Origin: a virus
Reading direction: 5' to 3' (one strand)
Length of the DNA: 63,900 nucleotides
Virus record (IMG/VR): IMGVR_UViG_3300022745_000034
Coordinates: 1 to 63,900 of that record
Shown: piece by piece, positions 1-63,900 of the stretch
Layout: each line of letters begins with the position of its first letter
Numbering within the stretch: the stretch's first letter is position 1
Program-made: the position numbers and the translations under genes
The notes under the pieces: model-generated
Seen by the model: only the letters and a program-made list of their open reading frames with translations
Told to the model about the DNA's origin: nothing
The model's database searches: none

Positions 1-233
1 CGCTTCCACATTGCGCTTGTACTTGGAGTCGTCCTTGGCCGCCGCCTGGGCTTCTGCCAGCTTTGTCTTAACGTCGCCAGATAGGTATTCGTCGGATGTG
101 ACGATACCGTTTTGCGGGTCGTCATACACCACATCACCAAGCTCTTTGATGATGGCGTCCATGGGCTTGCCATAGACTTCTTCCATATAGGCGCCGTCTA
201 CCTTGCCCCGGTAGTTCAGCGAGGCCAGCAATG
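1..233. repeat. Terminal direct repeat, left copy
   Basis: These 233 bases are repeated as 63668-63900. The only difference I see is A at 106 against G at 63773. The repeat lies inside a gene whose reading frame continues exactly across the joint (6018 bases = 2006 codons on this side; 63667 down to 56402 = 2422 codons). The simplest reading is a circular or circularly permuted genome of 63,667 bp, written with an overlap. The mismatch suggests population variation or a sequencing error, not a functional end. Confidence 0.93.
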
Positions 234-3200
234 CGTCTTTGGCCGTGGTGACGGTCAGGAAGTCCTGCGGCGGGAATGCCACCCGGCGCTTCATGATGTC
301 GGCCTTTATGGCGCTAGGCTTGCGTTCCTCGATGCCCTCGCTCTCAGCCACGGCCTTGCTGATTCCCTTGTCATAGTCGAACTCCAGTGCCTGCAATAGC
401 TGGCTCTCGGTGTCGTCCATGAAAATGCTGCGGTTTGTCTGGCTGTTAAGGTGGCCAAACTTCTTGAGGAAATCGTCGTACAGCTTGTTGAGCGTTGCCC
501 GGTTGGCCTCAATGTCAGCCTCGGATGAGTCAAGGCTTCGCTCCAGACGCATCTGCGTGCGCAGTGCGTCACGCAGTTCGATCATGCCCTTCATGCGCTT
601 GGCCGCTGTCTCGTTCTTGGGCGTCCACTCGTTGGCGGTTTTCTCGCCCATCACGTCCTGGCCGCGCTGCATGACCTTGCCGCTGGCATCCACATAGAAG
701 GAACCGGGCTTGACGCCATCGGGGACTGCCATGTCCACCACTGCGCTATCGGCCTTGCGGTCGATGTGCTGGTACACACCATCTGGCAGGCTCTCAACCC
801 AGCCGGCCAGTTGCTTCTTGATGTCGCCGGTAGCCTCAACGGTGTATTCGTTGGCCGAATACATCGTGCCGCCTGCCGAAGGCTTGCCCAGCACGAACTG
901 GGGATTGGCAACAAAGAACTGATTGACCTTGTGTGTTGCCGCTTCGCCAGTCTTGGGATTGACGTTGACCTGATCCACCACGTTCTGCCACTGGCCAGCG
1001 TCTTCATGCTGGATGGCGTTTGGGTCGTTCTTCTGGAAAATCAGGATGTCGGTGACAACCTCGGTACCGGCGTTTTCCTTGAATGCCGTGTTGGGCATGC
1101 GCACCGCACCGATCAAGGTGGCGCGCTCACCGATCCATTTGCGCGCACGGTCGTCCTGGGCGTCTAGGAAGTTGTGCGACACAACCACCTGCATGATTCC
1201 CCCCGGGCGCAGTTTGTCGATGCCCTTGGCAAGAAAGTAGTTGTGAATGCTGAAACCTGAGTACGGGCTGCGCTCCTTGTCCACCAGGGGCTGGCTGCCA
1301 AAAGGCGGGTTGCCCTGCACCAGATCGAAGAATTCGCCGGGGATTTCAAAGTCTTCAAAGCCGGTGGCCTTGGCGATCTTGGCCTTGGGATACAGGGCCG
1401 ACACCATGCGGCTAGTCAGCGAGTCCAACTCCACACCGTATAGCTGGGAGTTGTTGCGCACGGCGGCAGGCATCAGTCCGTAGAAGTTGCCGATGCCAAC
1501 AGAAGGCTCCAGCATGCGGCCGCCTCGGTATCCAATACGTGCCAGTGCATCATTCATCGCACCGATGGCCACGGGGCTGGTGTAGTGCGCATCCAACGTG
1601 GATTTACGCGCGGCCTTGAATTCAGCGTCCGTCAGAAGCTCTTTTAGCTCTGCGTGCTGTTTGGCCCACTGCTTGTTCTCGGGGTCGAATGGCCCCTTCA
1701 TGGCACCCCAGCCAACGTACTTGGCCAGAACCTTGCGTTCTTCTGGGGTTGCAACGCGCCCCTCGGATTCGAGGGTTTTTAGTAGCCGAATGGCGGCTAC
1801 GTTGTCCTTGTACTTCTTGGCCAGACCACCTTTGCCGATTTCCTCGGCGTCGATTACGTGGTCGGTGGCTCCAGGCTCAGTCCGTACTCCTGCACTATCT
1901 CGTGTCTGGCCAGATGGCTCAGACCCGGATTGCTCAGTGTCTCGCGCTCCTGCTTCTCCTGGCTCTCCAGAGCTTGCAGATACTGGTTCGCTTCGATCAG
2001 TGCTTTCACCCTTTTCGGCCACCCCAGCGCCCACCGGTTGGCTATCTCGATTGCCAGCGGTGGCATCTTCTGGAGCTTTGATCGAAGATCCGTCGGGTAA
2101 AGACTCGGTTTGTACAGGGCTTGCATCGTTTGAATTTTCCTCTTGTTTGCCGGTGTTGGCAACTGGCTCGGTTGAGTTTTCCTCAACCTTCGGGGCAACA
2201 GAAGATTCGCGTTTGGCGCGGGCTTCTTTTTCTGTCTTTGGTACAAGCGGTTTCAGAATGCTTGGCACGACCTTTGGTTGCTGGCCGAACAGGTATTCCT
2301 CTGCGGCGTCTTTGTCTGCTTGCGGGATGTCCTGCTTGGCCAGATTTACAGCGCCAAACTGCTGCGCATTGAAATCATCACCACGCGCCACTGCTTCGGC
2401 ATGCGCATTGCGAATCAGCCAGTCGTTGACCTTCTTGAGCCCGTTTCCTGCTTTGCGCTCGGTTGACAGATCAAAATTCGGAAACGGTGTCGTTTCCCTG
2501 CCAGAGCTAGTTAGAGCCACTTGCCCCGGTGCCAGCTTCATGCCTACCGTGCCTTGCACCGGTTCTGACTGCTGCTCACGCTGCGCCTTTGCCTCGCGCT
2601 CGGTCTTGGGCTTGTCGGCAACTTTGGACAGTCCTGGCCATGCCTCTTTTACCCCATCGGCTTCCACGGACTCGCCGGTTGTTCCGGCATCGGGTAGTCC
2701 TCCCTCGGTGGAGGAAGTGGTATCCGCTTCTGCTGGTACTTGCTCATTGGCTACTGGCTCTGCTGCTGGCGCTTCTTGTCGTTGCGTTTCTGCTTGCTTG
2801 GCTTGATCGGCTTGAGTGCCATCCTTCTGCTCCTGTGGTTGCTGAATCTTGGACAGGTGTTCTTCGCGCACGAAAACACCGCCGTCTTTCTTGAATGCGT
2901 AGGGGTCGTATTGCTTGGCCTCGTCCAGAGACATGCCTTGGAACACCTTGCCGCGCAGTACCTTGCCCTTCTTGGTCGTGTGCTCGACGATGCCATCGTC
3001 TTGGGCGCGGCGCTCCCGCGCCTCTTTCTCGGTCTTTGGCGGCTTTGGCGGCACGATCGGTGGAATCTCTTTTGCCTTGATGGCAGCCGCAATTTCATCC
3101 TCAGAAAACCCCATGGAGCGCATTGCGTCTTCCTCAGACACATTGCTTGGCGCTCCCAGGTCTGGAATGTCGGAATCGTTTAGCGCATCTTGGGCTGGTA

Positions 3201-6018
3201 CGCTTTCGTGTCGTTGCCCTGCGGCGGCACCGTCTTCGGAGCTTGGGGCGTTGGCTGCGGGTTCTTGGCTGGCGGCTGGCCCGCTTGGCTGCCCATCTGT
3301 GACGCCGGCACCTTGATCGAGTGCAGGCCCAGTTGCTTGGTCTTGTTGGATAGTTTCAGCATTTGGCTTCTCCTGTTGCTGGGTTGGTTGATCGAATCCG
3401 TATAACTGGCGCAGCACTTGCGGATTGCCGTTGGCACTCTGCAATGTGTCCAGTTCCTTTTTCTCATTGGGCGTCAGGCCAGTTCCAGGCAAGTCTTGAT
3501 CGACGATGCCTGTCTCTCCTACGACCGTTTCAATCTTGCCGTCGCGCTTTTCGCGCAACTGCTGGTAGCGGCTGGCAGCGAAGGCCTGCACGTCTTGGTC
3601 GCTTACCGTTTCTGCGCTGTCATCCTTGGCGCTCGGCGGGTTGACTGCTGGCGCCCCGGCTTCTTCTGCGCTCGTAACCGTCTGGTTTCCAGCCGTTGTT
3701 GTGTCGATACGGCCATCAGGCGTGACACTGACCGGCTTCTTCTCGTCATCGGGCGGCGCCATGGCCACGCCGGTCACACCTTGGATTGGTGCGTTCGGGC
3801 CGATGGCCTTGGGGCTGCGCGCGGTGGAGCGCGGGTCTACCAGTGAAGGGTCAGGATTCAGTGCGTCCAACACGTCGGCCTGAATTTCCTCTTTGGTGAA
3901 GGTGGTGCCCTTCACATTGCGCTCAATCTCGCGGGCAATTTGGCGCTCTGGCGTGTTGTACTTCTCTGCCACCTTGCCTGCGCCGTGGGCGCCAGCACCC
4001 ATTACACCGGTCAGCAAGAGCACATCCGGAAGCACTTCCTTGGCCGAAGTGGCAATGTCTTCTGGGCTCAAGAAGGATCGCTTCTTACCCTGCTGTGTGC
4101 CCGCGTCAATCTCGGTGTTGTGCTGGCCTACTTGGGTAACGGTTTCGGTTCCAAGCTCGTTGCCAAGCTCAATGCCAACGCCTGCCGCAGTCTTGAGCAT
4201 GGACTTCTTCAAGCCCTCTTGTGCGGCCTTGAAAATCAACTTGCCAGCACCAAAGCCCACTACATTGCTCAGGGCCTCGGGCAGCGCCTCCCACAACCCG
4301 TGCGCGCGCACAAGGTCGTTGTACTTGCCAGCCACCTGGGTGAATTCTTCATCGGTAAGGGGCCTGCCAATTTCTTTTTGCGCGGCCTGATCCAAGTTGG
4401 AGCGAATGTCACGCAAGAACCCATTGGCGTCCATCCGGTAGGCAGCCGCGCCAGATGCGGCAGCGCCGGCAGCAAAGCCTGCAACGGGACCGGCCAAGCT
4501 GGCGGGAACACCTGCCGCCAATCCCGCGCCCATGGAAAGAACAGAAAACGCCAGATTCTGCGGAAGGTTGCGCACCTTCTCGCGGGTGATGCCAAGCACA
4601 TACTCGTCTTTGGCGTCTGGCGTTCCAGAGTTTTGCTGCTGGCGCTGGTCAGATTCAAGAATGGCCTTGTTCTTCCAGTCTACGGAAGCTGGGTCAGTGC
4701 CTTCCTTGAGCGCCTGCGCAGCGGCTGCAAACGCATTGGGCACGCCTTTGACCGCCGTCCATGCATCGCTTGCCAAGTCTTTCAATCCGGCCTGCTGGGC
4801 GGGGCTGTCTCCAATAGATCCGCTGTACTCGCGCTGCACTTCTGCGCGCTGGTCCATGCGTCGCATTGGGTCGCCTGCCTTGGTGCTCTTGTCGAGGTTG
4901 GCGTACTGGCCTGCACGCTCACGCGCCAGCATTCCGCGCCATCCAGGCTGCGCCGTCATTTCTTGGCGTTGCTCCGGAGTTGCCGCATCGAATTTGGCGG
5001 ACTCTGCCAAACGCACCGAACGCTCCACCGGCACCTTGGAGTCGGTTGGCAGGTCGGGCGCCTGCCCCATGCGGCCTTCCAAGACAGATTCAGGCTTTGT
5101 GTTATCACCCACCAGCGAGTTGCCAACGTCAATCCCGGCATCGCGCACGGTATTCATGGCATCGCCAATGGACGGCAGGTTTCCAGCCGCTTGTTTTGCC
5201 GAATCCCATGCTTGGCCAATGGCGTTGCCTGCCTTGTCCAAGAATCCAGGGTCTTGCTTGGTCAAGAACTTTTGGCGCAACTCCTGCACGCGGTCGCCCG
5301 CTCGCGGTGCAATCCAGTAATCGAAGTACGCGGCTTTAGTCTCGGCCTGCTTTTCAGGGGATAGCGCCTTGAATCCTTCCTTTGCTTCAACGTCTGCCCA
5401 CTTGGGAGCCTTGGAAAGATCTGGTTGCGCTGCTTCTGCCTTGGCTGGTTCTGTTGCACCGATGCGGTTGAGCACGTCGGCCACATAGCCAGACACGCGC
5501 TTTCCGTTGCCGTCTGCATGGTCGTTCTTCCAGGCTTGGCCCTGCCCTTGGTTGACGTTGCCTTCACCGGAGAAATAGCCTGCTGCGATCTTGGCGGGGT
5601 CGTTTCCGAACTTCTGGCCCAAGTCCTTGATGATGCGCACGCCAACGCGCATGTTGTCTTCCGGGTTGTCGATGCTCTCCCCCGGCTTGGCGTAGCGCCG
5701 GAAGGTGTCGGGCATGATCTGCATGCCACCGCGCGCTCCGTCTGTGCTGGTGCGTGCGTTCGATCCTGCGCCAGATTCTTGGCCGTAGATGGCGCCAATT
5801 ACCGGCAGCAATGCGTCGGCGCCCTCTTGGGCTGCGATGCTGCGGAAGGCTTCTGTGTCTACCGGTGTGGCGGTGGACTTCGCGGGCTTGGTGCGCTCGG
5901 TTTCAAAGCCGTTGAGCAATGAGCCAAAGCCATCGCCCCCGCTGCTTTGTTTTGGCCCTGTCGGGCTCGAACCAGAAAATGAATTGAGAATGCTGCCAAA
6001 GTCTTGATTCGAGTCCAT
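1..6018 (-). CDS. Giant polyvalent virion protein, N-terminal part (lytic transglycosylase, linker, adenine methyltransferase)
   Basis: First 2006 codons of a gene that continues at 63667-56402; the joined product is 4,427 residues. The ATG is at 6018, and I find no in-frame stop down to position 1. Residues 60-200 are a soluble lytic transglycosylase: catalytic E81 in GQESGAGSNA, then GGMQIMPDTF, then an NPEDNMRVG stretch. This is the peptidoglycan-cutting domain found in ejected proteins such as T7 gp16. A hydrophobic Ala/Gly-rich part follows (about residues 450-650), then a long acidic, Pro/Gln/Ala-rich low-complexity linker (about 700-1400). After KYVGWG comes an N6-adenine methyltransferase with motif I EPSVGIGNF at 1504 and catalytic NPPF at 1570. 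The KYVGWG plus NPPF plus helicase order matches DarB-like/polyvalent proteins, which are injected with phage DNA and are thought to protect it from restriction. Activity is inferred. Confidence 0.9.
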   Translation of the reverse strand, partial: MDSNQDFGSILNSFSGSSPTGPKQSSGGDGFGSLLNGFETERTKPAKSTATPVDTEAFRSIAAQEGADALLPVIGAIYGQESGAGSNARTSTDGARGGMQIMPDTFRRYAKPGESIDNPEDNMRVGVRIIKDLGQKFGNDPAKIAAGYFSGEGNVNQGQGQAWKNDHADGNGKRVSGYVADVLNRIGATEPAKAEAAQPDLSKAPKWADVEAKEGFKALSPEKQAETKAAYFDYWIAPRAGDRVQELRQKFLTKQDPGFLDKAGNAIGQAWDSAKQAAGNLPSIGDAMNTVRDAGIDVGNSLVGDNTKPESVLEGRMGQAPDLPTDSKVPVERSVRLAESAKFDAATPEQRQEMTAQPGWRGMLARERAGQYANLDKSTKAGDPMRRMDQRAEVQREYSGSIGDSPAQQAGLKDLASDAWTAVKGVPNAFAAAAQALKEGTDPASVDWKNKAILESDQRQQQNSGTPDAKDEYVLGITREKVRNLPQNLAFSVLSMGAGLAAGVPASLAGPVAGFAAGAAASGAAAYRMDANGFLRDIRSNLDQAAQKEIGRPLTDEEFTQVAGKYNDLVRAHGLWEALPEALSNVVGFGAGKLIFKAAQEGLKKSMLKTAAGVGIELGNELGTETVTQVGQHNTEIDAGTQQGKKRSFLSPEDIATSAKEVLPDVLLLTGVMGAGAHGAGKVAEKYNTPERQIAREIERNVKGTTFTKEEIQADVLDALNPDPSLVDPRSTARSPKAIGPNAPIQGVTGVAMAPPDDEKKPVSVTPDGRIDTTTAGNQTVTSAEEAGAPAVNPPSAKDDSAETVSDQDVQAFAASRYQQLREKRDGKIETVVGETGIVDQDLPGTGLTPNEKKELDTLQSANGNPQVLRQLYGFDQPTQQQEKPNAETIQQDQATGPALDQGAGVTDGQPSGPAASQEPAANAPSSEDGAAAGQRHESVPAQDALNDSDIPDLGAPSNVSEEDAMRSMGFSEDEIAAAIKAKEIPPIVPPKPPKTEKEARERRAQDDGIVEHTTKKGKVLRGKVFQGMSLDEAKQYDPYAFKKDGGVFVREEHLSKIQQPQEQKDGTQADQAKQAETQRQEAPAAEPVANEQVPAEADTTSSTEGGLPDAGTTGESVEADGVKEAWPGLSKVADKPKTEREAKAQREQQSEPVQGTVGMKLAPGQVALTSSGRETTPFPNFDLSTERKAGNGLKKVNDWLIRNAHAEAVARGDDFNAQQFGAVNLAKQDIPQADKDAAEEYLFGQQPKVVPSILKPLVPKTEKEARAKRESSVAPKVEENSTEPVANTGKQEENSNDASPVQTESLPDGSSIKAPEDATAGNRDSQPVGAGVAEKGESTDRSEPVSASSGEPGEAGARDTEQSGSEPSGQTRDSAGVRTEPGATDHVIDAEEIGKGGLAKKYKDNVAAIRLLKTLESEGRVATPEERKVLAKYVGWGAMKGPFDPENKQWAKQHAELKELLTDAEFKAARKSTLDAHYTSPVAIGAMNDALARIGYRGGRMLEPSVGIGNFYGLMPAAVRNNSQLYGVELDSLTSRMVSALYPKAKIAKATGFEDFEIPGEFFDLVQGNPPFGSQPLVDKERSPYSGFSIHNYFLAKGIDKLRPGGIMQVVVSHNFLDAQDDRARKWIGERATLIGAVRMPNTAFKENAGTEVVTDILIFQKNDPNAIQHEDAGQWQNVVDQVNVNPKTGEAATHKVNQFFVANPQFVLGKPSAGGTMYSANEYTVEATGDIKKQLAGWVESLPDGVYQHIDRKADSAVVDMAVPDGVKPGSFYVDASGKVMQRGQDVMGEKTANEWTPKNETAAKRMKGMIELRDALRTQMRLERSLDSSEADIEANRATLNKLYDDFLKKFGHLNSQTNRSIFMDDTESQLLQALEFDYDKGISKAVAESEGIEERKPSAIKADIMKRRVAFPPQDFLTVTTAKDALLASLNYRGKVDGAYMEEVYGKPMDAIIKELGDVVYDDPQNGIVTSDEYLSGDVKTKLAEAQAAAKDDSKYKRNVEA
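2172..2186. promoter_or_regulatory. Exact TTGAG-N5-CTCAA palindrome inside the giant gene
   Basis: TTGAGTTTTCCTCAA with 7-bp arms (GGTTGAG/CTCAACC). It is the only one of the seven exact copies I found that lies within coding sequence, in the low-complexity linker of the polyvalent protein. It may be a true repressor site or chance. Confidence 0.35.
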
Positions 6019-6033
6019 GAGGCTTCTTAATGT

Positions 6034-7188
6034 TTAAGGGATGCCGATAAGGGGTGCGATTGCGGGATCGAATTTACCGGTGCCATGGCTATTTGATGGT
6101 GTCTGGCTGGAGCGCAAAGAGTCGTAAATGGCGCCTGCGTCCGTTGCCATTTTGTTGGTGTCTGCACCGGGTAGTGCGTTCTTGCTCACGTAGTCCATGA
6201 TGAAGGCGTTGCGCGTCTTTTCCTTGGATGAGCGCACTGCATCCCAGGCAGCTTCTGGGTTGCCTTTGAACTTTGGCACGTTGGCCATGAGCCACTGCGT
6301 CGATTGAATGTCGGCAGGCGTGTGCTCTCCGTGGATGGCCGCAAGCGTTGTCGGGTCGGCGCTGGCCACCTTGCTGACAGACCCAGTGGACTCGTTGCCT
6401 GAGTACACATTTCCAAAACGGTCGTGGATGAAGTTGTACTTACCGGTCTTGAGTTTGTTCATGGCGCCGGAAATGGCCTCAACCGGTGTGAATTTGCGCT
6501 CTCCATCGGACGTGACAAAGATGTATCCGTCACCCGGAGCGCCTCTTTCGCCTTTGCGCACGGGAACAATGTCGGTGAACGTCTTGCCGTTGGTGTTTGG
6601 CAGGATGCTCGAAGTCTTTGCGATCTTGTTGGCAAACTCCAAAGCCCCGGCCTTGTCCTGGCGGGAAATGAGTTGCCCCATGGTGCCAAGCACAACGTCA
6701 GACTGGCCTTGGCTGTCTAGCTCACCCTGAACGGCTGCGCGGTGTAGCTTTTCTGGCAGCATCTGGAGGTCGGCCTGAGAGGTCATTAGCTGGCCCTTGA
6801 GCGCGTTGTTCGATACCTCTTGCTGTGTTGGCAGGTTTGCTTGGGTGTTTTGCGCATTGGATAGCCCGATTTGCGCATTGATGCCCTTTGTCTTAATTTC
6901 GTCCCCTTGACGCTCTGCCTGACCGGTCAAATCTTTTGCATCCAGCCCAAGGCGGGTCTTTGCATTGGCCGTCTGGTCAGGCAACAGGCTAGAATTGGCT
7001 TGATTCTGGCCAGTGCGAAGCTGGTAGCCGGTGCGTTCTGCTGCCGCTTTGTCGTCGAGCAATGACAATTCGGATGCGGTACGCTGCTTTTCAGCGTCAT
7101 AGCGCTCCTGCGCGCGCTGGCGCAGAACCCGGTCGTCGCCTTCTTTGAAGTATTGGTCGGCTGCGATGAGCCCAAGTCCTAGGTCCAT
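6034..7188 (-). CDS. Putative internal (ejected) virion protein, 384 aa
   Basis: ATG at 7188 with GGAG about 8 bases upstream. The stop lies 16 bases before the start of the giant transglycosylase protein. The N-terminal third is rich in Ala, Gln, Arg and Glu and should be helical or coiled; the rest is a mixed-charge soluble sequence with no catalytic motif I recognise. Its place between a hydrophobic small virion protein and the transglycosylase protein mirrors T7 gp14-gp15-gp16, the internal core proteins ejected into the cell. I infer a gp15-like ejection protein from position alone. Confidence 0.6.
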   Translation of the reverse strand: MDLGLGLIAADQYFKEGDDRVLRQRAQERYDAEKQRTASELSLLDDKAAAERTGYQLRTGQNQANSSLLPDQTANAKTRLGLDAKDLTGQAERQGDEIKTKGINAQIGLSNAQNTQANLPTQQEVSNNALKGQLMTSQADLQMLPEKLHRAAVQGELDSQGQSDVVLGTMGQLISRQDKAGALEFANKIAKTSSILPNTNGKTFTDIVPVRKGERGAPGDGYIFVTSDGERKFTPVEAISGAMNKLKTGKYNFIHDRFGNVYSGNESTGSVSKVASADPTTLAAIHGEHTPADIQSTQWLMANVPKFKGNPEAAWDAVRSSKEKTRNAFIMDYVSKNALPGADTNKMATDAGAIYDSLRSSQTPSNSHGTGKFDPAIAPLIGIP

Positions 7189-7200
7189 GATTACTCCTAA

Positions 7201-7905
7201 TTAGTACCCGCCACCCGGCTGCATGGGAATGGTCACATCGTTGTTGGCATAGGGGAATGTCTGCGATGCCGGGGTGTTTCCAACATTGCCAAGCCAATTA
7301 CTCATGGAAGGGCTGTTAAAAATGCGGTCCGTGATGCGACCGAAAGCGCCGGCTTGGCCGTTGGCCTGATTTTGGTTTGCATTGGCCAGCGATAGATTGG
7401 TACTGGCCATTGATCCAAGAGTGCTGCTGGCCTGGACAGGAAGCCCTTTGCCAAGGCTCAGTGCATCGGTTTTGCGGGCATAGGCCATGTCCTTGACGCG
7501 CTGGCGGGCAGCGTTTTGCTGGGTTGCATCGGTAGCGGCTTGTGCCAGATCGAGCCCCGTTAGGCTGGACTGGTAGGCGCTTGTAGATGGGTCTAGTCCT
7601 GGGGTGCGGCCAAGCCGGTCGCGCGCCTTGGAAAACTGACTCGACACTGTGGCCGAAGCATCACCAGCCGCGTTCTCGTAGGCCTGCGGGGTGTCGTAAT
7701 TCTGCGCATCATTGACGACGCTGCGCTCCAGCGGCTCGTAGATTTCTTTGTACCGTCCCCATTGATCTGCTGCGATCTGGGATTGCAATGCTGTTGCATC
7801 AGCCGCTGCGTTGTTTGCGTTCGCTGCTGCGTTGTTTGATCTGTTGGATAGCAGCGCTCCACCAACTGTTGCAACTGCCGCACCTGCTACTGCTGCCCAT
7901 GCCAT
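7201..7905 (-). CDS. Putative internal virion protein, 234 aa, hydrophobic N-terminus
   Basis: The first 20 residues are a hydrophobic Ala/Val/Gly segment (AWAAVAGAAVATVGGALLS), followed by Asn/Ala-rich helical sequence and a Gly/Asn-rich C-terminus. Small proteins with this profile (hydrophobic start, Asn/Ala repeats, a YKEIYEPLE-like segment) are common in short-tailed phages just before the large ejection proteins, and are compared with T7 gp14. The role as a membrane-inserting part of the ejection channel is inferred from composition and order. The cupin-like gene ends 3 bases before its start region. Confidence 0.6.
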   Translation of the reverse strand: MAWAAVAGAAVATVGGALLSNRSNNAAANANNAAADATALQSQIAADQWGRYKEIYEPLERSVVNDAQNYDTPQAYENAAGDASATVSSQFSKARDRLGRTPGLDPSTSAYQSSLTGLDLAQAATDATQQNAARQRVKDMAYARKTDALSLGKGLPVQASSTLGSMASTNLSLANANQNQANGQAGAFGRITDRIFNSPSMSNWLGNVGNTPASQTFPYANNDVTIPMQPGGGY

Positions 7906-7908
7906 GAT

Positions 7909-8427
7909 TCAGCCCTCCAGCGCCAGCGCGGCGCAAAACGTGTCGTAATCCTCGAAACTGGATGCGATCAATTCATCCTCCAGCTTCTCCAAGTCGGTTT
8001 CATGCGTTCCGTGAATGGTTGTCCAAACGGTATCTTCGTGCGCAAAGCCGGCGCGCTTGATGCCTGGGCCGGACACAATGGTGTCGCCTGCCTTCACACG
8101 CTTGATTCCGTCCTCTGTGAGCACGGATATGTCGCCCCGGCTGACGATGTTGATCTGGCTGTATTTGTGGATCTTCCCAACCAGCACGGTCCCCTTGGGG
8201 ATAAACAATTCACGGGCATAGACTCCGCGCGAAAAGTGGTGCTTTACCGGAAGATCTACGGTTTGACCAGAAAACAGGGCCGCTTCCAGGCGATCTAACT
8301 TCTCCCGAAGGTTGCGCCCAGGAACCAGCAACGGGCTGGCTTCGATGACTGCAATAGGATGCGCTGACTGGCTGATGCCAAACGGGTCAGCGATCAGGCT
8401 TTCAACAGGCACAGGCGGGGAAATCAT
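7909..8427 (-). CDS. Cupin-like phage protein, 172 aa
   Basis: I chose the ATG at 8427 because AGGGA lies 10 bases upstream; a TTG at 8454 in the same frame is possible but overlaps the previous stop. The centre holds KHHFSRGVYARELFIPKGT and a Gly-spaced strand pattern (GKIHKYSQINIVSRGDISV), the look of a double-stranded beta-helix (cupin) fold. The C-terminus is acidic and helical. Similar cupin-like proteins occur among tail and fibre genes of phages, where their function is unknown. No clear enzymatic metal site can be claimed beyond scattered His residues. Confidence 0.6.
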   Translation of the reverse strand: MISPPVPVESLIADPFGISQSAHPIAVIEASPLLVPGRNLREKLDRLEAALFSGQTVDLPVKHHFSRGVYARELFIPKGTVLVGKIHKYSQINIVSRGDISVLTEDGIKRVKAGDTIVSGPGIKRAGFAHEDTVWTTIHGTHETDLEKLEDELIASSFEDYDTFCAALALEG

Positions 8428-8450
8428 CAAGACATTTTCCCTGCGCCCCG

Positions 8451-8888
8451 TCAATTTGACGGCGGTGTCGGCCAGACGATATTCATGGGGTCAGTCTGGG
8501 TGGTGATGTCGCGCAGTGCTTGCCGGTATGACGACCAATCCGTGGGGATAGGTGACCCGGTTTCGGATGCTTTTGTCACCATCCAGTCGGTGTCTTTGAG
8601 CTTTCTGTCACGCTGCATACGCACTAGCGACCATGCCTTGTCAGCGTTACACACCCATTGCTTAGTCGGGTAGAAAAAGTCATGGGCCTCTGACGGACGA
8701 GGCGGCATGTTCACTGCAACGCCGTTACTAATGTAACTACTCCCGGGGTTGGCATCAACGCCAATCAGGATGGCGCAGCCCGATGGCAAGAACGATTCAT
8801 CAGGATTGTCGGGAATACACGAAATTCCGGAGCTAATAACACGGCCGGTAGACTTTTCGTAGACTGTTATTACTTTTGGATGGTTCAT
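8451..8888 (-). CDS. Phage tail assembly chaperone-like protein, 145 aa
   Basis: The ATG at 8888 overlaps the stop of the preceding gene as ATGA; a GTG at 8897 is in frame but less likely. The C-terminal 60 residues carry VRMQRDRKLKDTDWMV, then WSSYRQALRDIT, and end in NIVWPTPP. This is the conserved pattern of the phage tail assembly chaperone domain (Phage_tail_APC) usually encoded beside fibre or tip genes. The N-terminal half is a different, strand-rich segment of unknown role. The likely job is folding or assembly of the neighbouring DUF1983 tail protein. Confidence 0.75.
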   Translation of the reverse strand: MNHPKVITVYEKSTGRVISSGISCIPDNPDESFLPSGCAILIGVDANPGSSYISNGVAVNMPPRPSEAHDFFYPTKQWVCNADKAWSLVRMQRDRKLKDTDWMVTKASETGSPIPTDWSSYRQALRDITTQTDPMNIVWPTPPSN

Positions 8889-10243
8889 CTCATGCACCCC
8901 ACTGCGTAAATTGCTGTTGCCCCAAGGGTTCGCTGCCCAATAGTCACAGCGGTTGCACCATAAATGCTGTGCATCCCAGGACCGACATCGAAGATCCCAA
9001 CGGCTGTACAGGCTCCGGAATATGCAAACCCTAGCGACACTCCAGTCTGTGCTGACGGCACTCCATCACAGAAGATCTGGGCATACAGACTTGCCTCCGA
9101 TCCGTTGTAAGCAAGCACATTGGTGTTGTAGGAGACAAATATCTTTCCACCGTATGGCATGTAAACAAACACGCCAACATCATTGCCGTACCCAGTCAGC
9201 CCAACTGGAACCGTTACCGAATTACCGGCGATTCTCAGCGTGTCAATCTCAGCATCGCCAATCAAAGCCTTAGTGATAGACGCCTTCTTCATCACCGCCA
9301 TGTCCATGTAGACACCGGGATCGTTGCCATTGGCGTCCGGGGTCGTGGTGACGATGAAGGGAATACGCGGTGGAATGCTGGGCCCGGTGGGGCTGGCAAT
9401 GGAAAATCGGTCTGCCCTGAAAATAAATTCTGAGAACGGCGTCGAGTTGTTGGCCGCGCTCAACAGCCCAAAACCAGACACGTAGCCGTTTTGGTCCACC
9501 TTGACCGAATACTTGCCAAGCATGGTTCCGTCGGCATTGACGCGGGCCTCTGTCTCCTGGGCAATGGCCGTTGAGTTGCTTCCGACTGATGCCTGAATCT
9601 GATTCAGTTGCGTCGTGAGCGCAGATACATTGTTTGCATTGGTCGTTATGGCCGACTGTTGCAGGGCAAGTGAACTATTGACGCTGGCGTACTGGGTCGT
9701 GATCGTGGTTTGCAGAGCGTTGTCTGCGTTTACCCGTTGGCTTGTTTCCGTCTGGATAGCCGTTTCGGCATTGCCGACGCGCGTGCCCATGGTCGATAAG
9801 CTGGTAGACAGCGCCGTGTCTCCATTGACGCGCTGGGTTATCTCATTTCTCAATACAAGCTCTGTTGCACCAACACGGTCAAAGATGCCTCCGGGCTTGT
9901 CGATCAAATTCACCCGTTCGCCAAGCTGCCTGAACAGAAGCGACTCCATGACCTGGGCCTGCAAGTCGTTGATGACCCGCGATATGTCTCCAGGCTTGAT
10001 GAATCCACCCGCTTGCTGATCCTGCTGCTGTGCCGAGATTTGATTTCCAAGGCTGACGACTGACGACTGGACCGTGCCAAGTTCGGCCGCCGTGATGAAT
10101 CGGCTGTCACCGTTTCCGCTGGCGCCGTTGCGTACATGCCAGCCGTCTACGATGGCCCGTAGAACTTGGCGGGTGTTCTCATCTTGGATGGCGTCCAGGG
10201 CGCCAAGCGGTATGCCGGGTACGCCTTTGTTCGTTGCGCTCAT
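8885..10243 (-). CDS. Tail tip/fibre protein with DUF1983-like domain, 452 aa
   Basis: The ATG overlaps the upstream stop (ATGA). Residues 60-230 form long helical, heptad-like repeats with recurring Q/E-T-RVNAD units, typical of trimeric fibre stalks. Then comes YSVKVDQNGYVSGFGLLS followed by SEFIFRADRFSI, the hallmark of DUF1983 found in the C-terminal part of host-specificity protein J and related tail-tip fibres. The last 120 residues are strand-rich and probably form the exposed tip. It is likely a receptor-binding or central-fibre component; the chaperone-like gene directly follows it. Confidence 0.75.
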   Translation of the reverse strand: MSATNKGVPGIPLGALDAIQDENTRQVLRAIVDGWHVRNGASGNGDSRFITAAELGTVQSSVVSLGNQISAQQQDQQAGGFIKPGDISRVINDLQAQVMESLLFRQLGERVNLIDKPGGIFDRVGATELVLRNEITQRVNGDTALSTSLSTMGTRVGNAETAIQTETSQRVNADNALQTTITTQYASVNSSLALQQSAITTNANNVSALTTQLNQIQASVGSNSTAIAQETEARVNADGTMLGKYSVKVDQNGYVSGFGLLSAANNSTPFSEFIFRADRFSIASPTGPSIPPRIPFIVTTTPDANGNDPGVYMDMAVMKKASITKALIGDAEIDTLRIAGNSVTVPVGLTGYGNDVGVFVYMPYGGKIFVSYNTNVLAYNGSEASLYAQIFCDGVPSAQTGVSLGFAYSGACTAVGIFDVGPGMHSIYGATAVTIGQRTLGATAIYAVGCMR

Positions 10244-12207
10244 ATCGTTGACAACTCCCGAGCCGTCTGGGCCACGCGCAACTCACGAAAGCGCCCGGTC
10301 CCGCTGATTTTGAGCCGGTACCGGTCGGATTCGTAGCCGCTTGGCAGTCGGAAGTTGATTAGGCCTGTTGTCAGGGCCTGCGTGTGCTTCAACTGGTACT
10401 CAAAGGCGCCGGTTGTGACGTTCTTGACATAGGCCCAAAACTCCAGCGACCAAGAACCTTCGATCAAAGCCTGGGCTATGCCAAAGTTGACCGGGCGCTG
10501 CAACACGGTTTCGCGCGATTGCCACGTCGCAGATGCAGGAGATCCTCCGTTGAACTGGTTCAGGCCGTAGTTGAAGACGTAGTAAAACTGGTCGGAAAGC
10601 TGGCTAATGAATGCGCAGTTCGCATAGAACGCCGGAAGATCCGTCATCATTCCGTCTGCCTCGTCAAAGCGGATCATGAACGGGGTGAATGCCGCAATCG
10701 ACGAAAACACCACCAGCCGGCCGTCCCACACGGCAAAGCGCATGGTGGACATTCCAGCCGAATAGGCTTGGCGCCACACCTCGCGCGTGAAGAACCGCTG
10801 CCCTTGCACCAGGGAAGCGGATGCGCCATTGAGTGTTACCAGCCCATCGTTGCTGGCATACATCACGGCACCGTCCACCACGGCAATAGACCACTTCGAC
10901 ACACCGGCCTGATTGACGTTGATCTTGTTGGCCGTCATCGAGTCAGGCGACACACCTGAAACTATGTATGGATAACCAGTTGTAGTGATGACCGCACCGG
11001 AGCCGTGGGTGATACCGCCAACGATGGTATTCAACAGAGGCTTGACGTAGGACGGAGGCCAAGCCCATGGTTTGTAGGCTTCGCTAAATTGCAGTTCATT
11101 GCCCTTCCAGGCGCACATGATCCCGTTTGGCAGGGTCATGAGGCCGACAAGCGCCTGATCTGGGGGATACCATTCGGTCGATTCCAGTTGCTCGTTGAGC
11201 ATTTCTGCCTTCACGTTGTCAGCGAACGTGAACGTGCCAGATTGGTTGAGGACATTTACGCTTCCAACATAGAAATACTCGGCAATGGTCGAGCCTGTTG
11301 GGGTGCGGTAGATGTCGATCTGCTTGATTGGCGCGTAGCTGCCAATGGCATCCTTGGTGACGGTCACATTCACGTCAATGGACGTGGCGGTCGTCACGAT
11401 AGCCGGTGCGCTTGGCGGCCCCTGCTCGTCGTAGGTGTTGCGGTACACGTAAACGTAGGCGCGTGTTTCCTTGTCTGCTTCCTTGATGCTTCCGGTCAGC
11501 GTTACCGTGTAGGTATCTGCGCCTGCATCCTTGGCCATGGACAGGCTATAGAAGCCACCCGTACCTTTGAAGCTGGAATTGTCCGTGTAGATGTCGAACG
11601 CTTGTGAGTAGTCGTCTTTCCAAAAGGCGATCATGCGAATCACTGGAAACGCCATTTCCGGTGTTGCCGTTGCCCTGGCGGGAGGCGTGAACCGGTATTG
11701 CGAGGCGCTGACCGACGCCAGATCCGCATTGTTCTCCTGATATTTGACCCCGCCGTACTCCCAATGGAAGCTAAACGTGATGTTTGCGTTGGCGCTGGTC
11801 ACCTGTTTGACCTGATTTGCCGCGAGCTTTGGGGCTACCGTTGGCCTTGGAACGCCAACGAGGTAGCTACTTCCTGGGATGCCGCCATTGCTGCGAGTAC
11901 CTAAGCGGTTTGTCACCTTGAACCCGCTGTCTCCGGTGTAGTAGAGGCGGTTGTAAGCGTCATTGGCCAGCGGTGAGCGCACCGCGTTTACATCACGCTC
12001 CCATGAATAGAACGTCAGGCCATCGTCGGTGTAGATCGACTGTGCGTTGTTGGACAAGTTGCCGAAATAGAAACCGCCCTTTGTATTGCGCAGTTCTCCA
12101 TAAGCAAAGTCGCAGTTCTGGGCGATGGTGGCCGCGCCTTCTGGCAACAGCGATTCCGGCATCCGGGGGCGTATGCCAGAGAAAATATTAAGTTTGAATG
12201 CGGCCAT
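10240..12207 (-). CDS. Tail nozzle-like virion structural protein, 655 aa
   Basis: Starts with MAAFKLNIFSGIRPR, followed by ESLLPEGAATIAQNCDFAYG. The pattern G-x-x-PR...LLP-x-GA...A-x-N...G is shared by the N-termini of large podoviral tail-tube/nozzle-type proteins. The remainder is all-beta in character, with many aromatic and Gly/Ser residues, as expected for a beta-propeller nozzle. No enzymatic motif is seen. A degenerate palindrome overlaps the start codon (12206-12220). Function is inferred from the N-terminal pattern and the position beside the tail tip gene. Confidence 0.6.
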   Translation of the reverse strand: MAAFKLNIFSGIRPRMPESLLPEGAATIAQNCDFAYGELRNTKGGFYFGNLSNNAQSIYTDDGLTFYSWERDVNAVRSPLANDAYNRLYYTGDSGFKVTNRLGTRSNGGIPGSSYLVGVPRPTVAPKLAANQVKQVTSANANITFSFHWEYGGVKYQENNADLASVSASQYRFTPPARATATPEMAFPVIRMIAFWKDDYSQAFDIYTDNSSFKGTGGFYSLSMAKDAGADTYTVTLTGSIKEADKETRAYVYVYRNTYDEQGPPSAPAIVTTATSIDVNVTVTKDAIGSYAPIKQIDIYRTPTGSTIAEYFYVGSVNVLNQSGTFTFADNVKAEMLNEQLESTEWYPPDQALVGLMTLPNGIMCAWKGNELQFSEAYKPWAWPPSYVKPLLNTIVGGITHGSGAVITTTGYPYIVSGVSPDSMTANKINVNQAGVSKWSIAVVDGAVMYASNDGLVTLNGASASLVQGQRFFTREVWRQAYSAGMSTMRFAVWDGRLVVFSSIAAFTPFMIRFDEADGMMTDLPAFYANCAFISQLSDQFYYVFNYGLNQFNGGSPASATWQSRETVLQRPVNFGIAQALIEGSWSLEFWAYVKNVTTGAFEYQLKHTQALTTGLINFRLPSGYESDRYRLKISGTGRFRELRVAQTARELSTI

Positions 12208-12234
12208 GAGAATTACTCGATGTTTAGTGCAAGT

Positions 12235-12558
12235 CTATGACCATGGTGGCAATTTGGTCTGCCTGCTGGGTGCCACCTGTTCGCTGATCCGTTGGTCCAG
12301 ATCTGACTTTGTTCTGGTGAATTCAGAGCCCATTTGCGTTTCGACCCAGCCCTGCACCTGATTGGCCGTGAGGTTGGCAAATGGAGTGAAGTTCTGTGGG
12401 TCAATGGCGCCGAGTTGCTGAGTCCCGTAGGAAATCGCAGTGTGGCCGGTTCCGTCGTTGCCCGTGAGCCGCCAATGCACCGAATAAACGGCGTTGGCGA
12501 GTCCTTGGTAGGTCGGGTAGACATCGAGTGCTGTGAACTGCCATGTGTAGGTGTTCAA
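12235..12558 (-). CDS. Small tail-associated protein (DUF7936-like), 107 aa
   Basis: Begins at a TTG (12558), giving MNTYTWQFTALDVYP, a conserved N-terminus among small proteins encoded beside phage tail fibres. It continues with VHWRLTGNDGT and a helical QVQGWVETQ segment. I see no good ribosome-binding site, so the start depends on this conserved beginning. Function is unknown in the family; the location among fibre genes suggests a structural or assembly role. Confidence 0.6.
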   Translation of the reverse strand: MNTYTWQFTALDVYPTYQGLANAVYSVHWRLTGNDGTGHTAISYGTQQLGAIDPQNFTPFANLTANQVQGWVETQMGSEFTRTKSDLDQRISEQVAPSRQTKLPPWS

Positions 12559-12592
12559 GGGTGTCGGCTACGACTCAGACGTTAAAGGAGCA

Positions 12593-12979
12593 CTAATTTC
12601 CGTGCGTTGTATGCATTCCGGAGGTGTCGAACGGCTGGAGCAGATACTTCACAAACCAGATGGCAAACTTTTTGCGCCACCCGCTACCCGTGAGGATCAA
12701 GTCATCCATACGGGCTGAGAGTGTTAGGCGTGACAGTGCTGGCATCTGCAAGAACATGATGGTGCCGAACACTATGTTGAACAGCACATCGACTACCAAT
12801 CCCGCTGCAAGTAGCGGAAAAGACAGGTACAGAACGCCCTTGGGCAGTTCACCTTTTTGGTAGACGCGCAACAGGTTCATCACCGCTAGGAACAGCACCC
12901 ACAGCACATATCCGAGGTAGAGGAAGCCGACGGCATAGGCGCCAGCGCCGATGAGGATGAAGAATTGATCAGGTGTCAT
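12593..12979 (-). CDS. Phage membrane protein, 128 aa
   Basis: The ATG overlaps the previous stop (ATGA). Residues 5-40 and 45-75 form hydrophobic segments (for example FILIGAGAYAVGFLYLGYV and PLLAAGLVVDVLFNIVFG), so three membrane passes are likely. The C-terminal half (LSARMDDLILTGSGWRKKFA) is charged and conserved-looking. It is not next to the lysis genes, so a holin is not the first choice; a host-membrane role at infection is possible. The function is unknown to me. Confidence 0.6.
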   Translation of the reverse strand: MTPDQFFILIGAGAYAVGFLYLGYVLWVLFLAVMNLLRVYQKGELPKGVLYLSFPLLAAGLVVDVLFNIVFGTIMFLQMPALSRLTLSARMDDLILTGSGWRKKFAIWFVKYLLQPFDTSGMHTTHGN

Positions 12980-13389
12980 AGTCCACTCGCTGTTAGGAAT
13001 AGGGCATCAAGAGAGTCGCTAGAGATATTCAGGGATTGCGCCATACCGATGACCATAGGGTGCGTCCGCTGAATCTCTGTTGAGAACTCCCACCAGTCCT
13101 TAAGGTCTTGGTTTCCTGCTGCCACCGCCGCTTCAACCTGCTGACGCAGGCCCGCACGGGTCAGGGCTTGGCGAATCTGGCGGGGGGTCACAGACACCAC
13201 CACCGGTTTCGGCAGCAGCGCGTCTGTAGTTATCGTATGCTGGCCGCTTGTGGCTTCCAGATAAACCTCGTGACTAAAGGCGTTATCGTCGCCTTGGATA
13301 GCGGTGTACGGTATCCACCCATGCACTGGATGCTCGTACTCGCAGTCAATAATTGTGTCACTGCGACGGACAACATTTCGTATGTTCAT
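12976..13389 (-). CDS. Fibre-associated phage protein, 137 aa
   Basis: The N-terminal 60 residues include a WIPYTAIQGDDNAFSHEVY segment typical of proteins encoded just after tail fibres. The C-terminal part (TPRQIRQALTRAGLR, WWEFSTEIQRTHPMV, DALFLTASGL) is a recurrent C-terminal module of phage fibre-associated or assembly proteins. It directly follows the large fibre gene, with stop and start adjacent. I infer an assembly or adaptor role for the 599-residue fibre. Confidence 0.55.
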   Translation of the reverse strand: MNIRNVVRRSDTIIDCEYEHPVHGWIPYTAIQGDDNAFSHEVYLEATSGQHTITTDALLPKPVVVSVTPRQIRQALTRAGLRQQVEAAVAAGNQDLKDWWEFSTEIQRTHPMVIGMAQSLNISSDSLDALFLTASGL

Positions 13390-15189
13390 TTATGCGATCC
13401 TCATAAAAAGCCCGGTCCAGCCGTTGTTGTAGGTGCTTAGTGCTTTCCAAGTCCCAGACAGAGGCCCGTACAACATAGAGTTGTTCGATACATTAGTTCC
13501 GTATAGGTTAGAGCCAGCTACAGAGGATTGGGGGTAGCCAGAGATTGCTGCGTTTACGTAGCAAACCATAATGCCGCCGATATCCGTGTTTGGATTTGGC
13601 GTGGGGGCGGTATCAACCGTTCCTGCGTGATTCGCGTAGTTGACCGACAAGCTGCCAGCGCCTACACCGCCTAGGGTTCCAGCATTGCTTGCATACGCAA
13701 CACTAAAGTTGGACGGGTTATAGACGTACATGTTTGTACCGTCAGTGCCGCCCCACAACCATGTAGGTTGTCCGCTTTGTCCAGACCAGTAGAAGTTTAG
13801 GTCGCCTCCATCAGACCGGCGCGGATATGCACGACCTGCTGTGCTTGCGTAGCTAACTGACTGCGAACCGATGTCACTGATGCCGTAGCCAGCTATGGTT
13901 GTTGGTTTGCTAGTGACACCAGACCACGGTACGCTACCGGCAGAAGCTACAGACTGCGAACCAATGTTTGCGGAGTCAATGATGCGTGTCCACCCTGACC
14001 AGCTATCGGTCATGTCGCGTAATGACCGATACCATAACCCAGTGCCACCGCTTATCCAGCTTCCACCAATCTCCATAGACCCAGCTTGACCGTTACCGTA
14101 CCCGAAGGCTGAAAAGTATGTGGCCGGAGCGTTAGGGTCAGAATACGTTCCGTATGTGTACAAGCCTGCGGTTAGAACGCTTCTCCCGGTATAGACGTAC
14201 CCAGATGCGTTTCCACGGGAGGCAACATATGTGGAGTAATTGGAAGACGCTGCGTAGTTAACTGACTGCGACCCGATATTTGCAGTGGTGATGGCATCAG
14301 TAATGCCGTACCCGGATACAGTAGTAGGCTTACCAGATACTCCGGACCAAGCCACCGAACCAGCGCTTCCTGTGACGCTAATGCCCCACGATCCAGATGC
14401 ACCCGCACCGGTTTTTGTTGGTGCGTAGGCATTGTAATTCCCCGCATGCAGCGCCGTATTCCCACTAATGGCCACAGATCCATTCACTTGCAGCTTGTTG
14501 ACACCATCGTCTGTTGTGGTGCCAATCAACAGATTCGCGGCAGTGCTTGACCGCATGAATTCTGTTGATCCGACCAAAAAGCGCATCGGAAGGACTGTTC
14601 CTGTTCCATTCGCCGTTGATTGAAGTTGTACGGTGCTAGCGTTGACCGTGAACGCGCCATAGGCCGCATTAGTCGGATCAGACGCGCCGAAGATGTGCAA
14701 CTGGCTGTTGGTGGAAGTGCCGTTTGGCAACAGGCTGAAATAGGTGTTGCCGTTGGCAATGCTGGTCTGCACCATCAACCGGTTGGCAATCGTTCCATTG
14801 GATAGGTCGCCAGTGATGCGCAGGCCTATTCCGTTGAAATTCAGGCTCCCGGTTAGCGTGCCGCCTGCCAGTGGAAGGAAGCTATTGAATGCTCCAGCCG
14901 TAGCTCGCAGTTCGACGCGCGATCCAGATGCCCAAGTGGCAGCCGAAGTGCTCTCCTGGGCGCGAACGATGGTCAAAACGTCACTGGAGCGTCCCGTTAC
15001 CTTGACTATTTCCCAGGAGTTTTCAATCCCGTTGGAGTCCAGGCCAATCAGCGTCAGCAGGAAATAGTCGCCACCTGTTGGCGATGGAAAGCGCGCGCCA
15101 TGCCCCGTTGCCAGCGTCAGGCTGGTAGATCCGATTGCTAAGGAAGCACCAAGGGAGCCATAGGAATTGTTTTGAAATAGTTGGGCCAT
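13390..15189 (-). CDS. Tail fibre protein with repeated IGSQSV units, 599 aa
   Basis: The N-terminal 110 residues (particle-binding part) contain SLTLATGHGARFP and an ILTIVRAQE-type segment seen at the base of many phage fibres, followed by PLAGGTLTGSLNF, a common shaft motif. Residues 250-450 carry several copies of NIGSQSV(N/A/S)YAS and of SGKPTTVSGYGI(T/S)D, the repeat style of long tail fibres that form trimeric shafts. The C-terminus is Gly/Asn/Tyr-rich and likely contacts the receptor. It is encoded between its putative adaptor (15192-15470) and accessory gene (12976-13389). Confidence 0.8.
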   Translation of the reverse strand: MAQLFQNNSYGSLGASLAIGSTSLTLATGHGARFPSPTGGDYFLLTLIGLDSNGIENSWEIVKVTGRSSDVLTIVRAQESTSAATWASGSRVELRATAGAFNSFLPLAGGTLTGSLNFNGIGLRITGDLSNGTIANRLMVQTSIANGNTYFSLLPNGTSTNSQLHIFGASDPTNAAYGAFTVNASTVQLQSTANGTGTVLPMRFLVGSTEFMRSSTAANLLIGTTTDDGVNKLQVNGSVAISGNTALHAGNYNAYAPTKTGAGASGSWGISVTGSAGSVAWSGVSGKPTTVSGYGITDAITTANIGSQSVNYAASSNYSTYVASRGNASGYVYTGRSVLTAGLYTYGTYSDPNAPATYFSAFGYGNGQAGSMEIGGSWISGGTGLWYRSLRDMTDSWSGWTRIIDSANIGSQSVASAGSVPWSGVTSKPTTIAGYGISDIGSQSVSYASTAGRAYPRRSDGGDLNFYWSGQSGQPTWLWGGTDGTNMYVYNPSNFSVAYASNAGTLGGVGAGSLSVNYANHAGTVDTAPTPNPNTDIGGIMVCYVNAAISGYPQSSVAGSNLYGTNVSNNSMLYGPLSGTWKALSTYNNGWTGLFMRIA

Positions 15190-15191
15190 TT

Positions 15192-15470
15192 CTATACGTC
15201 CTTAACGCGAATCTTGAATTCGTCTTGCTTGATCCGACCGTCGGCCGTAGTCATGGTTACTGTCAGCTTGTATTGAGTCCCATCAGCACCGGATGACAGC
15301 CACACCTTGATGCGCGGGTCATTGATGAACACCGAATCGACCACGAGCCCGGTGGGTGAAACTACGATGTCGGCTGACTGCACGTTGTCGCCAGCGGTAA
15401 GCCACTCGCTGTAATCAATATCGAAGTCTTTGACTTCAACGGGTTGCTTTGAGAAATTTCCGAGGTTCAT
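15192..15470 (-). CDS. Fibre-tail adaptor-like small protein, 92 aa
   Basis: Contains FDIDYSEWLTAGDNVQSADI, then a conserved D-P-R-I-K-V-W-L-S-G-x-D-G-T-Q-Y-K-L core ending in a charged C-terminus. This Ig-like small protein family is commonly encoded just ahead of fibres as a fibre-tail adaptor. Its stop is 2 bases before the fibre gene start, and its start overlaps the stop of the Ala-rich gene, consistent with tight co-expression of fibre parts. Confidence 0.6.
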   Translation of the reverse strand: MNLGNFSKQPVEVKDFDIDYSEWLTAGDNVQSADIVVSPTGLVVDSVFINDPRIKVWLSSGADGTQYKLTVTMTTADGRIKQDEFKIRVKDV

Positions 15471-16768
15471 ACTGTCACCACCATGGTTCTGTCTTCTTCT
15501 TGGACGTACATCACGCGGTCCTCTGCCGAAACCATCATGTAGCGCTCATCTGGGGCTTTGATTTCCGAGTTGGCTATTGCGTATGCCATCCCGACCGTGG
15601 CGCTTGCCATTACCCCGCTAACACTGGCCATGAGCTTTCTGGTGCCTGTTGCATCAATCACAGACCCACTAGCAGTAGATCCTGCTGTGGCCGCGAATAA
15701 TTGCTTTGCAGAACCCAATCCGGACCCGGTGGCGTTTGCTGCAACACCGGCAAAGTGCTGCATTCCGTAGGTAATGTTCTTCGCCACAACTGCATACCCG
15801 TAAGATTCAGCCGCCGCCTTTGCTGTACGTTTGGCCAACGCGGTTGCAGTCACACCACCAGATCCAGTGCACGATGCAAAATAGTTAGCGCGTGCCTTGG
15901 GGGCGTAAGAAGACGCCTGGGCGCTTGCTTGGGCAGTTGGGTTTACGACCCTTGTGCCAAAAGAAGTTGCCAATGCAGTTGCTTGCGCTGTTGATTTTTG
16001 CCAGTAGATGTGTCTTGCAACCACTGACTCTGCCACCGCTACGCCAGTACCGAGTGAGTGAGCCGCGTACCTTATGAATGATTTCGCTGTCCCGTTAGAT
16101 TCAGCAAAATCAAATGCGCCAAACGTTGCTATGACCTTTATTCGGTCCTGCGGTACCGATGAGACTGCACGACTCGACCCGGTTGCATACCCGATATGGT
16201 CGAAATACGAATGCCCATTACGCTTTACAGAAGGTTCTGCGTTGGCGTAAACGCTCCCACTCAGTCCCGTGCGAACGGTCGGATAGCGCTTTACATTGCC
16301 TTGTGCTGTGCCGGTTGCTGTGCCCTGGGTATTTGATCTTCCTGGGAAAACCATGTGTGCCTTGGCAAGCACAACAGTTGCCGCCATGGTGGCATTGGCA
16401 TTCCCAAGGGCTTGAGCAGTGAGTGCTTCACCGTAGCATCTTGCGTCACCGCCTGCGGTCGCATACACATCGCGCCGAACCGCTGCGTGTCCGGTAGCTG
16501 TTGCCGTGGCAACGCTTCGACCGGCGCTTCTGATCGTCGGGAATACTGCGACTGTCGCGGATGCTGTTGCGTTTGCTCTGGCCGCTATGACACGGGTCTG
16601 TGTCAGGGTTACAGAAACATTTGCATTACCAACAGCGGATGCGTAGGTGATGCGTGTTGGTGTAGCCGAGAACGAGGCTGCGGCAACGGCGGTAACAACG
16701 GCGCTGATTACCCAGTTCGGATAAGCCGCGCCGTTGAACGAAAAGCCGTTGATGAGCCCTGTATTCAC
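15467..16768 (-). CDS. Ala/Gly/Thr-rich repetitive virion protein, 433 aa
   Basis: The start is a GTG at 16768, ten bases downstream of an exact TTGAG-N5-CTCAA palindrome. Residues 30-400 are a quasi-periodic series of short Ala/Thr/Gly strands of the type A-x-A-T-A-x-G-x-A-x-V, about 24 residues per unit, with little Leu and no enzyme motif; this would fit a beta-solenoid or filamentous appendage. The C-terminus (ERYMMVSAEDRVMYVQEED) is a repeated R-x-M-x-V-x-x-E-D-R pattern seen at the ends of some phage structural proteins. It lies between the Gp80-like and adaptor genes, so a virion role is inferred. Confidence 0.6.
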   Translation of the reverse strand: MNTGLINGFSFNGAAYPNWVISAVVTAVAAASFSATPTRITYASAVGNANVSVTLTQTRVIAARANATASATVAVFPTIRSAGRSVATATATGHAAVRRDVYATAGGDARCYGEALTAQALGNANATMAATVVLAKAHMVFPGRSNTQGTATGTAQGNVKRYPTVRTGLSGSVYANAEPSVKRNGHSYFDHIGYATGSSRAVSSVPQDRIKVIATFGAFDFAESNGTAKSFIRYAAHSLGTGVAVAESVVARHIYWQKSTAQATALATSFGTRVVNPTAQASAQASSYAPKARANYFASCTGSGGVTATALAKRTAKAAAESYGYAVVAKNITYGMQHFAGVAANATGSGLGSAKQLFAATAGSTASGSVIDATGTRKLMASVSGVMASATVGMAYAIANSEIKAPDERYMMVSAEDRVMYVQEEDRTMVVTV

Positions 16769-16778
16769 GTCACACCAA

Positions 16779-16793
16779 TTGAGATTTACTCAA
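16779..16793. promoter_or_regulatory. Exact TTGAG-N5-CTCAA palindrome, intergenic
   Basis: TTGAGATTTACTCAA with 7-bp arms (AATTGAG/CTCAATT). It fills most of the 28-bp gap between the minus-strand genes ending at 16797 and starting at 16768. No -10 hexamer is visible at promoter spacing. A repressor (stoperator-like) or RNA-hairpin site is possible. Confidence 0.6.
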
Positions 16794-16796
16794 TTC

Positions 16797-17192
16797 TTAG
16801 TCGATACCAAAGACGATGGCGTTCGACGCGAAGCTCAACACGTCGCCTGGGGATAGTGTCTTTGGTGCCGACAACTGCGCATAGAACAGTCGGTTTCCTG
16901 CGGTTGCAGCGTCTAGCAGAACCAAGTGCGTGATGGTGACCGAAGCCGATGCGTTGCCGTTGGCCGGGAAGGTCAGTGCGCCAGTGTTCTTGGTCTGGCC
17001 ATTGACATCGAGCGCTGTCCAGGCGGCCGGCTGACGAGCGTAGCCGCTATAAGAAGTTTCGGTTCCTGCTGTGGCCTCACCGGGGTCAGACTCGAACAGC
17101 GCCACATACACCGTTGCCGGGGGGGTGATGGAGTTGTTACGAAGGAAGTGCTCGACGATCTTTTCTTCGAGGTAATTACTAAAAGCGCCCAT
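16797..17192 (-). CDS. Phage fibre/neck-like protein (Gp80-like family), 131 aa
   Basis: Starts MGAFSNYLEEKIVEHFLRN and continues with YVALFESDPGEATAGTE, SYSGYARQP and LLDAATAGNRLFYAQL. These are the defining segments of a widespread small phage structural family, often annotated as tail fibre or Gp80-like. It has the usual length. It follows the two connector genes, so it may sit at the neck or tail. An AGGAG-type ribosome-binding site precedes the ATG. Confidence 0.75.
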   Translation of the reverse strand: MGAFSNYLEEKIVEHFLRNNSITPPATVYVALFESDPGEATAGTETSYSGYARQPAAWTALDVNGQTKNTGALTFPANGNASASVTITHLVLLDAATAGNRLFYAQLSAPKTLSPGDVLSFASNAIVFGID

Positions 17193-17210
17193 GATGTGCT
17201 CCTTTCAAAG

Positions 17211-17897
17211 TTAGCGAGAGTTAGGCGTGACGTTGGGATTGGCCGGAGCCGTCATGTTGGGGTTGACCCCCGCTTCCACCTTCGCCTTGCCCGTGAGCGC
17301 AGCGATATAGGCGTTTTGGTGCGTTGCTGCCCGGTTCTGGTCAGCCGCGTATTCGGTGTCCTTGCTGTAAGCGCGGTACAGCACGTAATCCACCAGAATG
17401 GTCTGGTAGATGTCGTCAAGAGTGATGGTTCCGCCCAGTGATGCGTCTGTTGGTGCAGCGCCATAGATCACTTCGACATAGCCCTGATTGCTGTCTGGCT
17501 GTGGCGGGTAGACGTAGTAGGTCTTGGGGTCTAGGACCGTGTACATGTAGTGCTTGACCTGCGCAGATGCCGTTTCCAAGTGCCAGTTTGGAACCTGCGA
17601 ATCCAGAATCTCGCGCATGGTGATACGCACAGCACGCCCAGGGGTTATTCCGTTGGTTCCCATGTTTCGCACCACGTCAACCAGTTGCACACCGTCAGGC
17701 GGGAGCGTCTGCTTTGTGCCGGCCACCATCTTGACGGCGGTGTTTTTGACAAACGCATTGGGTTTGTAGAGCACGATTTCGCGCTGACCGTCGTTGAGCC
17801 ATCCCAGCAGTTCAGTGTCAGGCCAGCGAATGCCGGTCGTGTCTTGAAGAATGGTTTGCGCTTTTGCGATCACCGAATTGACGGTTACGGTTGCCAT
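17211..17897 (-). CDS. Head-tail adaptor/connector-like protein (DUF6682-like), 228 aa
   Basis: The N-terminus VNSVIAKAQTILQDTTGIRWPDTELLGWLNDGQREI matches the helical start of phage adaptor proteins (DUF6682 and related gp11/gp4-like connectors), followed by a strand region with YYVYPPQP and a helical LVDYVLYRAYSKD segment near residue 165. Such proteins sit under the portal and open the tail tube. It is preceded by a second adaptor-like gene. No enzymatic features are seen. Confidence 0.7.
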   Translation of the reverse strand: MATVTVNSVIAKAQTILQDTTGIRWPDTELLGWLNDGQREIVLYKPNAFVKNTAVKMVAGTKQTLPPDGVQLVDVVRNMGTNGITPGRAVRITMREILDSQVPNWHLETASAQVKHYMYTVLDPKTYYVYPPQPDSNQGYVEVIYGAAPTDASLGGTITLDDIYQTILVDYVLYRAYSKDTEYAADQNRAATHQNAYIAALTGKAKVEAGVNPNMTAPANPNVTPNSR

Positions 17898-17911
17898 GAA
17901 TGGTTCCTCTT

Positions 17912-18550
17912 TCAGTGTTGCGATGCCGTGCGTGTGGGTGCTCGTCCAAGTGCGGACACGGCATTGGCACGGGCGTTGGCAATTGCGGCATCGAACTTGG
18001 CGCGTCGATCAGCCCCGTTTTGCAGATCAGTCCAAGGCTTGTTTGGCATGAGCATCAATCGGGATATGGCGCCGTCAGCAAGGTCGTACAGGTACTGAGT
18101 TGCAATCCACTTGGGCAATCCGGTGGAGCTTTGTGACGGCTGCAAAGCCAGCGTCAATGTCAAGCCCGACGCGATATTTGCGTCCGGCACTCCAGCCAGG
18201 ATTACCTGCTCGGTATCCACCTGCGTGAAATACTTGGGCGTCCTGCGCGTGGTGCGCCAGCCCGGTATCTCGCGGTTGAGCCACTCCACGTTCTTGGGGT
18301 CCAAAGGAACCACGTTGTGCTCGGCTGCCATCACGGCAGAAATGTCAGAGCCTGCTGGGGATTCGAGGTCGTAGGCGTTTTCGCCTGCCACCACGTCAAT
18401 CGGATCTGGCAAGTGCTTCCAGATCCATGAGCCCGAACAGAACTCAATGCACGCGCGCTTGATGGCGTATTCGGTCACCGGGTCGGACGGATCAGCCGCC
18501 AGACTTGGCAGCACGTCGTCGAGAAGGTCTGAATACTTGGTGTTTGCCAC
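17912..18550 (-). CDS. Second head-tail connector-like protein, 212 aa
   Basis: The start is a GTG at 18550, with a near-exact palindrome (18572-18586) upstream. It has a helical N-terminus with YSDLLDDVLPSLAADPSD and AIKRACIEFCSGSWIWKHL, a central strand domain with a GENAYDLESPAG-like segment, and a helical C-terminus. This helix-strand-helix organisation resembles T7 gp11-type tail tubular/adaptor proteins. It is paired with the 228-residue adaptor. I infer one or both form the connector ring; assignment of individual rings is open. Confidence 0.6.
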   Translation of the reverse strand: MANTKYSDLLDDVLPSLAADPSDPVTEYAIKRACIEFCSGSWIWKHLPDPIDVVAGENAYDLESPAGSDISAVMAAEHNVVPLDPKNVEWLNREIPGWRTTRRTPKYFTQVDTEQVILAGVPDANIASGLTLTLALQPSQSSTGLPKWIATQYLYDLADGAISRLMLMPNKPWTDLQNGADRRAKFDAAIANARANAVSALGRAPTRTASQH

Positions 18551-18571
18551 GGCTCAATTCGTTGGTTGGTT

Positions 18572-18586
18572 GTGAGTCTTTCTCAA
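18572..18586. promoter_or_regulatory. One-mismatch copy of the TTGAG-N5-CTCAA palindrome
   Basis: GTGAGTCTTTCTCAA (first base differs), in the 73-bp gap upstream of the connector gene that starts at 18550. It belongs to the family of intergenic sites described under findings. Confidence 0.45.
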
Positions 18587-18623
18587 CTCATCACCAAGTA
18601 TCAATGCTTCCTTGCTATTCGAC

Positions 18624-19025
18624 TCAGGCCAGCGGCTCCAGATCGCGCTCGAATTCCTCTATGGCGTCGATCAGCAGCTTCTTTGCCTTAGTGGCATCAA
18701 GCTCTTTGCCCCACTTGGCTTTGGCCAGGGCCACAAGCTCTGCCTTGTTCATCTTTTCCAAGGGTTTCAGGAGTGAGGTTGCATCCACTTCTACGCTCTC
18801 GCCGTCTTCATCAACGACTTGTGTGGTCACTGGCGTATTGACGGAATCTGCGTCGGCAGCATCGACCAATTCCCATTGATCGGTGTATTTCAGCAGTTGT
18901 TTGGCCTGTGTTTCGGTGACTTCTTGCACATCGCCTTTGCCATTCCAGCATTTGCCGCTGGATGCTACGTTGTCATAGGCATAGGGCTTTTTGCCGATAT
19001 ACACGATCTTGATGAGTTTGGTCAT
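18624..19025 (-). CDS. Head-region protein with HeH/SAP-like C-terminus, 133 aa
   Basis: The N-terminal part KIVYIGKKPYAYDNVASSG, then WNGKGDVQEV and AKQLLKYTDQWEL, is a small-domain pattern frequent in phage head-gene clusters. After an acidic linker the C-terminus KMNKAELVALAKAKWGKEL, followed by an alanine- and lysine-rich helix, looks like a helix-extension-helix (HeH/LEM, SAP-like) motif that often binds DNA or proteins. It lies just after a terminator and before the connectors. A minor head protein is the best guess. Confidence 0.55.
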   Translation of the reverse strand: MTKLIKIVYIGKKPYAYDNVASSGKCWNGKGDVQEVTETQAKQLLKYTDQWELVDAADADSVNTPVTTQVVDEDGESVEVDATSLLKPLEKMNKAELVALAKAKWGKELDATKAKKLLIDAIEEFERDLEPLA

Positions 19026-19049
19026 GGGGTTATCTCCTGTTTGAAAAAG

Positions 19050-19081
19050 AAAAGGGGCAGCCTTGTGAGCCGCCCCTTTTT
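19050..19081 (-). terminator. Rho-independent terminator after the decoration-like gene
   Basis: On the minus strand AAAAGGGGC pairs with GCCCCTTTT around a short bulged inner stem (GC...GC), followed by CTTTTTC. It sits 20 bases after the stop at 19102. The hairpin is almost symmetrical and could also act on the plus strand. It probably trims capsid/decoration transcripts from the downstream connector genes. Confidence 0.8.
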
Positions 19082-19101
19082 AGGCACTAGCCAGGGGCTG
19101 T

Positions 19102-19509
19102 TTACTTGCCCTTGAACTCGTACACGGTCACAACGTCAAGCTGGCCGGTGGCGGCTCCACCGCCAACGGTGGCGATGATGTAGGCGTCGTAGGCCATGGT
19201 CACCGGAGCGGAACCAGAGCGGGCCGACCCTGCGGCGGTAGCCACGTCGGTTGCAGCCAGGAAGGCAGCATCGTTGCCACCGGATTCGCCGTTGACGTAC
19301 TCGTAACCGACTTTGAGGGTCGTGCCGGTGCCAAGGTCAGCAAACACCATTTTCAGATCAACGATCTTGGTGCCTTGATAGACCTTGTTCAAACGAATCT
19401 TGTCGCCGATTTGAGCGGCAGCAAGCGCGATGTAGCCGTGTGCCTGGGCCAGAGGGCATTCACCGCTGTAAACGATGTCTTGCAAGGAGGGGGCGTTAAT
19501 AGTTGCCAT
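19102..19509 (-). CDS. Putative capsid decoration/stabilisation protein, 135 aa
   Basis: A small Ala/Gly/Val-rich all-beta protein directly after the major capsid gene. It contains QIGDKIRLNKVYQGTKIVDL, FADLGTGTTLKVGYEYV, and a YDAYIIATVGGGAATGQLD segment that predicts strands. This pattern (a strand-rich start, then DLGTxTxLxxGYxxV and IxATxGGAxATGxL) recurs in small proteins next to phage major capsid genes and suits a head-decoration protein. TGGAG precedes the ATG, and a terminator follows. Function is inferred from composition and position. Confidence 0.6.
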   Translation of the reverse strand: MATINAPSLQDIVYSGECPLAQAHGYIALAAAQIGDKIRLNKVYQGTKIVDLKMVFADLGTGTTLKVGYEYVNGESGGNDAAFLAATDVATAAGSARSGSAPVTMAYDAYIIATVGGGAATGQLDVVTVYEFKGK

Positions 19510-19542
19510 CTTAGATTCTCCAAAAATGTTTCAGGTGTTAAG

Positions 19543-19566
19543 AAAAGCCCAACTACCAAAAGGCAG
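19543..19566 (-). terminator. Hairpin after the major capsid gene
   Basis: On the minus strand AACTGCC-TTTT-GGTAGTT forms a 7-bp stem with one G-T pair, followed by GGGCTTTTCTT. It is weaker than the terminators at 19050 and 22013 and may only attenuate between the capsid gene and the decoration-like gene. Confidence 0.45.
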
Positions 19567-19581
19567 TTGAGCCATTCTCAA
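19567..19581. promoter_or_regulatory. Exact TTGAG-N5-CTCAA palindrome, intergenic
   Basis: TTGAGCCATTCTCAA ends one base from the stop codon of the major capsid gene (19582-19584), in the gap before the decoration-like gene. The loop CCATT recurs in part at 35144-35158 and 35275-35289. Confidence 0.6.
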
Positions 19582-20850
19582 TTAGGAGCCCAGCAGCGTG
19601 CGGCCAGCAGCCGATGCAGGATCGGGTGCGTAGCTGTCCAACACTGCCACACCGAAGTCGGTGTCGGCGCCGTCGATCTTGAAGCGCACCTTGGCAGCAC
19701 CAGTCATTGCAGCAGCAACGGTTTCGATGCTGTTGCCGTGGTCAACTTCCTTCTCCGACCAGTCGTAGAAGTAGTCAGATGCGCTCTTGCCGTAGGCTTT
19801 GGCCAAGGCCTGGGCGCCCACGATGATGGCGCGGTCCACCGGTTGCCCGGTCGTAACCGTGCTCTCGGTGTAGGTCAGGCCGTCTGCGCCGCCAGTGTCC
19901 TTCACCACGGAGTCACCTGCATTGAAACGGATGGCGTAACGGTTCATGCGCTTGATGAGCACGCCGTTCCACATGATCGTTTCATAAGCATCGAACAGGG
20001 GATGCTTGACGCCACCGGACTTGCGCTCGAAAGCGTACTGCACGGCTTGGCGCCATGTAGTCTGGCTGGTACGCGACTGGAGGTACAGCCACTGGCGTTC
20101 TGTCACGAACATCACCCACAGAGGGTCGTTCCATGCGCGGTCGTCGCCTTGGATCTTGACCGACTGCATGACCACGGGGGATTCACGCAATTGGGCCACG
20201 ATACGGTCGATGTCTTGCAGGGTCAGCGCGTCATTGGTGCCGATGTCATCGGGGCCAGTTGCGTCGTTGGCTGCAAAGTAGCGATTCTTGGTCGGTGCCT
20301 TCACGGCATTGACCATGATTTCAGCGAAATCGCTATCGGACTGCGGGGGCACAACCCAGTCGGTGGTGGACTGAGCGCCTCGCGCGCCGGCCAAGTGCAC
20401 CAGGGCAGTCTGGTCTTCCAAGCGCTGCATCCAGGCCTGAATACCGGCCATGGAGATATTGCGCAGGTTGTGCACAGTGCGCTTTTGAGTCATGCGACCA
20501 CCCGAGTCAGCACCGCCGCGAACCTGATTGATCGCAACGTCCATGCTGGAGTAGGTGAGCTGCATCATGCGGCCTTCGATGCGCTTGTCGCCCATCACCG
20601 GCTTGCCTTGCAGGATGTTGAACAGGTCGATACTGACGGTATCGCCTGCGCCCTTTGCCAAGTCACCGGCCTTCACGATAGGGTAATCGGGGCTGGTTTG
20701 GCCTTTGGTCTTGGCCGCAAAGGAGCCTTCCTTGGGCATTTCGCCGGAAAGCAGGTTCATGAAGCCGGGGGAGTGTTGCACGCGGGTGAACAGTCCAACC
20801 GAGTAGATCTTCCGCGCTAGTGCGGAACCGACTGGGATATTGGTTGCCAT
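19582..20850 (-). CDS. Major capsid protein (DUF4043 / N4-gp56-like), 422 aa
   Basis: It follows the scaffold gene and has the size and sequence style of DUF4043/N4-gp56-type HK97-fold capsid proteins. An N-terminal segment SALARKIYSVGLFTRVQ leads into GDTVSIDLFNILQGKPVMGD, then a long helix with MAGIQAWMQRLEDQTALVHL, then WVMFVTERQWLYLQ and MWNGVLIKRMNRYAI. The C-terminus carries AIIVGAQALAKAYGK and FYDWSEKEVDHGNS, segments typical of this family. Position (scaffold, capsid, decoration) and length support the call. Confidence 0.85.
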   Translation of the reverse strand: MATNIPVGSALARKIYSVGLFTRVQHSPGFMNLLSGEMPKEGSFAAKTKGQTSPDYPIVKAGDLAKGAGDTVSIDLFNILQGKPVMGDKRIEGRMMQLTYSSMDVAINQVRGGADSGGRMTQKRTVHNLRNISMAGIQAWMQRLEDQTALVHLAGARGAQSTTDWVVPPQSDSDFAEIMVNAVKAPTKNRYFAANDATGPDDIGTNDALTLQDIDRIVAQLRESPVVMQSVKIQGDDRAWNDPLWVMFVTERQWLYLQSRTSQTTWRQAVQYAFERKSGGVKHPLFDAYETIMWNGVLIKRMNRYAIRFNAGDSVVKDTGGADGLTYTESTVTTGQPVDRAIIVGAQALAKAYGKSASDYFYDWSEKEVDHGNSIETVAAAMTGAAKVRFKIDGADTDFGVAVLDSYAPDPASAAGRTLLGS

Positions 20851-20866
20851 TTTGTTTCCTTATGGG

Positions 20867-21871
20867 TTACAGGGTTCGGAAGTACGCATCCATTTCGGCG
20901 GCACTCATGCTGGCGAACTTCTCGGCCAGTTGCAGGGAACTTAAGTTCTCTGCGGCCTCGCGCTCATCCTGCGCTGCGTGCTGCCCTGCCGGGAATTCGG
21001 AGAGGGAATTTGGCACGTTGGTCCGGGTGGACTTGGCTGCAAGTGCGGCCTTTTCCAGTGCTGCCTTCTTCAAAGTCTCGGCGCTTTGTTGTGAAGTTGC
21101 AGGCTTACCCGGCAATTCGATAGGTCCAAGGGCAGACTCGACCATTTCGGTGATCTTGGCAAAGCGTTCTGACAGAGGTTTGTCGGCCCAGGCGGCTTGT
21201 GTGCGCAAGGTTGCATCAAACTGTTTGGCCAGTTCAAACGCTTCCTTGTTCGACGCCTGGATGTGCGCTAGTTTCGGGACCGAATCAATCGCGTCCTGCA
21301 CGGTTTCCTGTGCTGATCGCGCTGCGTCGGCCTCGGCATTGCGCACTGTCTCCTGCACCGGCTCCAGTTGCGATTTCAGGCGCTCGGCTGCTGCCATTGA
21401 CGCCATTACCGCTTTGTAGACGGTCGGAAAATCCTCTTTCAGTGCTTCCAAGTCCTCGGGGGACAAGTCGCTTGCAGTAGGCTGCTGCTGGTCGGTGCGG
21501 GCGCTCTCACCTTGTTTCGCCCCTTGATTACCGGACTGCACCATTGCCTCAAGGCTTTTGACACGTTCCTGCATTTCGTTTGCCAATTGCTCGGCGCGCG
21601 TTGCACGGTCGCGTTCACTCTTGAGTACCGAGTACGGAATGACGTGCTTTCCGTCCTTGGTGGCAATACCTTCTGGTTCTTGCTCTTGGTCAGTCTGGTC
21701 CTGCTTGGCCTGCTGGGTTCCATCGGTTACCGGATCGTTCTTGGGCTGATCGTCCGTCTTCGGCTCTGGTGGCGTTTCCTTGGGTACGGGCGTTTCGCCG
21801 TTCTCAAGTTGGTTAAAAACCTTCGCCAGTTCTTCCGGGTCGGTCGTATTCAGATCAATTTCGATGCTCAT
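20867..21871 (-). CDS. Capsid scaffolding protein, 334 aa
   Basis: A highly acidic, Gln/Glu/Lys-rich protein. It has a disordered N-terminus (Pro/Asp/Gln), the conserved-looking KDGKHVIPYSVLKSERDRA, then a long coiled coil (residues 95-290), and ends in LAEKFASMSAAEMDAYFRTL, a helix-loop-helix of the kind that binds capsid in phage scaffolds. It lies immediately upstream of the major capsid gene. No protease motif is visible. Confidence 0.8.
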   Translation of the reverse strand: MSIEIDLNTTDPEELAKVFNQLENGETPVPKETPPEPKTDDQPKNDPVTDGTQQAKQDQTDQEQEPEGIATKDGKHVIPYSVLKSERDRATRAEQLANEMQERVKSLEAMVQSGNQGAKQGESARTDQQQPTASDLSPEDLEALKEDFPTVYKAVMASMAAAERLKSQLEPVQETVRNAEADAARSAQETVQDAIDSVPKLAHIQASNKEAFELAKQFDATLRTQAAWADKPLSERFAKITEMVESALGPIELPGKPATSQQSAETLKKAALEKAALAAKSTRTNVPNSLSEFPAGQHAAQDEREAAENLSSLQLAEKFASMSAAEMDAYFRTL

Positions 21872-22077
21872 TCACTTCACTCCACGTTATCGCAGTAGGT
21901 TGCGGAAATCCTGCCGGTCGTCACCAATAACCCATGGCGGGGAACAAAACGGCCTTACAGGTGGAGTGAATATAGATTCGCTTGAGCAATTCGACTGTTT
22001 GCACATACAGGTAAAAAAAACCCCGCATAAAGCGGGGCTGTGAGTGGGTCCGAAGACCAGGGAGACAAACGCAGTGT
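21872..22077 (-). promoter_or_regulatory. Upstream region of the capsid transcription unit
   Basis: A 206-bp gap with no gene. After the terminator at 22013-22037 it holds, on the minus strand, GTCGAATTG (21995-21987), an imperfect half of the recurrent palindrome (TTGAG at 21982), and TATATT, a plausible -10 box, about 12 bases further on. GTCGAATT also occurs in the gaps before the portal and lysis genes, so this may be a late promoter for scaffold and capsid. No experimental-type evidence is available from sequence. Confidence 0.4.
22013..22037 (-). terminator. Strong rho-independent terminator
   Basis: On the minus strand CCCCGC-TTTAT-GCGGGG is followed by eight T residues. It lies 40 bases after the stop of the spike-base-like gene (22078) and separates the portal/appendage transcripts from the scaffold/capsid unit. 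Confidence 0.92.
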
Positions 22078-22350
22078 TCAGAATTCAGCGACGATGTTGG
22101 TAGCACTCGTGCCGGTGGCAAATACCTGATTGACGCGCAGCGGGTGGCGGCCGGCTGCAATAGCCGCATAGGTCACCGTGGTGCCATCTTCAAAGCCGAC
22201 CTTGAGTGTGCCGGCCGTGCCGACATACAGGCTGATCGTTGTTTCTGCCAGCTTGTTGACATCGTGCGGTGTCACGGCAGCGCCCCCGGTGATCGGGCTG
22301 GCAACTGCCTGTCGGTAGGTGTGAGTGCGGTTCTTAATGGTCGATGACAT
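22078..22350 (-). CDS. Spike-base-like protein (RCAP_Rcc01079-like), 90 aa
   Basis: The core AVTPHDVNKLAETTISLYVG, then GTLKVGFEDGTTVTYAAI and a RVNQVFATGTSATNIVAEF ending, matches the small all-beta phage spike-base protein family named after the Rhodobacter gene transfer agent head-spike base. In that particle it anchors spikes to the capsid. Here it closes the appendage gene cluster between portal and scaffold, which suits a head-spike or appendage anchor. Confidence 0.65.
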   Translation of the reverse strand: MSSTIKNRTHTYRQAVASPITGGAAVTPHDVNKLAETTISLYVGTAGTLKVGFEDGTTVTYAAIAAGRHPLRVNQVFATGTSATNIVAEF

Positions 22351-22394
22351 GGGTTTATCCCTTCAAGTTGTCGAAAATTATGGGCTGTGGTGAT

Positions 22395-22895
22395 CTATTC
22401 GACGGCGAGTAGAAGCAGCATGATGCGGCGCATTTCTTCGGCTGATTCTTCCTTCGCCTTTTGCGCAAAGGCCTCGAAATCTTGGATGATGGCCTGCTTG
22501 AAGTCTGGCATTTCGCGCAGCATTGGCCGAAACATGGGCACTTGGACGACACGATCTGCTGTTTTTACGGCGAATGTTCGGGCTAATTTGCGTTCATGGC
22601 GGTCGATTTCTGGCAGATCATCGGGCTCTGGAGTTTTGGCGGCCTGCTCCAAAACATCCATGAGTCCATCTGCAAATGGGTCGTACTCGCGGCCATCAAT
22701 GACAATGGATTGCAGGCGTTGCGCTATGCGATCTGGTGCGTAGGCGTCTGAGTCTGAGTTGCGGCTGGTTCTCTCGACGTAATGCGCACGTCCACCGCCT
22801 GCGCCTTGCTGTTGTTGAGGTAATACAACAGCAATGAGCCCGCCAAACGAGGCGCCCCAAGACTTGCCCCACGAATTACCCCAGGCGCTGGCCAT
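22395..22895 (-). CDS. Conserved phage protein with SWGxSWG start, 166 aa
   Basis: Begins MASAWGNSWGKSWGASFGG, a signature N-terminus found in many phage proteins encoded near portal and capsid genes. A Gln/Gly-rich linker follows, then a charged helical C-terminus that includes PDFKQAIIQDFEAFAQKAK. No enzyme motif is recognised. It abuts the next gene by one base. It is probably a virion or assembly component; the role is unknown. Confidence 0.55.
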   Translation of the reverse strand: MASAWGNSWGKSWGASFGGLIAVVLPQQQQGAGGGRAHYVERTSRNSDSDAYAPDRIAQRLQSIVIDGREYDPFADGLMDVLEQAAKTPEPDDLPEIDRHERKLARTFAVKTADRVVQVPMFRPMLREMPDFKQAIIQDFEAFAQKAKEESAEEMRRIMLLLLAVE

Positions 22896-23354
22896 TTATG
22901 GCCCCCATGGGTCTGATTCCGAGCCTGATCCGCTTATGGACTGTCCCTTTACCTTGCGCATGTCTACCGGGATTGTTGTGGCCATGAGAACAGCCAAAAC
23001 TTGTGCAGCAATATCGGCTGCACTGGGCCCGCTTCCACCAACCGATGAAGTCGAGAACGCTGCACTGGTCTTGCGCTCAACATAGACGCCGGCCACGGGG
23101 GTGATCGTGCCGTTGAGGTTACCGTTGATGGTGTAGTTACCGGCGTTTGGGAACTTCAACTTCCATCCGTTGATGAGGTCCATCTGGTAGAAGAACGCAC
23201 CGCCCAAGTCCAACGCCTTCCACGTATGCGTCACCGGGTAGATGGCGGCAGTAGCACTGTCTTCCCAATCCCGCACGGCAGCGTGAAACGCTGGCAGGTC
23301 AGTAATAGACGCCGTGGACTCGATAGTTAGCGTGGAAGTGTCGAACGTCAGCAT
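22896..23354 (-). CDS. Phage virion protein with beta-rich core, 152 aa
   Basis: Residues 20-100 (AAVRDWEDSATAAIYPVTHT, then FFYQMDLINGWKLKFPNAG, then GVYVERKTSAAF) form a conserved strand-rich domain seen in proteins of phage head-appendage or neck clusters. A Gly/Ser-rich C-terminal tail follows. The start codon overlaps the stop of the 493-residue upstream gene. Its partners are probably the neighbouring appendage proteins; no function is known to me. Confidence 0.55.
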   Translation of the reverse strand: MLTFDTSTLTIESTASITDLPAFHAAVRDWEDSATAAIYPVTHTWKALDLGGAFFYQMDLINGWKLKFPNAGNYTINGNLNGTITPVAGVYVERKTSAAFSTSSVGGSGPSAADIAAQVLAVLMATTIPVDMRKVKGQSISGSGSESDPWGP

Positions 23355-24835
23355 TACGCATCCTGTGTCCGCACAGCAGTTCCGCTGCCTCCGGTGGATG
23401 TAACGGCCAGCGTAGATTCAAACGGCACAATGGGCGAGCCACCACCGTTACGCACACGGTACCGGCAAGTGAAGTTACTACTGAACTGGAGCGCAGCACT
23501 GGATATTGAGGTGCCTGTTGCCACTGCGTCAATCATGGGGATAAAGGCCGGGACCGATGTGTAGGTCTGGGTAAGCGCTGGGCTGAGTCCAGACACCGTG
23601 GTTCCTGACCAGCTTGAGTAGGTGTAGCGGTCGCCGTTGATGCGGATCACACCAGACACGGGGGTGTCGGTCTTGAGTGTTGGCACTGTGATGCTTGTGG
23701 CGCCAGAAGATCCGCTGACTGTGTACTCTGTGGTGTTGATCGTTGTACCGGTATCGCGTGCCACCAGAACGTAGTCGCCAGACACAACGCCACCGACTTG
23801 GATTGTCACGCTTGTTGGCGGTGTTTCTGTGACGCCTGTGTGGCTGATAAGCTGGTAGTTCTTGCTGTCAGCAGTCTGCACGCCAGTGAGCCACCATCCT
23901 TGGGCTACGAACCACTTGCCACCAGCGAATGAGCCAAACGGGGCAGCAATGTTTTCGGCGTAGGTCTGGCCTGGAAGGACTCGGTACCGGTAGCCGGGGA
24001 TGCTGTTGAACGTGATGGTGCTGGACTCGGAGCAAGCCCACATCAGCGCCTGATACACCTGTGCCAGTGTCAGCGTGCCATCCAGTGTGATGGTGCCTTT
24101 GTGCAGGAGCGAGCCCTGACCGCCGCCCAGGTCTTGTGTCGTGTCTCCGTATGCCAGGGTGATCTTCTGAGTGCCCGGGGTTGCTGTTCCACCAATGGCC
24201 GTAGAGAAATAGCTTGCAGCCACTGTAGGCGTGATGGTTGCAGTATCTACGTTGCTGTCAATCGCAGTTGCAAGAGCGGCAGGTTGCTCGCCACCGGCAG
24301 ACAGGTTCACATCGAAGTGGCTGTATGTCTGGCCGTACTTGCGTGAGAAGACGGTGATGTTGCCTGAATCAATCAGAGCACCACCGGACTTGGCCTGCAC
24401 CAGGATCTGGAAGCTCGAATTTACGTCTGCATCAGCCCAATACTTCGTGAGCTTGCTGCCGTTTTGCAGGATGTATATCGGGCTGGATGACACCAGCGAT
24501 CCGATCACCTTCAAGCCGGTGAACAGGTCGTTGCCCGATGACTGCTCAATACTGCCGAACTTGAACCACTGTGAAGTGGTCGCATTGATGTTGATGTTGG
24601 GCAGCAGGGTCAGCGCCATCGGGCGGCTTGCATTACGCTTACCGGCCAACTCGGATGGGTTGCTACCCAGAATGCTCACTAGGTCATCGCCGGTTGCCGT
24701 GGCGTTGTCGGCCAAGTCTTGCAGCCAAGCGTGAAGCTCAAGTGTTGTGTATCGGGAGTTTGTACCCGGTACAAATGCAGCGACCTGACGGACATTGCCG
24801 CTGGAGTCAATGGTGAAATCTGAGGCTATTGGCAT
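23354..24835 (-). CDS. Putative virion appendage protein, 493 aa
   Basis: An all-beta, Ser/Thr/Gly/Val-rich protein with no charged helices and no enzyme motif. The N-terminus FTIDSSGNVRQVAAFVPGT and YTTLELHAWLQDLADNATA is a recurring pattern in large structural proteins of tailed phages. The C-terminal half has several Ig-like or fibronectin-like stretches with SGxSGATSITVPTLKTDTP. It overlaps both neighbours by one base or less. A capsid or tail appendage is inferred. Confidence 0.55.
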   Translation of the reverse strand: MPIASDFTIDSSGNVRQVAAFVPGTNSRYTTLELHAWLQDLADNATATGDDLVSILGSNPSELAGKRNASRPMALTLLPNININATTSQWFKFGSIEQSSGNDLFTGLKVIGSLVSSSPIYILQNGSKLTKYWADADVNSSFQILVQAKSGGALIDSGNITVFSRKYGQTYSHFDVNLSAGGEQPAALATAIDSNVDTATITPTVAASYFSTAIGGTATPGTQKITLAYGDTTQDLGGGQGSLLHKGTITLDGTLTLAQVYQALMWACSESSTITFNSIPGYRYRVLPGQTYAENIAAPFGSFAGGKWFVAQGWWLTGVQTADSKNYQLISHTGVTETPPTSVTIQVGGVVSGDYVLVARDTGTTINTTEYTVSGSSGATSITVPTLKTDTPVSGVIRINGDRYTYSSWSGTTVSGLSPALTQTYTSVPAFIPMIDAVATGTSISSAALQFSSNFTCRYRVRNGGGSPIVPFESTLAVTSTGGSGTAVRTQDA

Positions 24836-25242
24836 TATTCGTCCTTAATCTGGGCAACGTAAATACTCTGGCTACCTACCACCGCAGTGGTGATGGTTTC
24901 CCACGGGATGTAATAGGGGCTGGCACTTCCCTTGCGAACCTTGATCCGCAGGTTGTTCAGGCTGGAGCCACCGGCATAGCACGAAAGAGTTATCACTGGC
25001 GAAGACGTTGCGGCAACACCGTTGTATAGCGTTGTGGTCCCCAGTTGGTCTTCGACCTGAATGGCACTGCCAACGATCACGTTGGTGAGGGTTAGCGTGA
25101 ACGTACCGATTGGGTCGGATGGCAGGGCTTGCCTGCAAATTGGGGAGAACACCCCAACGGACCAAACACCTCGACCTGTCGGGATGCTTGTTATTACAGC
25201 GCCACGCTGCCCATGCAAATACGGTACGTAGATAGACTGCAT
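24835..25242 (-). CDS. Small beta-rich appendage-cluster protein, 135 aa
   Basis: Strand-rich sequence with VWSVGVFSPICRQALPSDP, then GTFTLTLTNVIVGSAIQVED, and ending in VVGSQSIYVAQIKDE. It overlaps its neighbours by single bases on both sides, so it is probably translated together with the 727- and 493-residue proteins. I do not recognise the family; the composition fits a structural adaptor or cap for the larger appendage proteins. Confidence 0.5.
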   Translation of the reverse strand: MQSIYVPYLHGQRGAVITSIPTGRGVWSVGVFSPICRQALPSDPIGTFTLTLTNVIVGSAIQVEDQLGTTTLYNGVAATSSPVITLSCYAGGSSLNNLRIKVRKGSASPYYIPWETITTAVVGSQSIYVAQIKDE

Positions 25243-27425
25243 CAGGCCACCGTAATTTCAGGGTCAAAGAACAGGTTCTTGGTCGTGTCAACCACGTTGC
25301 TGTAAATGGCAACCTTGCATGTGATCGGAGTGCCTGTCTTTATTGCTGTCGGAGTAGTGAGCGAAATCTTGTACTTGTTGTGAGTGATGCCAGACCACAA
25401 CGTAGAAGTCCATGCGGCGGTCGAAGTAGTGAGCGCTGCCCCGCTGTTGTCTTGAGACTCCAACGAAATACGCTTACCCGTGGTGTCTATGTAGTCAACA
25501 AGTAGGCCAACGTCCCTTGTGGTAAATGACAATGTGTTGTCTATCAACAGTTCAAGCGTGAGCGTGCGAACACCGTCGGACAGCGAGTTGTATTTAATAA
25601 ATGCTGGGGAGACAAACGGGGAGTTGAACGCAACAGTTGCGGAGACTGGGGGTTTTAATCGGATCGACCACGGAGTAACACCATCCAACAATACAGCGTT
25701 TAGCTTGGGGTACCCGGCCGAGTAGTTCCATTCTGCATATCCGTAAGCTGAGTCTATAAAGAACTCGTTGTACCCAGTGTCAGAGTACCCGCATATGGCA
25801 CGCGAATTCATCGCTGCAACGCCGCCTACGCCCTTCTGTAACATTGTCGGTCCACGATTTGTATTACCGAAGTCGCAGTTGTAGAAGAAGATGGGCTGGT
25901 CAGCGGAAGAATTACCGGCCAGCACTGACCCAGTTAGCCAGCCTTCAAACTTGCAGTTGTAGAAATCCATGCTGCTGACTTGACCGCTGCCGATGCCAAT
26001 AATCGCCGCAGTCTGTGGCGCAGAGGGTGTGGTAACCCTGAAAGTGCATCCTGTAAAAACAGCGCGCCACGTTGAGTTTGAACCAAGAGATACACATCCG
26101 TGGCTAGTGCGCTCTGTCGCCCACTCAAACACGATGTCCGTAAATGTAGTGGGGGAAGATGCGCCGTTTTGGTTGTTCTCAGTGACACCGCCAGCCCCGC
26201 CGTTTGCGATTACATCAATGCTACGAAACGCGGCGTTTGCAGATGTGTAAAAGTTAAGGGTTTTCAGATTGGAGCCAGCACCACCTTCGTAGAACCTAAG
26301 GTTTGCGTTACCCGCGCTGTACCTCTTGCCACGAAGTTCGATCCTCGCTAAGTTTGGGTTCCACGCCATCGAACTATTGCTGTTGGTGTAGTGCTGTATT
26401 TCTAGCACTGGGTAGGCGCCATCGGACCAGATGGTCGAATCGTCTACCAACAACCTAACAGGCAGAGCTACGCTTCCGAATGTAGATCTTACGGAGTAAC
26501 CTCCTGTTTGATTTCTCTGTGTGTATATGAGTTTCCCGCTGCGTATGTAGATGGTTTCACCGTTATCTGGGTGGCCTGCCAATGTGCCGAATTGGCACCA
26601 AACTCCGTAGCCGTTAGAAGCAATTCCAGATGGGAACGCTGCCCCCATTTGGTTAAATAGCAGGCCCCAGCACCCACCCACGCCACCGCTGAACGTGTAC
26701 GGCCCAAACGTGCCGCCTGTGAAACCCGATGTAGTCACCTGACTCGTATTGAACTGGGCTGATCCAGCGCGGGTCATTATTTGCAGCGTTGTGGTTGGCG
26801 TTCCGACACGGGCGAACACTATGTCCTGAATCTTGTGTGTGTACCAATTGGTGGCCTGTGCAGTTACGGCAGAGGTGTTGGTAGTCCTGTTGATTGCCGT
26901 CACCAGATTTGATACCAGAGTGGCACCGCTACCGGCGTTGAACTGGTTGGTGGTAGCGCCAGAGGCGACACAAGTAAGTGTGGCGCCCATGATTGAGACG
27001 GTTGCACCAGCCGCTGCGGTTGCCGCCGATAGGTCAATGCTCACGGTCGCAGAGACTGCCGTTGCATCGCTTGCAGTGCCATCACCGTCTTGCGCTTGGC
27101 CCCAAGTGAGTGGTGTTGTTAGTGGCAGGGCGTACTTACCCGTCAACGTTGTTGATGCAATAGCAAGACTTGCAGTACCCGTTATCGCATTGGATATTGT
27201 GTAGCACCCAACCCCACCGTTCGTTCCGGTGTTGTACGCAGAAATGTAGATGCCGTCAGGTATACCGGCGCCAGTTATCTGTGAACCTACACCGATGATG
27301 CCGCTTGTCACTGCGGTTACCGTAAGGAATGAGCCAGCCGTTGCGTTGTAAGCGCCATTGACAGAACAGATGTACCCCGTGACTACGCAGGCTCCATAGG
27401 CTCCGTGATCTACGTACTTAGCCAT
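25242..27425 (-). CDS. Large beta-helix-like virion appendage protein, 727 aa
   Basis: The N-terminal 250 residues are Ala/Thr/Gly/Val-rich short strands (for example TSGIIGVGSQITGAGIPDG, with a repeated GCVT/TATSLAIAST style). The middle part shows the N/G turns and stacked hydrophobic residues of right-handed beta-helices (FYNCKFEGWLTG, FYNCDFGNTNRGP, VFTGCTFRVT), where F-x-x-C-x-F rungs recur. Such folds are typical of phage tailspikes and appendages that bind or cut polysaccharide. No catalytic pair can be assigned by eye. Its position after the portal suggests a head or collar appendage. Confidence 0.6.
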   Translation of the reverse strand: MAKYVDHGAYGACVVTGYICSVNGAYNATAGSFLTVTAVTSGIIGVGSQITGAGIPDGIYISAYNTGTNGGVGCYTISNAITGTASLAIASTTLTGKYALPLTTPLTWGQAQDGDGTASDATAVSATVSIDLSAATAAAGATVSIMGATLTCVASGATTNQFNAGSGATLVSNLVTAINRTTNTSAVTAQATNWYTHKIQDIVFARVGTPTTTLQIMTRAGSAQFNTSQVTTSGFTGGTFGPYTFSGGVGGCWGLLFNQMGAAFPSGIASNGYGVWCQFGTLAGHPDNGETIYIRSGKLIYTQRNQTGGYSVRSTFGSVALPVRLLVDDSTIWSDGAYPVLEIQHYTNSNSSMAWNPNLARIELRGKRYSAGNANLRFYEGGAGSNLKTLNFYTSANAAFRSIDVIANGGAGGVTENNQNGASSPTTFTDIVFEWATERTSHGCVSLGSNSTWRAVFTGCTFRVTTPSAPQTAAIIGIGSGQVSSMDFYNCKFEGWLTGSVLAGNSSADQPIFFYNCDFGNTNRGPTMLQKGVGGVAAMNSRAICGYSDTGYNEFFIDSAYGYAEWNYSAGYPKLNAVLLDGVTPWSIRLKPPVSATVAFNSPFVSPAFIKYNSLSDGVRTLTLELLIDNTLSFTTRDVGLLVDYIDTTGKRISLESQDNSGAALTTSTAAWTSTLWSGITHNKYKISLTTPTAIKTGTPITCKVAIYSNVVDTTKNLFFDPEITVA

Positions 27426-27798
27426 TCAGAATCTCCTGTGCGCGACCAGCACCAATCAACCCACCAGCCTCAAGCATGTTCAAGGCGCTAACGATGTCTG
27501 GGTCGTCGCTTCTGACTTCACTGGCAAGCTCCATCAAGGCCATGTAATCTTCTAACTGAGGTACAGTCTTGGCAGCAGTGCGGATGGCAATGCGTTCCTC
27601 TTGCGTGAAACGGCGCAGGTATTCCAGCTTGGTCCATGTAATAGCCTTAGCTACAACATCAGTCACTGTGGATGTATCGACCTCTGCGGTGTGGTCGTGG
27701 GTAGCAAACTCATAACCGGTCCACTCAATCGGCGCGTCAGCGTTGTAGCGATAGACCTCTTGACCGGTTTCCTTCAATGTGACGATGTATGTGGTCAT
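27418..27798 (-). CDS. Conserved phage protein, 126 aa
   Basis: Has WTKLEYLRRFTQEERIAIR, then LEDYMALMELASEVRSDDPD and a GGLIGAGRAQEIL end. This helical C-terminal module is widespread in phage structural gene clusters, usually attached to or following tail or appendage proteins. The N-terminal 60 residues are a different strand-rich part. It overlaps the portal stop and the 727-residue protein start by a few bases. It is perhaps an assembly chaperone; function is unknown. Confidence 0.6.
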   Translation of the reverse strand: MTTYIVTLKETGQEVYRYNADAPIEWTGYEFATHDHTAEVDTSTVTDVVAKAITWTKLEYLRRFTQEERIAIRTAAKTVPQLEDYMALMELASEVRSDDPDIVSALNMLEAGGLIGAGRAQEILNG

Positions 27799-30413
27799 TC
27801 TTTGCCTTTTGAACTGCTGGATGGCTTCTGTATTTCAGAGACTGAGCCAACTGCCCGACCGTTTGCGTCTTCAACAATCTTTGTCTGACGCGGCGCGCTC
27901 ATGACCTGGGCCAGCGTTGCCTGGGTCTGTGCCAGGGTTGCAAGCACCTGGGCCATACCAGCGTCTTCCTTTGGCTCAGGCGATGGGGCTGGCTCAGGAT
28001 CTGTCTCAGCAACCTTGCGCACCTGCTCGATTTCAGACTGGAGCGCCTTTAAGTTGGCCTGCTCGGACTGCTTCATCAGATCTAGCTCGTGCTGGATCTG
28101 GGTGAGTCCGTCGAAAAGCGGCTGCAACATCTGCATGCTGGCGCCCTTTGCACGCTCTGCTTCCACCTTGGCAGCGGCATCGAGCTTTGCTTTTTCAATG
28201 TCTGCTGCGTACTTGGTCTGAATCTCTGCCTGCCGGTTTGCAAGTTCGGTCTGCAACTGGCTGATTTTGTCCATCAGCGGGCGCATTTGCTGCTCGAATT
28301 GGGCCTGCATTTCTGCCATCTGCCCGCCGTTCTGGAGCCCGTGAGCCACTTGCTGCGCATCGGCCATGAGCTTGGCTGCCTTGGCATTGGTTTCTTGAAC
28401 CTTGGCCATGCGCTCTTGGCGATTGAGTTGCATTTCCTCTTGCTGCATGGCTTGCTGCTGCTGTGCTGCGGCCTTTTGCTGCTCTGGGTCTTGGATACCA
28501 ACGGCAGCGCGCAGCCGGTCTGCCAACTGGTGACGCTTGGGCAAGTCAGTGGCTTCGATCACAAAGTCGATGATGAAGCCCTGCAACTGAGGTGGCAGCG
28601 ACTTGGTGATTTCGGTCAGCATCTGCAAGGTCTGCTGGCGGTAGGTCGGCGTCGATGGAATGTCGTCGAGCACGATCTTGGCTTTGACCTTGGCCACATC
28701 GTTGAGCATGACCGGCTGCCCCGTCTGTGGGTCGATGGTCGGTGTATTCAGCGGGATAATTTTCTTTTGCTGGCCTTCACCGATGGTGACTTTGCTTGGG
28801 CCTTGCATGAGGTTTTGCTTGACCAACTCGAACAGCATTTCACCCACCAATCGGCGGGCATAGCGGAAGTTGTCGTTAATCTCGGCCAGGGTGTTCATGC
28901 CCTGCTCTATCAGGCCATTGATGGCAATGCCCGATGTCGCACCGGACTGCTGACCCTGCATTGACTTGTGGATGCCAGAAGCCTCTGCAATCTCTTGCTT
29001 GGCCTCCTGCATGACTTGGAACTGCTGGGTAGCAAGCTCACCGCCTGGATCAACCCGGAATGCGCTCGTTGGCTTGCGGTTGGCGTTGAGGATCACATAG
29101 GCGTCAGGCCGTGCGACCTCAGAAGCTGCCTTGTTGTGGTCCAGCACAGCATCGCTGTCGGCCACCACACGGCGGCTGTTGAGCGACCAAAGCATCTTGG
29201 ACTTGCGTGCGTTGACCTCATCCTGGGGGCTGACCATCGAGCGGATCAAGCCATAGGGCACATTGGTCAGGTCTTCGCGGTGGCCGAAGAACGGCACATA
29301 CGGGAACTGGTTGTGCTTGTAGGGGCTGGGCACGTCATAGAGGAAGTGCGGGCCGGTGTACCAAGCCAAGCGCACCTTCTGGAAAGTTGCCTGCTTGATC
29401 TGGGCAATGCCAGACACGATGGCTTCGTTGTGGCGCGGGTTGTTGAAGTCCGCTTCCATCACCGTGCCGTTTGGCAGCGTCATGGTGTAGCCGCGCACCC
29501 ACTTGCGATACCAGATTTCGTACAGGCAAATGCGCATACGCTGGATGTCGCGCCAGTCCACCGCTGCAATGCGGGTGTCGCGCTCCACTTCCCAGCTTTG
29601 AACCAAACGACTGTCCTGCTCAATGAGCGGGTCAAACCCAGCCCAGCCGCCTGTTGTCATGCGGAATAGGGTCGCGTACTGGGGCATGAGCGCAATGGCG
29701 TGCTCAAGCTCAAGCCAGCGGCGACGAATCAGGTAGCGCGCGTCCGATAGATCTGGTTGTTCTGCCCGCCAGTCCCAGAAGATTTCACGGCGGTGCACGT
29801 ACTTGACGCGGTACGGGCACTTGAATGGGTCGTGCTCACGGGCTACTTCAACCCAGCCAAGTCCGGCTTTGATTTGCGCAGCGTAAGCGTCAGAGACAGC
29901 GCGATCAGCGCGGCTTTCAATTTCAGCATGTTTTAGTTTGACCGATAGGCCTTCTGCAAGATCGTCGTCACATTCCTCATCGTCCTCTGGGCGCACGCGC
30001 CAGTCAGATCGACTCTTGGCTTCCAGGCCCAGCACCGTGTCGATGGTGGGCTTGATGATGTTGGTGATGAGCGGGGGCTGGCCACGCTCTTTCAGTTTCT
30101 CGACTGTTTCTGGTGAAAGCTGGTTGCCGTCGTAATAGTCGGCTGCGCGGTCTGCTTCACGCCTCCAGTGGGGCTGGTGCTTGATTTCCCGCAGGAACAT
30201 TTCCACTTGCCCTCTTTCAAGGGCCGAATCTGCTAGGTCGTCAGCAAAGACGGAAGCCGAATCGTTAGTTGGAGCCTCGCCAATGACCACATTGCCGCGC
30301 GGTTTTTGGTCAGATTGGAAGCGTTTGGCCATCGTTGGCCCGCCAGCATTAGCCGCGAAACTCTCGTCCTGCGGGATTGCTGAATTGGTCAGTTGAATGT
30401 CGCCAATGGCCAT
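27795..30413 (-). CDS. Portal protein (P22-like), 872 aa
   Basis: Residues 80-460 match P22-type portals: ADYYDGNQLSPETVEKLKER, PLITNIIKPTIDTVLGLEA, FWDWRAEQPDLSDARYLI, then a long central part with YVPFFGHREDLTNVPYGLIR and SGATSGIAINGLIEQG. After about residue 620 comes a very long Gln/Ala/Glu-rich helical stretch, which would form the extended barrel known from P22 portals. The start (ATG 30413) follows an 80-bp gap with a possible late promoter element. The portal is the DNA entry ring bound by terminase. Confidence 0.85.
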   Translation of the reverse strand: MAIGDIQLTNSAIPQDESFAANAGGPTMAKRFQSDQKPRGNVVIGEAPTNDSASVFADDLADSALERGQVEMFLREIKHQPHWRREADRAADYYDGNQLSPETVEKLKERGQPPLITNIIKPTIDTVLGLEAKSRSDWRVRPEDDEECDDDLAEGLSVKLKHAEIESRADRAVSDAYAAQIKAGLGWVEVAREHDPFKCPYRVKYVHRREIFWDWRAEQPDLSDARYLIRRRWLELEHAIALMPQYATLFRMTTGGWAGFDPLIEQDSRLVQSWEVERDTRIAAVDWRDIQRMRICLYEIWYRKWVRGYTMTLPNGTVMEADFNNPRHNEAIVSGIAQIKQATFQKVRLAWYTGPHFLYDVPSPYKHNQFPYVPFFGHREDLTNVPYGLIRSMVSPQDEVNARKSKMLWSLNSRRVVADSDAVLDHNKAASEVARPDAYVILNANRKPTSAFRVDPGGELATQQFQVMQEAKQEIAEASGIHKSMQGQQSGATSGIAINGLIEQGMNTLAEINDNFRYARRLVGEMLFELVKQNLMQGPSKVTIGEGQQKKIIPLNTPTIDPQTGQPVMLNDVAKVKAKIVLDDIPSTPTYRQQTLQMLTEITKSLPPQLQGFIIDFVIEATDLPKRHQLADRLRAAVGIQDPEQQKAAAQQQQAMQQEEMQLNRQERMAKVQETNAKAAKLMADAQQVAHGLQNGGQMAEMQAQFEQQMRPLMDKISQLQTELANRQAEIQTKYAADIEKAKLDAAAKVEAERAKGASMQMLQPLFDGLTQIQHELDLMKQSEQANLKALQSEIEQVRKVAETDPEPAPSPEPKEDAGMAQVLATLAQTQATLAQVMSAPRQTKIVEDANGRAVGSVSEIQKPSSSSKGKE

Positions 30414-30493
30414 GAAGTCGTCCGGTTTGATGCTTTTCGCCAGGGGTATTGTGTTGCGCCTAGATCAATTCGACCCTGTGCGTTTGGTTTTCC
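30414..30493 (-). promoter_or_regulatory. Gap before portal gene with GTCGAATTG element
   Basis: On the minus strand GTCGAATTGATC (30474-30463) shares its first nine bases with the scaffold upstream region; CACAAT follows at a spacing close to that of TATATT there. At 30487-30499 a GGTTTTCCTCAACC sequence resembles a degenerate palindrome. A weak late promoter is possible. Confidence 0.3.
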
Positions 30494-31969
30494 TCAACCT
30501 GCACGCCAGTCGTATTCGCGCTCACGCTGGATGATCGACCTGTGTGGGTCTGGTGGCACTGACGCATAGCGTTTCATGACGTAGGCGTAGCGAGTGGCGC
30601 TCAAAAAGTCGTCTTGCAGCTTCACGATCTGGCCGTCTTTTCTGTGGTAGAGCCTAAATTCCTCAAAAAACATGGTCACGCTTGAGAAAACCTTGAATTT
30701 GCCCTTCTTCATGTCGTCGTACATGGACATCACACCGGCCTCAACGCTCACCCGGCTGGTTTTCTTGCCTTCCTCGTCACCAGTTTCTGGAAGTTGGGCG
30801 TATTCGTGCAGCATGTTGGCGCCGTGCGTGCGGTATTGGTCTGCCAACTGGATGCCGTCACCCTTGGAGCGCTGCAAACCGTCTGCTGGCCAGGACACTG
30901 GTACCCATGGACCGCGTTGCAGGATAAGCGGCACCAGTTCGGCCGGTGTCTTGTTGCTTTCGCGGTAGCCGTCGTACACATAAACGATGTCGTTGTCCCG
31001 GTCCCAGGCCAGCCATGCTCCGGCGCTTGGGTGGTCGATACCGAAGTCAACACCGCAAATGACCGGCCAGTGGTCTGGGATCTGGAATGGCTCGACCGTG
31101 ATGGCCGATTCGGCAATTGGGAACACGCGACCGGAGCCAAGAATAGGAATGCCCTTTGCCCGGGCTTCACGCTCGTGCTCTGGGTAGCTGGCCACAATGC
31201 GATCGCGTTCTTCCTGGGTGTAGTGGCCAACGTCATCAATGGTCATGTTGGTGTCTGACCGGTCTGGCGTTGGGTTTTGCAGGAACAGGCGCACGACCTC
31301 CGACATACCTAATAGTGGCGTGAAGGTGATCCAGACAATTCCCTTGGTGGCGTTGGTGCGGGTCAGAACCTCGGTGTAGATGTCGATGGGCGGTTCTTCG
31401 TCCAGTGCCGCAAAGTCCAGCGTTTCTCCTTGGAGCTTGGACCTGCCTTTTTCATACGACTTAAAGTAAAGGCGCGAAACACCTCCAGATACGTGGCGCA
31501 CGAACACGCAGTCAACCGAATCGGCAATGCCTTGGGCGCGCTTGGGCTCACCGATCATCAGATCCTTGGGGATCGTGCCTGTGCCCCATTCTCCAGGGCG
31601 GCCAAGGATCAAGCGTTGCATGGTGTCGCGGGTGGACTCCATGGATTCACCAAGGGCCCAGCCGGTAACTCCCCTGCTCCAGCGCTTGCCCTGCCACCAA
31701 TCAGGGTAGAGGCCGGTCAGGTGGTAGGCAATTTCGTAGGCTGAACTCCACGTTTTTCCAAGCTGGTTGCCCGCGCGGAAAAGGCGTTCGCGGTAGGTGG
31801 CTCCACGGTTGTGGAACTCAATTTGCCTGGGATACGGCTTGTACCTCGATAACTTGTTGCGATCCTGCCGGCGTTTGAGTTCCTGTGCCAATTTCAATAA
31901 GGCCAGTTTGGGAGGCAAGCTCTGCAACGATGCGGGTAATGTCTTCGTCACTGAGGTTTGCATATTCAT
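30494..31969 (-). CDS. Terminase large subunit, 491 aa
   Basis: ATPase: Walker A RAGNQLGKT (K72), Walker B DFAALDEE (D190-E191), and a WITFTPL motif III. Nuclease: GVDFG with D308, D-x-V-Y-V-Y-D downstream, and a C-terminal DDFLSATRYAYV acidic motif. This is the DNA-packaging motor and headful/cos nuclease. The nominal start (31969) overlaps the small-subunit gene by 152 bases; conserved sequence begins around residue 24, so a later TTG may be the real start. The RAGNQLGKT family often belongs to P22-like headful packagers, which fits a circularly permuted genome. Confidence 0.9.
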   Translation of the reverse strand: MNMQTSVTKTLPASLQSLPPKLALLKLAQELKRRQDRNKLSRYKPYPRQIEFHNRGATYRERLFRAGNQLGKTWSSAYEIAYHLTGLYPDWWQGKRWSRGVTGWALGESMESTRDTMQRLILGRPGEWGTGTIPKDLMIGEPKRAQGIADSVDCVFVRHVSGGVSRLYFKSYEKGRSKLQGETLDFAALDEEPPIDIYTEVLTRTNATKGIVWITFTPLLGMSEVVRLFLQNPTPDRSDTNMTIDDVGHYTQEERDRIVASYPEHEREARAKGIPILGSGRVFPIAESAITVEPFQIPDHWPVICGVDFGIDHPSAGAWLAWDRDNDIVYVYDGYRESNKTPAELVPLILQRGPWVPVSWPADGLQRSKGDGIQLADQYRTHGANMLHEYAQLPETGDEEGKKTSRVSVEAGVMSMYDDMKKGKFKVFSSVTMFFEEFRLYHRKDGQIVKLQDDFLSATRYAYVMKRYASVPPDPHRSIIQREREYDWRAG

Positions 31970-32444
31970 CTTCCGGCTTCTTTTCTACTGGCTTGAACAG
32001 TCCCATGGTGTCGCCCAGCAATTTCAGGGCGGTGTTGGCTCCCGCAGAATCAAATTGGTACTCTCCGGTGGGTTCTCCCTTGCGGTCGAGCACTGGTTCG
32101 GCCTGCATGCATCGTTCTGCCACTGTCATCAGGCGTGAGATAACCCACTCACGGTTCAGGCCAGTCTTGAGGATGGCGCTCTCTGTGGCCATTGCTGACA
32201 GTTCTGAAATGCGGTCACGCACCTGCTTAACATCACGCTCCCACCGACCTGCGGTGTAGGCACTGACAGGAGAGCCAATGGAAAACACGGCCTCTTTGCA
32301 GTTCATGCCCATTGCCCGGGCCCTGCAATACGCTTCCTGCGAGACTGTCAGCCCAGTCTCCAATACCACTGCGCTTCCTAGCTGCTTGAGTGGTTTCCTT
32401 GGGGCTCTGGGCTTCTTTGGCTTGTCAGGAGTTACTTGGGCCAT
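31818..32444 (-). CDS. Terminase small subunit-like protein, 208 aa
   Basis: Directly before the large subunit. Basic Lys/Pro-rich N-terminus, then LTVSQEAYCRARAMGMNCKE, a helix-turn-helix-like region of the kind small terminases use to bind packaging sites, then a long helical oligomerisation part and an acidic C-terminus. The C-terminal 50 codons overlap the nominal start of the large subunit in another frame. The ATG at 32444 overlaps the Rz stop by 13 bases. The call relies on position and HTH-like pattern. Confidence 0.65.
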   Translation of the reverse strand: MAQVTPDKPKKPRAPRKPLKQLGSAVVLETGLTVSQEAYCRARAMGMNCKEAVFSIGSPVSAYTAGRWERDVKQVRDRISELSAMATESAILKTGLNREWVISRLMTVAERCMQAEPVLDRKGEPTGEYQFDSAGANTALKLLGDTMGLFKPVEKKPEDEYANLSDEDITRIVAELASQTGLIEIGTGTQTPAGSQQVIEVQAVSQAN

Positions 32445-32920
32445 GCGTCGATCAAGGTTTTGGCGTCGTTGGCGTGACCGTCAGCGATTCGCGCCATGTC
32501 GATATATCGCTCTGTGCACGCGAGGAATAAGTCTGGGAAGGGATCTGGGTAGTCAAGGCTGGTGGCGAGGGCACCTGCGGGGGCACGCAAGGCGTAGGCG
32601 GATCTGGTTGACGCGACAACAGCCCGCAGCCGCTCAAGCTCAGACTTAGCGCCATCGGCATCAGCCAGGATGGCCTGCTCTCGCGCGACTCTTGCTTGCT
32701 CTGCCTCTCGCGCCTTTGCGCCCATTTCAGCGCTCTTGGTAGCGGCATCTGCGTTTGCTTTGGCGATGTTTGATTCGAGTTGTGCGACATAGGTCTTACC
32801 CTTTTCGATTTCGATGGTTAGCTCGCCGTTCTTTAGCTTGAGCGTGCAGGACGTGGCAGATAGAGCGGCGATGAGTGCCAGCCACACCCATTTGGGCACC
32901 AGTTCAAGGAGTAGGAGCAT
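32432..32920 (-). CDS. Rz-like i-spanin, 162 aa
   Basis: An N-terminal membrane segment (LVPKWVWLALIAALSATSC) is followed by a long coiled coil rich in Ala, Glu, Lys and Arg (residues 35-110), the type II membrane layout of Rz i-spanins. Spanins fuse inner and outer membrane at the end of lysis. A lipoprotein-like second frame lies inside this gene (32452-32661), exactly as Rz1 in lambda. It overlaps the holin gene by 17 bases. Confidence 0.8.
   Translation of the reverse strand: MLLLLELVPKWVWLALIAALSATSCTLKLKNGELTIEIEKGKTYVAQLESNIAKANADAATKSAEMGAKAREAEQARVAREQAILADADGAKSELERLRAVVASTRSAYALRAPAGALATSLDYPDPFPDLFLACTERYIDMARIADGHANDAKTLIDAWPK
32452..32661 (-). CDS. Embedded Rz1-like o-spanin lipoprotein, 69 aa
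   Basis: In the +1 frame relative to Rz and wholly inside it. The sequence begins MPMALSLSLSGCGLLS, a lipobox (LSGC) with C12, then a Pro-rich mature part (PDPPTP, PPQVPSPP), the profile of outer-membrane o-spanins. I chose the ATG at 32661; the n-region lacks a positive charge, so an upstream alternative start that includes the RPSW segment is possible. The frame stays open for about 112 codons in total, in a dense coding region. Confidence 0.65.
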   Translation of the reverse strand: MPMALSLSLSGCGLLSRQPDPPTPCVPPQVPSPPALTTQIPSQTYSSRAQSDISTWRESLTVTPTTPKP

Positions 32921-33104
32921 TGGGTGCCTTCACTTTCTGGAGCGTGTTGCCGGTGATGTAGGCTGCGACCGTGCCGAGTACCGTCCACTGGAACACTTCT
33001 GGCGTGATCTTTCCGAACCAGACAAGGACGGTGCACGTAACTCCTGCGCCAACGGCCAGGATGAAGCGACGACCGCCAGATGTTTCAATGGCAGATCGGA
33101 TCAT
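32904..33104 (-). CDS. Putative holin, 66 aa
   Basis: A small protein with two likely membrane segments (ILAVGAGVTCTVLVWFG and FQWTVLGTVAAYITGNTL), a short charged N-terminus and a basic C-terminus. It sits between the endolysin (4-nt overlap) and Rz. Size, topology and cassette order point to a holin that forms the lesion for endolysin release. The TM protein at 33538-34038 could be a second holin or antiholin. Confidence 0.75.
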   Translation of the reverse strand: MIRSAIETSGGRRFILAVGAGVTCTVLVWFGKITPEVFQWTVLGTVAAYITGNTLQKVKAPNAPTP

Positions 33105-33541
33105 GCGTAAGCCCTCGTGCTTTGGTCGTCGATGATGAGTGCCTGACGCTGGTCTCCGTTGAATGCTACGTGCACCCAGCCTGCTCCGTTGTTGGCAAAC
33201 TCTCGGATCACCTGCTTGAACGGGACTTTGGAGCGCAGAATGGCGCGGATAACGGCGTCCACATTGCCGTAGGTCGGGCAGGTGAAGTCGATGGCAAAGC
33301 CTGTGAGGTGGTCGGACGTTGGCTTAGAGCCCACGGCCTTGTTCAGTTCAGGGCAGCGATACCAGCTACTGACGTGGATGGCGTTGGAGTTTAGTTCCAT
33401 GCGGATGAGTTCAAGGCTCAGTGCAGCCTTCTTCATGGCCTGGAACACCTCAAGCGGCGGGTCGTTGTTGATGCCAAGGCGCGATGCGGTCTGCGAAGCG
33501 ATAGCTTCTTCCAGGGAAAAGTGGGCTGATAGGGGCGTCAT
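33101..33541 (-). CDS. Endolysin, peptidase M15A family, 146 aa
   Basis: The start at 33541 overlaps the previous stop (ATGA); an in-frame upstream codon at 33571 is less likely. It begins with HFSLEEAIASQTASRLGINN and has SSWYRCPELNKAVGSKPTS, then H78 and D85 in SDHLTGFAIDF and H124 in WVHVAF. These are the zinc ligands and fold core of M15A D-Ala-D-Ala/L-Ala-D-Glu peptidases common as phage endolysins. It lacks a signal peptide, consistent with holin-dependent release. Confidence 0.85.
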   Translation of the reverse strand: MTPLSAHFSLEEAIASQTASRLGINNDPPLEVFQAMKKAALSLELIRMELNSNAIHVSSWYRCPELNKAVGSKPTSDHLTGFAIDFTCPTYGNVDAVIRAILRSKVPFKQVIREFANNGAGWVHVAFNGDQRQALIIDDQSTRAYA

Positions 33542-34038
33542 TTGTGCGGGCCTTGCAGGAATGATTGCCAAAGCGCGTATGTGGCCCAGCCGATGAAGCC
33601 GAATAGACCGTATTTGGTCAGTTCTAGCTTCATCTTGGCCCAGAATTGAGCGCTTTCCTCGGCTTTGCGGATAGATGCCTCGTGATAACGGCGGTGTCCA
33701 TCAGGATCGCCATCTGGGTAGGCGGCCGACATAGCTTCGGTCACTGCTTCCTTCACACTGTCCTTCGCTTGTTCTGCTGCTTTGGTCGCTCGTTCAATAG
33801 ATTCGGTCTGTGTTGCGTGGTTGTACGTTATTGATCGTTCCAGACGGTCGAGTGATTTATGGACCTCGTTCTTGAATTCAGTGAATTCAGTGGCCATCCG
33901 GGTTGTTTTGTGCGCGATTATTTCGATGTTGGTGTCTGTGGCGCGTCTGTTGGGCGTCTGGCGCTGATCCAGCGTCGTTATTGGGTGCGTTTCTTCACCG
34001 TCGAAATGGACAAAGTTTGAGGAAGTCACGTAGGGCAT
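33538..34038 (-). CDS. Lysis-cassette membrane protein, 166 aa
   Basis: First gene of the lysis cassette, overlapping the endolysin by ATGA. Residues 45-125 are a charged coiled-coil region; SAAYPDGDPDGHRRYHEA is a recognisable conserved segment, and the C-terminus LTKYGLFGFIGWATYALWQSF is one membrane helix followed by a short polar tail. Proteins of this layout precede phage endolysins and may be a pinholin- or antiholin-like factor. A one-mismatch palindrome lies 9 bases upstream of its ATG. Confidence 0.6.
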   Translation of the reverse strand: MPYVTSSNFVHFDGEETHPITTLDQRQTPNRRATDTNIEIIAHKTTRMATEFTEFKNEVHKSLDRLERSITYNHATQTESIERATKAAEQAKDSVKEAVTEAMSAAYPDGDPDGHRRYHEASIRKAEESAQFWAKMKLELTKYGLFGFIGWATYALWQSFLQGPHK

Positions 34039-34046
34039 CCAGTGCG

Positions 34047-34061
34047 TTGATATTTTCTCAA
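34047..34061. promoter_or_regulatory. One-mismatch palindrome upstream of the lysis cassette
   Basis: TTGATATTTTCTCAA (fifth base differs). It lies in the 50-bp gap between the genes ending at 34089 and starting at 34038. GTCGAATT (34087-34080, minus strand) is just upstream of it. It could control late transcription of lysis and packaging genes. Confidence 0.45.
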
Positions 34062-34088
34062 GTTTGCGGGCATAGCTGGAATTCGACG

Positions 34089-34427
34089 CTATACGTGACC
34101 CTGCTCTTTCAGAATTGCCATGCCTGAGTAGACGATTGCGCCCAGGACTTCCTGCTCAAACGCCTTGCCTTCGCGGGTGCTGGCCGCTTCTTCTAGCTTC
34201 TTGGCTGCTTGGCCGGTCGCAAAGCCTCGTCCGTGCATCGTCACGTAGTGAACCCAGGGCTGCTCAAGGAACGGCGTTGTGGCGCCGCCGTGGCGCTCGC
34301 CCTTGCCGTACATGGCTTGCTCGATGGCAGCCACAAACACGGGAAATAGCGGGTGGTCCAAGACTGCCAGGGGCGGCATGTTTGGGTGCTCTACGGTGAC
34401 GGTGTATCCAGGCGGCATTTCGGTCAT
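34089..34427 (-). CDS. Conserved phage protein, 112 aa
   Basis: Has GKGERHGGATTPFLEQPWVH and HGRGFATGQAAKKLEEAAS, then an EVLGAIVYSGMAILKE helix. The H/G/R-rich centre and the GQAAKKLEEA helix recur in phage proteins, some of which are annotated as nucleotide-related, but I cannot place a catalytic site here. The ATG overlaps the upstream stop. I leave the function open. Confidence 0.55.
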   Translation of the reverse strand: MTEMPPGYTVTVEHPNMPPLAVLDHPLFPVFVAAIEQAMYGKGERHGGATTPFLEQPWVHYVTMHGRGFATGQAAKKLEEAASTREGKAFEQEVLGAIVYSGMAILKEQGHV

Positions 34428-34708
34428 TTGAAGAATCCTCGGAAGGCTTTTTCTAGGGCGATTACTGGGCTTTCATCCAGTGCTTCGGGTATTCGTCCCC
34501 AACGTGCTGTGAACTTGCGGCCAGTGCGCGCGACCTTGGCCATGTTGTTGAGGGCGTTGAGGGCGTCGATTGTTTGGCGGTAGGTCAGGCCGGTAAGCTG
34601 CGCGATCTGCTGGCCTGATAGATAGGTGCTGGATGCGTCGATGACGGTGAGAACGCGCATGCGATAGGTCTGTGCCTGTTGGCGTTTGAGGGCGCGGTTG
34701 CTGGCCAT
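34424..34708 (-). CDS. Small winged-helix-like protein, 94 aa
   Basis: The ATG at 34708 is preferred over an in-frame TTG at 34711. The sequence includes YLSGQQIAQLTGLTYRQTID and ALNALNNMAKVARTGRKFTA, which reads as a helix-turn-helix followed by a wing. It is the second gene of the left-going operon, after the VRR-NUC nuclease, so it could be an early or middle transcription factor acting on late genes. This is inference. Confidence 0.55.
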   Translation of the reverse strand: MASNRALKRQQAQTYRMRVLTVIDASSTYLSGQQIAQLTGLTYRQTIDALNALNNMAKVARTGRKFTARWGRIPEALDESPVIALEKAFRGFFK

Positions 34709-34711
34709 CAA

Positions 34712-35122
34712 TTAGGCTGATTCCAGGGCAGGCGCCGAATCTGGGGTGATGCCAAGGTATTGGCAGAGGTGCGATCGCGCCTCCTGGGCCGATCTGGCGA
34801 CCCGGATTTCCCAGTTTTGGCGCTCAAAGTGGGCTAACCACTCTTTTTGCTCTGAACTGGTCGAGCCGGTGGCCGACTTCATTTCGATCACGATGCCGGC
34901 CTTGTGCGGGTTTGCGACCGGCAATATCAGGTCAGGGAAGCCGCGTTTGACGCCCAACGCACGCATCTGAGCGCCTGCCAGGGCATCACGCTTGCCGCCG
35001 TTCGGAGAGTGATGCAGCCAAGCCAGTTCAGGCATGAGCTCACGCACAGCGACCTTGTGGGACCACTTAATGAGCCGAGCCTGCTCGATTTCCTCGCCTC
35101 TGTTTCTGGGTGCTGTTGCCAT
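34712..35122 (-). CDS. VRR-NUC domain endonuclease, 136 aa
   Basis: The core WLHHSPNGGKRDALAGAQMR, then GFPDLILP (catalytic D in P-D) and IEMKSATGSTSSEQKEW (catalytic E-x-K plus Q-xxW) is the full signature of phage VRR-NUC nucleases, which act as stand-alone structure-specific or Holliday-junction-type nucleases. It is the first gene of the left-going transcription unit. TTGAGT-N18-TAAAAT lies just upstream, which would place the transcript start almost at the ATG. Confidence 0.85.
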   Translation of the reverse strand: MATAPRNRGEEIEQARLIKWSHKVAVRELMPELAWLHHSPNGGKRDALAGAQMRALGVKRGFPDLILPVANPHKAGIVIEMKSATGSTSSEQKEWLAHFERQNWEIRVARSAQEARSHLCQYLGITPDSAPALESA

Positions 35123-35143
35123 CCCTCGATTTTACGTGCGCCG

Positions 35144-35158
35144 TTGAGCCATACTCAA
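35144..35158. promoter_or_regulatory. Exact palindrome, possible left promoter/operator
   Basis: TTGAGCCATACTCAA with 6-bp arms. On the minus strand its TTGAGT can serve as a -35 box, with TAAAAT at 35134-35129 as -10 (18-bp spacer), just in front of the VRR-NUC gene. It marks one edge of the 500-bp divergent intergenic region. Confidence 0.6.
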
Positions 35159-35199
35159 CTGCTGTTTGCCTATCCAGTCTTTTTCGGGCGCATGGTTGA

Positions 35200-35506
35200 T
35201 CGGGGTCCAAATTCCGAAAGTTCCGAGTTCCGGGCAAAGTTCTAGAACACAAAACGGGCTTGCAACCCGCATGGTTGAGCCATTCTTGTCCCAAGTTCCG
35301 AAGTTCCGGCAGTTCCCATTATTTCTATCTAGGTGGCTATGAATTGTGAAATAAGGGTGGGGGTGTCGGAACTCGGGAACTTGGGGGTGTATGGGTATAG
35401 AAAAAAATAAAAAGATATATATAAATCAATAACTTACCTTCATACAGGCTGTGGATAACTTGTTCTGGAATTTCCAGAACTTTCCAGAACTTTCGGAACT
35501 TTGGGT
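35200..35506. other. Candidate replication origin: mirrored repeats, AT-rich tract, DnaA box
   Basis: Non-coding. Left blocks with GTTCCG direct repeats lie at 35212-35233 and 35293-35317; right blocks in inverse orientation (CGGAAC) lie at 35366-35382 and 35462-35502, the last holding three 10-bp phased units such as TTTCCAGAAC. Between them are a nearly pure A/T tract (35399-35436) and TGTGGATAA at 35450-35458, the exact complement of the consensus DnaA box TTATCCACA. A hairpin (CGGG...CCCG) lies near 35255-35270. It resembles an iteron-type phage or plasmid origin; an initiator is not identified. Confidence 0.55.
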
Positions 35507-35551
35507 CTGTTGGCAAAAAAAGACGATTTAACTTAAATATTCATCGCCGCG

Positions 35552-35578
35552 TTGAGCTATTCTCAACTATAATTTAAT
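35552..35578 (+). promoter_or_regulatory. Exact palindrome and putative right-going early promoter
   Basis: TTGAGCTATTCTCAA (35552-35566, 6-bp arms) followed by TATAATTTAAT. TTGAGC with TTTAAT at 35573-35578 has a 15-bp spacer; TATAAT itself (35568-35573) is too close to the same -35. The unit drives or represses the early plus-strand genes starting at 35624. Confidence 0.55.
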
Positions 35579-35623
35579 TACGTCGATTTTGACGGACTGA
35601 ACGAACGATTGAAGGAGCGAAAA

Positions 35624-35959
35624 ATGACCCTCGAAAAACGAATGGAACTTGAGCGCCGCGTAGTGCGCAAGCTGATCCGGGTGGCCAAGGAGCACGGCTG
35701 GACTTGCGTGGCCGTGGACGACGGAGAGGAACGGGTGCGGTGCGATGGCGAGGCCGAAGCCATGGATGCGGTCTTTGCTGTGGATGAGTCGGTCATGCGC
35801 TTCAAGCACGCCGACCACAAGGCAACTCACTGCGCCGTGATCGTCCTGGGCAACGACGGCTGGGACGCGATTGCCGACTGGTCTGTGGGCGATGGCTGGG
35901 CCGATGTGATGGAAGCCATGGACGCCTACACCGACAAGCTGTGCGAGGAAGTGTCCTGA
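35624..35959 (+). CDS. Conserved early phage protein, 111 aa
   Basis: ATG chosen at 35624, nine bases after GAAGGAG; a GAACGAACGA leader repeat precedes it. A basic helical N-terminus is followed by WTCVAVDDGEERVRCDGEAE and an acidic C-terminal part with VIVLGNDGWDAIADWS and a final helix. This family of about 110 residues is common in early regions of proteobacterial phages; function unknown. Confidence 0.6.
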   Translation: MTLEKRMELERRVVRKLIRVAKEHGWTCVAVDDGEERVRCDGEAEAMDAVFAVDESVMRFKHADHKATHCAVIVLGNDGWDAIADWSVGDGWADVMEAMDAYTDKLCEEVS

Positions 35960-35969
35960 CAGCACCAGT

Positions 35970-35992
35970 GTGTGGGTCTGCTGGGCCCACAC
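35970..35992 (+). other. Intergenic hairpin GTGTGGG-N9-CCCACAC
   Basis: Perfect 7-bp stem with a 9-base loop between the first two early genes, not followed by a T tract. It may be a processing or attenuation element or stabilise the upstream mRNA end. Confidence 0.45.
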
Positions 35993-36031
35993 GCGGGGAT
36001 TGTCCCGATACCGAGCGAAGGAACGAACGAA

Positions 36032-36484
36032 ATGAAAACCGTAAACGAAAACCTCCAAGAGCTGACCCGGACCTACGTGCGCGAGGGTCTGCGCCTTTGG
36101 ACACTGGCCAATATCGAGCGCGAATATGGCCTGCTGGCCCGCACTACCCGGCGCCGCTTGGCCCGCCAGGAATGGGTGGCCAGCATTCGGGACTGTGCCG
36201 AGCCTTTGGCGGTTGCTGGGTACTACGGCGACATACCGGCCGGCACGCCGGTTGTGGCTTTATGCAAGTGGGAGCGTGACTGCGATTGCGTGGAGGGCAC
36301 GTCTATGCGTCTGGTCGAGGCGACCGTTGCGGCACTGGATGAGGCCGTGGAGCGCGACTACGACTGGGCCGAGGGTCCGGTGCGCCACTGGATTCAGCGC
36401 CCTTCGGACGCATTCGAGTCCGAATTCCACGACCGCGCCTTGGAAGCCTTCGAGGATGGCCATGCACACGTCATTTACGGCTAA
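36032..36484 (+). CDS. Conserved early phage protein, 150 aa
   Basis: The ATG at 36032 directly follows GAACGAACGAA. The N-terminal 50 residues are helical (TYVREGLRLWTLANIEREYG). The remainder contains WERDCDCVEGTSMRLVEATV, YDWAEGPVRHWIQRPSD, and FHDRALEAFEDGHAHVIY, an acidic/aromatic pattern widespread among phage early genes. Cys residues in CDCV could bind metal, but no partner motif is evident. Function unknown. Confidence 0.6.
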   Translation: MKTVNENLQELTRTYVREGLRLWTLANIEREYGLLARTTRRRLARQEWVASIRDCAEPLAVAGYYGDIPAGTPVVALCKWERDCDCVEGTSMRLVEATVAALDEAVERDYDWAEGPVRHWIQRPSDAFESEFHDRALEAFEDGHAHVIYG

Positions 36485-36494
36485 GGAGGACGGC

Positions 36495-36647
36495 ATGGAC
36501 TACGAACAAGACGATCTGGCGCCCGAGCCGGAAGACTTCGAGGAAACCCGATTCCCCGTGCTGGATATGGCCGAAGCAAAGCGGCTGGCTGCTTGGTTCT
36601 TGGAAGGCGTGCCTAGCCTGGGTGAGTTTGAGGGGGTGGTGGTATGA
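36495..36647 (+). CDS. Small acidic protein, 50 aa
   Basis: The ATG at 36495 has a strong AAGGAGG seven bases upstream. The product is acidic (DYEQDDLAPEPEDFEE) with an amphipathic helix in the second half. Stop and next start overlap as ATGA. No family is recognised; its tight spacing in the operon supports it as real. Confidence 0.6.
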   Translation: MDYEQDDLAPEPEDFEETRFPVLDMAEAKRLAAWFLEGVPSLGEFEGVVV

Positions 36648-36997
36648 GCGCGCACAACCTTGAATGCTGCGTATGTGGAGCAGGTGCAGGCCGGTGGGAG
36701 CAACACTGGAACCGCGACACGGGCTATGGGATCTGCCCATCGTGCGTGGCCGAGCAATCTGGTCGGGAGAGTGAGGACGAAATGCGCGCCCTCTACGGCC
36801 TGCCCGGTGTGAACTATCGCCAGCCCATGGTCATGCTGGCCGGGCGCCGGTTCAAGTGCATGGCCACATTCCAAAACACCGACAACGGCACCAAGGCAGC
36901 CAACGCCTACATGGAGCGCACGCCTGGGGCTGCCGTGCTGCTGGTGGATGACTACATCTATTTGGCACACAAGGACGACAAAGGAGAACCCGTATGA
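36644..36997 (+). CDS. Zinc-finger-like phage protein, 117 aa
   Basis: N-terminal CCVCGAGAGRWEQHWNRDTG then ICPSCV gives a CxxC...CxxC knuckle that probably binds zinc. The remainder, with GVNYRQPMV and FKCMATF, ends in a short strand-rich part (AAVLLVDDYIYLA). Overlaps both neighbours by 4 nt. Proteins with this start are frequent in phages; role unknown. Confidence 0.6.
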   Translation: MSAHNLECCVCGAGAGRWEQHWNRDTGYGICPSCVAEQSGRESEDEMRALYGLPGVNYRQPMVMLAGRRFKCMATFQNTDNGTKAANAYMERTPGAAVLLVDDYIYLAHKDDKGEPV

Positions 36998-37167
36998 CCT
37001 CCCTCCTGAACTTCCTCAAGCCCTACACCGTGGTGGTGTTCTGGGATGGTGACGTGTACCGGCACCGCGCCTGGACGTTTTCCGAGGCGCTGGAGTGGAT
37101 GGCGTGCTACTCGGAGGGGCGGGCCAACGTGTTCAACCGCCGTGGTCAGTGGTTGGCCAGCCGTTGA
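36994..37167 (+). CDS. Small phage protein, 57 aa
   Basis: The start overlaps the preceding stop (ATGA). The product TVVVFWDGDVYRHRAWTFSE then ALEWMACYSE and ANVFNRRGQWLAS has the aromatic and NRRG pattern of a small protein family common in proteobacterial phages. No function is known to me. It is 57 codons, so it can easily be missed. Confidence 0.6.
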   Translation: MTSLLNFLKPYTVVVFWDGDVYRHRAWTFSEALEWMACYSEGRANVFNRRGQWLASR

Positions 37168-37180
37168 TTTGTGCAAGTGA

Positions 37181-37195
37181 GTGAGTTTTTATCAA
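37181..37195. promoter_or_regulatory. Degenerate palindrome (two mismatches)
   Basis: GTGAGTTTTTATCAA in the 42-bp gap before 37210; its T-rich centre matches copies at 44406 and 46414. Weak on its own. Confidence 0.3.
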
Positions 37196-37209
37196 CTAAG
37201 GAGCATTAA

Positions 37210-37473
37210 ATGAGTAAGAAAATAGATACAGGTGGACCGGCGTTCCCATTCGAGTACCACAACAAGACCGGTACCCGTCAGCCGGGATTCTTTGACACCG
37301 GCATTCTGCCCCCGGGGGCAAGCCAGCAGTTCGCGGGGCTTTCGCTGCGCGATTACTTCGCGGCCAAGGCGATGCAGGCGCTGGTTCATGAACAGCACAC
37401 AGCAGAAATGATCACGGTCATGGCGATGACCGCTTATGACTACGCCGACGCCATGCTGGAGGCCCGCCAATGA
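37210..37473 (+). CDS. Conserved phage protein with GGPAFP...LRDYFAAKAM, 87 aa
   Basis: AAGGAG precedes the ATG. The start DTGGPAFPFEYHNKTGT, then GLSLRDYFAAKAMQALVH and YDYADAMLEAR, is a well-known phage protein pattern. It lies in the early operon with a 4-nt overlap to the next gene. Function unknown. Confidence 0.65.
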   Translation: MSKKIDTGGPAFPFEYHNKTGTRQPGFFDTGILPPGASQQFAGLSLRDYFAAKAMQALVHEQHTAEMITVMAMTAYDYADAMLEARQ

Positions 37474-37667
37474 CCGTAGACGAACTGCGCATAAAGCTGG
37501 CCGGTGTGCCAGGGCACTTACCGGTGGTGGTCGAAGACACCTTTGAAGATGAAGCATGCGGCGGTGTCGATACCCAGTACCTGCTTACGCTGGATGCGGA
37601 TCTGTCCGGTGTCCCTCAATGCGGTCGGGCATTCGTGATCGTTCTCGGTGAGGAAGGTGCGGCATGA
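37470..37667 (+). CDS. Small phage protein, 65 aa
   Basis: The ATG overlaps the upstream stop. MTVDELRIKLAGVPGHLPVV, then a Cys/Asp-containing acidic part and GRAFVIVLGE at the end. This short family occurs as an early-gene protein in phages; function unknown. The GTG/ATG overlap pattern to the next gene continues the operon. Confidence 0.55.
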   Translation: MTVDELRIKLAGVPGHLPVVVEDTFEDEACGGVDTQYLLTLDADLSGVPQCGRAFVIVLGEEGAA

Positions 37668-37891
37668 ACCGCGCCGTACTTCTCGACGGCTTGTTTGTCG
37701 TTGGCCGCTTCATCGTGCGAGGCCTCGCCCTGGTGGGGTTCTTCTCCCTGGTGGCCATGGCCAGCTACCTATACCACTCTGGCCAGCCCGCCAAGTTGGT
37801 CCGCGCGGGCGTGTGCATTAACTCAGCCTGCGAGGACTGCCCTATTAAACAAACGCGCTTCAAGCGCCATCAAGGAGTATGCAATGAATGA
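37664..37891 (+). CDS. Small membrane protein with Cys tail, 75 aa
   Basis: One hydrophobic segment (IVRGLALVGFFSLVAMASYL) follows a short N-terminus. A periplasmic or cytoplasmic tail contains CINSACEDCPIKQ, that is Cys residues that may bind metal or form a disulfide. A 4-nt overlap with the previous gene and an overlap with the next 31-aa gene support real translation. Confidence 0.55.
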   Translation: MNRAVLLDGLFVVGRFIVRGLALVGFFSLVAMASYLYHSGQPAKLVRAGVCINSACEDCPIKQTRFKRHQGVCNE

Positions 37892-37979
37892 GGATTGGGA
37901 CTGGCTGCAAGACATGGCCTTTGCTTTTTGGATCATAGTTTTTGTCGTGGCTGCCATAGCAGCGGTCGGCGGTGTTTGA
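37884..37979 (+). CDS. Very small membrane peptide, 31 aa
   Basis: ATG at 37884 with AAGGAG twelve bases before. The product MNEDWDWLQDMAF plus a hydrophobic helix IIVFVVAAIAAVGGV is a single-TM peptide. It ends in TGATG, which couples it to the next gene. Short, but well placed. Confidence 0.5.
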   Translation: MNEDWDWLQDMAFAFWIIVFVVAAIAAVGGV

Positions 37980-38539
37980 TGGATGGTGTGGAAATGATCC
38001 CTGCACACATAACCCGACTAATAACCTTCGCTCAAACCGGGCAACCTGCGGGCTATGCGGCCAGCGACATGATGCGCGCCGACCTTGAGGCGGTTTTGAT
38101 GCCGCCTGAGCGACTGACCAAGGTGGATGTGGAGCCGCCGCCCCCTCCATTCGGCAGTAAGCGCAAGGCGGCAATGGCTGTCTACACGCCTCCGTTCACC
38201 TACAAGTACGGATACATATACGACAGCCAAAACCTGATGGTCGCGGATAAAGGTTGTCTTGGAGAAGATGAACTCGGCGTAAAAGGTGCAGTTGCAGCGC
38301 GGGTGCGTGGTTGGGGTCGGCTTGGGTATTTACCAAACGGAGCAGAGCTTCAAGACGAAATAGGACAGATGATGGCTGATGCGTTAAATCAGCTTTACAG
38401 TGACCCCGCCTCCGCACTCGCAGCACTACGCCAAGAGAATGAAACGATGCGTGAGGTGTTAATGCAAGTTGTGGAAGCGTACCCGCTTGGCCGAGTAGCT
38501 GACGCTGCACGAACATTATTGAAAGTAAACAATGACTGA
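37979..38539 (+). CDS. Unrecognised early phage protein, 186 aa
   Basis: The ATG at 37979 is shared with the TGATG junction. The N-terminal part includes YAASDMMRADLEAVLMPPER, the middle a Pro-rich bit and aromatic YKYGYIYDSQNLMVADK, and the C-terminus a helical ALAALRQENETMREVLMQV. The C-terminal helix overlaps the next gene by 8 bases. No family is assigned; the mosaic of pieces suggests a fusion typical of phage early regions. Confidence 0.45.
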   Translation: MDGVEMIPAHITRLITFAQTGQPAGYAASDMMRADLEAVLMPPERLTKVDVEPPPPPFGSKRKAAMAVYTPPFTYKYGYIYDSQNLMVADKGCLGEDELGVKGAVAARVRGWGRLGYLPNGAELQDEIGQMMADALNQLYSDPASALAALRQENETMREVLMQVVEAYPLGRVADAARTLLKVNND

Positions 38540-38930
38540 CACCTACGACTTCCTGAAAGCACAAAAAGACGCCATCCTTGCAAAGCGAGAAGCAGAGCAA
38601 CATGAGTGGCTGCAAGCTGCGCTAGACGACATCGAAATGTACAAGCGCCAACTCGCTGAAGCACAGGCAGAGAACAAACAGCTTGCCGAATTTGTTGTGG
38701 AAGTCGGTGGGTTCTGGGGCAATACCAAATCAGTGCTGGTCGGGGGAGACTCCCTTGCTGCAACGATTAACAAATGCTTTGAGGGGTATGAAGCTGCGTT
38801 GGCAGAGAACAAGCGACTGCAAACCGCACTAAATGAACTGTGCGCTTGGCGCGATGGCGATGTAGGCGGCCACATGGATGAGCCTCACGCCGCCATGGTT
38901 GCCCGTGCAGCCCTGCAAGCGAAATCCTGA
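38532..38930 (+). CDS. Coiled-coil early phage protein, 132 aa
   Basis: A long Glu/Lys/Ala-rich coiled coil (residues 10-60), then a FVVEVGGFWGN linker and a second helix (GYEAALAENKRLQTAL) with a conserved-looking end (AMVARAALQAKS). This resembles Ead/Ea22-like accessory proteins in early regions, but I cannot assign one firmly. TGATG couples it to the next gene. Confidence 0.5.
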   Translation: MTDTYDFLKAQKDAILAKREAEQHEWLQAALDDIEMYKRQLAEAQAENKQLAEFVVEVGGFWGNTKSVLVGGDSLAATINKCFEGYEAALAENKRLQTALNELCAWRDGDVGGHMDEPHAAMVARAALQAKS

Positions 38931-39352
38931 TGGCCGAAATGAAATTCACCAAGACCGAGGCAAAGAGGAAGATCGACCTGATTCTGAGTCTGTTGCGTGT
39001 TGTGCCCATGCACACACACGACTTGGCCGAGCTTATTCCAATGTCTAGGCGCTGGACACTTACCTATGTCAAACACCTGCACCAGAATCGGCGCATCTAC
39101 ATCCTGCGCTGGGAGAAGCACATAGCCCAAAGGGCCAAGCGCCACGCCGTCCCAGTTTACGCGCCAGGGCGCCGGCCTGACGCACCCAAGCCAGAAGCCG
39201 ACACCGATGAAGTTGTCTACCAACGGGCCTGGAACCGCCTGAAATCTGACCCCGACCGGCACGGGGATCTGCTGGCCAAGCGCAGAGTAAGGCGCCGGCT
39301 TCGCAACCTTCGGCCAGATCCGGCTGCCGCATGGATATTCCCAACAAAATGA
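38930..39352 (+). CDS. Winged-helix-like phage protein, 140 aa
   Basis: Residues 5-60 contain FTKTEAKRKIDLILSLLRV, then HDLAELIPMSRRWTLTYVK and LHQNRRIYILRWEKH, a helix-turn-helix plus wing in appearance, with a very basic C-terminus (AKRRVRRRLRN). It probably binds nucleic acid. The stop overlaps the following gene. Confidence 0.55.
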   Translation: MAEMKFTKTEAKRKIDLILSLLRVVPMHTHDLAELIPMSRRWTLTYVKHLHQNRRIYILRWEKHIAQRAKRHAVPVYAPGRRPDAPKPEADTDEVVYQRAWNRLKSDPDRHGDLLAKRRVRRRLRNLRPDPAAAWIFPTK

Positions 39353-39654
39353 TGTTTTCTAACCTATCTGCTTACTTTACCTGCGCCCAAGTTGCCGAAC
39401 GTGAGGGTCTTAGCCGCCAGTCAATAGCCAGAATGTGCCGCAATGAGGCTATTTTCCCGGTGATGAAGCACGGAGGCCAGTGGCTTATCGACCGTGGTTA
39501 TGTCATTGCCCCCTCGATTGGAACGCCAGGGCGACCGCGAAAGCCAAAGCCAGTGCCAAACAGAGGCCGAGGCAGGCCAAAGGGCGTAAAGAACAGGCGA
39601 CCCTACCCAGTTGGGGTTAAGCGCCCACGGAAGAAAACTACTTCTCAGGTTTGA
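39349..39654 (+). CDS. Excisionase-like HTH protein with AT-hook-like tail, 101 aa
   Basis: The start at 39349 gives an ATGA overlap with the previous stop (an earlier in-frame ATG is at 39331). Residues 5-45 (YFTCAQVAEREGLSRQSI, GGQWLIDRGYVIA) have a MerR/excisionase-type HTH pattern. The C-terminus GRPRKPKPVPNRGRGRPKG has two GRP cores, an AT-hook-like tail. It is probably a DNA-bending regulator. It converges with the minus-strand gene at 39638. Confidence 0.6.
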   Translation: MMFSNLSAYFTCAQVAEREGLSRQSIARMCRNEAIFPVMKHGGQWLIDRGYVIAPSIGTPGRPRKPKPVPNRGRGRPKGVKNRRPYPVGVKRPRKKTTSQV

Positions 39655-39859
39655 CTTCAATTTTGTTTGCACCATGAAGCACAAAAGCGGCTCCGGTCCA
39701 CCTATCTAACAAGTATGCCCCGCCCCACCTATCAGATCCATTGGAAACGGTAGCCATGTCCCAGCGGAATAGCCATGCAAAAAAGATCGCGCAAGCAATC
39801 AACAATGGAATGATCTGTTTCATTGTGATTTTGAGTAAGTTGAAATTGCGGATCATATT
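39638..39859 (-). CDS. Small membrane protein, about 73 aa
   Basis: Minus-strand gene overlapping the end of the plus-strand HTH gene by 17 bases. It holds one hydrophobic segment (KQIIPLLIACAIFFAWLF) and then AYLLDRWTGAAFVLHGANK; the D-R-W-T-G pattern is frequent in small bacterial and phage membrane proteins. The start is uncertain: ATG 39859, ATG 39823 (MKQ), or a longer frame up to 39991 that would overlap the 57-aa plus gene. I list the intermediate one. Confidence 0.5.
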   Translation of the reverse strand, partial: NMIRNFNLLKITMKQIIPLLIACAIFFAWLFRWDMATVSNGSDRWGGAYLLDRWTGAAFVLHGANKIEVKPEK

Positions 39860-39917
39860 CTCTGTCTCAAAAGGGACAAAAACAATATCAACGCAGTAAA
39901 GAGAGGAAATCGCGAAT

Positions 39918-40091
39918 ATGCCCAATAACAAGAATCCGCTTATCGGAGAAACGACCAAGGACACAATAGAAAACGTATCGGAGGCACTCAACGCACTCCT
40001 TGTCTTAATGTCAGTAAGCCACAGCGCAATATGCAGGTTAATTGAACCACTGGCCCATGCGCTAGAACATGCTGCAAATCAGGATGAATAA
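39918..40091 (+). CDS. Small phage protein, 57 aa
   Basis: AGAGGA lies about ten bases before the ATG at 39918. The product (MPNNKNPLIGETTKDTIENV, then a helix with LNALLVLMSVSHSAICRL) is a short amphipathic, mostly helical protein. It ends right at a strong terminator. It is opposite the upstream extension of the minus-strand membrane gene, so only one of the two extensions can be fully real. Confidence 0.45.
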   Translation: MPNNKNPLIGETTKDTIENVSEALNALLVLMSVSHSAICRLIEPLAHALEHAANQDE

Positions 40092-40092
40092 A

Positions 40093-40114
40093 AAAGGGGC
40101 CGATTGGCCCCTTT
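40093..40114. terminator. Bidirectional terminator between converging operons
   Basis: AAAGGGGCC-GATT-GGCCCCTTT, a 9-bp stem with a 4-base loop; A- and T-rich flanks on both sides allow termination of the plus-strand early operon and of the minus-strand replication operon (stop at 40116). Confidence 0.92.
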
Positions 40115-40115
40115 C

Positions 40116-42530
40116 TCATTCGTCCATAGGGAAGTACACATTCCCCGCATAGTTCCACATCGTCCCAGGCGACACCCCTATCACATTGGCTTCGGCGGCA
40201 GTCTCCATAAGCTCCTTGAACTGACGCGCCGACATGGCCATGAGCTTGAGCAATTTTGAGTGCGGCATGCCACCCTGGGCGCAGATGCTGCCAAACCGGG
40301 CGTCCTTCGCATACTTCTTAGCAGCCTTGATGTACTTGATTGCCTTCTTGATGTCGGCATCGGTCTGGCTGTCAACGCGCTCACGCCGCACCGAGCGTAT
40401 CAGTTCAATGTCGTAGTGACGCACGTACTGGATGGCCCATTCGAGGTGGGACGGAAGCACCTTGCGTGCATGCGGGTCGGATGCCTTGGCCACGATCATG
40501 GCCAGACGCATGGACTTCTCCATGGTTCGGCCCAAGATCACGTCCAGCCCCTCGCCTTCTGCGGCCTCCTTCTCATCATTGAGTTCGGATTCGAGCGCCA
40601 GCATCATCGGCATGCACGACTCATCGAACTCAAGTGCGATGATGGTGGCGGGCATTTCGGCTGGGTTCACGTCGGCCAGATTACCCTGCACAGCCCCAGA
40701 CGTGTGCACCGCCTTGCACCACTCCACAATCCGGGGTGGCGGCTCCGTTCGGTCCACAAAGCGGGTCAACTGGCGCGGCTGCTTGGATTCGACCACAATG
40801 CACCGGCCCAAGAAACCGTCCTGCACCAAGTCGGTTGTCAATGCCGCGTAGAACGTGCCGGGGGTTGTGGCGCCCAGCAACGAAATGGCCGGGTTGTGCA
40901 CCACGCGCTCGATGTTGGTGGTCTGGCTCTTGGAGAGCGTCATCTTTGAATAGGTCGGCGGGCGCATCACGCCATCGAGCCGCCCGAATGCCTCAATCAG
41001 CTTGTCAATGGCCGCCTCAGAATGGGCCTGACCGTTGGCCCGGGACATCTTGAGCAACTTGCCTAGCTCGTCGATGGTGGCCAAGTGGGAAGGACTATCG
41101 AGCAACGCGCTAAACACCGCGCCGGCCGACGTGTAGCCCGAGCCGCCAATGAGCTTGCCCAGGTCAGCCGCCGTGAGGATCTTCTCGCAGCAGCCTTGCG
41201 GGTGCTCCTTACCTTCGGTGGACTTGGCCACCATGACCATATAGAGGCTGGTGAAGTTGCCGTACTGGCTGCGATACGTGCGCCCCATGATGACCGAGCC
41301 CAGTGCAATGGCAGCTGCCACGCTCAATTCGGGCTGTTGCTTAGGCGCCGTAGCCGTGATCCAGCGCGAAATGTCGCCCAGGATGCCGGGTGGATTGGCA
41401 ATGAATGCCGGAATGGCAGGAGCCGGGTCAATGCTTGTTTGTGGCGGGAGCATCACCGGAGCAACCGGTGCGGCAGGCTTGAGCCAGGGCAGTGTTACCG
41501 GTGGTGTTGGGAGTGGTGCTACTGGGGGGGTTAGCTGAACCGGCTTTGCTCCACCGACTGTCAGTGTGATTGGAGCCGGTTCATTGAGCGCCAAGCATGA
41601 GCGCAAAACTTCTGCGGCCTTCTGGAACGTCAGCCCATTGGCGAACATGATGATGTCGATTGGCGTCATGCCATACCCGCCACCCCAATCGCGAATGCCC
41701 TGCGGGTTGATGCCAACATTCGGATTCTTGACGCCGCGCCACGTCGCAATGCACCGATACCCATCGTTATGGGGTTTGGCCGTGGGAATGAGCTTTGTCA
41801 CCCAGTCATCAAGGCGGTTGAGTGCTGCCTTATTCAAGTCGCGGAAGTATTCAGCCTGGATAGACAGATCGGTATTGATCTTGTCGCCATCTTCTTTTGG
41901 CGTGTGCGTCTTCTTCTGGTGCTTGATGTCGGGCTCTGTCTGGTACGGCTCCAGCACGCGCGCCACCTGATCCAGAAAGTCGGCCGGCAATTTCGGCAGT
42001 TCATTGGTGGTCAGAATCGAATCAAGTGATTCCTCAGTGATCCACACATAGCTGCACCCGCTTGGGTGTGTCGTTGGCGGGATCACCGTCTGACGACCTT
42101 CGGCCAGGACATCGAGCACTCGGGCCCCACCCACATCAAAGCTGCATGACCGCTCGCCGTTGTACTGGTAGAAACGGGTCCAGCCCTTCTCCCCTTTCTT
42201 GGCTATGGGGCTAAACGGAATGATGGCCTGGAGCGCGTCATTGCCGCCGTTTGGGATGTCATAGTCCTTGTCCAAGCACGTCAGGTTCGACACCTCGCCA
42301 AGCACGACGCCAATGCCCGCATCGGGCCATGTGTACCAGTGCTCTAACTCAATCTCGGTAGGCAAACGCTTTGCAAAGCGCGTCCAGTCTCCCATGCCGC
42401 GCCAGCCGTGTTCTTGTGACCATGCTCCGGGCTTTTTGCTGCCTGGAGCGATTGGCACCACGCTGATACCGCGCTCTATGAACTTCCATGCGAACTGCTG
42501 GAATACTGATTCCGTCTTTACTTCTGTCAT
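40116..42530 (-). CDS. Primase-helicase (Prim-Pol-like + DUF3987-like), 804 aa
   Basis: The N-terminal 280 residues have AWKFIERGISVVPIAPGSKK, GIGVVLGEVSNLTCLDKD and DVLAEGRQTVIPPTTHPSG, the pattern of bifunctional primase-polymerase domains. After a Pro/Ala/Val-rich linker comes a DUF3987-like helicase: KSTEGKEHP (Walker-A-like, about 440), LATIDELGKLL (Walker B, about 487), ISLLGATTPGTFYAAL and a C-terminal helical part. This would be the replicative primase-helicase. It is the last gene of the Cro-led left operon. Confidence 0.8.
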   Translation of the reverse strand: MTEVKTESVFQQFAWKFIERGISVVPIAPGSKKPGAWSQEHGWRGMGDWTRFAKRLPTEIELEHWYTWPDAGIGVVLGEVSNLTCLDKDYDIPNGGNDALQAIIPFSPIAKKGEKGWTRFYQYNGERSCSFDVGGARVLDVLAEGRQTVIPPTTHPSGCSYVWITEESLDSILTTNELPKLPADFLDQVARVLEPYQTEPDIKHQKKTHTPKEDGDKINTDLSIQAEYFRDLNKAALNRLDDWVTKLIPTAKPHNDGYRCIATWRGVKNPNVGINPQGIRDWGGGYGMTPIDIIMFANGLTFQKAAEVLRSCLALNEPAPITLTVGGAKPVQLTPPVAPLPTPPVTLPWLKPAAPVAPVMLPPQTSIDPAPAIPAFIANPPGILGDISRWITATAPKQQPELSVAAAIALGSVIMGRTYRSQYGNFTSLYMVMVAKSTEGKEHPQGCCEKILTAADLGKLIGGSGYTSAGAVFSALLDSPSHLATIDELGKLLKMSRANGQAHSEAAIDKLIEAFGRLDGVMRPPTYSKMTLSKSQTTNIERVVHNPAISLLGATTPGTFYAALTTDLVQDGFLGRCIVVESKQPRQLTRFVDRTEPPPRIVEWCKAVHTSGAVQGNLADVNPAEMPATIIALEFDESCMPMMLALESELNDEKEAAEGEGLDVILGRTMEKSMRLAMIVAKASDPHARKVLPSHLEWAIQYVRHYDIELIRSVRRERVDSQTDADIKKAIKYIKAAKKYAKDARFGSICAQGGMPHSKLLKLMAMSARQFKELMETAAEANVIGVSPGTMWNYAGNVYFPMDE

Positions 42531-42541
42531 GCAACCTACTT

Positions 42542-42691
42542 TTATTTTTCACTGCAATTGCAGTTGCGCCCCTGATTGCAGTTGCCACTGCACTCGCTAC
42601 CCTTCTCGGACGGATGTCTGGCCATGTGAGCAAGGCTAATCAGCACCACCCCAGCAAGCACACCTATTCCCAGCCCGATCAATAACCACAT
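42542..42691 (-). CDS. Small membrane protein with CxGNCNQGRxCxC tail, 49 aa
   Basis: Begins at an ATG (42691) with a GGAGG seven bases upstream, placed at the end of the previous gene. One N-terminal membrane helix (WLLIGLGIGVLAGVVLISLA) is followed by a hydrophilic tail ending CSGNCNQGRNCNCSEK. The Cys spacing (C-x3-C, C-x-C) suggests a metal site or disulfides; this tail is found in tiny phage proteins of betaproteobacteria. It lies opposite a long shadow frame. Confidence 0.65.
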   Translation of the reverse strand: MWLLIGLGIGVLAGVVLISLAHMARHPSEKGSECSGNCNQGRNCNCSEK

Positions 42692-42693
42692 GG

Positions 42694-43176
42694 CTACGCC
42701 TCCGCACGCTCGATCACCCGAGCACGTTTTGATTTGATTTCGATGCGCACCAGTTCGATGGCCGACTCAAGTTCGGCTATGGTGCATTGGTTTAACTGCT
42801 CGTCATGGATGCCAAGCGCAAGATTGACGGCCTGCATTTCTGGCCCGGTGAATACGAAACGGTTTCCTCGCTCTACCCCCCGGCGCGTCATGTGCAACAG
42901 TGCGTCATGCGCCTGCCTTATCTCGTCAGCCCAATCCTTGCCCAGATCCGCACGCACTCGGTAAAGAGCTTCGGTGATATTGAGCGCGGCGATCAGAATG
43001 TCGATGTGATCGCGCGTTCCCCTGCCCTGCACAACCTCAGTCATTGCCGAATGGTTCTTGGAAACCAACAGCATGTGCTCGTCCTTGACGCTGCGCATTG
43101 GCTTGAGCCCAGTAACTACCCAGTTCACCGCGTCCAACCTCACCCCCTTGGGACGATACTTAGAGCGTTTGCGCAT
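42694..43176 (-). CDS. Conserved phage replication-region protein, 160 aa
   Basis: The start at 43176 is preferred, because AAGGA lies 5 bases before it (in-frame ATG codons at 43182 and upstream also exist). It begins MRKRSKYRPKGVRLDAVNWV, then HSAMTEVVQGRGTRDHIDIL, a DEIRQAHDALLHMTRRG segment and EMQAVNLALGIHDEQLNQ. This is a conserved family beside early replication genes in beta- and gammaproteobacterial phages; the role is unknown. It follows a 57-aa gene with which it overlaps by 17 bases. Confidence 0.65.
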   Translation of the reverse strand: MRKRSKYRPKGVRLDAVNWVVTGLKPMRSVKDEHMLLVSKNHSAMTEVVQGRGTRDHIDILIAALNITEALYRVRADLGKDWADEIRQAHDALLHMTRRGVERGNRFVFTGPEMQAVNLALGIHDEQLNQCTIAELESAIELVRIEIKSKRARVIERAEA

Positions 43177-43333
43177 TGGCATCCTTGCGATAGACGCGCT
43201 TGCCGCCAATCAGACTGGGAATCTTTAAGTGGTCATCTGCGCCACGGCGCACGGGGGTAAGGTTCTTGGCAGAGTATTTGCCCTTGAACTCAACAATGCG
43301 CGCACCCGCGACTGTTGGGATTTTTTCTGACAT
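43160..43333 (-). CDS. Small phage protein, 57 aa
   Basis: AAGGAG precedes the ATG at 43333. The sequence KIPTVAGARIVEFKGKYSAK, then LTPVRRGADDHLKIPSLI and KRVYRKD, is a short basic family seen behind Cro-like genes in betaproteobacterial phages. The previous stop is 2 bases before its start. Function unknown; probably co-transcribed with the Cro-like gene and the primase-helicase. Confidence 0.6.
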   Translation of the reverse strand: MSEKIPTVAGARIVEFKGKYSAKNLTPVRRGADDHLKIPSLIGGKRVYRKDANAQTL

Positions 43334-43335
43334 CG

Positions 43336-43566
43336 CTACTCCTTGTGCTGAACCATGTCGGGGCGGACTACGGCCAGGGGGAGGCCTGCCAGGATGGCTA
43401 TCTTTTGGGCATGCGCAGAAGGAATGCGACGGTTCCACTTGGTGACGGTCTGGACCGAGATACCCAACTTGCGCGCTACTGCACCCTTGCCACCAGCCAT
43501 TCCAAGCACCCCTTCAACGGTGAACCCGACCGGTTCATCCGATCTAAGTGATTGATCTTTTGTCAT
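43336..43566 (-). CDS. Cro/YdaS-like transcriptional regulator, 76 aa
   Basis: Residues 18-65 are a helix-turn-helix: GMAGGKGAVARKLGISVQTV then TKWNRRIPSAHAQKIA. A C-terminal extension with GLPLAVVRPDMVQ is as in YdaS/Cro proteins. It is divergent from the CI-like gene at 43689, the standard Cro position. A putative promoter is TTGCTC (43624-43619) with TAAAGT (43601-43596), 17-bp spacer, within the inverted-repeat region. Confidence 0.75.
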   Translation of the reverse strand: MTKDQSLRSDEPVGFTVEGVLGMAGGKGAVARKLGISVQTVTKWNRRIPSAHAQKIAILAGLPLAVVRPDMVQHKE

Positions 43567-43688
43567 TTGTACCCATATGCGTTGAGAAAAAGTTAACTTT
43601 ATCTTAAATCAACAACACGAGCAAGGTTGTTGATTTCTCGATCTGGGTGTAATGTCAGAAGTTAGCGAACGAACGAACGAGGTGCCGA
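43567..43688. promoter_or_regulatory. CI/Cro-like switch region with 11-bp inverted repeat
   Basis: AAATCAACAAC (43606-43616) and GTTGTTGATTT (43626-43636) form a perfect inverted repeat with a 9-base spacer. It overlaps the -35 of the Cro promoter and TTGTTG (43627-43632), a possible -35 for CI with TGTAAT (43648-43653) as -10 at 15 bp. A two-mismatch TTGAG-N5-CTCAA copy lies at 43582-43596, over the -10 of the Cro promoter. (GAAC)n precedes the CI start. These are inferred operators. Confidence 0.55.
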
Positions 43689-44312
43689 ATGACAGTCCTA
43701 TCCCAGCGCCTGCGCGCAGCCCGCAACGCCATCACGCCAGCCATATCTCAACGCGACGTGGCCAAGCGCTTGAACCTGTCTCCCAGCGCCATCAACCTGT
43801 GGGAGTCTGGCAAGACGGAGCCCAGCGCCACGGACCTCGCGGAGCTTGCCAAGTGGTTTAACGTCAGCACCGATTGGCTACTTGGCGTCGAGTCAACGAT
43901 GCCCGTTCAAAAGCGATTCAAGACTGACCCGCCACTGTGGACCGTGCCGGTTGTCACTCCTATGTCGCTGGTACGCTGGCACTGGGAAGCTGCGACGGAA
44001 TTGCTTCAAACAGAAGTAGCATACCCACCACAAACGGCGGCCGCGATACTGGTGTCGAGCGACGCCTTGGCCAGCACCTGCCCCACCGGTTGCTATGCCG
44101 TAGTTTCCAAGGGTCATGATGTCGAGCCTGGGCAAATCGTCATGGCTTCTATCGGCAAAGCAGCCGATCCAGTCCTACGCAAATACGTGCGCGAAGGCAG
44201 CGCCGGATTGCTTCTGGCCGACGATATGCGCTACCCCTCCTACAAGATGGAAACCGGCGTGAAGATCATTGGGCGCGTGACAGAAATCACAGTTCGCCGC
44301 GTCCTGCACTAA
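43689..44312 (+). CDS. CI-like repressor with degenerate S24 domain, 207 aa
   Basis: Residues 4-65 are an XRE-type HTH (ISQRDVAKRLNLSPSAINLW and TDLAELAKWFNVSTDWLLG). The C-terminal half has LexA/S24-like strands (CYAVVSKGHDVEPGQIVMA, VKIIGRVTEI). At the usual GDSM nucleophile position the sequence reads SSDA (123-126), and the Lys region reads VLRKY (162-166) where the active enzyme has a V/L-K-R. So it seems to keep dimerisation and lose or alter autocleavage. It is the candidate repressor of lysogeny. It is preceded by a GAACGAACGAACGA leader. Confidence 0.75.
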   Translation: MTVLSQRLRAARNAITPAISQRDVAKRLNLSPSAINLWESGKTEPSATDLAELAKWFNVSTDWLLGVESTMPVQKRFKTDPPLWTVPVVTPMSLVRWHWEAATELLQTEVAYPPQTAAAILVSSDALASTCPTGCYAVVSKGHDVEPGQIVMASIGKAADPVLRKYVREGSAGLLLADDMRYPSYKMETGVKIIGRVTEITVRRVLH

Positions 44313-44367
44313 TTTTTTTGCGGCCTGTTGCGGCTCAGCAACTCGCCGTATTTTTTTTCTTGTCGTA

Positions 44368-44395
44368 TTGAGTTTTACTCAATTTTCGATATAGT
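44368..44395 (+). promoter_or_regulatory. Early right promoter with exact palindrome
   Basis: TTGAGTTTTACTCAA (44368-44382) overlaps a good sigma-70-like promoter: -35 TTGAGT (44368-44373), 16-bp spacer, -10 TATAGT (44390-44395). A second one-mismatch copy (TTTAGTTTTTCTCAA, 44406-44420) lies just downstream of the start point, and AAGGAG then leads into the first gene. This looks like an operator directly controlling the recombination operon. Confidence 0.65.
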
Positions 44396-44405
44396 CGCAA
44401 TCTCG

Positions 44406-44420
44406 TTTAGTTTTTCTCAA
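44406..44420. promoter_or_regulatory. One-mismatch palindrome downstream of the early promoter
   Basis: TTTAGTTTTTCTCAA. 38 bases (centre to centre) from the exact copy at 44368, so the two sites lie on roughly the same face of the helix after about 3.6 turns. Cooperative repressor binding is possible. Confidence 0.4.
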
Positions 44421-44442
44421 CCCGTAACGAAGGAGCGATTTA

Positions 44443-44535
44443 ATGAAAATCTTGATTCGGCTGTACCGGTTCTACCGCAGCCTAGGCTACTCGGTGCGCG
44501 TATCCGCTGCGCGTGCCTGGAGGATGGTGGCATGA
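44443..44535 (+). CDS. Short basic peptide, 30 aa, coupled to the next gene
   Basis: ATG at 44443 eight bases after AAGGAG, stop overlapping the next start as ATGA. The sequence MKILIRLYRFYRSLGYSV then RVSAARAWRM is strongly basic and amphipathic; short peptides of this style (LYRFYR...GYS...A-x-A-W-R) are met at the head of phage operons. It could be a functional small protein or a leader for coupled translation. Confidence 0.5.
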   Translation: MKILIRLYRFYRSLGYSVRVSAARAWRMVA

Positions 44536-44906
44536 CCCTCGAAGAACTGTCCGCAAAGTGGCTGGCCGCCAAGAAGGCCGAAAACGTGGCAAACAAAGAG
44601 CGCCTTGCCATCGAAGACCAGATCGTGGAACTCACCGGCAAGCGCGACGAAGGCAGTAAGACCATTGATGCCACCGGCTTCAAGGTCACGGTTACCGGAA
44701 AGATCAGCCGAAAGATGGACTGGGAAAAGTGGGAAGCCGTCAAGGCCCAGATCCACCCGAACCTACACCCCGTTAAGTACAAGCCCGAACTCGATGAGAA
44801 AGGCGTGAAGTACCTCCAAGCCAATGAGCCAGCAATCTATGCGCTGTTACCCATTGAAGTCAAACCGGCCAAAACGGCTATCGAAGTGAAAGCAGTAGAA
44901 GTATGA
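44532..44906 (+). CDS. Conserved phage protein (DUF7173-like), 124 aa
   Basis: Start at 44532 (ATGA overlap with the peptide gene; a longer in-frame extension to 44328 would read through the promoter). It has the helical N-terminus LEELSAKWLAAKKAENVANK then IVELTGKRDEGSKTIDATGF and KVTVTGKISRKMDWEKWE, a family known in podoviruses and others, mostly near recombination genes. Its function is unknown. Confidence 0.6.
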   Translation: MTLEELSAKWLAAKKAENVANKERLAIEDQIVELTGKRDEGSKTIDATGFKVTVTGKISRKMDWEKWEAVKAQIHPNLHPVKYKPELDEKGVKYLQANEPAIYALLPIEVKPAKTAIEVKAVEV

Positions 44907-45136
44907 GAGCAGTAAAAGCAAAGGCATTGCGCAGGGCATTGGGTTTCAAGCCGCGCGCTGAACGTGAGTACAACGTGCCGGCCACTCGCGCGGTGCATGG
45001 TAATGATGGCAAGCCAAAAGGCTGGATCACCGGCACCATCACATGCAAGGGCGTGCGCGGCCAGTACAAGAAGATCAAGCGTCACCGTGTTCTAACTGCC
45101 GCCATCCTGCGTGCTGGCATTGCGGGAGCCCTGTAA
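44903..45136 (+). CDS. Small basic phage protein, 77 aa
   Basis: The ATG overlaps the previous stop. A very basic product (RAVKAKALRRALGFKPRAER, then KKIKRHRVLTAAI). Basic proteins like this occur in early phage operons and may bind nucleic acid. Ends in TAATG, which overlaps the next start. Confidence 0.55.
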   Translation: MRAVKAKALRRALGFKPRAEREYNVPATRAVHGNDGKPKGWITGTITCKGVRGQYKKIKRHRVLTAAILRAGIAGAL

Positions 45137-45396
45137 TGGCCCACCAACAACTTACCGAAGAACAGGCCTTTGCGGAAACTAAAGCTCTGTTGAATGTGAT
45201 GGGCGAGTCCATGACCAAATTCGTAGAAAAGCACGGAATGAAGGATGGCATACCTTCTGCGTGCTTTGTTTGCGCAGAACTGCTGGGTTGTGCATTGGCT
45301 GGAATACGTCCTGAGAATCGCCTGGACACGTTGACTAAGTGCTTGGAAGTCGTTGCGTCAGCCATGATAGCCGTCGGCAGCAAGGAGGGAATGTAA
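45136..45396 (+). CDS. Small conserved phage protein, 86 aa
   Basis: The start (TAATG at 45134-45138) is chosen over a longer frame to 45043. It has AFAETKALLNVMGESMTKFV, then IPSACFVCAELLGCALAGI and LDTLTKCLEVVASAMIAV, a small helical protein with two Cys-containing hydrophobic helices. Unrecognised family; the operon junctions on both sides are tight. Confidence 0.5.
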   Translation: MAHQQLTEEQAFAETKALLNVMGESMTKFVEKHGMKDGIPSACFVCAELLGCALAGIRPENRLDTLTKCLEVVASAMIAVGSKEGM

Positions 45397-45617
45397 TGGC
45401 CAAAGCAACCATCACCATCGAAGATAACGCCGACGGAACCATCAATATTGGCGCCTACTTTGGCGAGGCTATTGACGACGAAAGCAACGCCCACGGAATG
45501 GCCCAAGTGCTGCTGCAAAGCGTACTTGCCAACGCAAAGACGTTTCAGACGCTGGAAGACACGGCGCCCGAGCACAACGTAGAGCCTAGCAGGATCATCA
45601 CCACCGACTCCATTTAA
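45396..45617 (+). CDS. Small phage protein, 73 aa
   Basis: TAATG junction; AAGGAGG upstream. The product (MAKATITIEDNADGTINIG, then ESNAHGMAQVLLQSVLANAK) pairs a strand start with a helix. The family is common in phage early regions; no function is known. The next gene is preceded by ACGAACGAACGAAA. Confidence 0.5.
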   Translation: MAKATITIEDNADGTINIGAYFGEAIDDESNAHGMAQVLLQSVLANAKTFQTLEDTAPEHNVEPSRIITTDSI

Positions 45618-45639
45618 CGAACGAACGAAAGAACTACCC

Positions 45640-46410
45640 ATGGCATTCGACCTCAACTCCATCACACGCGGCAAGCGCCTGCGTGCACCCAAGATCGTTA
45701 TCTACGGCCCCCCCAAGGTCGGCAAATCCACATTTGCAGCCAGTGCACCGAACCCTATCGGCATCATCACCGAAGAAGGCCTGGACAACATTGACGTGCC
45801 AGCCTTCCCCAAGGCCGAGCGTTACGACGATGTGATGCAAGCCTTGGCCACACTCTATACAGAGGCCCATGAATTCCAGACGGTGTTTGTGGATTCGTTG
45901 GACTGGCTCGAGCCGCTGATTCTGGCCAAGGTGTGCGCCGACCACAACGTCAAGAACATCGAATCTATACCGTTCGGCAAAGGCTACATATTTGCCGACG
46001 ATCTGTGGAAGCAGTTTTTCGAGGGCCTGGATGCACTGCGCAACCACAAGTCCATGACCATTGTTTGCATTGCCCACGAGCAAGTGACCAAGGTTAAGAA
46101 CCCATCCCTTGCCGACGACTACGACGCTTACTCGCTGAAGCTGAACAAGCGCGCGACTGCCCTGGTGAATGAGTGGGCAGACATCATCGGCTTTGCCCAG
46201 CACGAGATATTCACACGCCAAGTGGACCCGGCCAACAAGCTAAACAAAGATGTGAAGGCCATCAGCAACGGCGCGCGCAAGCTGCACCTAAACCCTCACC
46301 CAGCATTCATTGCAGGAAACCGCTACGGCATTCCAGACACGCCGTTGTCTTGGCCAGCATTCGCCCAGGCGATGGCTGCCGCAATGACAGCACCCTCAGT
46401 CACGTCCTGA
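45640..46410 (+). CDS. AAA/RecA-like ATPase, Sak4-type recombinase, 256 aa
   Basis: Walker A YGPPKVGKST (K29), Walker B TVFVDSLDWLE (about 88-96), and the centre CIAHEQVTKVKNPSLADDYD then YSLKLNKRATALVNEWAD match the phage AAA_24/Sak4 family of small RAD51-like ATPases for single-strand annealing or recombination. It heads the set with a DUF669 protein and a PD-(D/E)XK nuclease, so it is probably part of a phage recombination module. GAACGAACGA-type leader. Confidence 0.8.
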   Translation: MAFDLNSITRGKRLRAPKIVIYGPPKVGKSTFAASAPNPIGIITEEGLDNIDVPAFPKAERYDDVMQALATLYTEAHEFQTVFVDSLDWLEPLILAKVCADHNVKNIESIPFGKGYIFADDLWKQFFEGLDALRNHKSMTIVCIAHEQVTKVKNPSLADDYDAYSLKLNKRATALVNEWADIIGFAQHEIFTRQVDPANKLNKDVKAISNGARKLHLNPHPAFIAGNRYGIPDTPLSWPAFAQAMAAAMTAPSVTS

Positions 46411-46506
46411 GAATCGAGTTTTTCTAAACCGCTTGACGCGGGCGGTATATCCGCGTCACCTTAATCGAGTTTTACTCAACTTTTCACTATTGAAGGAACG
46501 AAACAA
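46411..46506 (+). promoter_or_regulatory. Gap with two palindrome copies flanking a hairpin
   Basis: TCGAGTTTTTCTAAA (46414-46428) and TCGAGTTTTACTCAA (46465-46479) lie either side of a perfect 7-bp hairpin GACGCGG...CCGCGTC (46435-46441/46451-46457). They are exactly 51 bp apart. A possible promoter, operator or mRNA processing unit before the DUF669 gene, which has a GAACGAA leader and GAAGGAACG ribosome-binding site. Confidence 0.5.
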
Positions 46507-47064
46507 ATGGCATCACTTAATGGCTTCGACGCTAGTCAAGTACCAGAGCAAATGGAATTCACCGCACTGCCAGAGGGGCAGTACGTGGTGATCGCAACGG
46601 CGTCAGAAATGAAGCCCACCAAGAACGGCCAAGGCCAGTTCTTGCAATTCACTTTTGAGGTAATGGACGGCCCATGCAAAGGCCGCAAGGTTTGGGCGCG
46701 CCTGAACCTTGTGAACAGCAACCAGACCGCCGTGGACATCGCCCAGCGCGAACTGGGTGCTATCTGCCGTGCTGTGGGGATCATCAAGCCCAACGACAGC
46801 GCAGAACTGCACAACCGTCCCCTGCTGATTACGGTGGCAGTCGAGATTGACGAGCGCAAGCGCGAAGGCAACGTCATCAAGAAGTATGAATCTGCAACCC
46901 CCGGCGGGTTGATGCAGGCCCCTACCGGCCCAGTTGCGCAGCCTTGGGGCGCTTCTGCCAATGCGCCTACTGCTGCCGTACCTCAACAAGCAGCGCCAGC
47001 ACCAGCCGCAGCCCCTTGGAGTGCTCCCGCCGCTGGTGGCGCAGCACCTTGGGCAGCTAAGTAA
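46507..47064 (+). CDS. DUF669-like protein, possible single-strand DNA binding, 185 aa
   Basis: FTALPEGQYVVIATASEMK then GQGQFLQFTFEVMDGPCKGR and KVWARLNL is the DUF669/OB-fold-like pattern of phage single-strand binding proteins placed beside Sak4 and nuclease genes. The C-terminus is a long Ala/Pro/Trp-rich tail (PAPAAAPWSAPAAGGAA), as in SSB-type partner-binding tails, but it ends in PWAAK, not in an acidic tip. Probable ssDNA-coating protein for recombination. Confidence 0.7.
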   Translation: MASLNGFDASQVPEQMEFTALPEGQYVVIATASEMKPTKNGQGQFLQFTFEVMDGPCKGRKVWARLNLVNSNQTAVDIAQRELGAICRAVGIIKPNDSAELHNRPLLITVAVEIDERKREGNVIKKYESATPGGLMQAPTGPVAQPWGASANAPTAAVPQQAAPAPAAAPWSAPAAGGAAPWAAK

Positions 47065-47071
47065 TTGAAAC

Positions 47072-47113
47072 GGGCGGCGCCTCTGGGGGCTCCCGGGGGA
47101 TGCAACGCCGCCC
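47072..47113 (+). other. Perfect 8-bp hairpin in the gene gap
   Basis: GGGCGGCG (47072-47079) and CGCCGCCC (47106-47113) can pair across a 26-base, G/C-rich loop; no T tract follows, so it is more likely an attenuator or mRNA stabiliser than a terminator. Confidence 0.5.
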
Positions 47114-47142
47114 ACCTAATCCACCAACCAAAGGAAAGCACC

Positions 47143-47484
47143 ATGTCCAAAAAGACATTCAACCAAACGGTCGAGCAACTGCGCTATGGCACTTTGCACG
47201 ATGACCTGACCACGGCCATCAATCAGTTGACGGCTGCCGTCACAACCACCGGCAAGACCGGCACGCTGACATTGAGCATCAAGCTCAAGCCTACCAATAA
47301 CAGCGGCCAGATTGAAGTGATAGACGACATCAAGTTGTCTCTGCCCAAGGAGAACAAGGGCACTTCGATCATGTTTGCAACGCCAGAGAACAACCTGACG
47401 CGCGAAGACCCGCGCCAGCTTTCTATCGAAGGCCTGCGCACCGTGGACAAAGAAACCGGTGAACTGCGCAATGTCGCGTCCTAA
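47143..47484 (+). CDS. Phage recombination-operon protein, 113 aa
   Basis: The start at 47143 has AAAGGA just upstream. Sequence: FNQTVEQLRYGTLHDDLTT, AVTTTGKTGTLTLSIKLKP, IEVIDDIKLSLPKENK, then acidic. Strand-rich, conserved-looking; it lies between a DUF669 and a DUF2303 gene, a regular partner pattern in phage recombination operons. No function is known to me. Confidence 0.55.
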   Translation: MSKKTFNQTVEQLRYGTLHDDLTTAINQLTAAVTTTGKTGTLTLSIKLKPTNNSGQIEVIDDIKLSLPKENKGTSIMFATPENNLTREDPRQLSIEGLRTVDKETGELRNVAS

Positions 47485-47509
47485 GTCTTAACCAACTTGA
47501 AATACCATC

Positions 47510-48301
47510 ATGACAACTGAAAACCAAACCGTCGCAGAACTAGCCGTTGCTGCCCATGGGCTCCAATTTGTTGACGGCGTGCCATACGTCGTTGCTCCAG
47601 AAGGCTATGCCGTCGAAAACCTCGAACGCATGCTGGAGACTCCCATGCGCAAGCGTGGCAAGGTCCACATGAATGACGCCGCCAGCTTCAATGCCTATGT
47701 GAATGCAGAGGCAACCCCGGCCACTCGCTTGTACGGGCAATTGAATCCTCCCGCTTTCTGCGCAGTGTTCAATGACCATGCCAGCGAACCAGGGTGGGGT
47801 GACTATGGCGTGTCCTATGACTGCCCGCTGTCTATCGAGTGGAAGACATGGACGGCAAACAGCGGCAAGACGATGACGCAAGAAGCGTTTGCGCAGTTCA
47901 TCGAAAACAACCTTCCCGACATTGCCATGCCGCCCGCTGCCGACATGCTGGAAATCTCCCGCAGCCTGGAGGCAAAGAAGAAAGTCAACTTTGCCAGCGG
48001 TGTGCGCTTGTCCAACGGCCAGAACGAACTGGTGTACGAGGAACAGGTAAGCGGCACAGCGGCCAAGGGCAAGCTCAATGTCCCAGAGGCATTCACCATC
48101 GGCATTCCCGTGCTCGAAGGTGGCGAACGCTATGCCGTGACAGCGCGCCTGCGCTATCGCATCCAAGAAGGCGGCAAGTTGTCGATGTGGTTTGAACTGG
48201 TACGCCCGCACAAGATCGTCGAAGACGCTGCAAGCGCAGTGTGGAAGGCCATCGAGGAAGGCACTGGCAAGCGCATCTTCAATGGCCGTACATCCCGCTA
48301 A
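47510..48301 (+). CDS. DUF2303 family protein, 263 aa
   Basis: PYVVAPEGYAVENLERMLE, then RKRGKVHMNDAASFNAYVN and MTQEAFAQFIENNLPDI, SRSLEAKKKVNFASGVRLS and SMWFELVRPHKIVEDA are the DUF2303 pattern known from phages next to Sak4/DUF669. The molecular role is unknown; it is associated with phage recombination functions by position. Full family length. Confidence 0.75.
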   Translation: MTTENQTVAELAVAAHGLQFVDGVPYVVAPEGYAVENLERMLETPMRKRGKVHMNDAASFNAYVNAEATPATRLYGQLNPPAFCAVFNDHASEPGWGDYGVSYDCPLSIEWKTWTANSGKTMTQEAFAQFIENNLPDIAMPPAADMLEISRSLEAKKKVNFASGVRLSNGQNELVYEEQVSGTAAKGKLNVPEAFTIGIPVLEGGERYAVTARLRYRIQEGGKLSMWFELVRPHKIVEDAASAVWKAIEEGTGKRIFNGRTSR

Positions 48302-48326
48302 CCCCCCAACCACCAAAGGAACAACC

Positions 48327-48587
48327 ATGAACGCACCTGTTCAAGCATTCAACCCCGCAGAAGTCCCGATCAATTTCACCCTCAACTTCAACCAAGTGAA
48401 CTTACTTCTGTCCGGTATGGCAGAGCTACCGCGCAAGCAAACGGACGGCTTCTATGAGCAGTTCCGCGCCCATGCTCTGCAAACACTGCAAGTTGCCGAG
48501 AACGCCCACAACAAAGCCCAGGAGAAGGCCGCAGCGGATGAGGCTGCGCGCAATGCTCCACCAGAAGTAGTCGGAGGTACGGACTGA
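48327..48587 (+). CDS. Small phage protein, 86 aa
   Basis: The start is at 48327, following AAAGGAAC. Strand then helix (FTLNFNQVNLLLSGMAELP, ADGFYEQFRAHALQ-like helix, KAQEKAAADEAARN). It resembles small proteins that follow DUF2303 in phages. TGATG couples it to the next gene. The longer frame from 48192 overlaps the DUF2303 end and is unlikely. Confidence 0.55.
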   Translation: MNAPVQAFNPAEVPINFTLNFNQVNLLLSGMAELPRKQTDGFYEQFRAHALQTLQVAENAHNKAQEKAAADEAARNAPPEVVGGTD

Positions 48588-48781
48588 TGACCACGCGCAT
48601 CTATGTGGTGACCGACACCGAAACAACGAAGCAGCGCCTTATCCGCGCTGCTAATCAGGCCCAGGCGTTGCGAGCCGCAACAACAACCCGCTTCACCGTT
48701 GATGTGGCCAGTCAGGATGCCCTGGTCGGTTTGCTTTCTTCCGGTGTTTCAGTCGAAGAAGCGAAGGAAGACAAGCAGTGA
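48587..48781 (+). CDS. Small phage protein, 64 aa
   Basis: RIYVVTDTETTKQRLIRAAN then TRFTVDVASQDALVGLLSSG is a conserved small phage family, probably a ferredoxin-like fold. The start is coupled through TGATG. The stop overlaps the GTG start of the following Tad2-like gene (GTGA). Function unknown. Confidence 0.6.
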   Translation: MTTRIYVVTDTETTKQRLIRAANQAQALRAATTTRFTVDVASQDALVGLLSSGVSVEEAKEDKQ

Positions 48782-49257
48782 AAACCTACATCGGCACAAA
48801 GATTGTGTTGGCCGAACCCTTAACACGGGCGGCCTACAACGAGTTTCGCGGGTGGGTTCTGCCCGCTGACGAGAACGGCGACGACGAAGGCTACTTGGTC
48901 GAGTACACAGACGGCGGCAAGCCCAACGTGCCCGGGCGCAGTGGCTACGTTAGCTGGTCCCCAAAGGAACAGTTCGACAACGCATATCGCGCCTATGGCG
49001 ATATGACCTTCGGGCTGGCGCTGGAAGCTATGAAGAAGGGCTACTTCGCCCAGCGCGCAGGCTGGAACGGCAAGGGCTTGAAGCTGGGATTAGTGGGCAA
49101 AGGCGGGGCATTTGAAATAAGCATTGGCGAAGTCAGCACGCTTCCATACATCGTGATGGTCTATCCGATGGATTCGGCCAACACTCCTGGAGCGATTGTC
49201 CCGTGGCTGGCAAGCCAGACGGACATGCTGGCCGAAGATTGGAGGGTTTTGGTATGA
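48778..49257 (+). CDS. DUF2829 (Tad2-like) protein, candidate anti-Thoeris, 159 aa
   Basis: Starts at a GTG (48778) overlapping the previous stop. The C-terminal 90 residues MTFGLALEAMKKGYFAQRAG, then WNGKGLKLGLVG and TPGAIVPWLASQTDMLAEDW match DUF2829, the domain of Tad2 proteins that sequester Thoeris signalling molecules. The first 65 residues (YIGTKIVLAEPLTRAAYNEF, GYLVEYTDGGKPNVPG, SGYVSWSPKEQF) belong to another small phage family, so this is a fusion or an extended version. Anti-defence action is inferred from the family. Confidence 0.65.
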   Translation: MKTYIGTKIVLAEPLTRAAYNEFRGWVLPADENGDDEGYLVEYTDGGKPNVPGRSGYVSWSPKEQFDNAYRAYGDMTFGLALEAMKKGYFAQRAGWNGKGLKLGLVGKGGAFEISIGEVSTLPYIVMVYPMDSANTPGAIVPWLASQTDMLAEDWRVLV

Positions 49258-49640
49258 CGACCGACGCACAAATCGAGTCCGAGATTGTGGCCAAGGGCAA
49301 AACCGCACCGCGTGTGACACCCAAACAGATCGACGCATTGCTGGCACGGGTGGAATACAAGTTTGAGTATCACCACACCAGCACCTTCTGCCATGCGTTC
49401 CTTGATGGCGAGTTCTACCTTGCTACCGGCCATTCTGCCTGCGTTTCTTTGGCTAATTACGACAAGGAAATTGGCGACCGCATAGCTGTGAGCGATGCAG
49501 CGGCCAAGGCGGTGAAGCAGTTGTGGCTCTTGGAGGGCTATGTGCTGCGCACCAAGCTGGCCGAGCCCGTAGACGACGACTTCCCACTTGGCAAAGCCTG
49601 CGACTTGTCGGGTGAAGGTACTTGCGAGAGTTGCCAGTAA
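49254..49640 (+). CDS. Gp49-like phage protein (N4 Gp49 family), 128 aa
   Basis: The start at 49254 is preferred; an earlier frame start at 49203 lies inside the Tad2-like gene. It begins MTTDAQIESEIVAKGKTAPR then VTPKQIDALLARVEYKFEY and ACVSLANYDKEIGDRIAV, the known Gp49/Sf6-gp66-like pattern. Function is not known. Followed by the structured gap 49641-49734. Confidence 0.7.
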   Translation: MTTDAQIESEIVAKGKTAPRVTPKQIDALLARVEYKFEYHHTSTFCHAFLDGEFYLATGHSACVSLANYDKEIGDRIAVSDAAAKAVKQLWLLEGYVLRTKLAEPVDDDFPLGKACDLSGEGTCESCQ

Positions 49641-49734
49641 GGCACCGGCATCCTGACCGGTGATCGCCCCAACGTCGGGTGCCTATGACGTGACAGCCTG
49701 GAGAGACAGGCACCTAACACTGAAGGACTGATTT
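49641..49734 (+). other. Structured leader with mutually exclusive hairpins
   Basis: CACCGG (49643-49648) pairs CCGGTG (49657-49662). GGCACC (49641-49646) can pair GGTGCC (49678-49683), and GGTGCCT (49678-49684) can also pair AGGCACC (49708-49714). The middle segment is shared, so two structures exclude each other, as in attenuators or riboswitches. No known class is recognised. GAAGGA and an ATG follow. Confidence 0.5.
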
Positions 49735-50010
49735 ATGGATTACGAAGAACAGGTGCGTGCAATGGTCAAGCACGCAACTATTGAACAACCGGATTTCAAA
49801 AGTAACTTGCGTGAGCTTGGAAAGCTGATTCGTGCGCTTGGACGAGGTATTGCGCTAGTTGCACTTGGGTTGCCAAAAGAGTCACAGCCTATATTCGTGC
49901 GCGAGGTTAGCACCGCAATCATGATTGAGATTTGCAACTTCAAGCGCGAGACGCTCACCACAGAAGACTTCTTGCGCAACCACTATCACCCGGAGAAGTT
50001 CAATGGCTGA
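49735..50010 (+). CDS. Phage protein before PD-(D/E)XK nuclease, 91 aa
   Basis: Sequence VRAMVKHATIEQPDFKSNLR, then LIRALGRGIALVALGLPKES and REVSTAIMIEICNFKRETL, a helical protein without a recognised family. GAAGGA upstream. Its stop overlaps the nuclease start by 8 bases, so it may be its partner. Confidence 0.55.
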   Translation: MDYEEQVRAMVKHATIEQPDFKSNLRELGKLIRALGRGIALVALGLPKESQPIFVREVSTAIMIEICNFKRETLTTEDFLRNHYHPEKFNG

Positions 50011-51085
50011 CATATCCGCAGCAACCGACCCCATTGCAGCCGCCATCTTTGAGCAATACAAAAAGCGCGGCGATGCGGAACTGGCCAGAACCTACATGGG
50101 TGGATCTGCAATCGGCAAAGAATGCTGGCGCGCGCTCTGGTACGGCTTCCACTTGGCCAGCCCCACACAGTTCAACGGTCGCATGTACCGCTTGTTCCAG
50201 ACCGGGCACTTGGCCGAGCCGCGTTTTTGCGACGATCTGCGCAGCATCGGGTGCACTGTATGGGAGTGCGACCCTGCCACCGGTAAGCAGTTCTCCTACT
50301 CCGATGTGTATGGCCACATGCGCGGCAATCTTGACGCCGTTGCCAAAGGCATTCCTACCGGTGGCGGCAAGCCTCACTTGGTCGAAATGAAGACCCATTC
50401 GGACAAGTCGTTTGCCAAGCTCAAGAAAGACGGAGTGAAGAAGGCCAAGCCAGAGCACTGGATTCAGATGAACACCTATATGGGCTGGGCAGGCCTGGAG
50501 CGTGCGCTGTATCTCGCCGTCAACAAGGACACAGACGACCTCTACACCGAGCGCCTGGAGTTCGACAAAGTGGTGTTCGAGAAAACCATTGCAAAAGCTG
50601 AAACCATCATCTTTTTGCCAGCACCGCCAGCCAAAATTAGCGAAGACCCGAAGTATTACCTTTGCAACTGGTGTGACCACCAAGCCGTTTGCCATGGCCA
50701 CCGCGTCCCGCAGGTAACTTGCCGCTCTTGCGTGCACGCTACCCCAGAGCGCGACGGTGATGCCCGCTGGTCATGCGCGAAGGCCGGACCAGAGTCCAGC
50801 ATTCCAGTAGAAGTCCAGCGCGTTGGCTGCCCCCAGCACCTCCCCCTGCCATTCTTGGTGACCTATGCCGATGCCATCGACGCTGGCGAAGGCTGGATTG
50901 AGTTTCAGCGCAAGGACAACGGAGCCAAGTTTGTAGTGGCAGCCCAAGGCGCCACACACCCATACCCGGACTTCCCTGTTTACACCACGCAGGAGGTAAG
51001 TGCCGCCGCCGACCACCGGGCTATTGCTGACCCGGAGATTGAGAAAATCAGAATGCAATTCCCAGGATCGAGAATTACTGGATAA
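50003..51085 (+). CDS. PD-(D/E)XK family exonuclease, 360 aa
   Basis: Start 50003. GKECWRALWYGFHLASPTQ, LFQTGHLAEPRFCDDLRSIG, then the catalytic pair GNLDAVAKG (D about 110) and LVEMKTHSDK (E-x-K, about 128-130), HWIQMNTYMGWAGLERALY, a RecB/lambda-exonuclease-like core. The C-terminal Cys-rich part (YYLCNWCDHQAVCHGH, CRSCVHATPE) may hold an Fe-S or zinc site, as in Cas4/AddB-type nucleases. Together with Sak4 and DUF669 it makes a phage recombination set. Confidence 0.8.
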   Translation: MADISAATDPIAAAIFEQYKKRGDAELARTYMGGSAIGKECWRALWYGFHLASPTQFNGRMYRLFQTGHLAEPRFCDDLRSIGCTVWECDPATGKQFSYSDVYGHMRGNLDAVAKGIPTGGGKPHLVEMKTHSDKSFAKLKKDGVKKAKPEHWIQMNTYMGWAGLERALYLAVNKDTDDLYTERLEFDKVVFEKTIAKAETIIFLPAPPAKISEDPKYYLCNWCDHQAVCHGHRVPQVTCRSCVHATPERDGDARWSCAKAGPESSIPVEVQRVGCPQHLPLPFLVTYADAIDAGEGWIEFQRKDNGAKFVVAAQGATHPYPDFPVYTTQEVSAAADHRAIADPEIEKIRMQFPGSRITG

Positions 51086-51088
51086 AAC

Positions 51089-51451
51089 ATGATCGTCTTT
51101 ACCCAATACCAAAACCAAGCAATGCGCACCGCTAAGCCCGGTGACACGAATTTCAACCTGACGCACGCCGCGTTTGGAGTTTCAGGAGAGGCGGGTGAGT
51201 TCGCTGACTGCATCAAGAAGTACCTGATCTACGGCAAGCAACTTGACCGTGAAAACGCCACTGAAGAACTTGGCGATCTGCTGTGGTTCATTGCGCTTGC
51301 GTGCAGTGCGTTGGGCACCACCATGGATAAGGTGGCGCAGGCAAACATCGACAAGCTGCGAAGGCGGTATCCAGAGAAATACAGCGATCAGCACGCTTTG
51401 GCACGCCTAGACAAGCAGCATGACCAGCAACAAAGCCAATTCACCCCCTGA
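51089..51451 (+). CDS. MazG-like NTP pyrophosphohydrolase, 120 aa
   Basis: HAAFGVSGEAGEFADCIKKY, then ENATEELGDLLWFIALACSA fits the ExxE...ExxD metal-binding signature of MazG-like all-alpha NTP pyrophosphohydrolases. Phage MazG proteins cut nucleotides, including (p)ppGpp-like compounds or modified dNTPs; the substrate is not visible here. Overlaps the next gene by 32 bases. Confidence 0.8.
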   Translation: MIVFTQYQNQAMRTAKPGDTNFNLTHAAFGVSGEAGEFADCIKKYLIYGKQLDRENATEELGDLLWFIALACSALGTTMDKVAQANIDKLRRRYPEKYSDQHALARLDKQHDQQQSQFTP

Positions 51452-51632
51452 TTGGCTCATTCAAACCCAGTGCTACGGGAAGCATCGGTTTGAAGACGGC
51501 GGGCTGGCCAAAGAGGTCGCCCGCAAGTCAGCCAAGCGCAAAGACAGTAAGGCCAGCGCCTACCGGTGCATTCACTGCGGTGGATGGCACGTCGGCAATG
51601 GCAATGGGAAGAAATTTAATCAGAGGAAGTAA
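51420..51632 (+). CDS. Small zinc-knuckle-like phage protein, 70 aa
   Basis: CYGKHRFEDGGLAKEVARKS, then SAYRCIHCGGWHVGNGN shows C...H and CxxC...H, a small zinc-binding motif, with a basic C-terminus. Frequent in phage early regions. Overlaps the MazG-like gene in another frame by 32 bases; AGCATGACC start. Confidence 0.55.
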   Translation: MTSNKANSPPDWLIQTQCYGKHRFEDGGLAKEVARKSAKRKDSKASAYRCIHCGGWHVGNGNGKKFNQRK

Positions 51633-51637
51633 GCAGT

Positions 51638-52006
51638 ATGAGTTTTCACGTACCAGAGAAATATCGGCTTGAGCCAGCAGGGATGCCAAGGGGTGACGAG
51701 CACAACGGCTATTTTGTTGTCCAGCTAAATCATGGCCAAAAGTTCATGGTGATTGCCAGTAACGGTATGGGCTGGGAGCACGTCAGCGTCAGTCGCAAAG
51801 ACCGCTGCCCAACTTGGGCTGAAATGTGCCAGATCAAAGACCTGTTCTGGGACGACGCCGATTGCGTTGTGCAATACCACCCACCACACAGCGAGTATGT
51901 AAACAACCATCCGTATTGCCTGCATATGTGGCGACCAACCGGTGTTGCTTTACCGATCCCCGACAGCATCATGGTCGGTTACAAAGATGTTGGGGTGATC
52001 GTATGA
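51638..52006 (+). CDS. DUF7694-like phage protein, 122 aa
   Basis: QKFMVIASNGMGWEHVSVSR, then CPTWAEMCQIKDLFWDDAD and CVVQYHPPHSEYVNNHPYC are the conserved core of a phage family (DUF7694), which also occurs near recombination genes. It probably binds or helps translation or DNA; the role is unknown. Couples to the helicase gene by ATGA. Confidence 0.65.
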   Translation: MSFHVPEKYRLEPAGMPRGDEHNGYFVVQLNHGQKFMVIASNGMGWEHVSVSRKDRCPTWAEMCQIKDLFWDDADCVVQYHPPHSEYVNNHPYCLHMWRPTGVALPIPDSIMVGYKDVGVIV

Positions 52007-53748
52007 CCGTCAGCCTTCGCCCCTACCAACAGGCCAGCATCAACGCGCTCTACACCTACTTTGCCAACAATACCGGCAATCCGCTGATCGTTCTACCGAC
52101 CGGAGCCGGCAAGAGCCTTACCCTGGCCGGGTTCATTCGTGGAGCACTTGAGGCGTACCAATCAACGCGCATAGTCGTATTGACGCACGTACGCGAATTA
52201 ATTGAACAGGACGCCAAGGCCATCATCCGGTACTGGCCAGAAGCACCTATCGGTATCTGGTCGGCTGGTGTGGGCCTCAAGCAAAAGGACCAGATCACCG
52301 TGGCTGGCATCCAGTCGGTGCACAACATGCCTGCCAAGTTCGGCGGCACCGATCTGGTGATTGTGGATGAGGCCCACCTGATACCGCGCAAGGCAGACAC
52401 GATGTATGGCCGGTTCCTGGCGGGCCTGCGTCAGCACAACCCGGCGCTCAAGGTGATCGGGTTGACCGCTACGCACTACCGCATGGACTCAGGCCTGCTG
52501 ACCGAAGGTGAAGACCGCATATTCACCGACGTGGCCTACGAGGCCCATGTGGGAGAACTGATAAAGGACGGCTACCTCTGCCCGCTGGTGGCCAAGAACG
52601 GCGCAACCAAGGCAGATCTGACCGCCGTGCACACCCGTGGTGGCGAGTTTGTGGCCAATGAATTGCAGGCTGCAATGGACAAGGAAAACCTGATCCATGG
52701 TGCGCTTGACGAGGTGGCCAAGTACGCCCACGACCGCCAGCACATCCTTGGGTTCTGTGCCGGGGTGGAGCACGCCATGCACTGCGCCCTGGCTGCCAAC
52801 GCACGCGGGTGGACCGCTGGCTACGTCAGTGGGGATATGGGCAATGCCGAGCGCGACAAGGTGCTCAATGACTTTTCATCGGGCCGCATCCGTTTTCTGT
52901 TCAATGCCATGCTGCTGACCACCGGCTACGACTTCCCCGGAATCGACTGCCTTGTGATGCTGCGACCAACGAAGTCCACCGGCCTGTACGTCCAGATCAT
53001 GGGCCGGGGGCTGCGCAATGTGTATGCCCCAGGCTTTGACCTGACAACCATCGACGGTCGCTTGGTGGCCATTGCCAACGGTCCAAAGGTGAATTGCTTG
53101 GTGCTGGACTTTGCCGGTAACGTGGAGCGCCACGGCCCCATCGACCAGATAAAGGTCAAGCGCAAAGGCGGCAAGGGAGAGTCTGTATCGGTGGCGCCCG
53201 TGAAGGAATGCCCCAACTGCCATGAGCTGGTCCATACCAGCGTGATGATTTGCCCGCAGTGCGGGAACATTTGGGAGCGCGGTGCTTCACACGGCACCGA
53301 AGCTGCCGACGCTGTGATCGTGGCCGCGCTCGAAAAGCCTCGCCTGTATCTGGTGGACCGGGTGGAGTACCAGAAGCACGAGAAGGCTGGCAAAGCGCCA
53401 AGCCTGAAGGTTACCTACTGGTGCGGTCCGTCAACATTTTCGGAGTGGGTACCAATCTGTGATGAGCGGGCTTACATCAAGAAGCACGCCATTTCATGGT
53501 ACTGGCAGCGCGGGTTGATGTGCCCAAACACTATTGATGAAGCACTCGACCAAATTCGTTTGGACAAGGTTCCGGCACCTTTTCGCATAGAAGTTAAACC
53601 AGATGGCAAATACTGGAGGGTAATTGGCGCAACCATGAAGATGAATGTTTGCATTGGGCAAACCTTTAACGAGACTGAAATTTTTGGTCAGTATGGGGTG
53701 TCCACCGTTGTGGAGCGCGAAAAGGCATTCTGGGAGCAAGTCGAATGA
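52003..53748 (+). CDS. SF2 DEAD/DEAH-box helicase with zinc ribbon, 581 aa
   Basis: The ATG at 52003 overlaps the previous stop. LRPYQQASINALYTYFANN (Q-like motif), Walker A LPTGAGKS (K37), VDEAH (122-125), GLTATHYRMD (motif III), a C-terminal GYDFPGIDCLVMLRPTKST with GRGLRN (motif VI). A CPNCHELVHTSVMICPQCG zinc ribbon near 404-422 and a C-terminal domain with PAPFRIEVKPDGKYWRVIG follow. It is the phage's RecQ/RadD-like helicase class, needed in replication or recombination. Confidence 0.85.
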   Translation: MTVSLRPYQQASINALYTYFANNTGNPLIVLPTGAGKSLTLAGFIRGALEAYQSTRIVVLTHVRELIEQDAKAIIRYWPEAPIGIWSAGVGLKQKDQITVAGIQSVHNMPAKFGGTDLVIVDEAHLIPRKADTMYGRFLAGLRQHNPALKVIGLTATHYRMDSGLLTEGEDRIFTDVAYEAHVGELIKDGYLCPLVAKNGATKADLTAVHTRGGEFVANELQAAMDKENLIHGALDEVAKYAHDRQHILGFCAGVEHAMHCALAANARGWTAGYVSGDMGNAERDKVLNDFSSGRIRFLFNAMLLTTGYDFPGIDCLVMLRPTKSTGLYVQIMGRGLRNVYAPGFDLTTIDGRLVAIANGPKVNCLVLDFAGNVERHGPIDQIKVKRKGGKGESVSVAPVKECPNCHELVHTSVMICPQCGNIWERGASHGTEAADAVIVAALEKPRLYLVDRVEYQKHEKAGKAPSLKVTYWCGPSTFSEWVPICDERAYIKKHAISWYWQRGLMCPNTIDEALDQIRLDKVPAPFRIEVKPDGKYWRVIGATMKMNVCIGQTFNETEIFGQYGVSTVVEREKAFWEQVE

Positions 53749-54263
53749 ACAAGCCATCAATCGACCGACTTCACGAGGTCTTTGAGTACAGCAACGGCGC
53801 TTTGATCTGGAAGGTGAAGCCAAGTCCGATGGCCCACAGGTCGAAGGTCGGTACCGAAGCTGGCAGGACACAAGCGCACAAGTATGACGACATCCAGTTG
53901 GATGGATGCAGGTTAAAAGCGCATCACATCGTCTGGGCAATGCACAAGGGCGAATACCCGTCAATGCAGGTTGACCACATCAACCGAAACAAGATGGACA
54001 ACAGGATTGAAAACTTGCGTCTTGCAACGCCAACAGACAACGCAGCCAACTGCTCAAGCGTCAAGAACACGACATCACGTTACCTTGGAGTGTCATGGAA
54101 GGCAGCCAACAAGGCATGGGTAGCGCAAATCAGCAAGGGCTACAAGCGCAAGCACCTTGGCCTTTTCAGTACAGAAGATGAAGCTGCACTGGCCTACAAC
54201 AATGCAGCCATTGAGCTGCACGGCGAATTTGCAAACTTGAATAACGTAGGAAGTGCAGCATGA
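53745..54263 (+). CDS. HNH endonuclease with AP2-like domain, 172 aa
   Basis: An N-terminal HNH unit: DGCRLKAHHIVWAMHKGEYP, then VDHINRNKMDNRIENLRLA, with His-Asn-His-type residues. The C-terminal SRYLGVSWKAANKAWVAQIS then GLFSTEDEAALAYNNAAIEL is an AP2-like DNA-binding domain. This HNH-AP2 organisation is that of phage homing-type endonucleases. It fits tightly in the operon (ATGA at both ends), with somewhat lower GC than its neighbours, so it is probably a mobile addition that kept coupling. Confidence 0.8.
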   Translation: MNKPSIDRLHEVFEYSNGALIWKVKPSPMAHRSKVGTEAGRTQAHKYDDIQLDGCRLKAHHIVWAMHKGEYPSMQVDHINRNKMDNRIENLRLATPTDNAANCSSVKNTTSRYLGVSWKAANKAWVAQISKGYKRKHLGLFSTEDEAALAYNNAAIELHGEFANLNNVGSAA

Positions 54264-54520
54264 AACCCATCCAATCAGGCGACCGCGCCATCATCATCGC
54301 CGGAGCCCTTGGCGACAAAGGGCCGAACGTCGGCAAGACCGTCACCGTTGGCACACTGCGCGGCGAGCATTCCCAGCACGGGCGTATCTGGCGCGTGCAT
54401 GGCGAAGGCCTTGTGACTGAATACGGAGCCACTGGGGGCAGCGTTGACTGCGCCCAGAGCTGGCTGCAAAAGATCGAACCGCCGCCCGTGCGCGCCAAAG
54501 AGAAGGAGGCCCAAGCATGA
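54260..54520 (+). CDS. Small phage protein, 86 aa
   Basis: ATGA overlaps on both sides. MKPIQSGDRAIIIAGALGDK, then GPNVGKTVTVGTL and RIWRVHGEGLVTEYGATG, a small SH3-like barrel in appearance. Unrecognised function; similar proteins follow helicases in phage operons. Confidence 0.5.
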   Translation: MKPIQSGDRAIIIAGALGDKGPNVGKTVTVGTLRGEHSQHGRIWRVHGEGLVTEYGATGGSVDCAQSWLQKIEPPPVRAKEKEAQA

Positions 54521-54720
54521 GCCGCGCCTACATTGAGGTCCGTATCAACATCGCCCGCCGTGAAGTCGAGTATTGGCAGAACCTGCTGCGTGACAAGTCG
54601 TGCAACGACTGCCAGAACTTCCAGCAAAACGGCTGCAAGTTGGCCAACGGAATCACCCCACCACCCGAAGTCCAGAAGACCGGCTGCGATAGCTGGGACT
54701 GGGACTGCATCCCATTTTGA
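54517..54720 (+). CDS. Small Cys-rich phage protein, 67 aa
   Basis: CNDCQNFQQNGCKLANGITP, then PPPEVQKTGCDSWDWDCIPF: four to five Cys in CxxC...C...C spacing suggest a zinc-binding or redox site. N-terminal helix (IEVRINIARREVEYWQ). The family is common beside HNH or helicase genes in phages. The function is unknown. Confidence 0.6.
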   Translation: MSRAYIEVRINIARREVEYWQNLLRDKSCNDCQNFQQNGCKLANGITPPPEVQKTGCDSWDWDCIPF

Positions 54721-54729
54721 GGCAACCAC

Positions 54730-54942
54730 ATGCGAACAGACTTCATGCTCCTGGCCATCTACAACAAGCCGCGCCTGTCATTCGATCAGGTGTGCGAGGC
54801 CATAGGGGTGGCCAAGCAGACCGGCTACAACCTTCGCGCCCGGGGGGAGTTCCCGGTTCCCCTGGCTGGCAACCCACTTACCGCTGACATACGGGATGTG
54901 GCTGCGCACCTTGACACCATGCGCCAGCCAACCGCCGCCTGA
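54730..54942 (+). CDS. PrtN/excisionase-like small HTH protein, 70 aa
   Basis: LLAIYNKPRLSFDQVCEAIG, then VAKQTGYNLRARGEFPVPLA and ADIRDVAAHLDTMRQ fit the pyocin activator (PrtN-like) family, small HTH proteins that serve as activators or excisionases. Located directly before the integrase, it is the best candidate for Xis; that is inferred from position. Confidence 0.65.
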   Translation: MRTDFMLLAIYNKPRLSFDQVCEAIGVAKQTGYNLRARGEFPVPLAGNPLTADIRDVAAHLDTMRQPTAA

Positions 54943-55173
54943 CGTTGAGTTTTTCTTTGCCCGGAATTTGCACCAAAATGCCCGCAAACCGCGTGGTTAC
55001 GGGCTTTCAGGTCCAATCCATCATGGGGGCAATAGACATCCTCCATTGAGAATTGCTCAATGGTTTTTGACTTTTCCCCTCTGCCGTCGCCGCTTGATTT
55101 TTACTTAACATTACTTGATACTACCCATGTTTTCTAACTCCAGTGCACCAAATTTGCACCAGAAAGGACTTAC
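54943..55173 (+). promoter_or_regulatory. Integrase upstream region, promoter and possible arm-site region
   Basis: A 231-bp gap. GTTGAGTTTTTCTTTG (54944-54959) resembles half of the recurrent palindrome. The exact copy lies at 55046-55060. TTGATT (55094-55099) with GATACT (55117-55122, 17 bp) is a plausible promoter, and AGAAAGGAC at 55160-55168 precedes the integrase ATG. Recombination arm or excision sites may lie here but I see no clear repeats. Confidence 0.45.
55046..55060. promoter_or_regulatory. Exact palindrome before integrase
   Basis: TTGAGAATTGCTCAA with the longest arms of the set, 8 bp (CCATTGAG/CTCAATGG). It lies about 34 bases upstream of the integrase promoter. It may control integrase or act in transcription readthrough from the early operon. 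Confidence 0.65.
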
Positions 55174-56181
55174 ATGGCATCCATTATCAAGGTTGGCGAC
55201 CACTGGCGGGTGCAGATCCGGCGCAAGGGGCATGCCTCGATCAGCGAGACATTCCCGACCAAGACCCTGGCCCAGAAGTGGGCCCATGACACCGAATCCA
55301 AGATCAATGACCGGCGCTACCGCGATGAGCGCAGCCTGGACAAGATCACCCTGGGCGAACTGATTAAGCAGTACCGCGAGGAACTGTCCCACGTCGAGTT
55401 TGGCAAGAACAAAGACGCTGTGCTCAAGGCGCTGGATGCCAAGCTGGGCGACCTAACCCTGGCCGAACTGACCGACGACCGGCTAACCCAGTTTGTGCGC
55501 GACCGGCGCAAGGAAGGCGCGGGCGGTGTGACCATTGCCATCGACTTGACCTACCTGGGTGGCATATTCAAGACGGCCCGCCAGATATGGAAGATGCCGG
55601 TCAGCATGGATGCACTGGCCACCGCCCGGGCCTACATGAGCCACGTCAAGATAAGCACCCGGTCGAAGGAGCGTACCCGCCGCCCCACCGTCGACGAACT
55701 TACCCGGCTGTGCGACTACTTTGACAAGCATTCCCGCCTGCCCATGCGCGACATCATCCAATTCGCAGTGGCCACGGCCATGCGCCTGGACGAAATCATG
55801 CGCCTGCGCTGGGCCGATCTGAATGAAGCGGACAAAACCATCGTGATCCGCGACCGCAAGCACCCAAACCAGAAGGAAGGTAACGATCAGGAGGTGCCAT
55901 TGCTGGGCGACTCATTTGCCATTGCCATGCGCCAGCCGCGCGATGCAGACCGAATATTCCCCCATAGCGGGAGCACGATCAGCAGCATATTCCCGCGCGC
56001 CTGTCAGGCCTTGGGCATTGTGGATCTGCGCTTCCATGACCTGCGGCATGAGGGCGTCAGCCGCTTGTTCGAGCGCGGATTCAGGATTGAACAGGTGTCG
56101 CTCGTGTCAGGGCACCGCGACTGGAAAATGCTTAAGCGATATACCCAACTCAAGGCAGCAGACCTCCACCGGTTGGCATAA
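55174..56181 (+). CDS. int: Tyrosine site-specific integrase, 335 aa
   Basis: N-terminal arm-binding-type segment (GDHWRVQIRRKGHASISETF), core-binding helices, then the catalytic tyrosine recombinase domain: R204 (TAMRLDEIMRLRW), H288-x-x-R291 (HDLRHEG), H314 (SGHRDW) and nucleophile Y323 (RYTQL). Complete in length and residues. It integrates and excises the prophage. The attachment site is not found; no tRNA gene or tRNA fragment lies beside it. Confidence 0.9.
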   Translation: MASIIKVGDHWRVQIRRKGHASISETFPTKTLAQKWAHDTESKINDRRYRDERSLDKITLGELIKQYREELSHVEFGKNKDAVLKALDAKLGDLTLAELTDDRLTQFVRDRRKEGAGGVTIAIDLTYLGGIFKTARQIWKMPVSMDALATARAYMSHVKISTRSKERTRRPTVDELTRLCDYFDKHSRLPMRDIIQFAVATAMRLDEIMRLRWADLNEADKTIVIRDRKHPNQKEGNDQEVPLLGDSFAIAMRQPRDADRIFPHSGSTISSIFPRACQALGIVDLRFHDLRHEGVSRLFERGFRIEQVSLVSGHRDWKMLKRYTQLKAADLHRLA

Positions 56182-56401
56182 CCCTTGCTGCTAAGTAGGC
56201 TTTGCGCAACCTTCCACTTCCGTGCCATTCAGCCTCGTACCAACACCCATCCTAGAGTTAATGCTTCAGACAACCGATGACCCCCAAGCCGACGAGGCCA
56301 TAGCCGAACTGAACAGGCTACGTGACGTGCATTGTCACTTGCTGACGCATTTTGTTGCAGTGCAAAAACAGAATCAGGCCAGTGCGTCTGGCCTGAAATC
56401 T
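56182..56401. other. Gap between integrase and giant gene, possible attP region
   Basis: 220 bases with no supported gene; it contains the terminator at 56365. attP usually lies next to int, so this gap is the natural place, but I see no tRNA-like stretch, clear direct repeats or core to name. A weak plus-strand frame (56222-56461) is listed among rejected items. Confidence 0.35.
56365..56395 (-). terminator. Terminator after the giant polyvalent gene
   Basis: On the minus strand CAGGCCAG-ACGCA-CTGGCCTG (perfect 8-bp stem, 56395-56375) is followed by ATTCTGTTTTTG. It lies 7 bases after the stop at 56402 and ends the late transcript at the integrase side. Confidence 0.85.
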
Positions 56402-59400
56402 CTACTTGGAGAGGTCAAGCCCGACCCGACCACGCATTTCCCTCGGCGCAGACTTGATTAGGCGCGTGTCCTTGTCTGTGGCCATCTGACGCGCCAAGTT
56501 TCGGATCTGGTCAGGCGTGATCTGGATAGCCGTCCGGGGGTTCTTGCGGTTCCAGTCGTCCAGTCGCTTTTGCGCATCCTTGGCCATATCCGTGTCGTTG
56601 TCAGCAAGTGCGCGCACCCACTGATTAACGATGCTGGATTCGGTGTGCTTCTGGAGCGCAATGTCTTGCTGCACCGGCATTGTCTTGCGGGTTTCCTGCG
56701 CCACCACGGTAGGCTGGAAGCCAACCGCTTTGACAGCAGCATCACCCAGACCCACGTCTATAACCTTGCGGCCTTTCGTGTCAGTGGAATAGCCCTTCTT
56801 GGCCATTTCAGCCGCTGCCAGCAGATCCTTGATGGCCTTGGGCGCCAAGTTCTGGGCGGCCTTACCGGTGTTGCCTTCGACCGCTGCGTCATAGGCGTCA
56901 CCAATCTGACCGGCCATGCCCGCAGTTGGGCCAAGCACCTCGGTGAACTGCCGGCCACGATTGTCAGCATTGCTAGGCTTGAGTATCCCGGTGCCTGGGA
57001 TCAGGTTGCCAAGCCCCATGCGGCCAGAGAAGTCCAGCGGCAGGTATGGAGACACGCCGTACAGGAACATATCGCCCAGTCCCTTGCCAAGAAGGTCATA
57101 TGCAAGGCGGCGCTTGTTGCGCTTCATGTTGGTGTCCAGGCCAAACATCTGGCCAACCGTGTCAATCAGGTCATCCAAGTCGTCGGAGAACGGCAGGCCT
57201 TCCTCACCGGCCGCCAGCATGAGAACAGCCAGCATGATGATGGCAGCCCGTTTACCCTCAGTTCCGCCGTTCTTCCACATGCGACCAAGTAGCTCAACGT
57301 ACATGATGCTGAACTGCTTGAACGTCATCAGCGTGCGACCGATACCGCCTTGCGACCAGTTGGGCCGATTGACCTTGTTGTAAATGCCCTGCGTTTCGTT
57401 CACGGCCCGCACGGCAAAGGCGTAGGGGTTCTTTTCTTTATTGGCCTTGGCCACGTCCCATGCCGCGAGGAATGTCAGCTTGCGGTTGAACCCTTCGGCC
57501 ACGGCAAACATGGAGCCCCACAGCGTCAAGAAAGCATTGATGCGGGCCCGGGCGTCCTCACTTCCAGCCTTGATCTTGCCGCCAACACCTGGGATTTTGG
57601 CCAACTGGTTGACCAAGCCAGACGCAACGCCCTGGGCGCCAACGCTGTAAAGGTGGAAGATTTCTTGCGCGTCAACAATCCCCTCCTGGCTGGCGCGCTT
57701 AAGTGCATCGCGCAGCTCAGGGTCTGTGATTTCCTTGCGCCCCATGGCGTATGGAACCGCCTTGGCCAGCGCCTTTGTGGAAGTGGTAATGCCGAACTGC
57801 GAGAGGTACGGCGCCGTCATCATCACCGGCTGGGTAAGGTTGACCGCAGCCGACGCCACAGATCCACCAAGGAACCAAGCGAACATGACCGATGACAGCG
57901 GTGCCGCTGGGTCATTTGGGTCAAGCACATACTTCTTGAGCCGGATCGCCTCGTCCAGCACGTCGCCCTTTTCCTTGGGGATGTACTTGATGGCGTTGTT
58001 CAGGTCGCGCAGGTAGTAGCGCTGGGCGGCATGCCGTCCGTTGCTGGTGATGAAGTTGGACAACACCCGGGGCAAGTCCTCGCTGTATCCGGATGTGCCC
58101 TTGCGGTGCAGGCGGCGCTTCAAGGCGCTGCGATCATTCATTGCCAGTTCGATGTACTTGCGCATGGCGCTGTCAGCGCCAATGGCTTCTGCGAACAGGG
58201 CCAGCGTTTCCGGTGAAATGCCGGCATACAACTCGTGGCTTGTCTGGCTCTTGGTTCCAGCCGTCACCTTGATGTCGTCGCGGTCCTTGTATTTGGCCTC
58301 CATCATGGAGCGCACCGACTTGGCTTCGCCTTCGGTTTCGTACTGGCCGTAGAACTCAGTCAGCGATTCGCCGTTTTCGTCACGCAGTACATTGCCGTGG
58401 TTGTCGATGTGCTGCACGGTCACCGTGTACTTGCCAAATCGCATGAGCGGCGCATACCCTGCGATTTTCAGGTTCTTGGCCGTCACAAATATCTTGTCGA
58501 TGTTGCGCTTGGTTTCTAGGTAGCTGGAGCGCACCGCCCGCAATTCGGCAGACTGTTCATCGGCGCCCATCTTCTCAGCCGCCTTGATGGCACGGTCAAG
58601 CATCTTGATCTGCTTCTTGATTTCATCGACGATCATCTTTTCGGCACCACGCGGGTCGTCGATGATCTGGCGGCGCATGGTCTTGGGGATAACGCTCTGC
58701 GCCATGGCGTAGGCCTCGGCGGCAGCCACCTCGTCCAAGCTGGCATCAATGGCGGCACGACCCTGCTTATAGAGCGCGATACCGGTGTCGTTGAGTCCGC
58801 GTGCGCGCAACTCAGCATCGCTCCACACTTTGCCCTGCAATACACCTTCACCGGCAAGCGTTCCTTCAAATATCGCATCGGCTGCCTGTTGCAGATTGTT
58901 GTCTGACCGCTTGCCTCGGATCAACTGCTTGGCCGCTGATTTCACATCATCCACGCGGGGTAGAACGCCGGGTGCCAACTCGGCCGGCCGGATGCTGGTC
59001 AGTGAAACCTCGTTCTGCATCGCATTGACATAGGCGAACACCTTGCCGAAGTGGCGGTCCTTCAGAGCCTTGTTGTACTGGGTTGAAAGCGTCTTGTGGT
59101 ACAGGCCGAAGGTTTGCAGGCTCTTTCCGTCTTTGTTACCAAAGAATTGCATGGCGTCACGCTGCACCTTGGCCATGGTGTCGCGGACATTGAAATCAAT
59201 ACCGGTGGAGCTAGATTCCATCTTGCCCGCAGCGTAGTCGCCCAGATACTGGCTGGCGATTTCCATGACCTTCTTGTAATCGGTCAGGTATTGCTCGGTG
59301 CGCGGTGTGTAGCCCACCTTGCCCAAGACCGACTTAATTAGGTCGATGGCCAGCGTTGCAACTTTGCGCAGCAGTTCAGGGCTCTTGGCCGCTATGGCAT

Positions 59401-62400
59401 CCCAGAATCCGGGCTCCATGAAGGCATCAGAGCCAATCTCGGCCATGAATTCTTCATGCTTTTTGTCGGCATCCTTGGCGCGCTTGGCAGTCGCTGTTTC
59501 CAGAAACTTCTTATAGAGGGCTGGCTTGATGAATGGCCGAACCGCCTCTACAAACTCGTCGTACAGGTCTGGGTTGTCTTTGCGTAGCTGGTGAACAATC
59601 TCGTGACCAAGGATTGACAGATGTGGCCGGTCGTTGCCGGTGGCCAGCAGGTAATTTATTCCGTTGGCGTTGGCGCCATTGAAGAAGTAGAACTGACTTC
59701 TTTCCCGTCCACTAAGCAATGGGTTTGGCAGCACCCACTGGACCCGCTGGCCGAATGCTTTTTCAATTTCTCGGAACGCCTCATTTCCTTGTACTTCTGC
59801 GGCGACATACCCCAGAACTCCATCGTGTACGGTTTGCCCGTTCGCACGCAGGTATTGCACAAGACTACTGTTAAGTGCTCGGACATTCTTCAGTTCTGTT
59901 TCTGTTGGGTTCTTTTTGACTAGGGCGTTGCTTGGCTCAATCGTATCAGCGCCGTCCAAAGCCTGAAAATCAATGCCTGCATTGTCGCTGCCATTGAAGA
60001 ACTCTCCAAGCGCCTCGCCAAACCCGAGTTTCTGGAGCTTGGCTTTCTGTTGTTCAATGCCATTGGCAACTGCCGTCTTCTGGCTTTGCGGAACGTCTGG
60101 CCCCTTGGCCAGCAGTGCGCGCTGGATCTTTTTGTATTCCTCGCGCGCAGCTTCCAAATCTTTGGCCTGGGCAAACGGCTGCTTGGACTGCTCACGCAAA
60201 GCCACGCTGTCCTTCTGTGCCTTTTCAATGGAAGCCTTGGTGTCTTCCTGTGCGGCGCTCAGGCGGTCAACGTAGTTCTTCATGCGCTGCACAAAGCCGC
60301 TGGCGCTGAATGCGTCGGTGCCTCCCCATGAGCCAATCTCACCGGTGGGCGAAGAAGCAAAAAGCCACCCTGCCCTGTTGCTGAACGTGAACTCCAGCCC
60401 GCGATAGTTCACGACCAGCCCATCGGACATACCAGCACGCACGACCGACGTTGCCTTGTTCAATTCGGCCTGGGCGGCTTCCTTGTCCTTGAACACCTTG
60501 CCGCCCACGGTAATGGGCGCAAAGCCTTCTTTGTCCAGCGGGTGCTTTTTGGAAGTGGCAATCAGCGCGGCCAGTTCTTCCAAGCGGCGCGGGCCGTACT
60601 TCTGGGCATACTGGTCAGCGTCCCGCGACTTGCGGGTCATGGCCAGAACCTCGTCAGCATGCGCGGATTGCAAGCGCTCCAGGCGCTTGACATCGTTGCG
60701 CAGCTTTGTTTCTTCCAGAATCAGCGGGTCGCCGGATGCGGCAGCCTTCATGTCGGCAGAATTGGCGGCCTCGCCCTCGATGTCGTCAATCTCATTGATC
60801 GTGCCATCGAAGTTGCGCAACTGCTCTATGCCGCGAGCCTTGTGCTCAAGGATCTGCCAACGGCGGGTGTCGTAGGTTTGCTCGGTGGCATAGCGGCCAA
60901 TGAACACCTCAAAGCCCTGCGGGTCACGCTCGTACAGTTCATTGCCGCGCCGGATGATCCGGCCTTCGCGCTGCTCCAAGTCGCTTGGGCGCCACGGTGC
61001 GTCGATGTGGTGCAGGCCGACAAGGCGCTTTTGCACGTTGGTGCCCGCGCCCATCTTGGGTGTTGAGCCCAGCAGGAAACGAACGTCTCCCGCATTGACC
61101 GCCTTGAATAGCTTGTCTTTGGCTACCGGTGTGGAATAGTCGTGGATGAAAGCAATCTCATGCTCGGGCACGCCCTTAGCCATCAGCTTGGCCTTGATGT
61201 CGTCGTACACCGAGAATGCGGCATTGCCAGAAATACCGGCAATGTCTTCACGGTTGAATGCCTCGCTGACCTCGGTATCGACCTCGTTGTCATTGTTGAA
61301 GTCGTCGATCTGCTCCTGGCTGATTTCACCGGCAGCTTCGCGCTTGTCGATCCAACGCTGTCGCTTGGCCGGGTCTGCCAGAAGTGCAGCCGCTGACTCC
61401 TTGGCCTCGGCTTTCGACGCCCGGGCGCCGATCAGCACCCCGCTTGCCGCGTCATAAACCTCGAACTGCTTGGATTCCTTCTGGCCCTTTTGCACGATGA
61501 AGTACGGCAGGCTCTCGAAGCCTGGGGCGGTGTGCATGGTCCCGCGCTTCATTTCAATGGAGCCGTTCTCACCGCGCACGTACAGGCGGCGCTCCTTGCT
61601 TGAGTACGACGACCGGGCCGATAGCGGGATAGACATATCGCAGAAGATCAACTGCGTGCCCTTGTCCGCTGCCCACTGGTGATACACCTTCATGGCATTG
61701 TCCACGGCCAAGTTGATCTTGGAGCCGGGGAAGTCAGCCGCATGCGGGTCGATCAGTCGGTAATCCAAACCGGCTTTGTTGGCCTCTCCGGTCAGGGACA
61801 GGGCATTGACCTTGCCCTTTGTCTCCTTGGTCAACTGCTTGAGGTTTGCAAACCGGCCAAGAATTGAGTTTGGATCGACCGTAACCACGGGGGTCATGGC
61901 CTTCTCGACAATCTTTAGGCGCGCGTCCTGCTCGGTGTCGAAGGTTCCAATGTGGGTGTTGCCAATCTTGGCTACCCACTTCCCGCTTTTCTCGTCTTTG
62001 GTTACGCTGATTTCGTCATTCAGGTCGGCTTCAAACCGAATGCTTCCATCTTCCAGTGTCTCGGCCTTGGGCATGCCCATGAGCGAAGCCACGGCGGGCG
62101 AGCGCTTGGCCACAAACAACTGGGGTTTTCCTCCGACCATCTTCGGCACCGGGAACCGTTTGCCCTGCGCTTCTTCCTGGGCGCGCAAGTCGTCCAGGGT
62201 GATCGTGTCGGCAAAGGTATTGAACAGGCCCATCAACCCGGGCAGGTTGGTGAACTTGGCGAATCGGGTGGACTGGCGGTATCCGCTGCCAGAAGGTGCT
62301 ACCTCGTAGACGTTCTCAACGCTGCCGAACTGCTTGGCCCAAGCGTCAAATACGTGCAGCCCTTCTTTCTTGAGGGTTGGGTACTGCATGTACCGCTGCA

Positions 62401-63900
62401 TGTTGAACATTTCCACCAGGGAATTCGACACAGGCGTGCCGGTGGCGGTGATATACGGCGCCTTCTCTCCAAATGTGTCGAACATCCAGCGGGTTTTGAC
62501 AAACAGGTCAAAGGCTTTGGCCGACCCGTTGGGGTTGCCCATGCCCGGGTTTCTGTCCATGGTGGAGTTGTAGGCCAGATTCTTGAACTCGTGCATTTCG
62601 TCGATGAACATGGCATCAATGCCAAGCTCGTCAAACGTCACCACCTTGCTGCGCTGGCCAATGGCCGAGAGCTTGTCCTTCATCTTGGCTTCCAGGCGGG
62701 AGCGAATGCCCTCCATGTCGCGGATGATGTTGCGGTCGCCCCGGCTGCGCTTCATGTCCTCGATGGCCTGGGCCACCTCGTCGATCTGCTCTTGCAGCAC
62801 CGCGCGCTCGGTTGCTTCCGGCAGGCCAATCTTCTTGAGACTGGAATGACCGATCACCACCGCGTCCCAGTCGCCGGTAATTATCTTGGAAAACATGCGT
62901 TCGCGCTTGTCCTTGGAGAAATCCTCTGGTGTTGCGGCCAGAATGTTCGACCCTGGGTACAGGCGCGTGAACTCACTGCGCCATTGCAGCGTCAGGTGAT
63001 TGGGCACGATGAACAGGGGTTTGCGTGCAATGCCCAAGCGGCGCATTTCCATGGCCAAGGTCGCCATTTCAAACGTCTTACCGGCGCCCACCACATGGTC
63101 ATAGAGCACTTGGTAGGACTGCAAACCGCGCCACACACCATTCTTTTGGTGCTCCAGCAGTTGAATTGCCGGGTTCATGCCTGGGAATGACAGGTGCTGG
63201 CCGTCGTACTTGCGCTCAACGATCCGGTTCATCTTGTCGTTGTAGATCGCAGCCATGTTGTCGGCGCGGGTGGCGTCTTCCCAAACCCACTTCTGCCACT
63301 CGGCCTTGATGGCGTTTTGCTTTTCGCGCGCGGCCTCGGTTTCCTTCTCCATCACCACGGTCGTGGTCGTGCCGTCTGGGTTGCGGTAGGTCTTCTTGAC
63401 CACGGCACCGCGCCCCAGCATGGTCATCTGGAACAGTTCTTGAGCGCTCAATTCAGACGTACCGAACTTGCCGGTGTTCAGCGCTTGGTCAGTGCCTCCG
63501 TGGTAGGCCATGAGCCACTGGCCGGTGGACTTCACATAAGCTGCCGTGGCATTGCCGCCTGAAATGTGCTTCACGAACTGCTCGTACAGTTCGTCCGGCA
63601 CAAACGCCGCACCGATGCTCACCGAGATTTCGCTGGGCTTCTTGTCTTTGGGGATGACCTTTTGCAGCGCTTCCACATTGCGCTTGTACTTGGAGTCGTC
63701 CTTGGCCGCCGCCTGGGCTTCTGCCAGCTTTGTCTTAACGTCGCCAGATAGGTATTCGTCGGATGTGACGATGCCGTTTTGCGGGTCGTCATACACCACA
63801 TCACCAAGCTCTTTGATGATGGCGTCCATGGGCTTGCCATAGACTTCTTCCATATAGGCGCCGTCTACCTTGCCCCGGTAGTTCAGCGAGGCCAGCAATG
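56402..63900 (-). CDS. Giant polyvalent virion protein, C-terminal part (SF2 helicase, zincin-like domain, PLxRFG region)
   Basis: Continuation of the gene that starts at 6018. This stretch encodes residues about 1930-4427, and the first 233 bases repeat the window start. A Swi2/Snf2-like helicase contains Walker A VGAGKT (K2203), DEMH box at 2362, TATGTPVSNS, and a C-terminal QREGRIIRRGN motif. Next comes a coiled, charged region, then an HEIVH zinc-protease-like motif at 3361-3365. A perfect PLMRFG at about 3746 is the signature of PLxRFG domains of phage polyvalent proteins (Iyer and Aravind scheme). Two hydrophobic stretches lie near 3940 and 4145. Together with the N-terminal half this is a one-chain ejection, modification and remodelling protein. 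The stop is at 56402, followed by a hairpin plus T-tract. Which parts are active in the virion or in the host is not visible from sequence. Confidence 0.92.
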   Translation of the reverse strand, partial: LLASLNYRGKVDGAYMEEVYGKPMDAIIKELGDVVYDDPQNGIVTSDEYLSGDVKTKLAEAQAAAKDDSKYKRNVEALQKVIPKDKKPSEISVSIGAAFVPDELYEQFVKHISGGNATAAYVKSTGQWLMAYHGGTDQALNTGKFGTSELSAQELFQMTMLGRGAVVKKTYRNPDGTTTTVVMEKETEAAREKQNAIKAEWQKWVWEDATRADNMAAIYNDKMNRIVERKYDGQHLSFPGMNPAIQLLEHQKNGVWRGLQSYQVLYDHVVGAGKTFEMATLAMEMRRLGIARKPLFIVPNHLTLQWRSEFTRLYPGSNILAATPEDFSKDKRERMFSKIITGDWDAVVIGHSSLKKIGLPEATERAVLQEQIDEVAQAIEDMKRSRGDRNIIRDMEGIRSRLEAKMKDKLSAIGQRSKVVTFDELGIDAMFIDEMHEFKNLAYNSTMDRNPGMGNPNGSAKAFDLFVKTRWMFDTFGEKAPYITATGTPVSNSLVEMFNMQRYMQYPTLKKEGLHVFDAWAKQFGSVENVYEVAPSGSGYRQSTRFAKFTNLPGLMGLFNTFADTITLDDLRAQEEAQGKRFPVPKMVGGKPQLFVAKRSPAVASLMGMPKAETLEDGSIRFEADLNDEISVTKDEKSGKWVAKIGNTHIGTFDTEQDARLKIVEKAMTPVVTVDPNSILGRFANLKQLTKETKGKVNALSLTGEANKAGLDYRLIDPHAADFPGSKINLAVDNAMKVYHQWAADKGTQLIFCDMSIPLSARSSYSSKERRLYVRGENGSIEMKRGTMHTAPGFESLPYFIVQKGQKESKQFEVYDAASGVLIGARASKAEAKESAAALLADPAKRQRWIDKREAAGEISQEQIDDFNNDNEVDTEVSEAFNREDIAGISGNAAFSVYDDIKAKLMAKGVPEHEIAFIHDYSTPVAKDKLFKAVNAGDVRFLLGSTPKMGAGTNVQKRLVGLHHIDAPWRPSDLEQREGRIIRRGNELYERDPQGFEVFIGRYATEQTYDTRRWQILEHKARGIEQLRNFDGTINEIDDIEGEAANSADMKAAASGDPLILEETKLRNDVKRLERLQSAHADEVLAMTRKSRDADQYAQKYGPRRLEELAALIATSKKHPLDKEGFAPITVGGKVFKDKEAAQAELNKATSVVRAGMSDGLVVNYRGLEFTFSNRAGWLFASSPTGEIGSWGGTDAFSASGFVQRMKNYVDRLSAAQEDTKASIEKAQKDSVALREQSKQPFAQAKDLEAAREEYKKIQRALLAKGPDVPQSQKTAVANGIEQQKAKLQKLGFGEALGEFFNGSDNAGIDFQALDGADTIEPSNALVKKNPTETELKNVRALNSSLVQYLRANGQTVHDGVLGYVAAEVQGNEAFREIEKAFGQRVQWVLPNPLLSGRERSQFYFFNGANANGINYLLATGNDRPHLSILGHEIVHQLRKDNPDLYDEFVEAVRPFIKPALYKKFLETATAKRAKDADKKHEEFMAEIGSDAFMEPGFWDAIAAKSPELLRKVATLAIDLIKSVLGKVGYTPRTEQYLTDYKKVMEIASQYLGDYAAGKMESSSTGIDFNVRDTMAKVQRDAMQFFGNKDGKSLQTFGLYHKTLSTQYNKALKDRHFGKVFAYVNAMQNEVSLTSIRPAELAPGVLPRVDDVKSAAKQLIRGKRSDNNLQQAADAIFEGTLAGEGVLQGKVWSDAELRARGLNDTGIALYKQGRAAIDASLDEVAAAEAYAMAQSVIPKTMRRQIIDDPRGAEKMIVDEIKKQIKMLDRAIKAAEKMGADEQSAELRAVRSSYLETKRNIDKIFVTAKNLKIAGYAPLMRFGKYTVTVQHIDNHGNVLRDENGESLTEFYGQYETEGEAKSVRSMMEAKYKDRDDIKVTAGTKSQTSHELYAGISPETLALFAEAIGADSAMRKYIELAMNDRSALKRRLHRKGTSGYSEDLPRVLSNFITSNGRHAAQRYYLRDLNNAIKYIPKEKGDVLDEAIRLKKYVLDPNDPAAPLSSVMFAWFLGGSVASAAVNLTQPVMMTAPYLSQFGITTSTKALAKAVPYAMGRKEITDPELRDALKRASQEGIVDAQEIFHLYSVGAQGVASGLVNQLAKIPGVGGKIKAGSEDARARINAFLTLWGSMFAVAEGFNRKLTFLAAWDVAKANKEKNPYAFAVRAVNETQGIYNKVNRPNWSQGGIGRTLMTFKQFSIMYVELLGRMWKNGGTEGKRAAIIMLAVLMLAAGEEGLPFSDDLDDLIDTVGQMFGLDTNMKRNKRRLAYDLLGKGLGDMFLYGVSPYLPLDFSGRMGLGNLIPGTGILKPSNADNRGRQFTEVLGPTAGMAGQIGDAYDAAVEGNTGKAAQNLAPKAIKDLLAAAEMAKKGYSTDTKGRKVIDVGLGDAAVKAVGFQPTVVAQETRKTMPVQQDIALQKHTESSIVNQWVRALADNDTDMAKDAQKRLDDWNRKNPRTAIQITPDQIRNLARQMATDKDTRLIKSAPREMRGRVGLDLSK
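63668..63900. repeat. Terminal direct repeat, right copy
   Basis: Second copy of the 233-bp overlap with the start of the window; position 1 corresponds to 63668. It carries G at 63773 where the left copy has A at 106. Both copies code for the same segment (about residues 1930-2006) of the giant polyvalent protein. Confidence 0.93.

Follow-up and report, generated by a model that had tools for sequence, protein, structure and literature searches.

Gene content of the phage genome

The window analysed here is a 63.9-kb virus record (63,900 nucleotides) from an uncultured temperate phage, with recognisable genes for a portal, terminase, capsid, internal virion protein, Sak4, SSB, Cas4-like nuclease, helicase, primase, integrase, CI-like repressor and Cro-like protein. 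The portal is related to those of Pseudomonas, Vibrio and Stx-converting podovirus-like phages (~38%) and shows 42% identity to that of Achromobacter phage CF418P1. No substantial near match to the window was found in the phage DNA collection. The only near DNA match of the region 35000-50000 to isolate phages is a 46-bp segment (37345-37390), with ~93% identity to Pseudomonas aeruginosa phage PACT201 and to three other phages. Both contig ends lie in giant ORFs (56402-63898 and 1-6018, minus strand; 2498 and 2005 codons), which taken together correspond to one giant tail-type gene (12-14 kb) in each of two relatives (G004 and G007; related phages are given here by our labels). A small error at the junction aside, the contig probably represents an almost complete genome in permuted form. 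The protein encoded at 48778-49257 scores 72 bits, against a cut-off of 25, for the Pfam Thoeris anti-defence 2-like domain.

The CI-like repressor (207 aa; 43689..44312, plus strand) matches a PHROG of transcriptional repressors (E 7e-21). It joins an N-terminal HTH (Pfam HTH_3, 48.9 bits) to a C-terminal Peptidase_S24 domain (35.4 bits), both above the cut-off, and thus has the domain order of the P22-C2/lambda-CI type. P22 C2 was the best match in a PDB search with the CI HTH. The divergent gene at 43336..43566 (minus strand) encodes a small Cro/YdaS-like HTH protein, which is assigned to a PHROG regulator and has P22_Cro and YdaS Pfam matches just under the cut-off. Among the isolate phages we found no close CI, the best matches being below 30% identity; considering also that no substantial DNA match was found, this phage has no characterised relative. 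No close CI was found in the genome contigs either, and the profile search gave distant HTH matches alone, mostly from Firmicutes.

Enrichment and location of the palindrome

An initial annotation of this DNA, made from the sequence alone, had listed seven exact copies of the palindrome TTGAG-N5-CTCAA and proposed a palindrome search as a check. All seven are present (2172, 16779, 19567, 35144, 35552, 44368 and 55046), and the chance expectation given there, ~0.06, became 0.05 for the 63.9-kb window when we recomputed it with dinucleotide shuffles. The observed number is ~140 times this expectation, and none of 100 dinucleotide shuffles gave seven copies. In a window-wide scan of every 5-mer palindrome (spacers 0-12), TTGAG-N5-CTCAA ranked first in enrichment. 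Six of the seven copies are non-coding, as had been claimed; the exception (2172..2186) lies within a giant tail-gene ORF and is probably a chance match. The copy at 44368 falls within a mechanically called ORF (TTG at 44328) and was counted as non-coding, given an alternative ATG start with a good Shine-Dalgarno sequence (aaggagcg...ATG) at 44443.

The reported one-mismatch copies at 18572, 34047, 44406 and 46465 also fall in gaps. With up to two mismatches allowed, the window holds 39 matches against 27 ± 5 by chance, and the two-mismatch class is barely in excess. We therefore accepted only those two-mismatch copies that have positional support in relatives; by this measure 43582, 46414 and 12206 were retained from the initial annotation, and 37181 was dropped. 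Outside the immunity region, seven sites with at most one mismatch are in gaps and one is in coding DNA, which is 20 times larger (Fisher 4e-9), and permuted half-sites occur on average 0.07 times in the same gaps. We consider this network of predicted operators real.

Predicted operators at the immunity region and other switches

Palindromic predicted operators lie between and beside the divergent cI and cro genes and over promoters, as in the P22-C2/lambda-CI type. The cro-cI gap contains one with two mismatches (43582..43596), which is exact in L008 and L135-L138. Downstream of cI, the exact site at 44368..44382 provides the -35 box (TTGAGT) of an early rightward promoter, with 16 bp between it and the -10 box TATAGT (44390-44395). 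A predicted second operator of this promoter (44406..44420; one mismatch) lies 38 bp downstream of the 44368 site. The exact site at 35144..35158 provides the -35 box of a leftward promoter on the minus strand (TTGAGT-18-TAAAAT), which precedes a VRR-NUC gene and then the lysis/late genes. In the relatives, a -10 box is found at an offset of 22-24 from the site start in 25 of 46 cI-downstream sites, a set that includes second operators where no -10 is expected, and in 11 of the 23 at the leftward promoter; triples of control offsets gave 0-3. As predicted from these sequences, TTGAG doubles as the -35 box at both 44368 and 35144, and the correctly spaced -10 is conserved in relatives. A CI dimer would contact each TTGAG half-site with one of its recognition helices. 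Since the -35 box is formed by the half-site at the 44368/44406 promoter and at the 35144 promoter, CI binding would exclude RNA polymerase there.

Two predicted operators lie in the gap between the Sak4 and SSB genes. The first (46414..46428) has two mismatches and is exact at the matching place in L008 and L113, and the second, upstream of the SSB gene (46465..46479), has one; an SSB-gap site with at most two mismatches is kept in 10 of the 12 relatives having an SSB gene. Upstream of the integrase gene, an exact site (55046..55060) is accompanied by a predicted second operator 48 bp away (55094..55108, TTGATTTTTACTTAA, two mismatches), which had been missed in the initial annotation and is found at the same position in G008. 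A further predicted operator with one mismatch (34047..34061) is 9 bp upstream of the gene at 33538-34038; we saw no counterpart of this site in the relatives. The leftward operon includes a gene with a Peptidase M15 domain (33101-33571), probably an endolysin gene. The palindromes had been said to precede a lysis unit, and the 34047 site does precede the gene directly upstream of this endolysin-like gene; the lysis link is partial.

The 5-bp stem and 5-base loop had also been likened to boxB-type RNA hairpins, and several sites do fold better than shuffles. However, any palindrome folds, the loops vary, and only 1 of 42 distinct two-mismatch sites flanking cI or SSB carries a compensatory change, which is about the chance level. 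In addition, the 44368 and 35144 sites, being -35 boxes, lie upstream of the transcript. The lack of compensation and the -35 overlap therefore favour a DNA operator, and of the two original proposals only the operator network stands, borne out by CI linkage, position and the -35/-10 arrangement. We rejected hairpins of the boxB/nut type for antitermination as very improbable, despite the folding of isolated hairpins.

The motif travels with the CI family

Each of the 33 other distinct CI loci compared, which reach down to ~50% CI identity, has the motif beside cI with at most two mismatches. L008, with a CI of 81% identity, has sites at matching places: in the cro-cI gap, at two positions downstream of cI and at two before SSB. 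The exact site is absent from sister phages that have the same virion genes and no detected CI relative (G012, G013, G016-G020, G022 and G023). One-mismatch sites in those sister phages are at about the level of a reversed-pattern control; the relatives without a window-type CI are also more distant overall, which weakens this comparison as a sign of CI linkage. A resemblance to FNR boxes (TTGAT-N4-ATCAA) raises the possibility of a host regulator, for example an FNR/ANR-type factor. The spacer is 5 rather than 4, and the sites flank cI and follow the phage CI; we rejected a host regulator on this linkage, leaving it only a minimal probability.

Paired sites downstream of cI are mostly spaced by 27-28 or 38-39 bp. 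These two spacings are one helical turn apart, which would suit cooperative binding. The operators are probably common to CI and the divergent Cro-like protein, and at some sites the protein bound could be Cro, which we count against a CI-only reading. G002 has a CI of 51% identity with a changed recognition helix (PGAVSLWE) and carries TTTAG-N5-CTCA(T/C) at the corresponding places. A sharp co-change of helix and operator was rejected, as L170 (PGAVCLWE) keeps TTGAG, and the G002 case is at most suggestive. G012, with its unrelated CI-like protein, has AATAG-N5-CTATT near its repressor genes (42804, 44304 and 44329), a palindrome that fits the 5-N5-5 geometry on three sites.

Replaced catalytic residues in the CI family

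We aligned the CI family with DE3 C2. The catalytic Ser of the S24 domain (GDSM-type) is replaced by Ala in 11 of 12 CI homologues, and the Lys position is Arg in the family. G014 is the single CI homologue that retains the Ser. The S24 domain of CI is apparently catalytically dead, both Ser and Lys being lost. RecA-stimulated cleavage calls for a Ser-Lys dyad and an Ala-Gly cleavage site; the CI of the window has neither the dyad nor the Ala-Gly site, and RecA-type self-cleavage is therefore unlikely. This suggests prophage induction by a non-SOS route, and induction through an antirepressor or Cro is more plausible.

A putative replication origin between two predicted operators

A putative replication origin (35160..35550) comprises a DnaA box, an AT-rich stretch and the GTTCC-type repeats GTTCCGAA and TTTCCAGAACT. 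The exact DnaA box (35450-35458) is the only one in the window, a count that by itself is not significant (0.34 expected). The gap is enclosed by the 35144 operator and another exact predicted operator (35552..35566), which lies rightward of the putative origin and adjoins a TATAAT at 35568. Operators flank the equivalent gap on both sides in G004, G005, G006, G008, L023, L026, L029 and L051, and the equivalent gap contains an exact DnaA box in G003, G008, L014 and L037. The combination of these features suggests a replication origin. As the putative origin lies between operators, CI may control replication directly.

Dispersed inverted repeats close to a putative origin and to immunity genes could also be partition centromere sites like those of N15. 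However, the phage has an integrase, and the sites coincide with promoters and go with the CI family. Neither ParA nor ParB was found among the window proteins scanned, a set that excludes some small ORFs, and we rejected partition sites on this ground, considering them extremely improbable.

Sites within the late operons

Three predicted operators lie among the late genes with no promoter. One is exact and directly follows the major-capsid stop codon (19567..19581), another exact one (16779..16793) separates two late genes and precedes a GTG start by 11 bp, and the third (18572..18586; one mismatch) is 22 bp upstream of the virion gene at 17912-18550. The post-capsid site, 1 bp past the stop codon, recurs in G003, G008, L037 and L039, and it has the form TCGAG-N5-CTCGA in L024 and L026-L029. 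The site before w15467 recurs in L024 and L037, and that before w17912 in G003 and L037. A weaker, operator-like site with two mismatches (12206..12220) lies over the start codon (12207) of the internal virion protein gene, w10240; it recurs in five relatives (G003, G005, G007, G009 and G010) and coincides partly with a possible Shine-Dalgarno sequence and the start codon. No convincing -10 at the correct spacing was found in the late-site classes, with 3 weak matches among 26. In phages without the post-capsid site, the capsid stop codon is often directly followed by a terminator-like hairpin; the post-capsid operator therefore sits between the stop codon and the hairpin.

These features leave room for two systems, in which CI/Cro operators would serve the immunity region, SSB, leftward promoter and integrase, while the late palindromes would be sites of another protein or function as RNA, for instance in transcript processing or weak post-capsid termination. 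This would fit the absence of a -10 from the late sites, their patchy occurrence, their position at gene ends and their spacers, which are mixed instead of A/T. In several relatives the post-capsid site is also followed by a terminator-like hairpin, and the symmetric TCGAG/CTCGA variants are equally what one would expect of a conserved RNA stem. On the other side, the late sites share the ten conserved bases and the spacing, and a weight matrix derived from other phages, with 78 distinct sites that flank cI or lie in the SSB gap, picks up the late gap sites of the window (Fisher 8e-10 at a cut of 12). They are also missing in phages without a window-type CI. In a permutation test (p 0.009), the deviations in late sites were closer to the immunity operators of their own phage than to those of others, a weak match that is suggestive only, as it comes from 26 letters at hand-picked sites in eight related genomes. 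We consider two separate systems unlikely.

In the reading that we prefer, with CI acting at the late sites too, these sites resemble mycobacteriophage stoperators, though they are symmetric and probably bound by a P22-C2-like dimer. The promoterless sites at 16779, 18572, 19567 and 12206 would be roadblocks to leaky transcription. The post-capsid site is absent from the CI-bearing G004, G005, G006 and G010, and in G007, which also has CI, the late gaps hold no site at one mismatch; this patchiness across CI-bearing relatives is the main weakness of the stoperator-like part.

The predicted dispersed operator network and known repressor systems

Taken across the genome, the palindromes are very probably operators of the phage's own CI-like repressor, which would silence early, late and replication functions. 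The SSB-gap, pre-integrase and origin-flanking sites would bring replication, recombination and integration under further control. With sites at the main switches, near the likely origin and, unusually, at places among the virion genes that lack a promoter, a single protein could silence the prophage at many places simultaneously. A fuller version is more tentative, and we hold it to be possible but somewhat doubtful: a dimeric lambda/P22-type CI would roadblock the virion operon, including at the capsid stop/terminator site, and repress the origin through the flanking operators, and its dead protease would entail non-SOS induction.

The P22 C2/lambda CI system shares the P22-C2-like HTH, the divergent cI/cro genes and the palindromic operators over -35 boxes, and lambda operators have the same 5-N5-5 geometry. 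In contrast to the two operator clusters of those phages, the operators here are genome-wide, and the S24 catalytic residues are replaced. This is apparently a P22-C2/lambda-like repressor system that has spread over the genome and lost its protease function. Immunity groups would be predictable by sequence alone across a large family of uncultured podovirus-like phages, and the apparently protease-dead repressor across the family points to an induction route not yet known.

The initial annotation had named P1 C1 operators and L5 stoperators as analogues, and the likeness holds in function and fails in site type. The L5/Bxb1 stoperators are 20-30 genome-wide repressor sites, mostly away from promoters, that block elongation; each is an asymmetric sequence of 13-14 bp that has the orientation of transcription and binds a repressor monomer (PMC6550527). 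The window likewise has predicted repressor sites inside operons and away from promoters, whereas its sites are palindromic and fewer, and the elongation block proposed here is by analogy. In P1, lytic functions, replication among them, are controlled by one main repressor, C1, through 22 dispersed operators, each a 17-bp asymmetric sequence, ATTGCTCTAATAAATTT (PMC8546580); the window site is 15 bp and symmetric. Because the sites of both systems are asymmetric, we regard P1 C1 and L5 as functional analogues only, and the HTH of CI is closest to P22 C2. Promoterless repressor sites within operons have so far been best documented for monomeric repressors of the mycobacteriophage type, with asymmetric sites. 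If symmetric sites of a P22-C2-like repressor are indeed fixed, without promoters, in virion operons, this would suggest that the stoperator strategy arose more than once. Our literature searches on Bcep22-type and phiC31 operators yielded nothing useful. The SPbeta element SPBRE, a 15-bp intergenic repeat, was predicted in silico and later shown to be bound by the master repressor MrpR (PMC10516654). It resembles the window sites as a 15-bp element repeated in gaps, and differs in its repressor, MrpR having a tyrosine-recombinase fold and the window protein an HTH/S24 architecture.

Follow-up and report, generated by a model that had tools for sequence, protein, structure and literature searches.

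Proteins that join a Prim-Pol primase, an SF3 helicase and a winged helix have been proposed, in the 2014 paper on the pRN1 minimal replicon (PMC4234260), to act at a large stem-loop. The pRN1 stem-loop has a 21-nt stem and a 58-nt loop and is described there as lacking iteron structure, and a stem-loop was also predicted 3' of the replication gene of Bordetella phage BIP-1, the BIP-1 origin being a prediction. BPP-1 is nearly identical to BIP-1 according to the same paper, and the arms of the BPP-1 hairpin, which lies between the primase and endonuclease-terminase genes, each consist of two tandem 9-bp units (TTGCCTCGT x2) in opposite orientation. The alpha protein of P4, as described in PMC4234260, is one multifunctional protein that binds origin repeats by its winged helix, unwinds and primes. 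For PICIs, the portion of PMC6092414 on which we draw describes an origin with two iteron sets around an AT-rich region, an arrangement stated there to occur in no other known bacterial replicon, and the corresponding portion of PMC7581432 presents SaPI Rep as an initiator helicase that reads iterons with its C-terminal domain. In pSC101, R6K and other iteron plasmids, a single origin unites iterons, an AT-rich region, a DnaA site and dependence on IHF (PMC5043065).

The locus considered here lies in a single IMG/VR virus record (G000), of which the whole analysed stretch of 63,900 nt is called the window. Its first 233 bases are repeated at 63668-63900 and we therefore took the genome as closed, at 63,667 bp. 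The phage encodes both a terminase and a portal, the latter resembling those of F116-, Stx- and Vibrio podophages, and is temperate; a CI-type S24 repressor gene lies at 43689-44312 and an integrase gene at 55174-56181. A Prim-Pol primase (40116-42530, minus strand), our proposed initiator, carries a DUF3987 helicase domain and a predicted C-terminal winged helix. Its Prim-Pol (AEP) domain matches PF09250 (E = 1e-15), and its helicase domain matches PF13148 (DUF3987). A Sak4-like annealing protein, an SSB-like protein, a Cas4-type exonuclease and a helicase are also encoded. The host is probably among the Burkholderiales; one relative (L155) is a prophage of Comamonas odontotermitis, and 399 genomes of this host's family yielded two matches for prophages with the primase. 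Provided that the contig closes at its terminal repeat, the junction lies within a single gene of about 4,427 codons (minus strand, 6018 down to 1, continuing from 63667 down to 56402), which would be about as large as those for the giant virion proteins found in Bcep22-like phages. The sole blastn similarity between the region and named phages is a 46-bp stretch within a small early gene (37345-37390), 93% identical to Pseudomonas phages PACT201, phita81A, 5371 and 5399.

An initial annotation had placed a candidate origin, built of mirrored GTTCCG-type repeats, in a non-coding stretch between divergent genes. The stretch is indeed a 501-bp gap between the VRR-NUC nuclease gene (34712-35122, minus strand), which is its conserved neighbour, and a rightward gene (35624-35959, plus strand), and the repeats are present where they had been placed: on the plus strand, GTTCC starts at 35220, 35227, 35295, 35303 and 35312, and GGAAC or AGAAC at 35368, 35376, 35476, 35486 and 35495. 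The repeats are real and beyond chance. Eight AGTTCC/GGAACT copies fall in the block and at most two in every other 421-bp window of the genome, the top 6-mer count of eight was unmatched in 2000 dinucleotide shuffles (maximum seven), and an unbiased scan of the whole window returned the block as its densest 6-mer cluster. Genome-wide, GTTCCG is not enriched (25 found, 35 expected) and is unusual only in its clustering.

Read in the orientation of the VRR-NUC gene, the block begins with a left array of AGTTCYRGAA-type units containing the palindrome TTCTGGAATTTCCAGAA (35462-35502, minus strand). Three repeats had been placed here at 10-bp intervals; all three exist, at spacings of 10 and 9 bp. 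A DnaA box follows at 35450-35458 (TGTGGATAA; TTATCCACA as listed for the minus strand), perfect as annotated and the sole perfect one in 63.9 kb, and it occupies the same position in relative L351/L003. The conserved AT core TATATATAAATCAATAACTTACC (35416-35438, plus strand) contains a perfect IHF consensus, WATCAANNNNTTR (35424-35436), one of only three in the window. The surrounding tract at 35399-35436, originally described as AT-only, is AT-rich and includes G and C (AGAAAAAAATAAAAAGATATATATAAATCAATAACTTA). Beyond the core come R1, two units forming the first hairpin arm (35364-35385, CCCAAGTTCCCGAGTTCCGACA on the minus strand), the hairpin loop (35318-35363, assigned to no strand), R2, three units with the second arm (35290-35317, plus strand, CCCAAGTTCCGAAGTTCCGGCAGTTCCC), and R3, an outer unit array (35205-35247, plus strand, AATTCCGAAAGTTCCGAGTTCCGGGCAAAGTTCTAGAA). 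The arms (35290-35311 and 35364-35385) are 22 nt each and 86% complementary, with 52 nt between them. The mirror axis had to be moved accordingly: units flanking the AT tract share one orientation, and the symmetry is centred on the hairpin loop. An Rfam search gave no match, and blastn of the block against named phages gave low-complexity AT matches only.

Relatives were collected with the VRR-NUC protein as query, independently of the block, which gave about 35 close relatives. Upstream of the VRR-NUC gene, the majority share one scaffold, kept by about 20 relatives, of unit array, IHF-type AT core, two-unit hairpin and further units; in order, it comprises a left array of two to three units, the AT core, a pyrimidine tract, R1 with two units, the loop, R2 with two or three inverted units, and R3 with further inverted units. 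The core consensus across relatives, GTAAGTNNTTGATNTATATA, is an IHF site read backwards, and the loop often contains CCTACCCCC. The sequence of the unit varies by phage, and the copies inside one phage change together. The unit is GTTCC(G/A) in the window, L003 and L159, TGTTCC in L174, CTTCCCAA in L164, L167, L156 and L158 (in L167 as ACTTCCCA, in contrast to AGTTCCG in the window), GTTCCCAA in L240 and L188, TTCCACG in L155, GTTCTG in L184, ATTCAC in L189, ATTCTC in L177, CTTTTTCA in L161 and TTAGTA in L371.

In blocks with clear units, unit counts exceeded those of all shuffles. The units lie at -66, -57, -47, +52, +60, +117 to +134 and +200 to +240 relative to the AT core, and a unit is found within 2 bp in 0.43 of other phages, against 0.18 in a shift null (maximum 0.24). 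Unit similarity is 0.71 within a phage and 0.52 for the same slot between phages, a comparison in which the finding of units by a within-phage motif favours the higher value. Concerted change of all units in a phage is expected if a single trans-acting protein reads all copies. For site enrichment we used 21 blocks, found mostly by protein homology and not by the core pattern, the core serving to register them. The DnaA box TTWTCCACA occurs in 7 of these 21 (0.2 expected, shuffle maximum 2) and the IHF consensus in 14 (0.4 expected). Folding with DNA parameters gave an R1-R2 hairpin in most of 23 blocks (mean z -2.8; -7.4 in the window), a weak one in L371, L375, L370 and L364; across the family, the large stem-loop is thus kept in structure and not in sequence.

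Some members depart from this plan. No block was found upstream of VRR-NUC in L160, L162, L163, L172, L176 and L180, and the origin was not located in these six. The place of the block is taken in L172 and L176 (G004:C1:613-771 and G026:C1:1298-1453) by a small protein homologous to the C-terminal winged helix of the primase (residues 728-781), and in L160, L162, L163 and L180 by a small gene that appears similar by eye. A second plan is seen in L216, L219, L235, L257 and L310, where two IHF-type cores about 82 bp apart are each followed by triple 9-bp units (AGGGGC or GGGTCA). In a 29-kb stretch of Achromobacter phage CF418P1, which has the closest portal, neither a TAAGTNNTTGAT core nor a similar cluster of units is present, and repeats in the intergenic region of Pseudoalteromonas phage C7 did not exceed those of shuffles. 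As an origin-specific signature, the 20-mer GTAAGTWRTTGATWTATATA was rejected: it matches over 119 viral contigs, many of the matches lie next to promoters or att-like sequences, and it is more plausibly a strong IHF site; in L217 and L250 this IHF-type 20-mer adjoins tRNA-end-like sequences, as in phage attachment sites. Among viral contigs, 16-mers around the DnaA box recovered L003/L020 (one contig) as the only true relative, the rest being ordinary TTATCCACA palindromes.

In more distant genomes, the arrangement lies beside the primase gene itself. Rhizobium phage RHph_TM3_3_14B and Sinorhizobium phage AP-16-3, whose primases are about 32% identical to that of the window, carry eight and six ATTCCA units, respectively, in both orientations between the primase and VRR-NUC genes (shuffle maximum five). 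Plasmid pC of Spartinivicinus ruber, an 82-kb phage-plasmid by gene content, has the order repressor, Sak4-type ATPase, DUF669, helicase, Prim-Pol, a 292-bp gap and VRR-NUC, and the gap holds ten mirrored ATGTGA units (shuffle maximum five; 0 of 400). The gene table of pC, which is incomplete, lists no annotated replication protein besides the Prim-Pol. Maintained as a plasmid with only this module, pC provides the best evidence, of an indirect kind, for origin function. The unrelated contig L226 has a weaker mirrored block, with seven TGTTGACAA units against a shuffle maximum of six to seven, just upstream of its primase and helicase genes.

Comparison with the described systems places the locus closest to pRN1 and BIP-1. 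The replication protein likewise joins an archaeo-eukaryotic Prim-Pol, a helicase and a C-terminal winged helix, and the stem-loop, here with 22-nt arms and a 52-nt loop, is likewise large, diverging in sequence whilst its structure stays; the two-unit arms of BPP-1 follow the plan of R1 and R2. The family of the window differs in that further unit arrays lie outside the hairpin, an IHF site is conserved, a DnaA box is often present, and an early gene cluster stands between origin and primase. A stem-loop lies directly 3' of the replication gene in L390, L392 and L393, but 4.5 kb away with other genes between in the window. We therefore do not claim strict membership of the pRN1/BIP-1 group, since its location directly 3' of the primase is absent from the window and found in distant relatives. 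By analogy, the best reading is that the block would work like an origin of the pRN1/BIP-1 kind joined to features of iteron origins. With PICIs as portrayed in the cited part of PMC6092414, the family shares two iteron sets around an AT-rich region, in complete phages: in the window, units at -66, -57 and -47 and at +52 and +60 flank the AT core. Unlike the PICI and SaPI elements covered by the cited portions, the window is a complete phage with terminase and portal and no satellite, its primase is of the Prim-Pol type fused to a helicase, and its hairpin and IHF core have no counterpart in those portions of PMC6092414 and PMC7581432. P4 alpha resembles our proposed initiator as a single multifunctional winged-helix protein, but its primase is bacterial (Toprim) whereas that of the window is Prim-Pol. 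As in pSC101 and R6K, an IHF site and a DnaA box stand beside the iterons; unlike in those plasmids, the units occur in both orientations and form a hairpin, and no Rep protein of the pSC101/R6K type was found among the selected window proteins scanned.

The candidate reader of the units is the primase-helicase, which 15 phages carry together with the block. For its last 114 residues an AF2 model predicts a winged helix (H-H-H-E-E order, pLDDT 80), a candidate DNA-binding domain on the strength of the model. VIA superposition on winged helices gave Z of about 10 and an rmsd of 1.3-2.0 over 62-70 residues; Foldseek returned no significant match for this domain (best E 0.057), and no winged helix of P4 alpha, SaPI Rep or ORF904 was among the matches listed in the fold searches, an absence that carries no weight. 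Across 15 phages, distance between units rises with distance between C-terminal domains (rho 0.52-0.57, p about 0.001) and also with that between helicase domains (rho 0.50). The partial correlation between units and C-terminal domain was weak at 0.27 (p 0.04, 15 phages) and weaker still in the 13 phages with all proteins (p 0.08-0.16); it fails to tell the effect of the C-terminal domain apart from that of the helicase domain and falls short of formal proof, and we treat this covariation as a lead that is suggestive only. As a further, post-hoc lead, residue 765 is A or S with GTTCY units, H with TTCCCA/TTCAC and K with ATTCYC/TTCCACG.

Taken together, this analysis suggests that the block at 35205-35502 is likely to be the replication origin of the phage, its units being bound by the C-terminal winged helix of the primase-helicase, with IHF and optionally DnaA. 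The original origin candidacy is strengthened by the conserved scaffold, the IHF site, the hairpin, the family-wide enrichment of DnaA boxes and the primase-adjacent position in distant relatives, and altered in that the DnaA box is optional (7 of 21 blocks) and the symmetry is not centred on the AT tract. A switch in GC skew, which had been offered as a check, is absent at 35.4 kb: cumulative skew peaks at about 38-40 kb, with the wrong sign for a leading-strand G excess, and skew, which shifts with gene strand in this genome, is uninformative and lends the origin reading no support. Also weighing against the reading are the 4.5 kb between block and primase gene in the window, the six relatives with no block upstream of VRR-NUC, the covariation shared between C-terminal and helicase domains, and the non-significant Foldseek result. 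Elsewhere in the window, a scan turned up no rival cluster of repeats. We rejected a DnaA-driven, chromosomal-type oriC, given a single perfect box, no box cluster and most relatives being without one.

Among the other readings, a divergent promoter/operator region fares best, although we consider it unlikely: a transcription factor of the phage would act at the units to switch the rightward early operon and the leftward VRR-NUC/terminase operon, helped by IHF bending. The block does lie between divergent genes, with operator-like palindromes at both edges, one of them overlapping a promoter-like -35. These perfect 17-bp palindromes, GTTGAGCCATACTCAAC at 35143-35159 and GTTGAGCTATTCTCAAC at 35551-35567, upstream of the rightward gene, are likely repressor operators. 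The promoter-like site for the VRR-NUC operon (35122-35158, minus strand; TTGAGT, 18, TAAAAT) has its -35 over the first palindrome and its -10 ending about seven bases before the VRR-NUC ATG, and the transcript may be leaderless. This reading could also call on a small, conserved winged-helix-like protein of 94 residues encoded beside VRR-NUC (34424-34708, minus strand). Its recognition helix (TYRQTIDALNAL) is almost constant in 19 relatives while the units vary, and we therefore rejected it as an unlikely reader of the units. The promoter/operator reading is further countered by the enrichment of DnaA boxes in the family blocks, and by the Rhizobium and Sinorhizobium phages and the Spartinivicinus plasmid, where the block sits between co-directional primase and VRR-NUC genes.

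The edge palindromes belong to a genome-dispersed set and are probably bound by the CI-type repressor. Palindromes of 17 bp of the form GTTGAG-N5-CTCAAC occur at 2171, 16778, 18571, 19537, 19566, 30482, 34046, 35143, 35551, 37180, 43581, 44367, 44405, 46464 and 55045. Allowing up to three mismatches there are 39 strand matches against 16 expected, a number reached in 0 of 100 shuffles, and nearly all the palindromes fall in short intergenic gaps of a genome that is 94% coding. The set looks like dispersed operators of the CI-type repressor, comparable to stoperators.

That the block is instead a packaging start (pac) or a binding region of the small terminase is, in our view, quite improbable. 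It precedes an operon of VRR-NUC, small terminase and large terminase in the family of the window, as well as the terminase genes in L314/L301, and distances between TerS proteins weakly follow those between units (rho 0.35, p 0.08, n = 10). In the Spartinivicinus plasmid, by contrast, the block is 8 kb from the terminase and adjoins the primase, in L226 it adjoins the primase and helicase genes, and IHF and DnaA sites better match an origin. Still less probable is a centromere-like partition site. Some centromeres do resemble such a set of iterated, inverted units next to a bend site, and genes for an AAA family ATPase and a MarR regulator are present on plasmid pC, but the window phage has an integrase, no ParA or ParB was found among the proteins scanned, and the block accompanies primase genes rather than par genes. 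An attP with integrase arm sites and IHF sites is scarcely credible, for although attP sites likewise combine repeated arm sites with IHF sites and the AT core also occurs beside tRNA-like att sequences in L250 and L217, the integrase gene is 20 kb distant, no tRNA sequence is present, and the unit arrays adjoin primase genes in relatives.

Returning to the origin reading, the analysis establishes the layout of the block and its conservation, the excess of IHF and DnaA sites, the adjacent genes and, by prediction, a winged-helix fold; beyond these, we infer that replication starts at the block, that the primase-helicase reads its units, and that events follow in a particular order. Copies of the primase-helicase would bind the repeated units through their C-terminal winged helix, and IHF would bend the AT core, bringing the left array next to the two-unit hairpin. 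Two helicase assemblies could then open the AT-rich stretch, the hairpin or both, after which the Prim-Pol domain would lay primers for extension by the host polymerase or replisome; DnaA, at its single box, would be an optional helper. Binding, opening and priming are proposed here because of the domain arrangement and of the published models for pRN1 (PMC4234260), for SaPI Rep as given in the cited portion of PMC7581432, and for PICI origins as given in that of PMC6092414.

If this is true, the locus would link two published origin models that have been set against each other, the iteron model of P4 and PICIs and the stem-loop model of pRN1 and BIP-1, in that the stem arms are themselves iterated units. 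It would also give a family of temperate phages, and a phage-plasmid, a concrete origin together with a named initiator; the open-access literature searched described neither for them, an earlier description elsewhere being possible. With about ten unit specificities on one scaffold, the family would offer a natural set for co-change of initiator and site. A broader and distinctly more tentative possibility is that these loci represent a widespread class of phage origin, in which the IHF bend, the two-unit hairpin and the set distances stay fixed as a scaffold, whilst changes in the recognition unit go along with changes in the winged helix of the primase-helicase. Were such a class to exist, it would form a natural series for deciphering the code by which winged helices read DNA units, and the replication systems of related phages would be blind to one another, from which replication incompatibility might arise.
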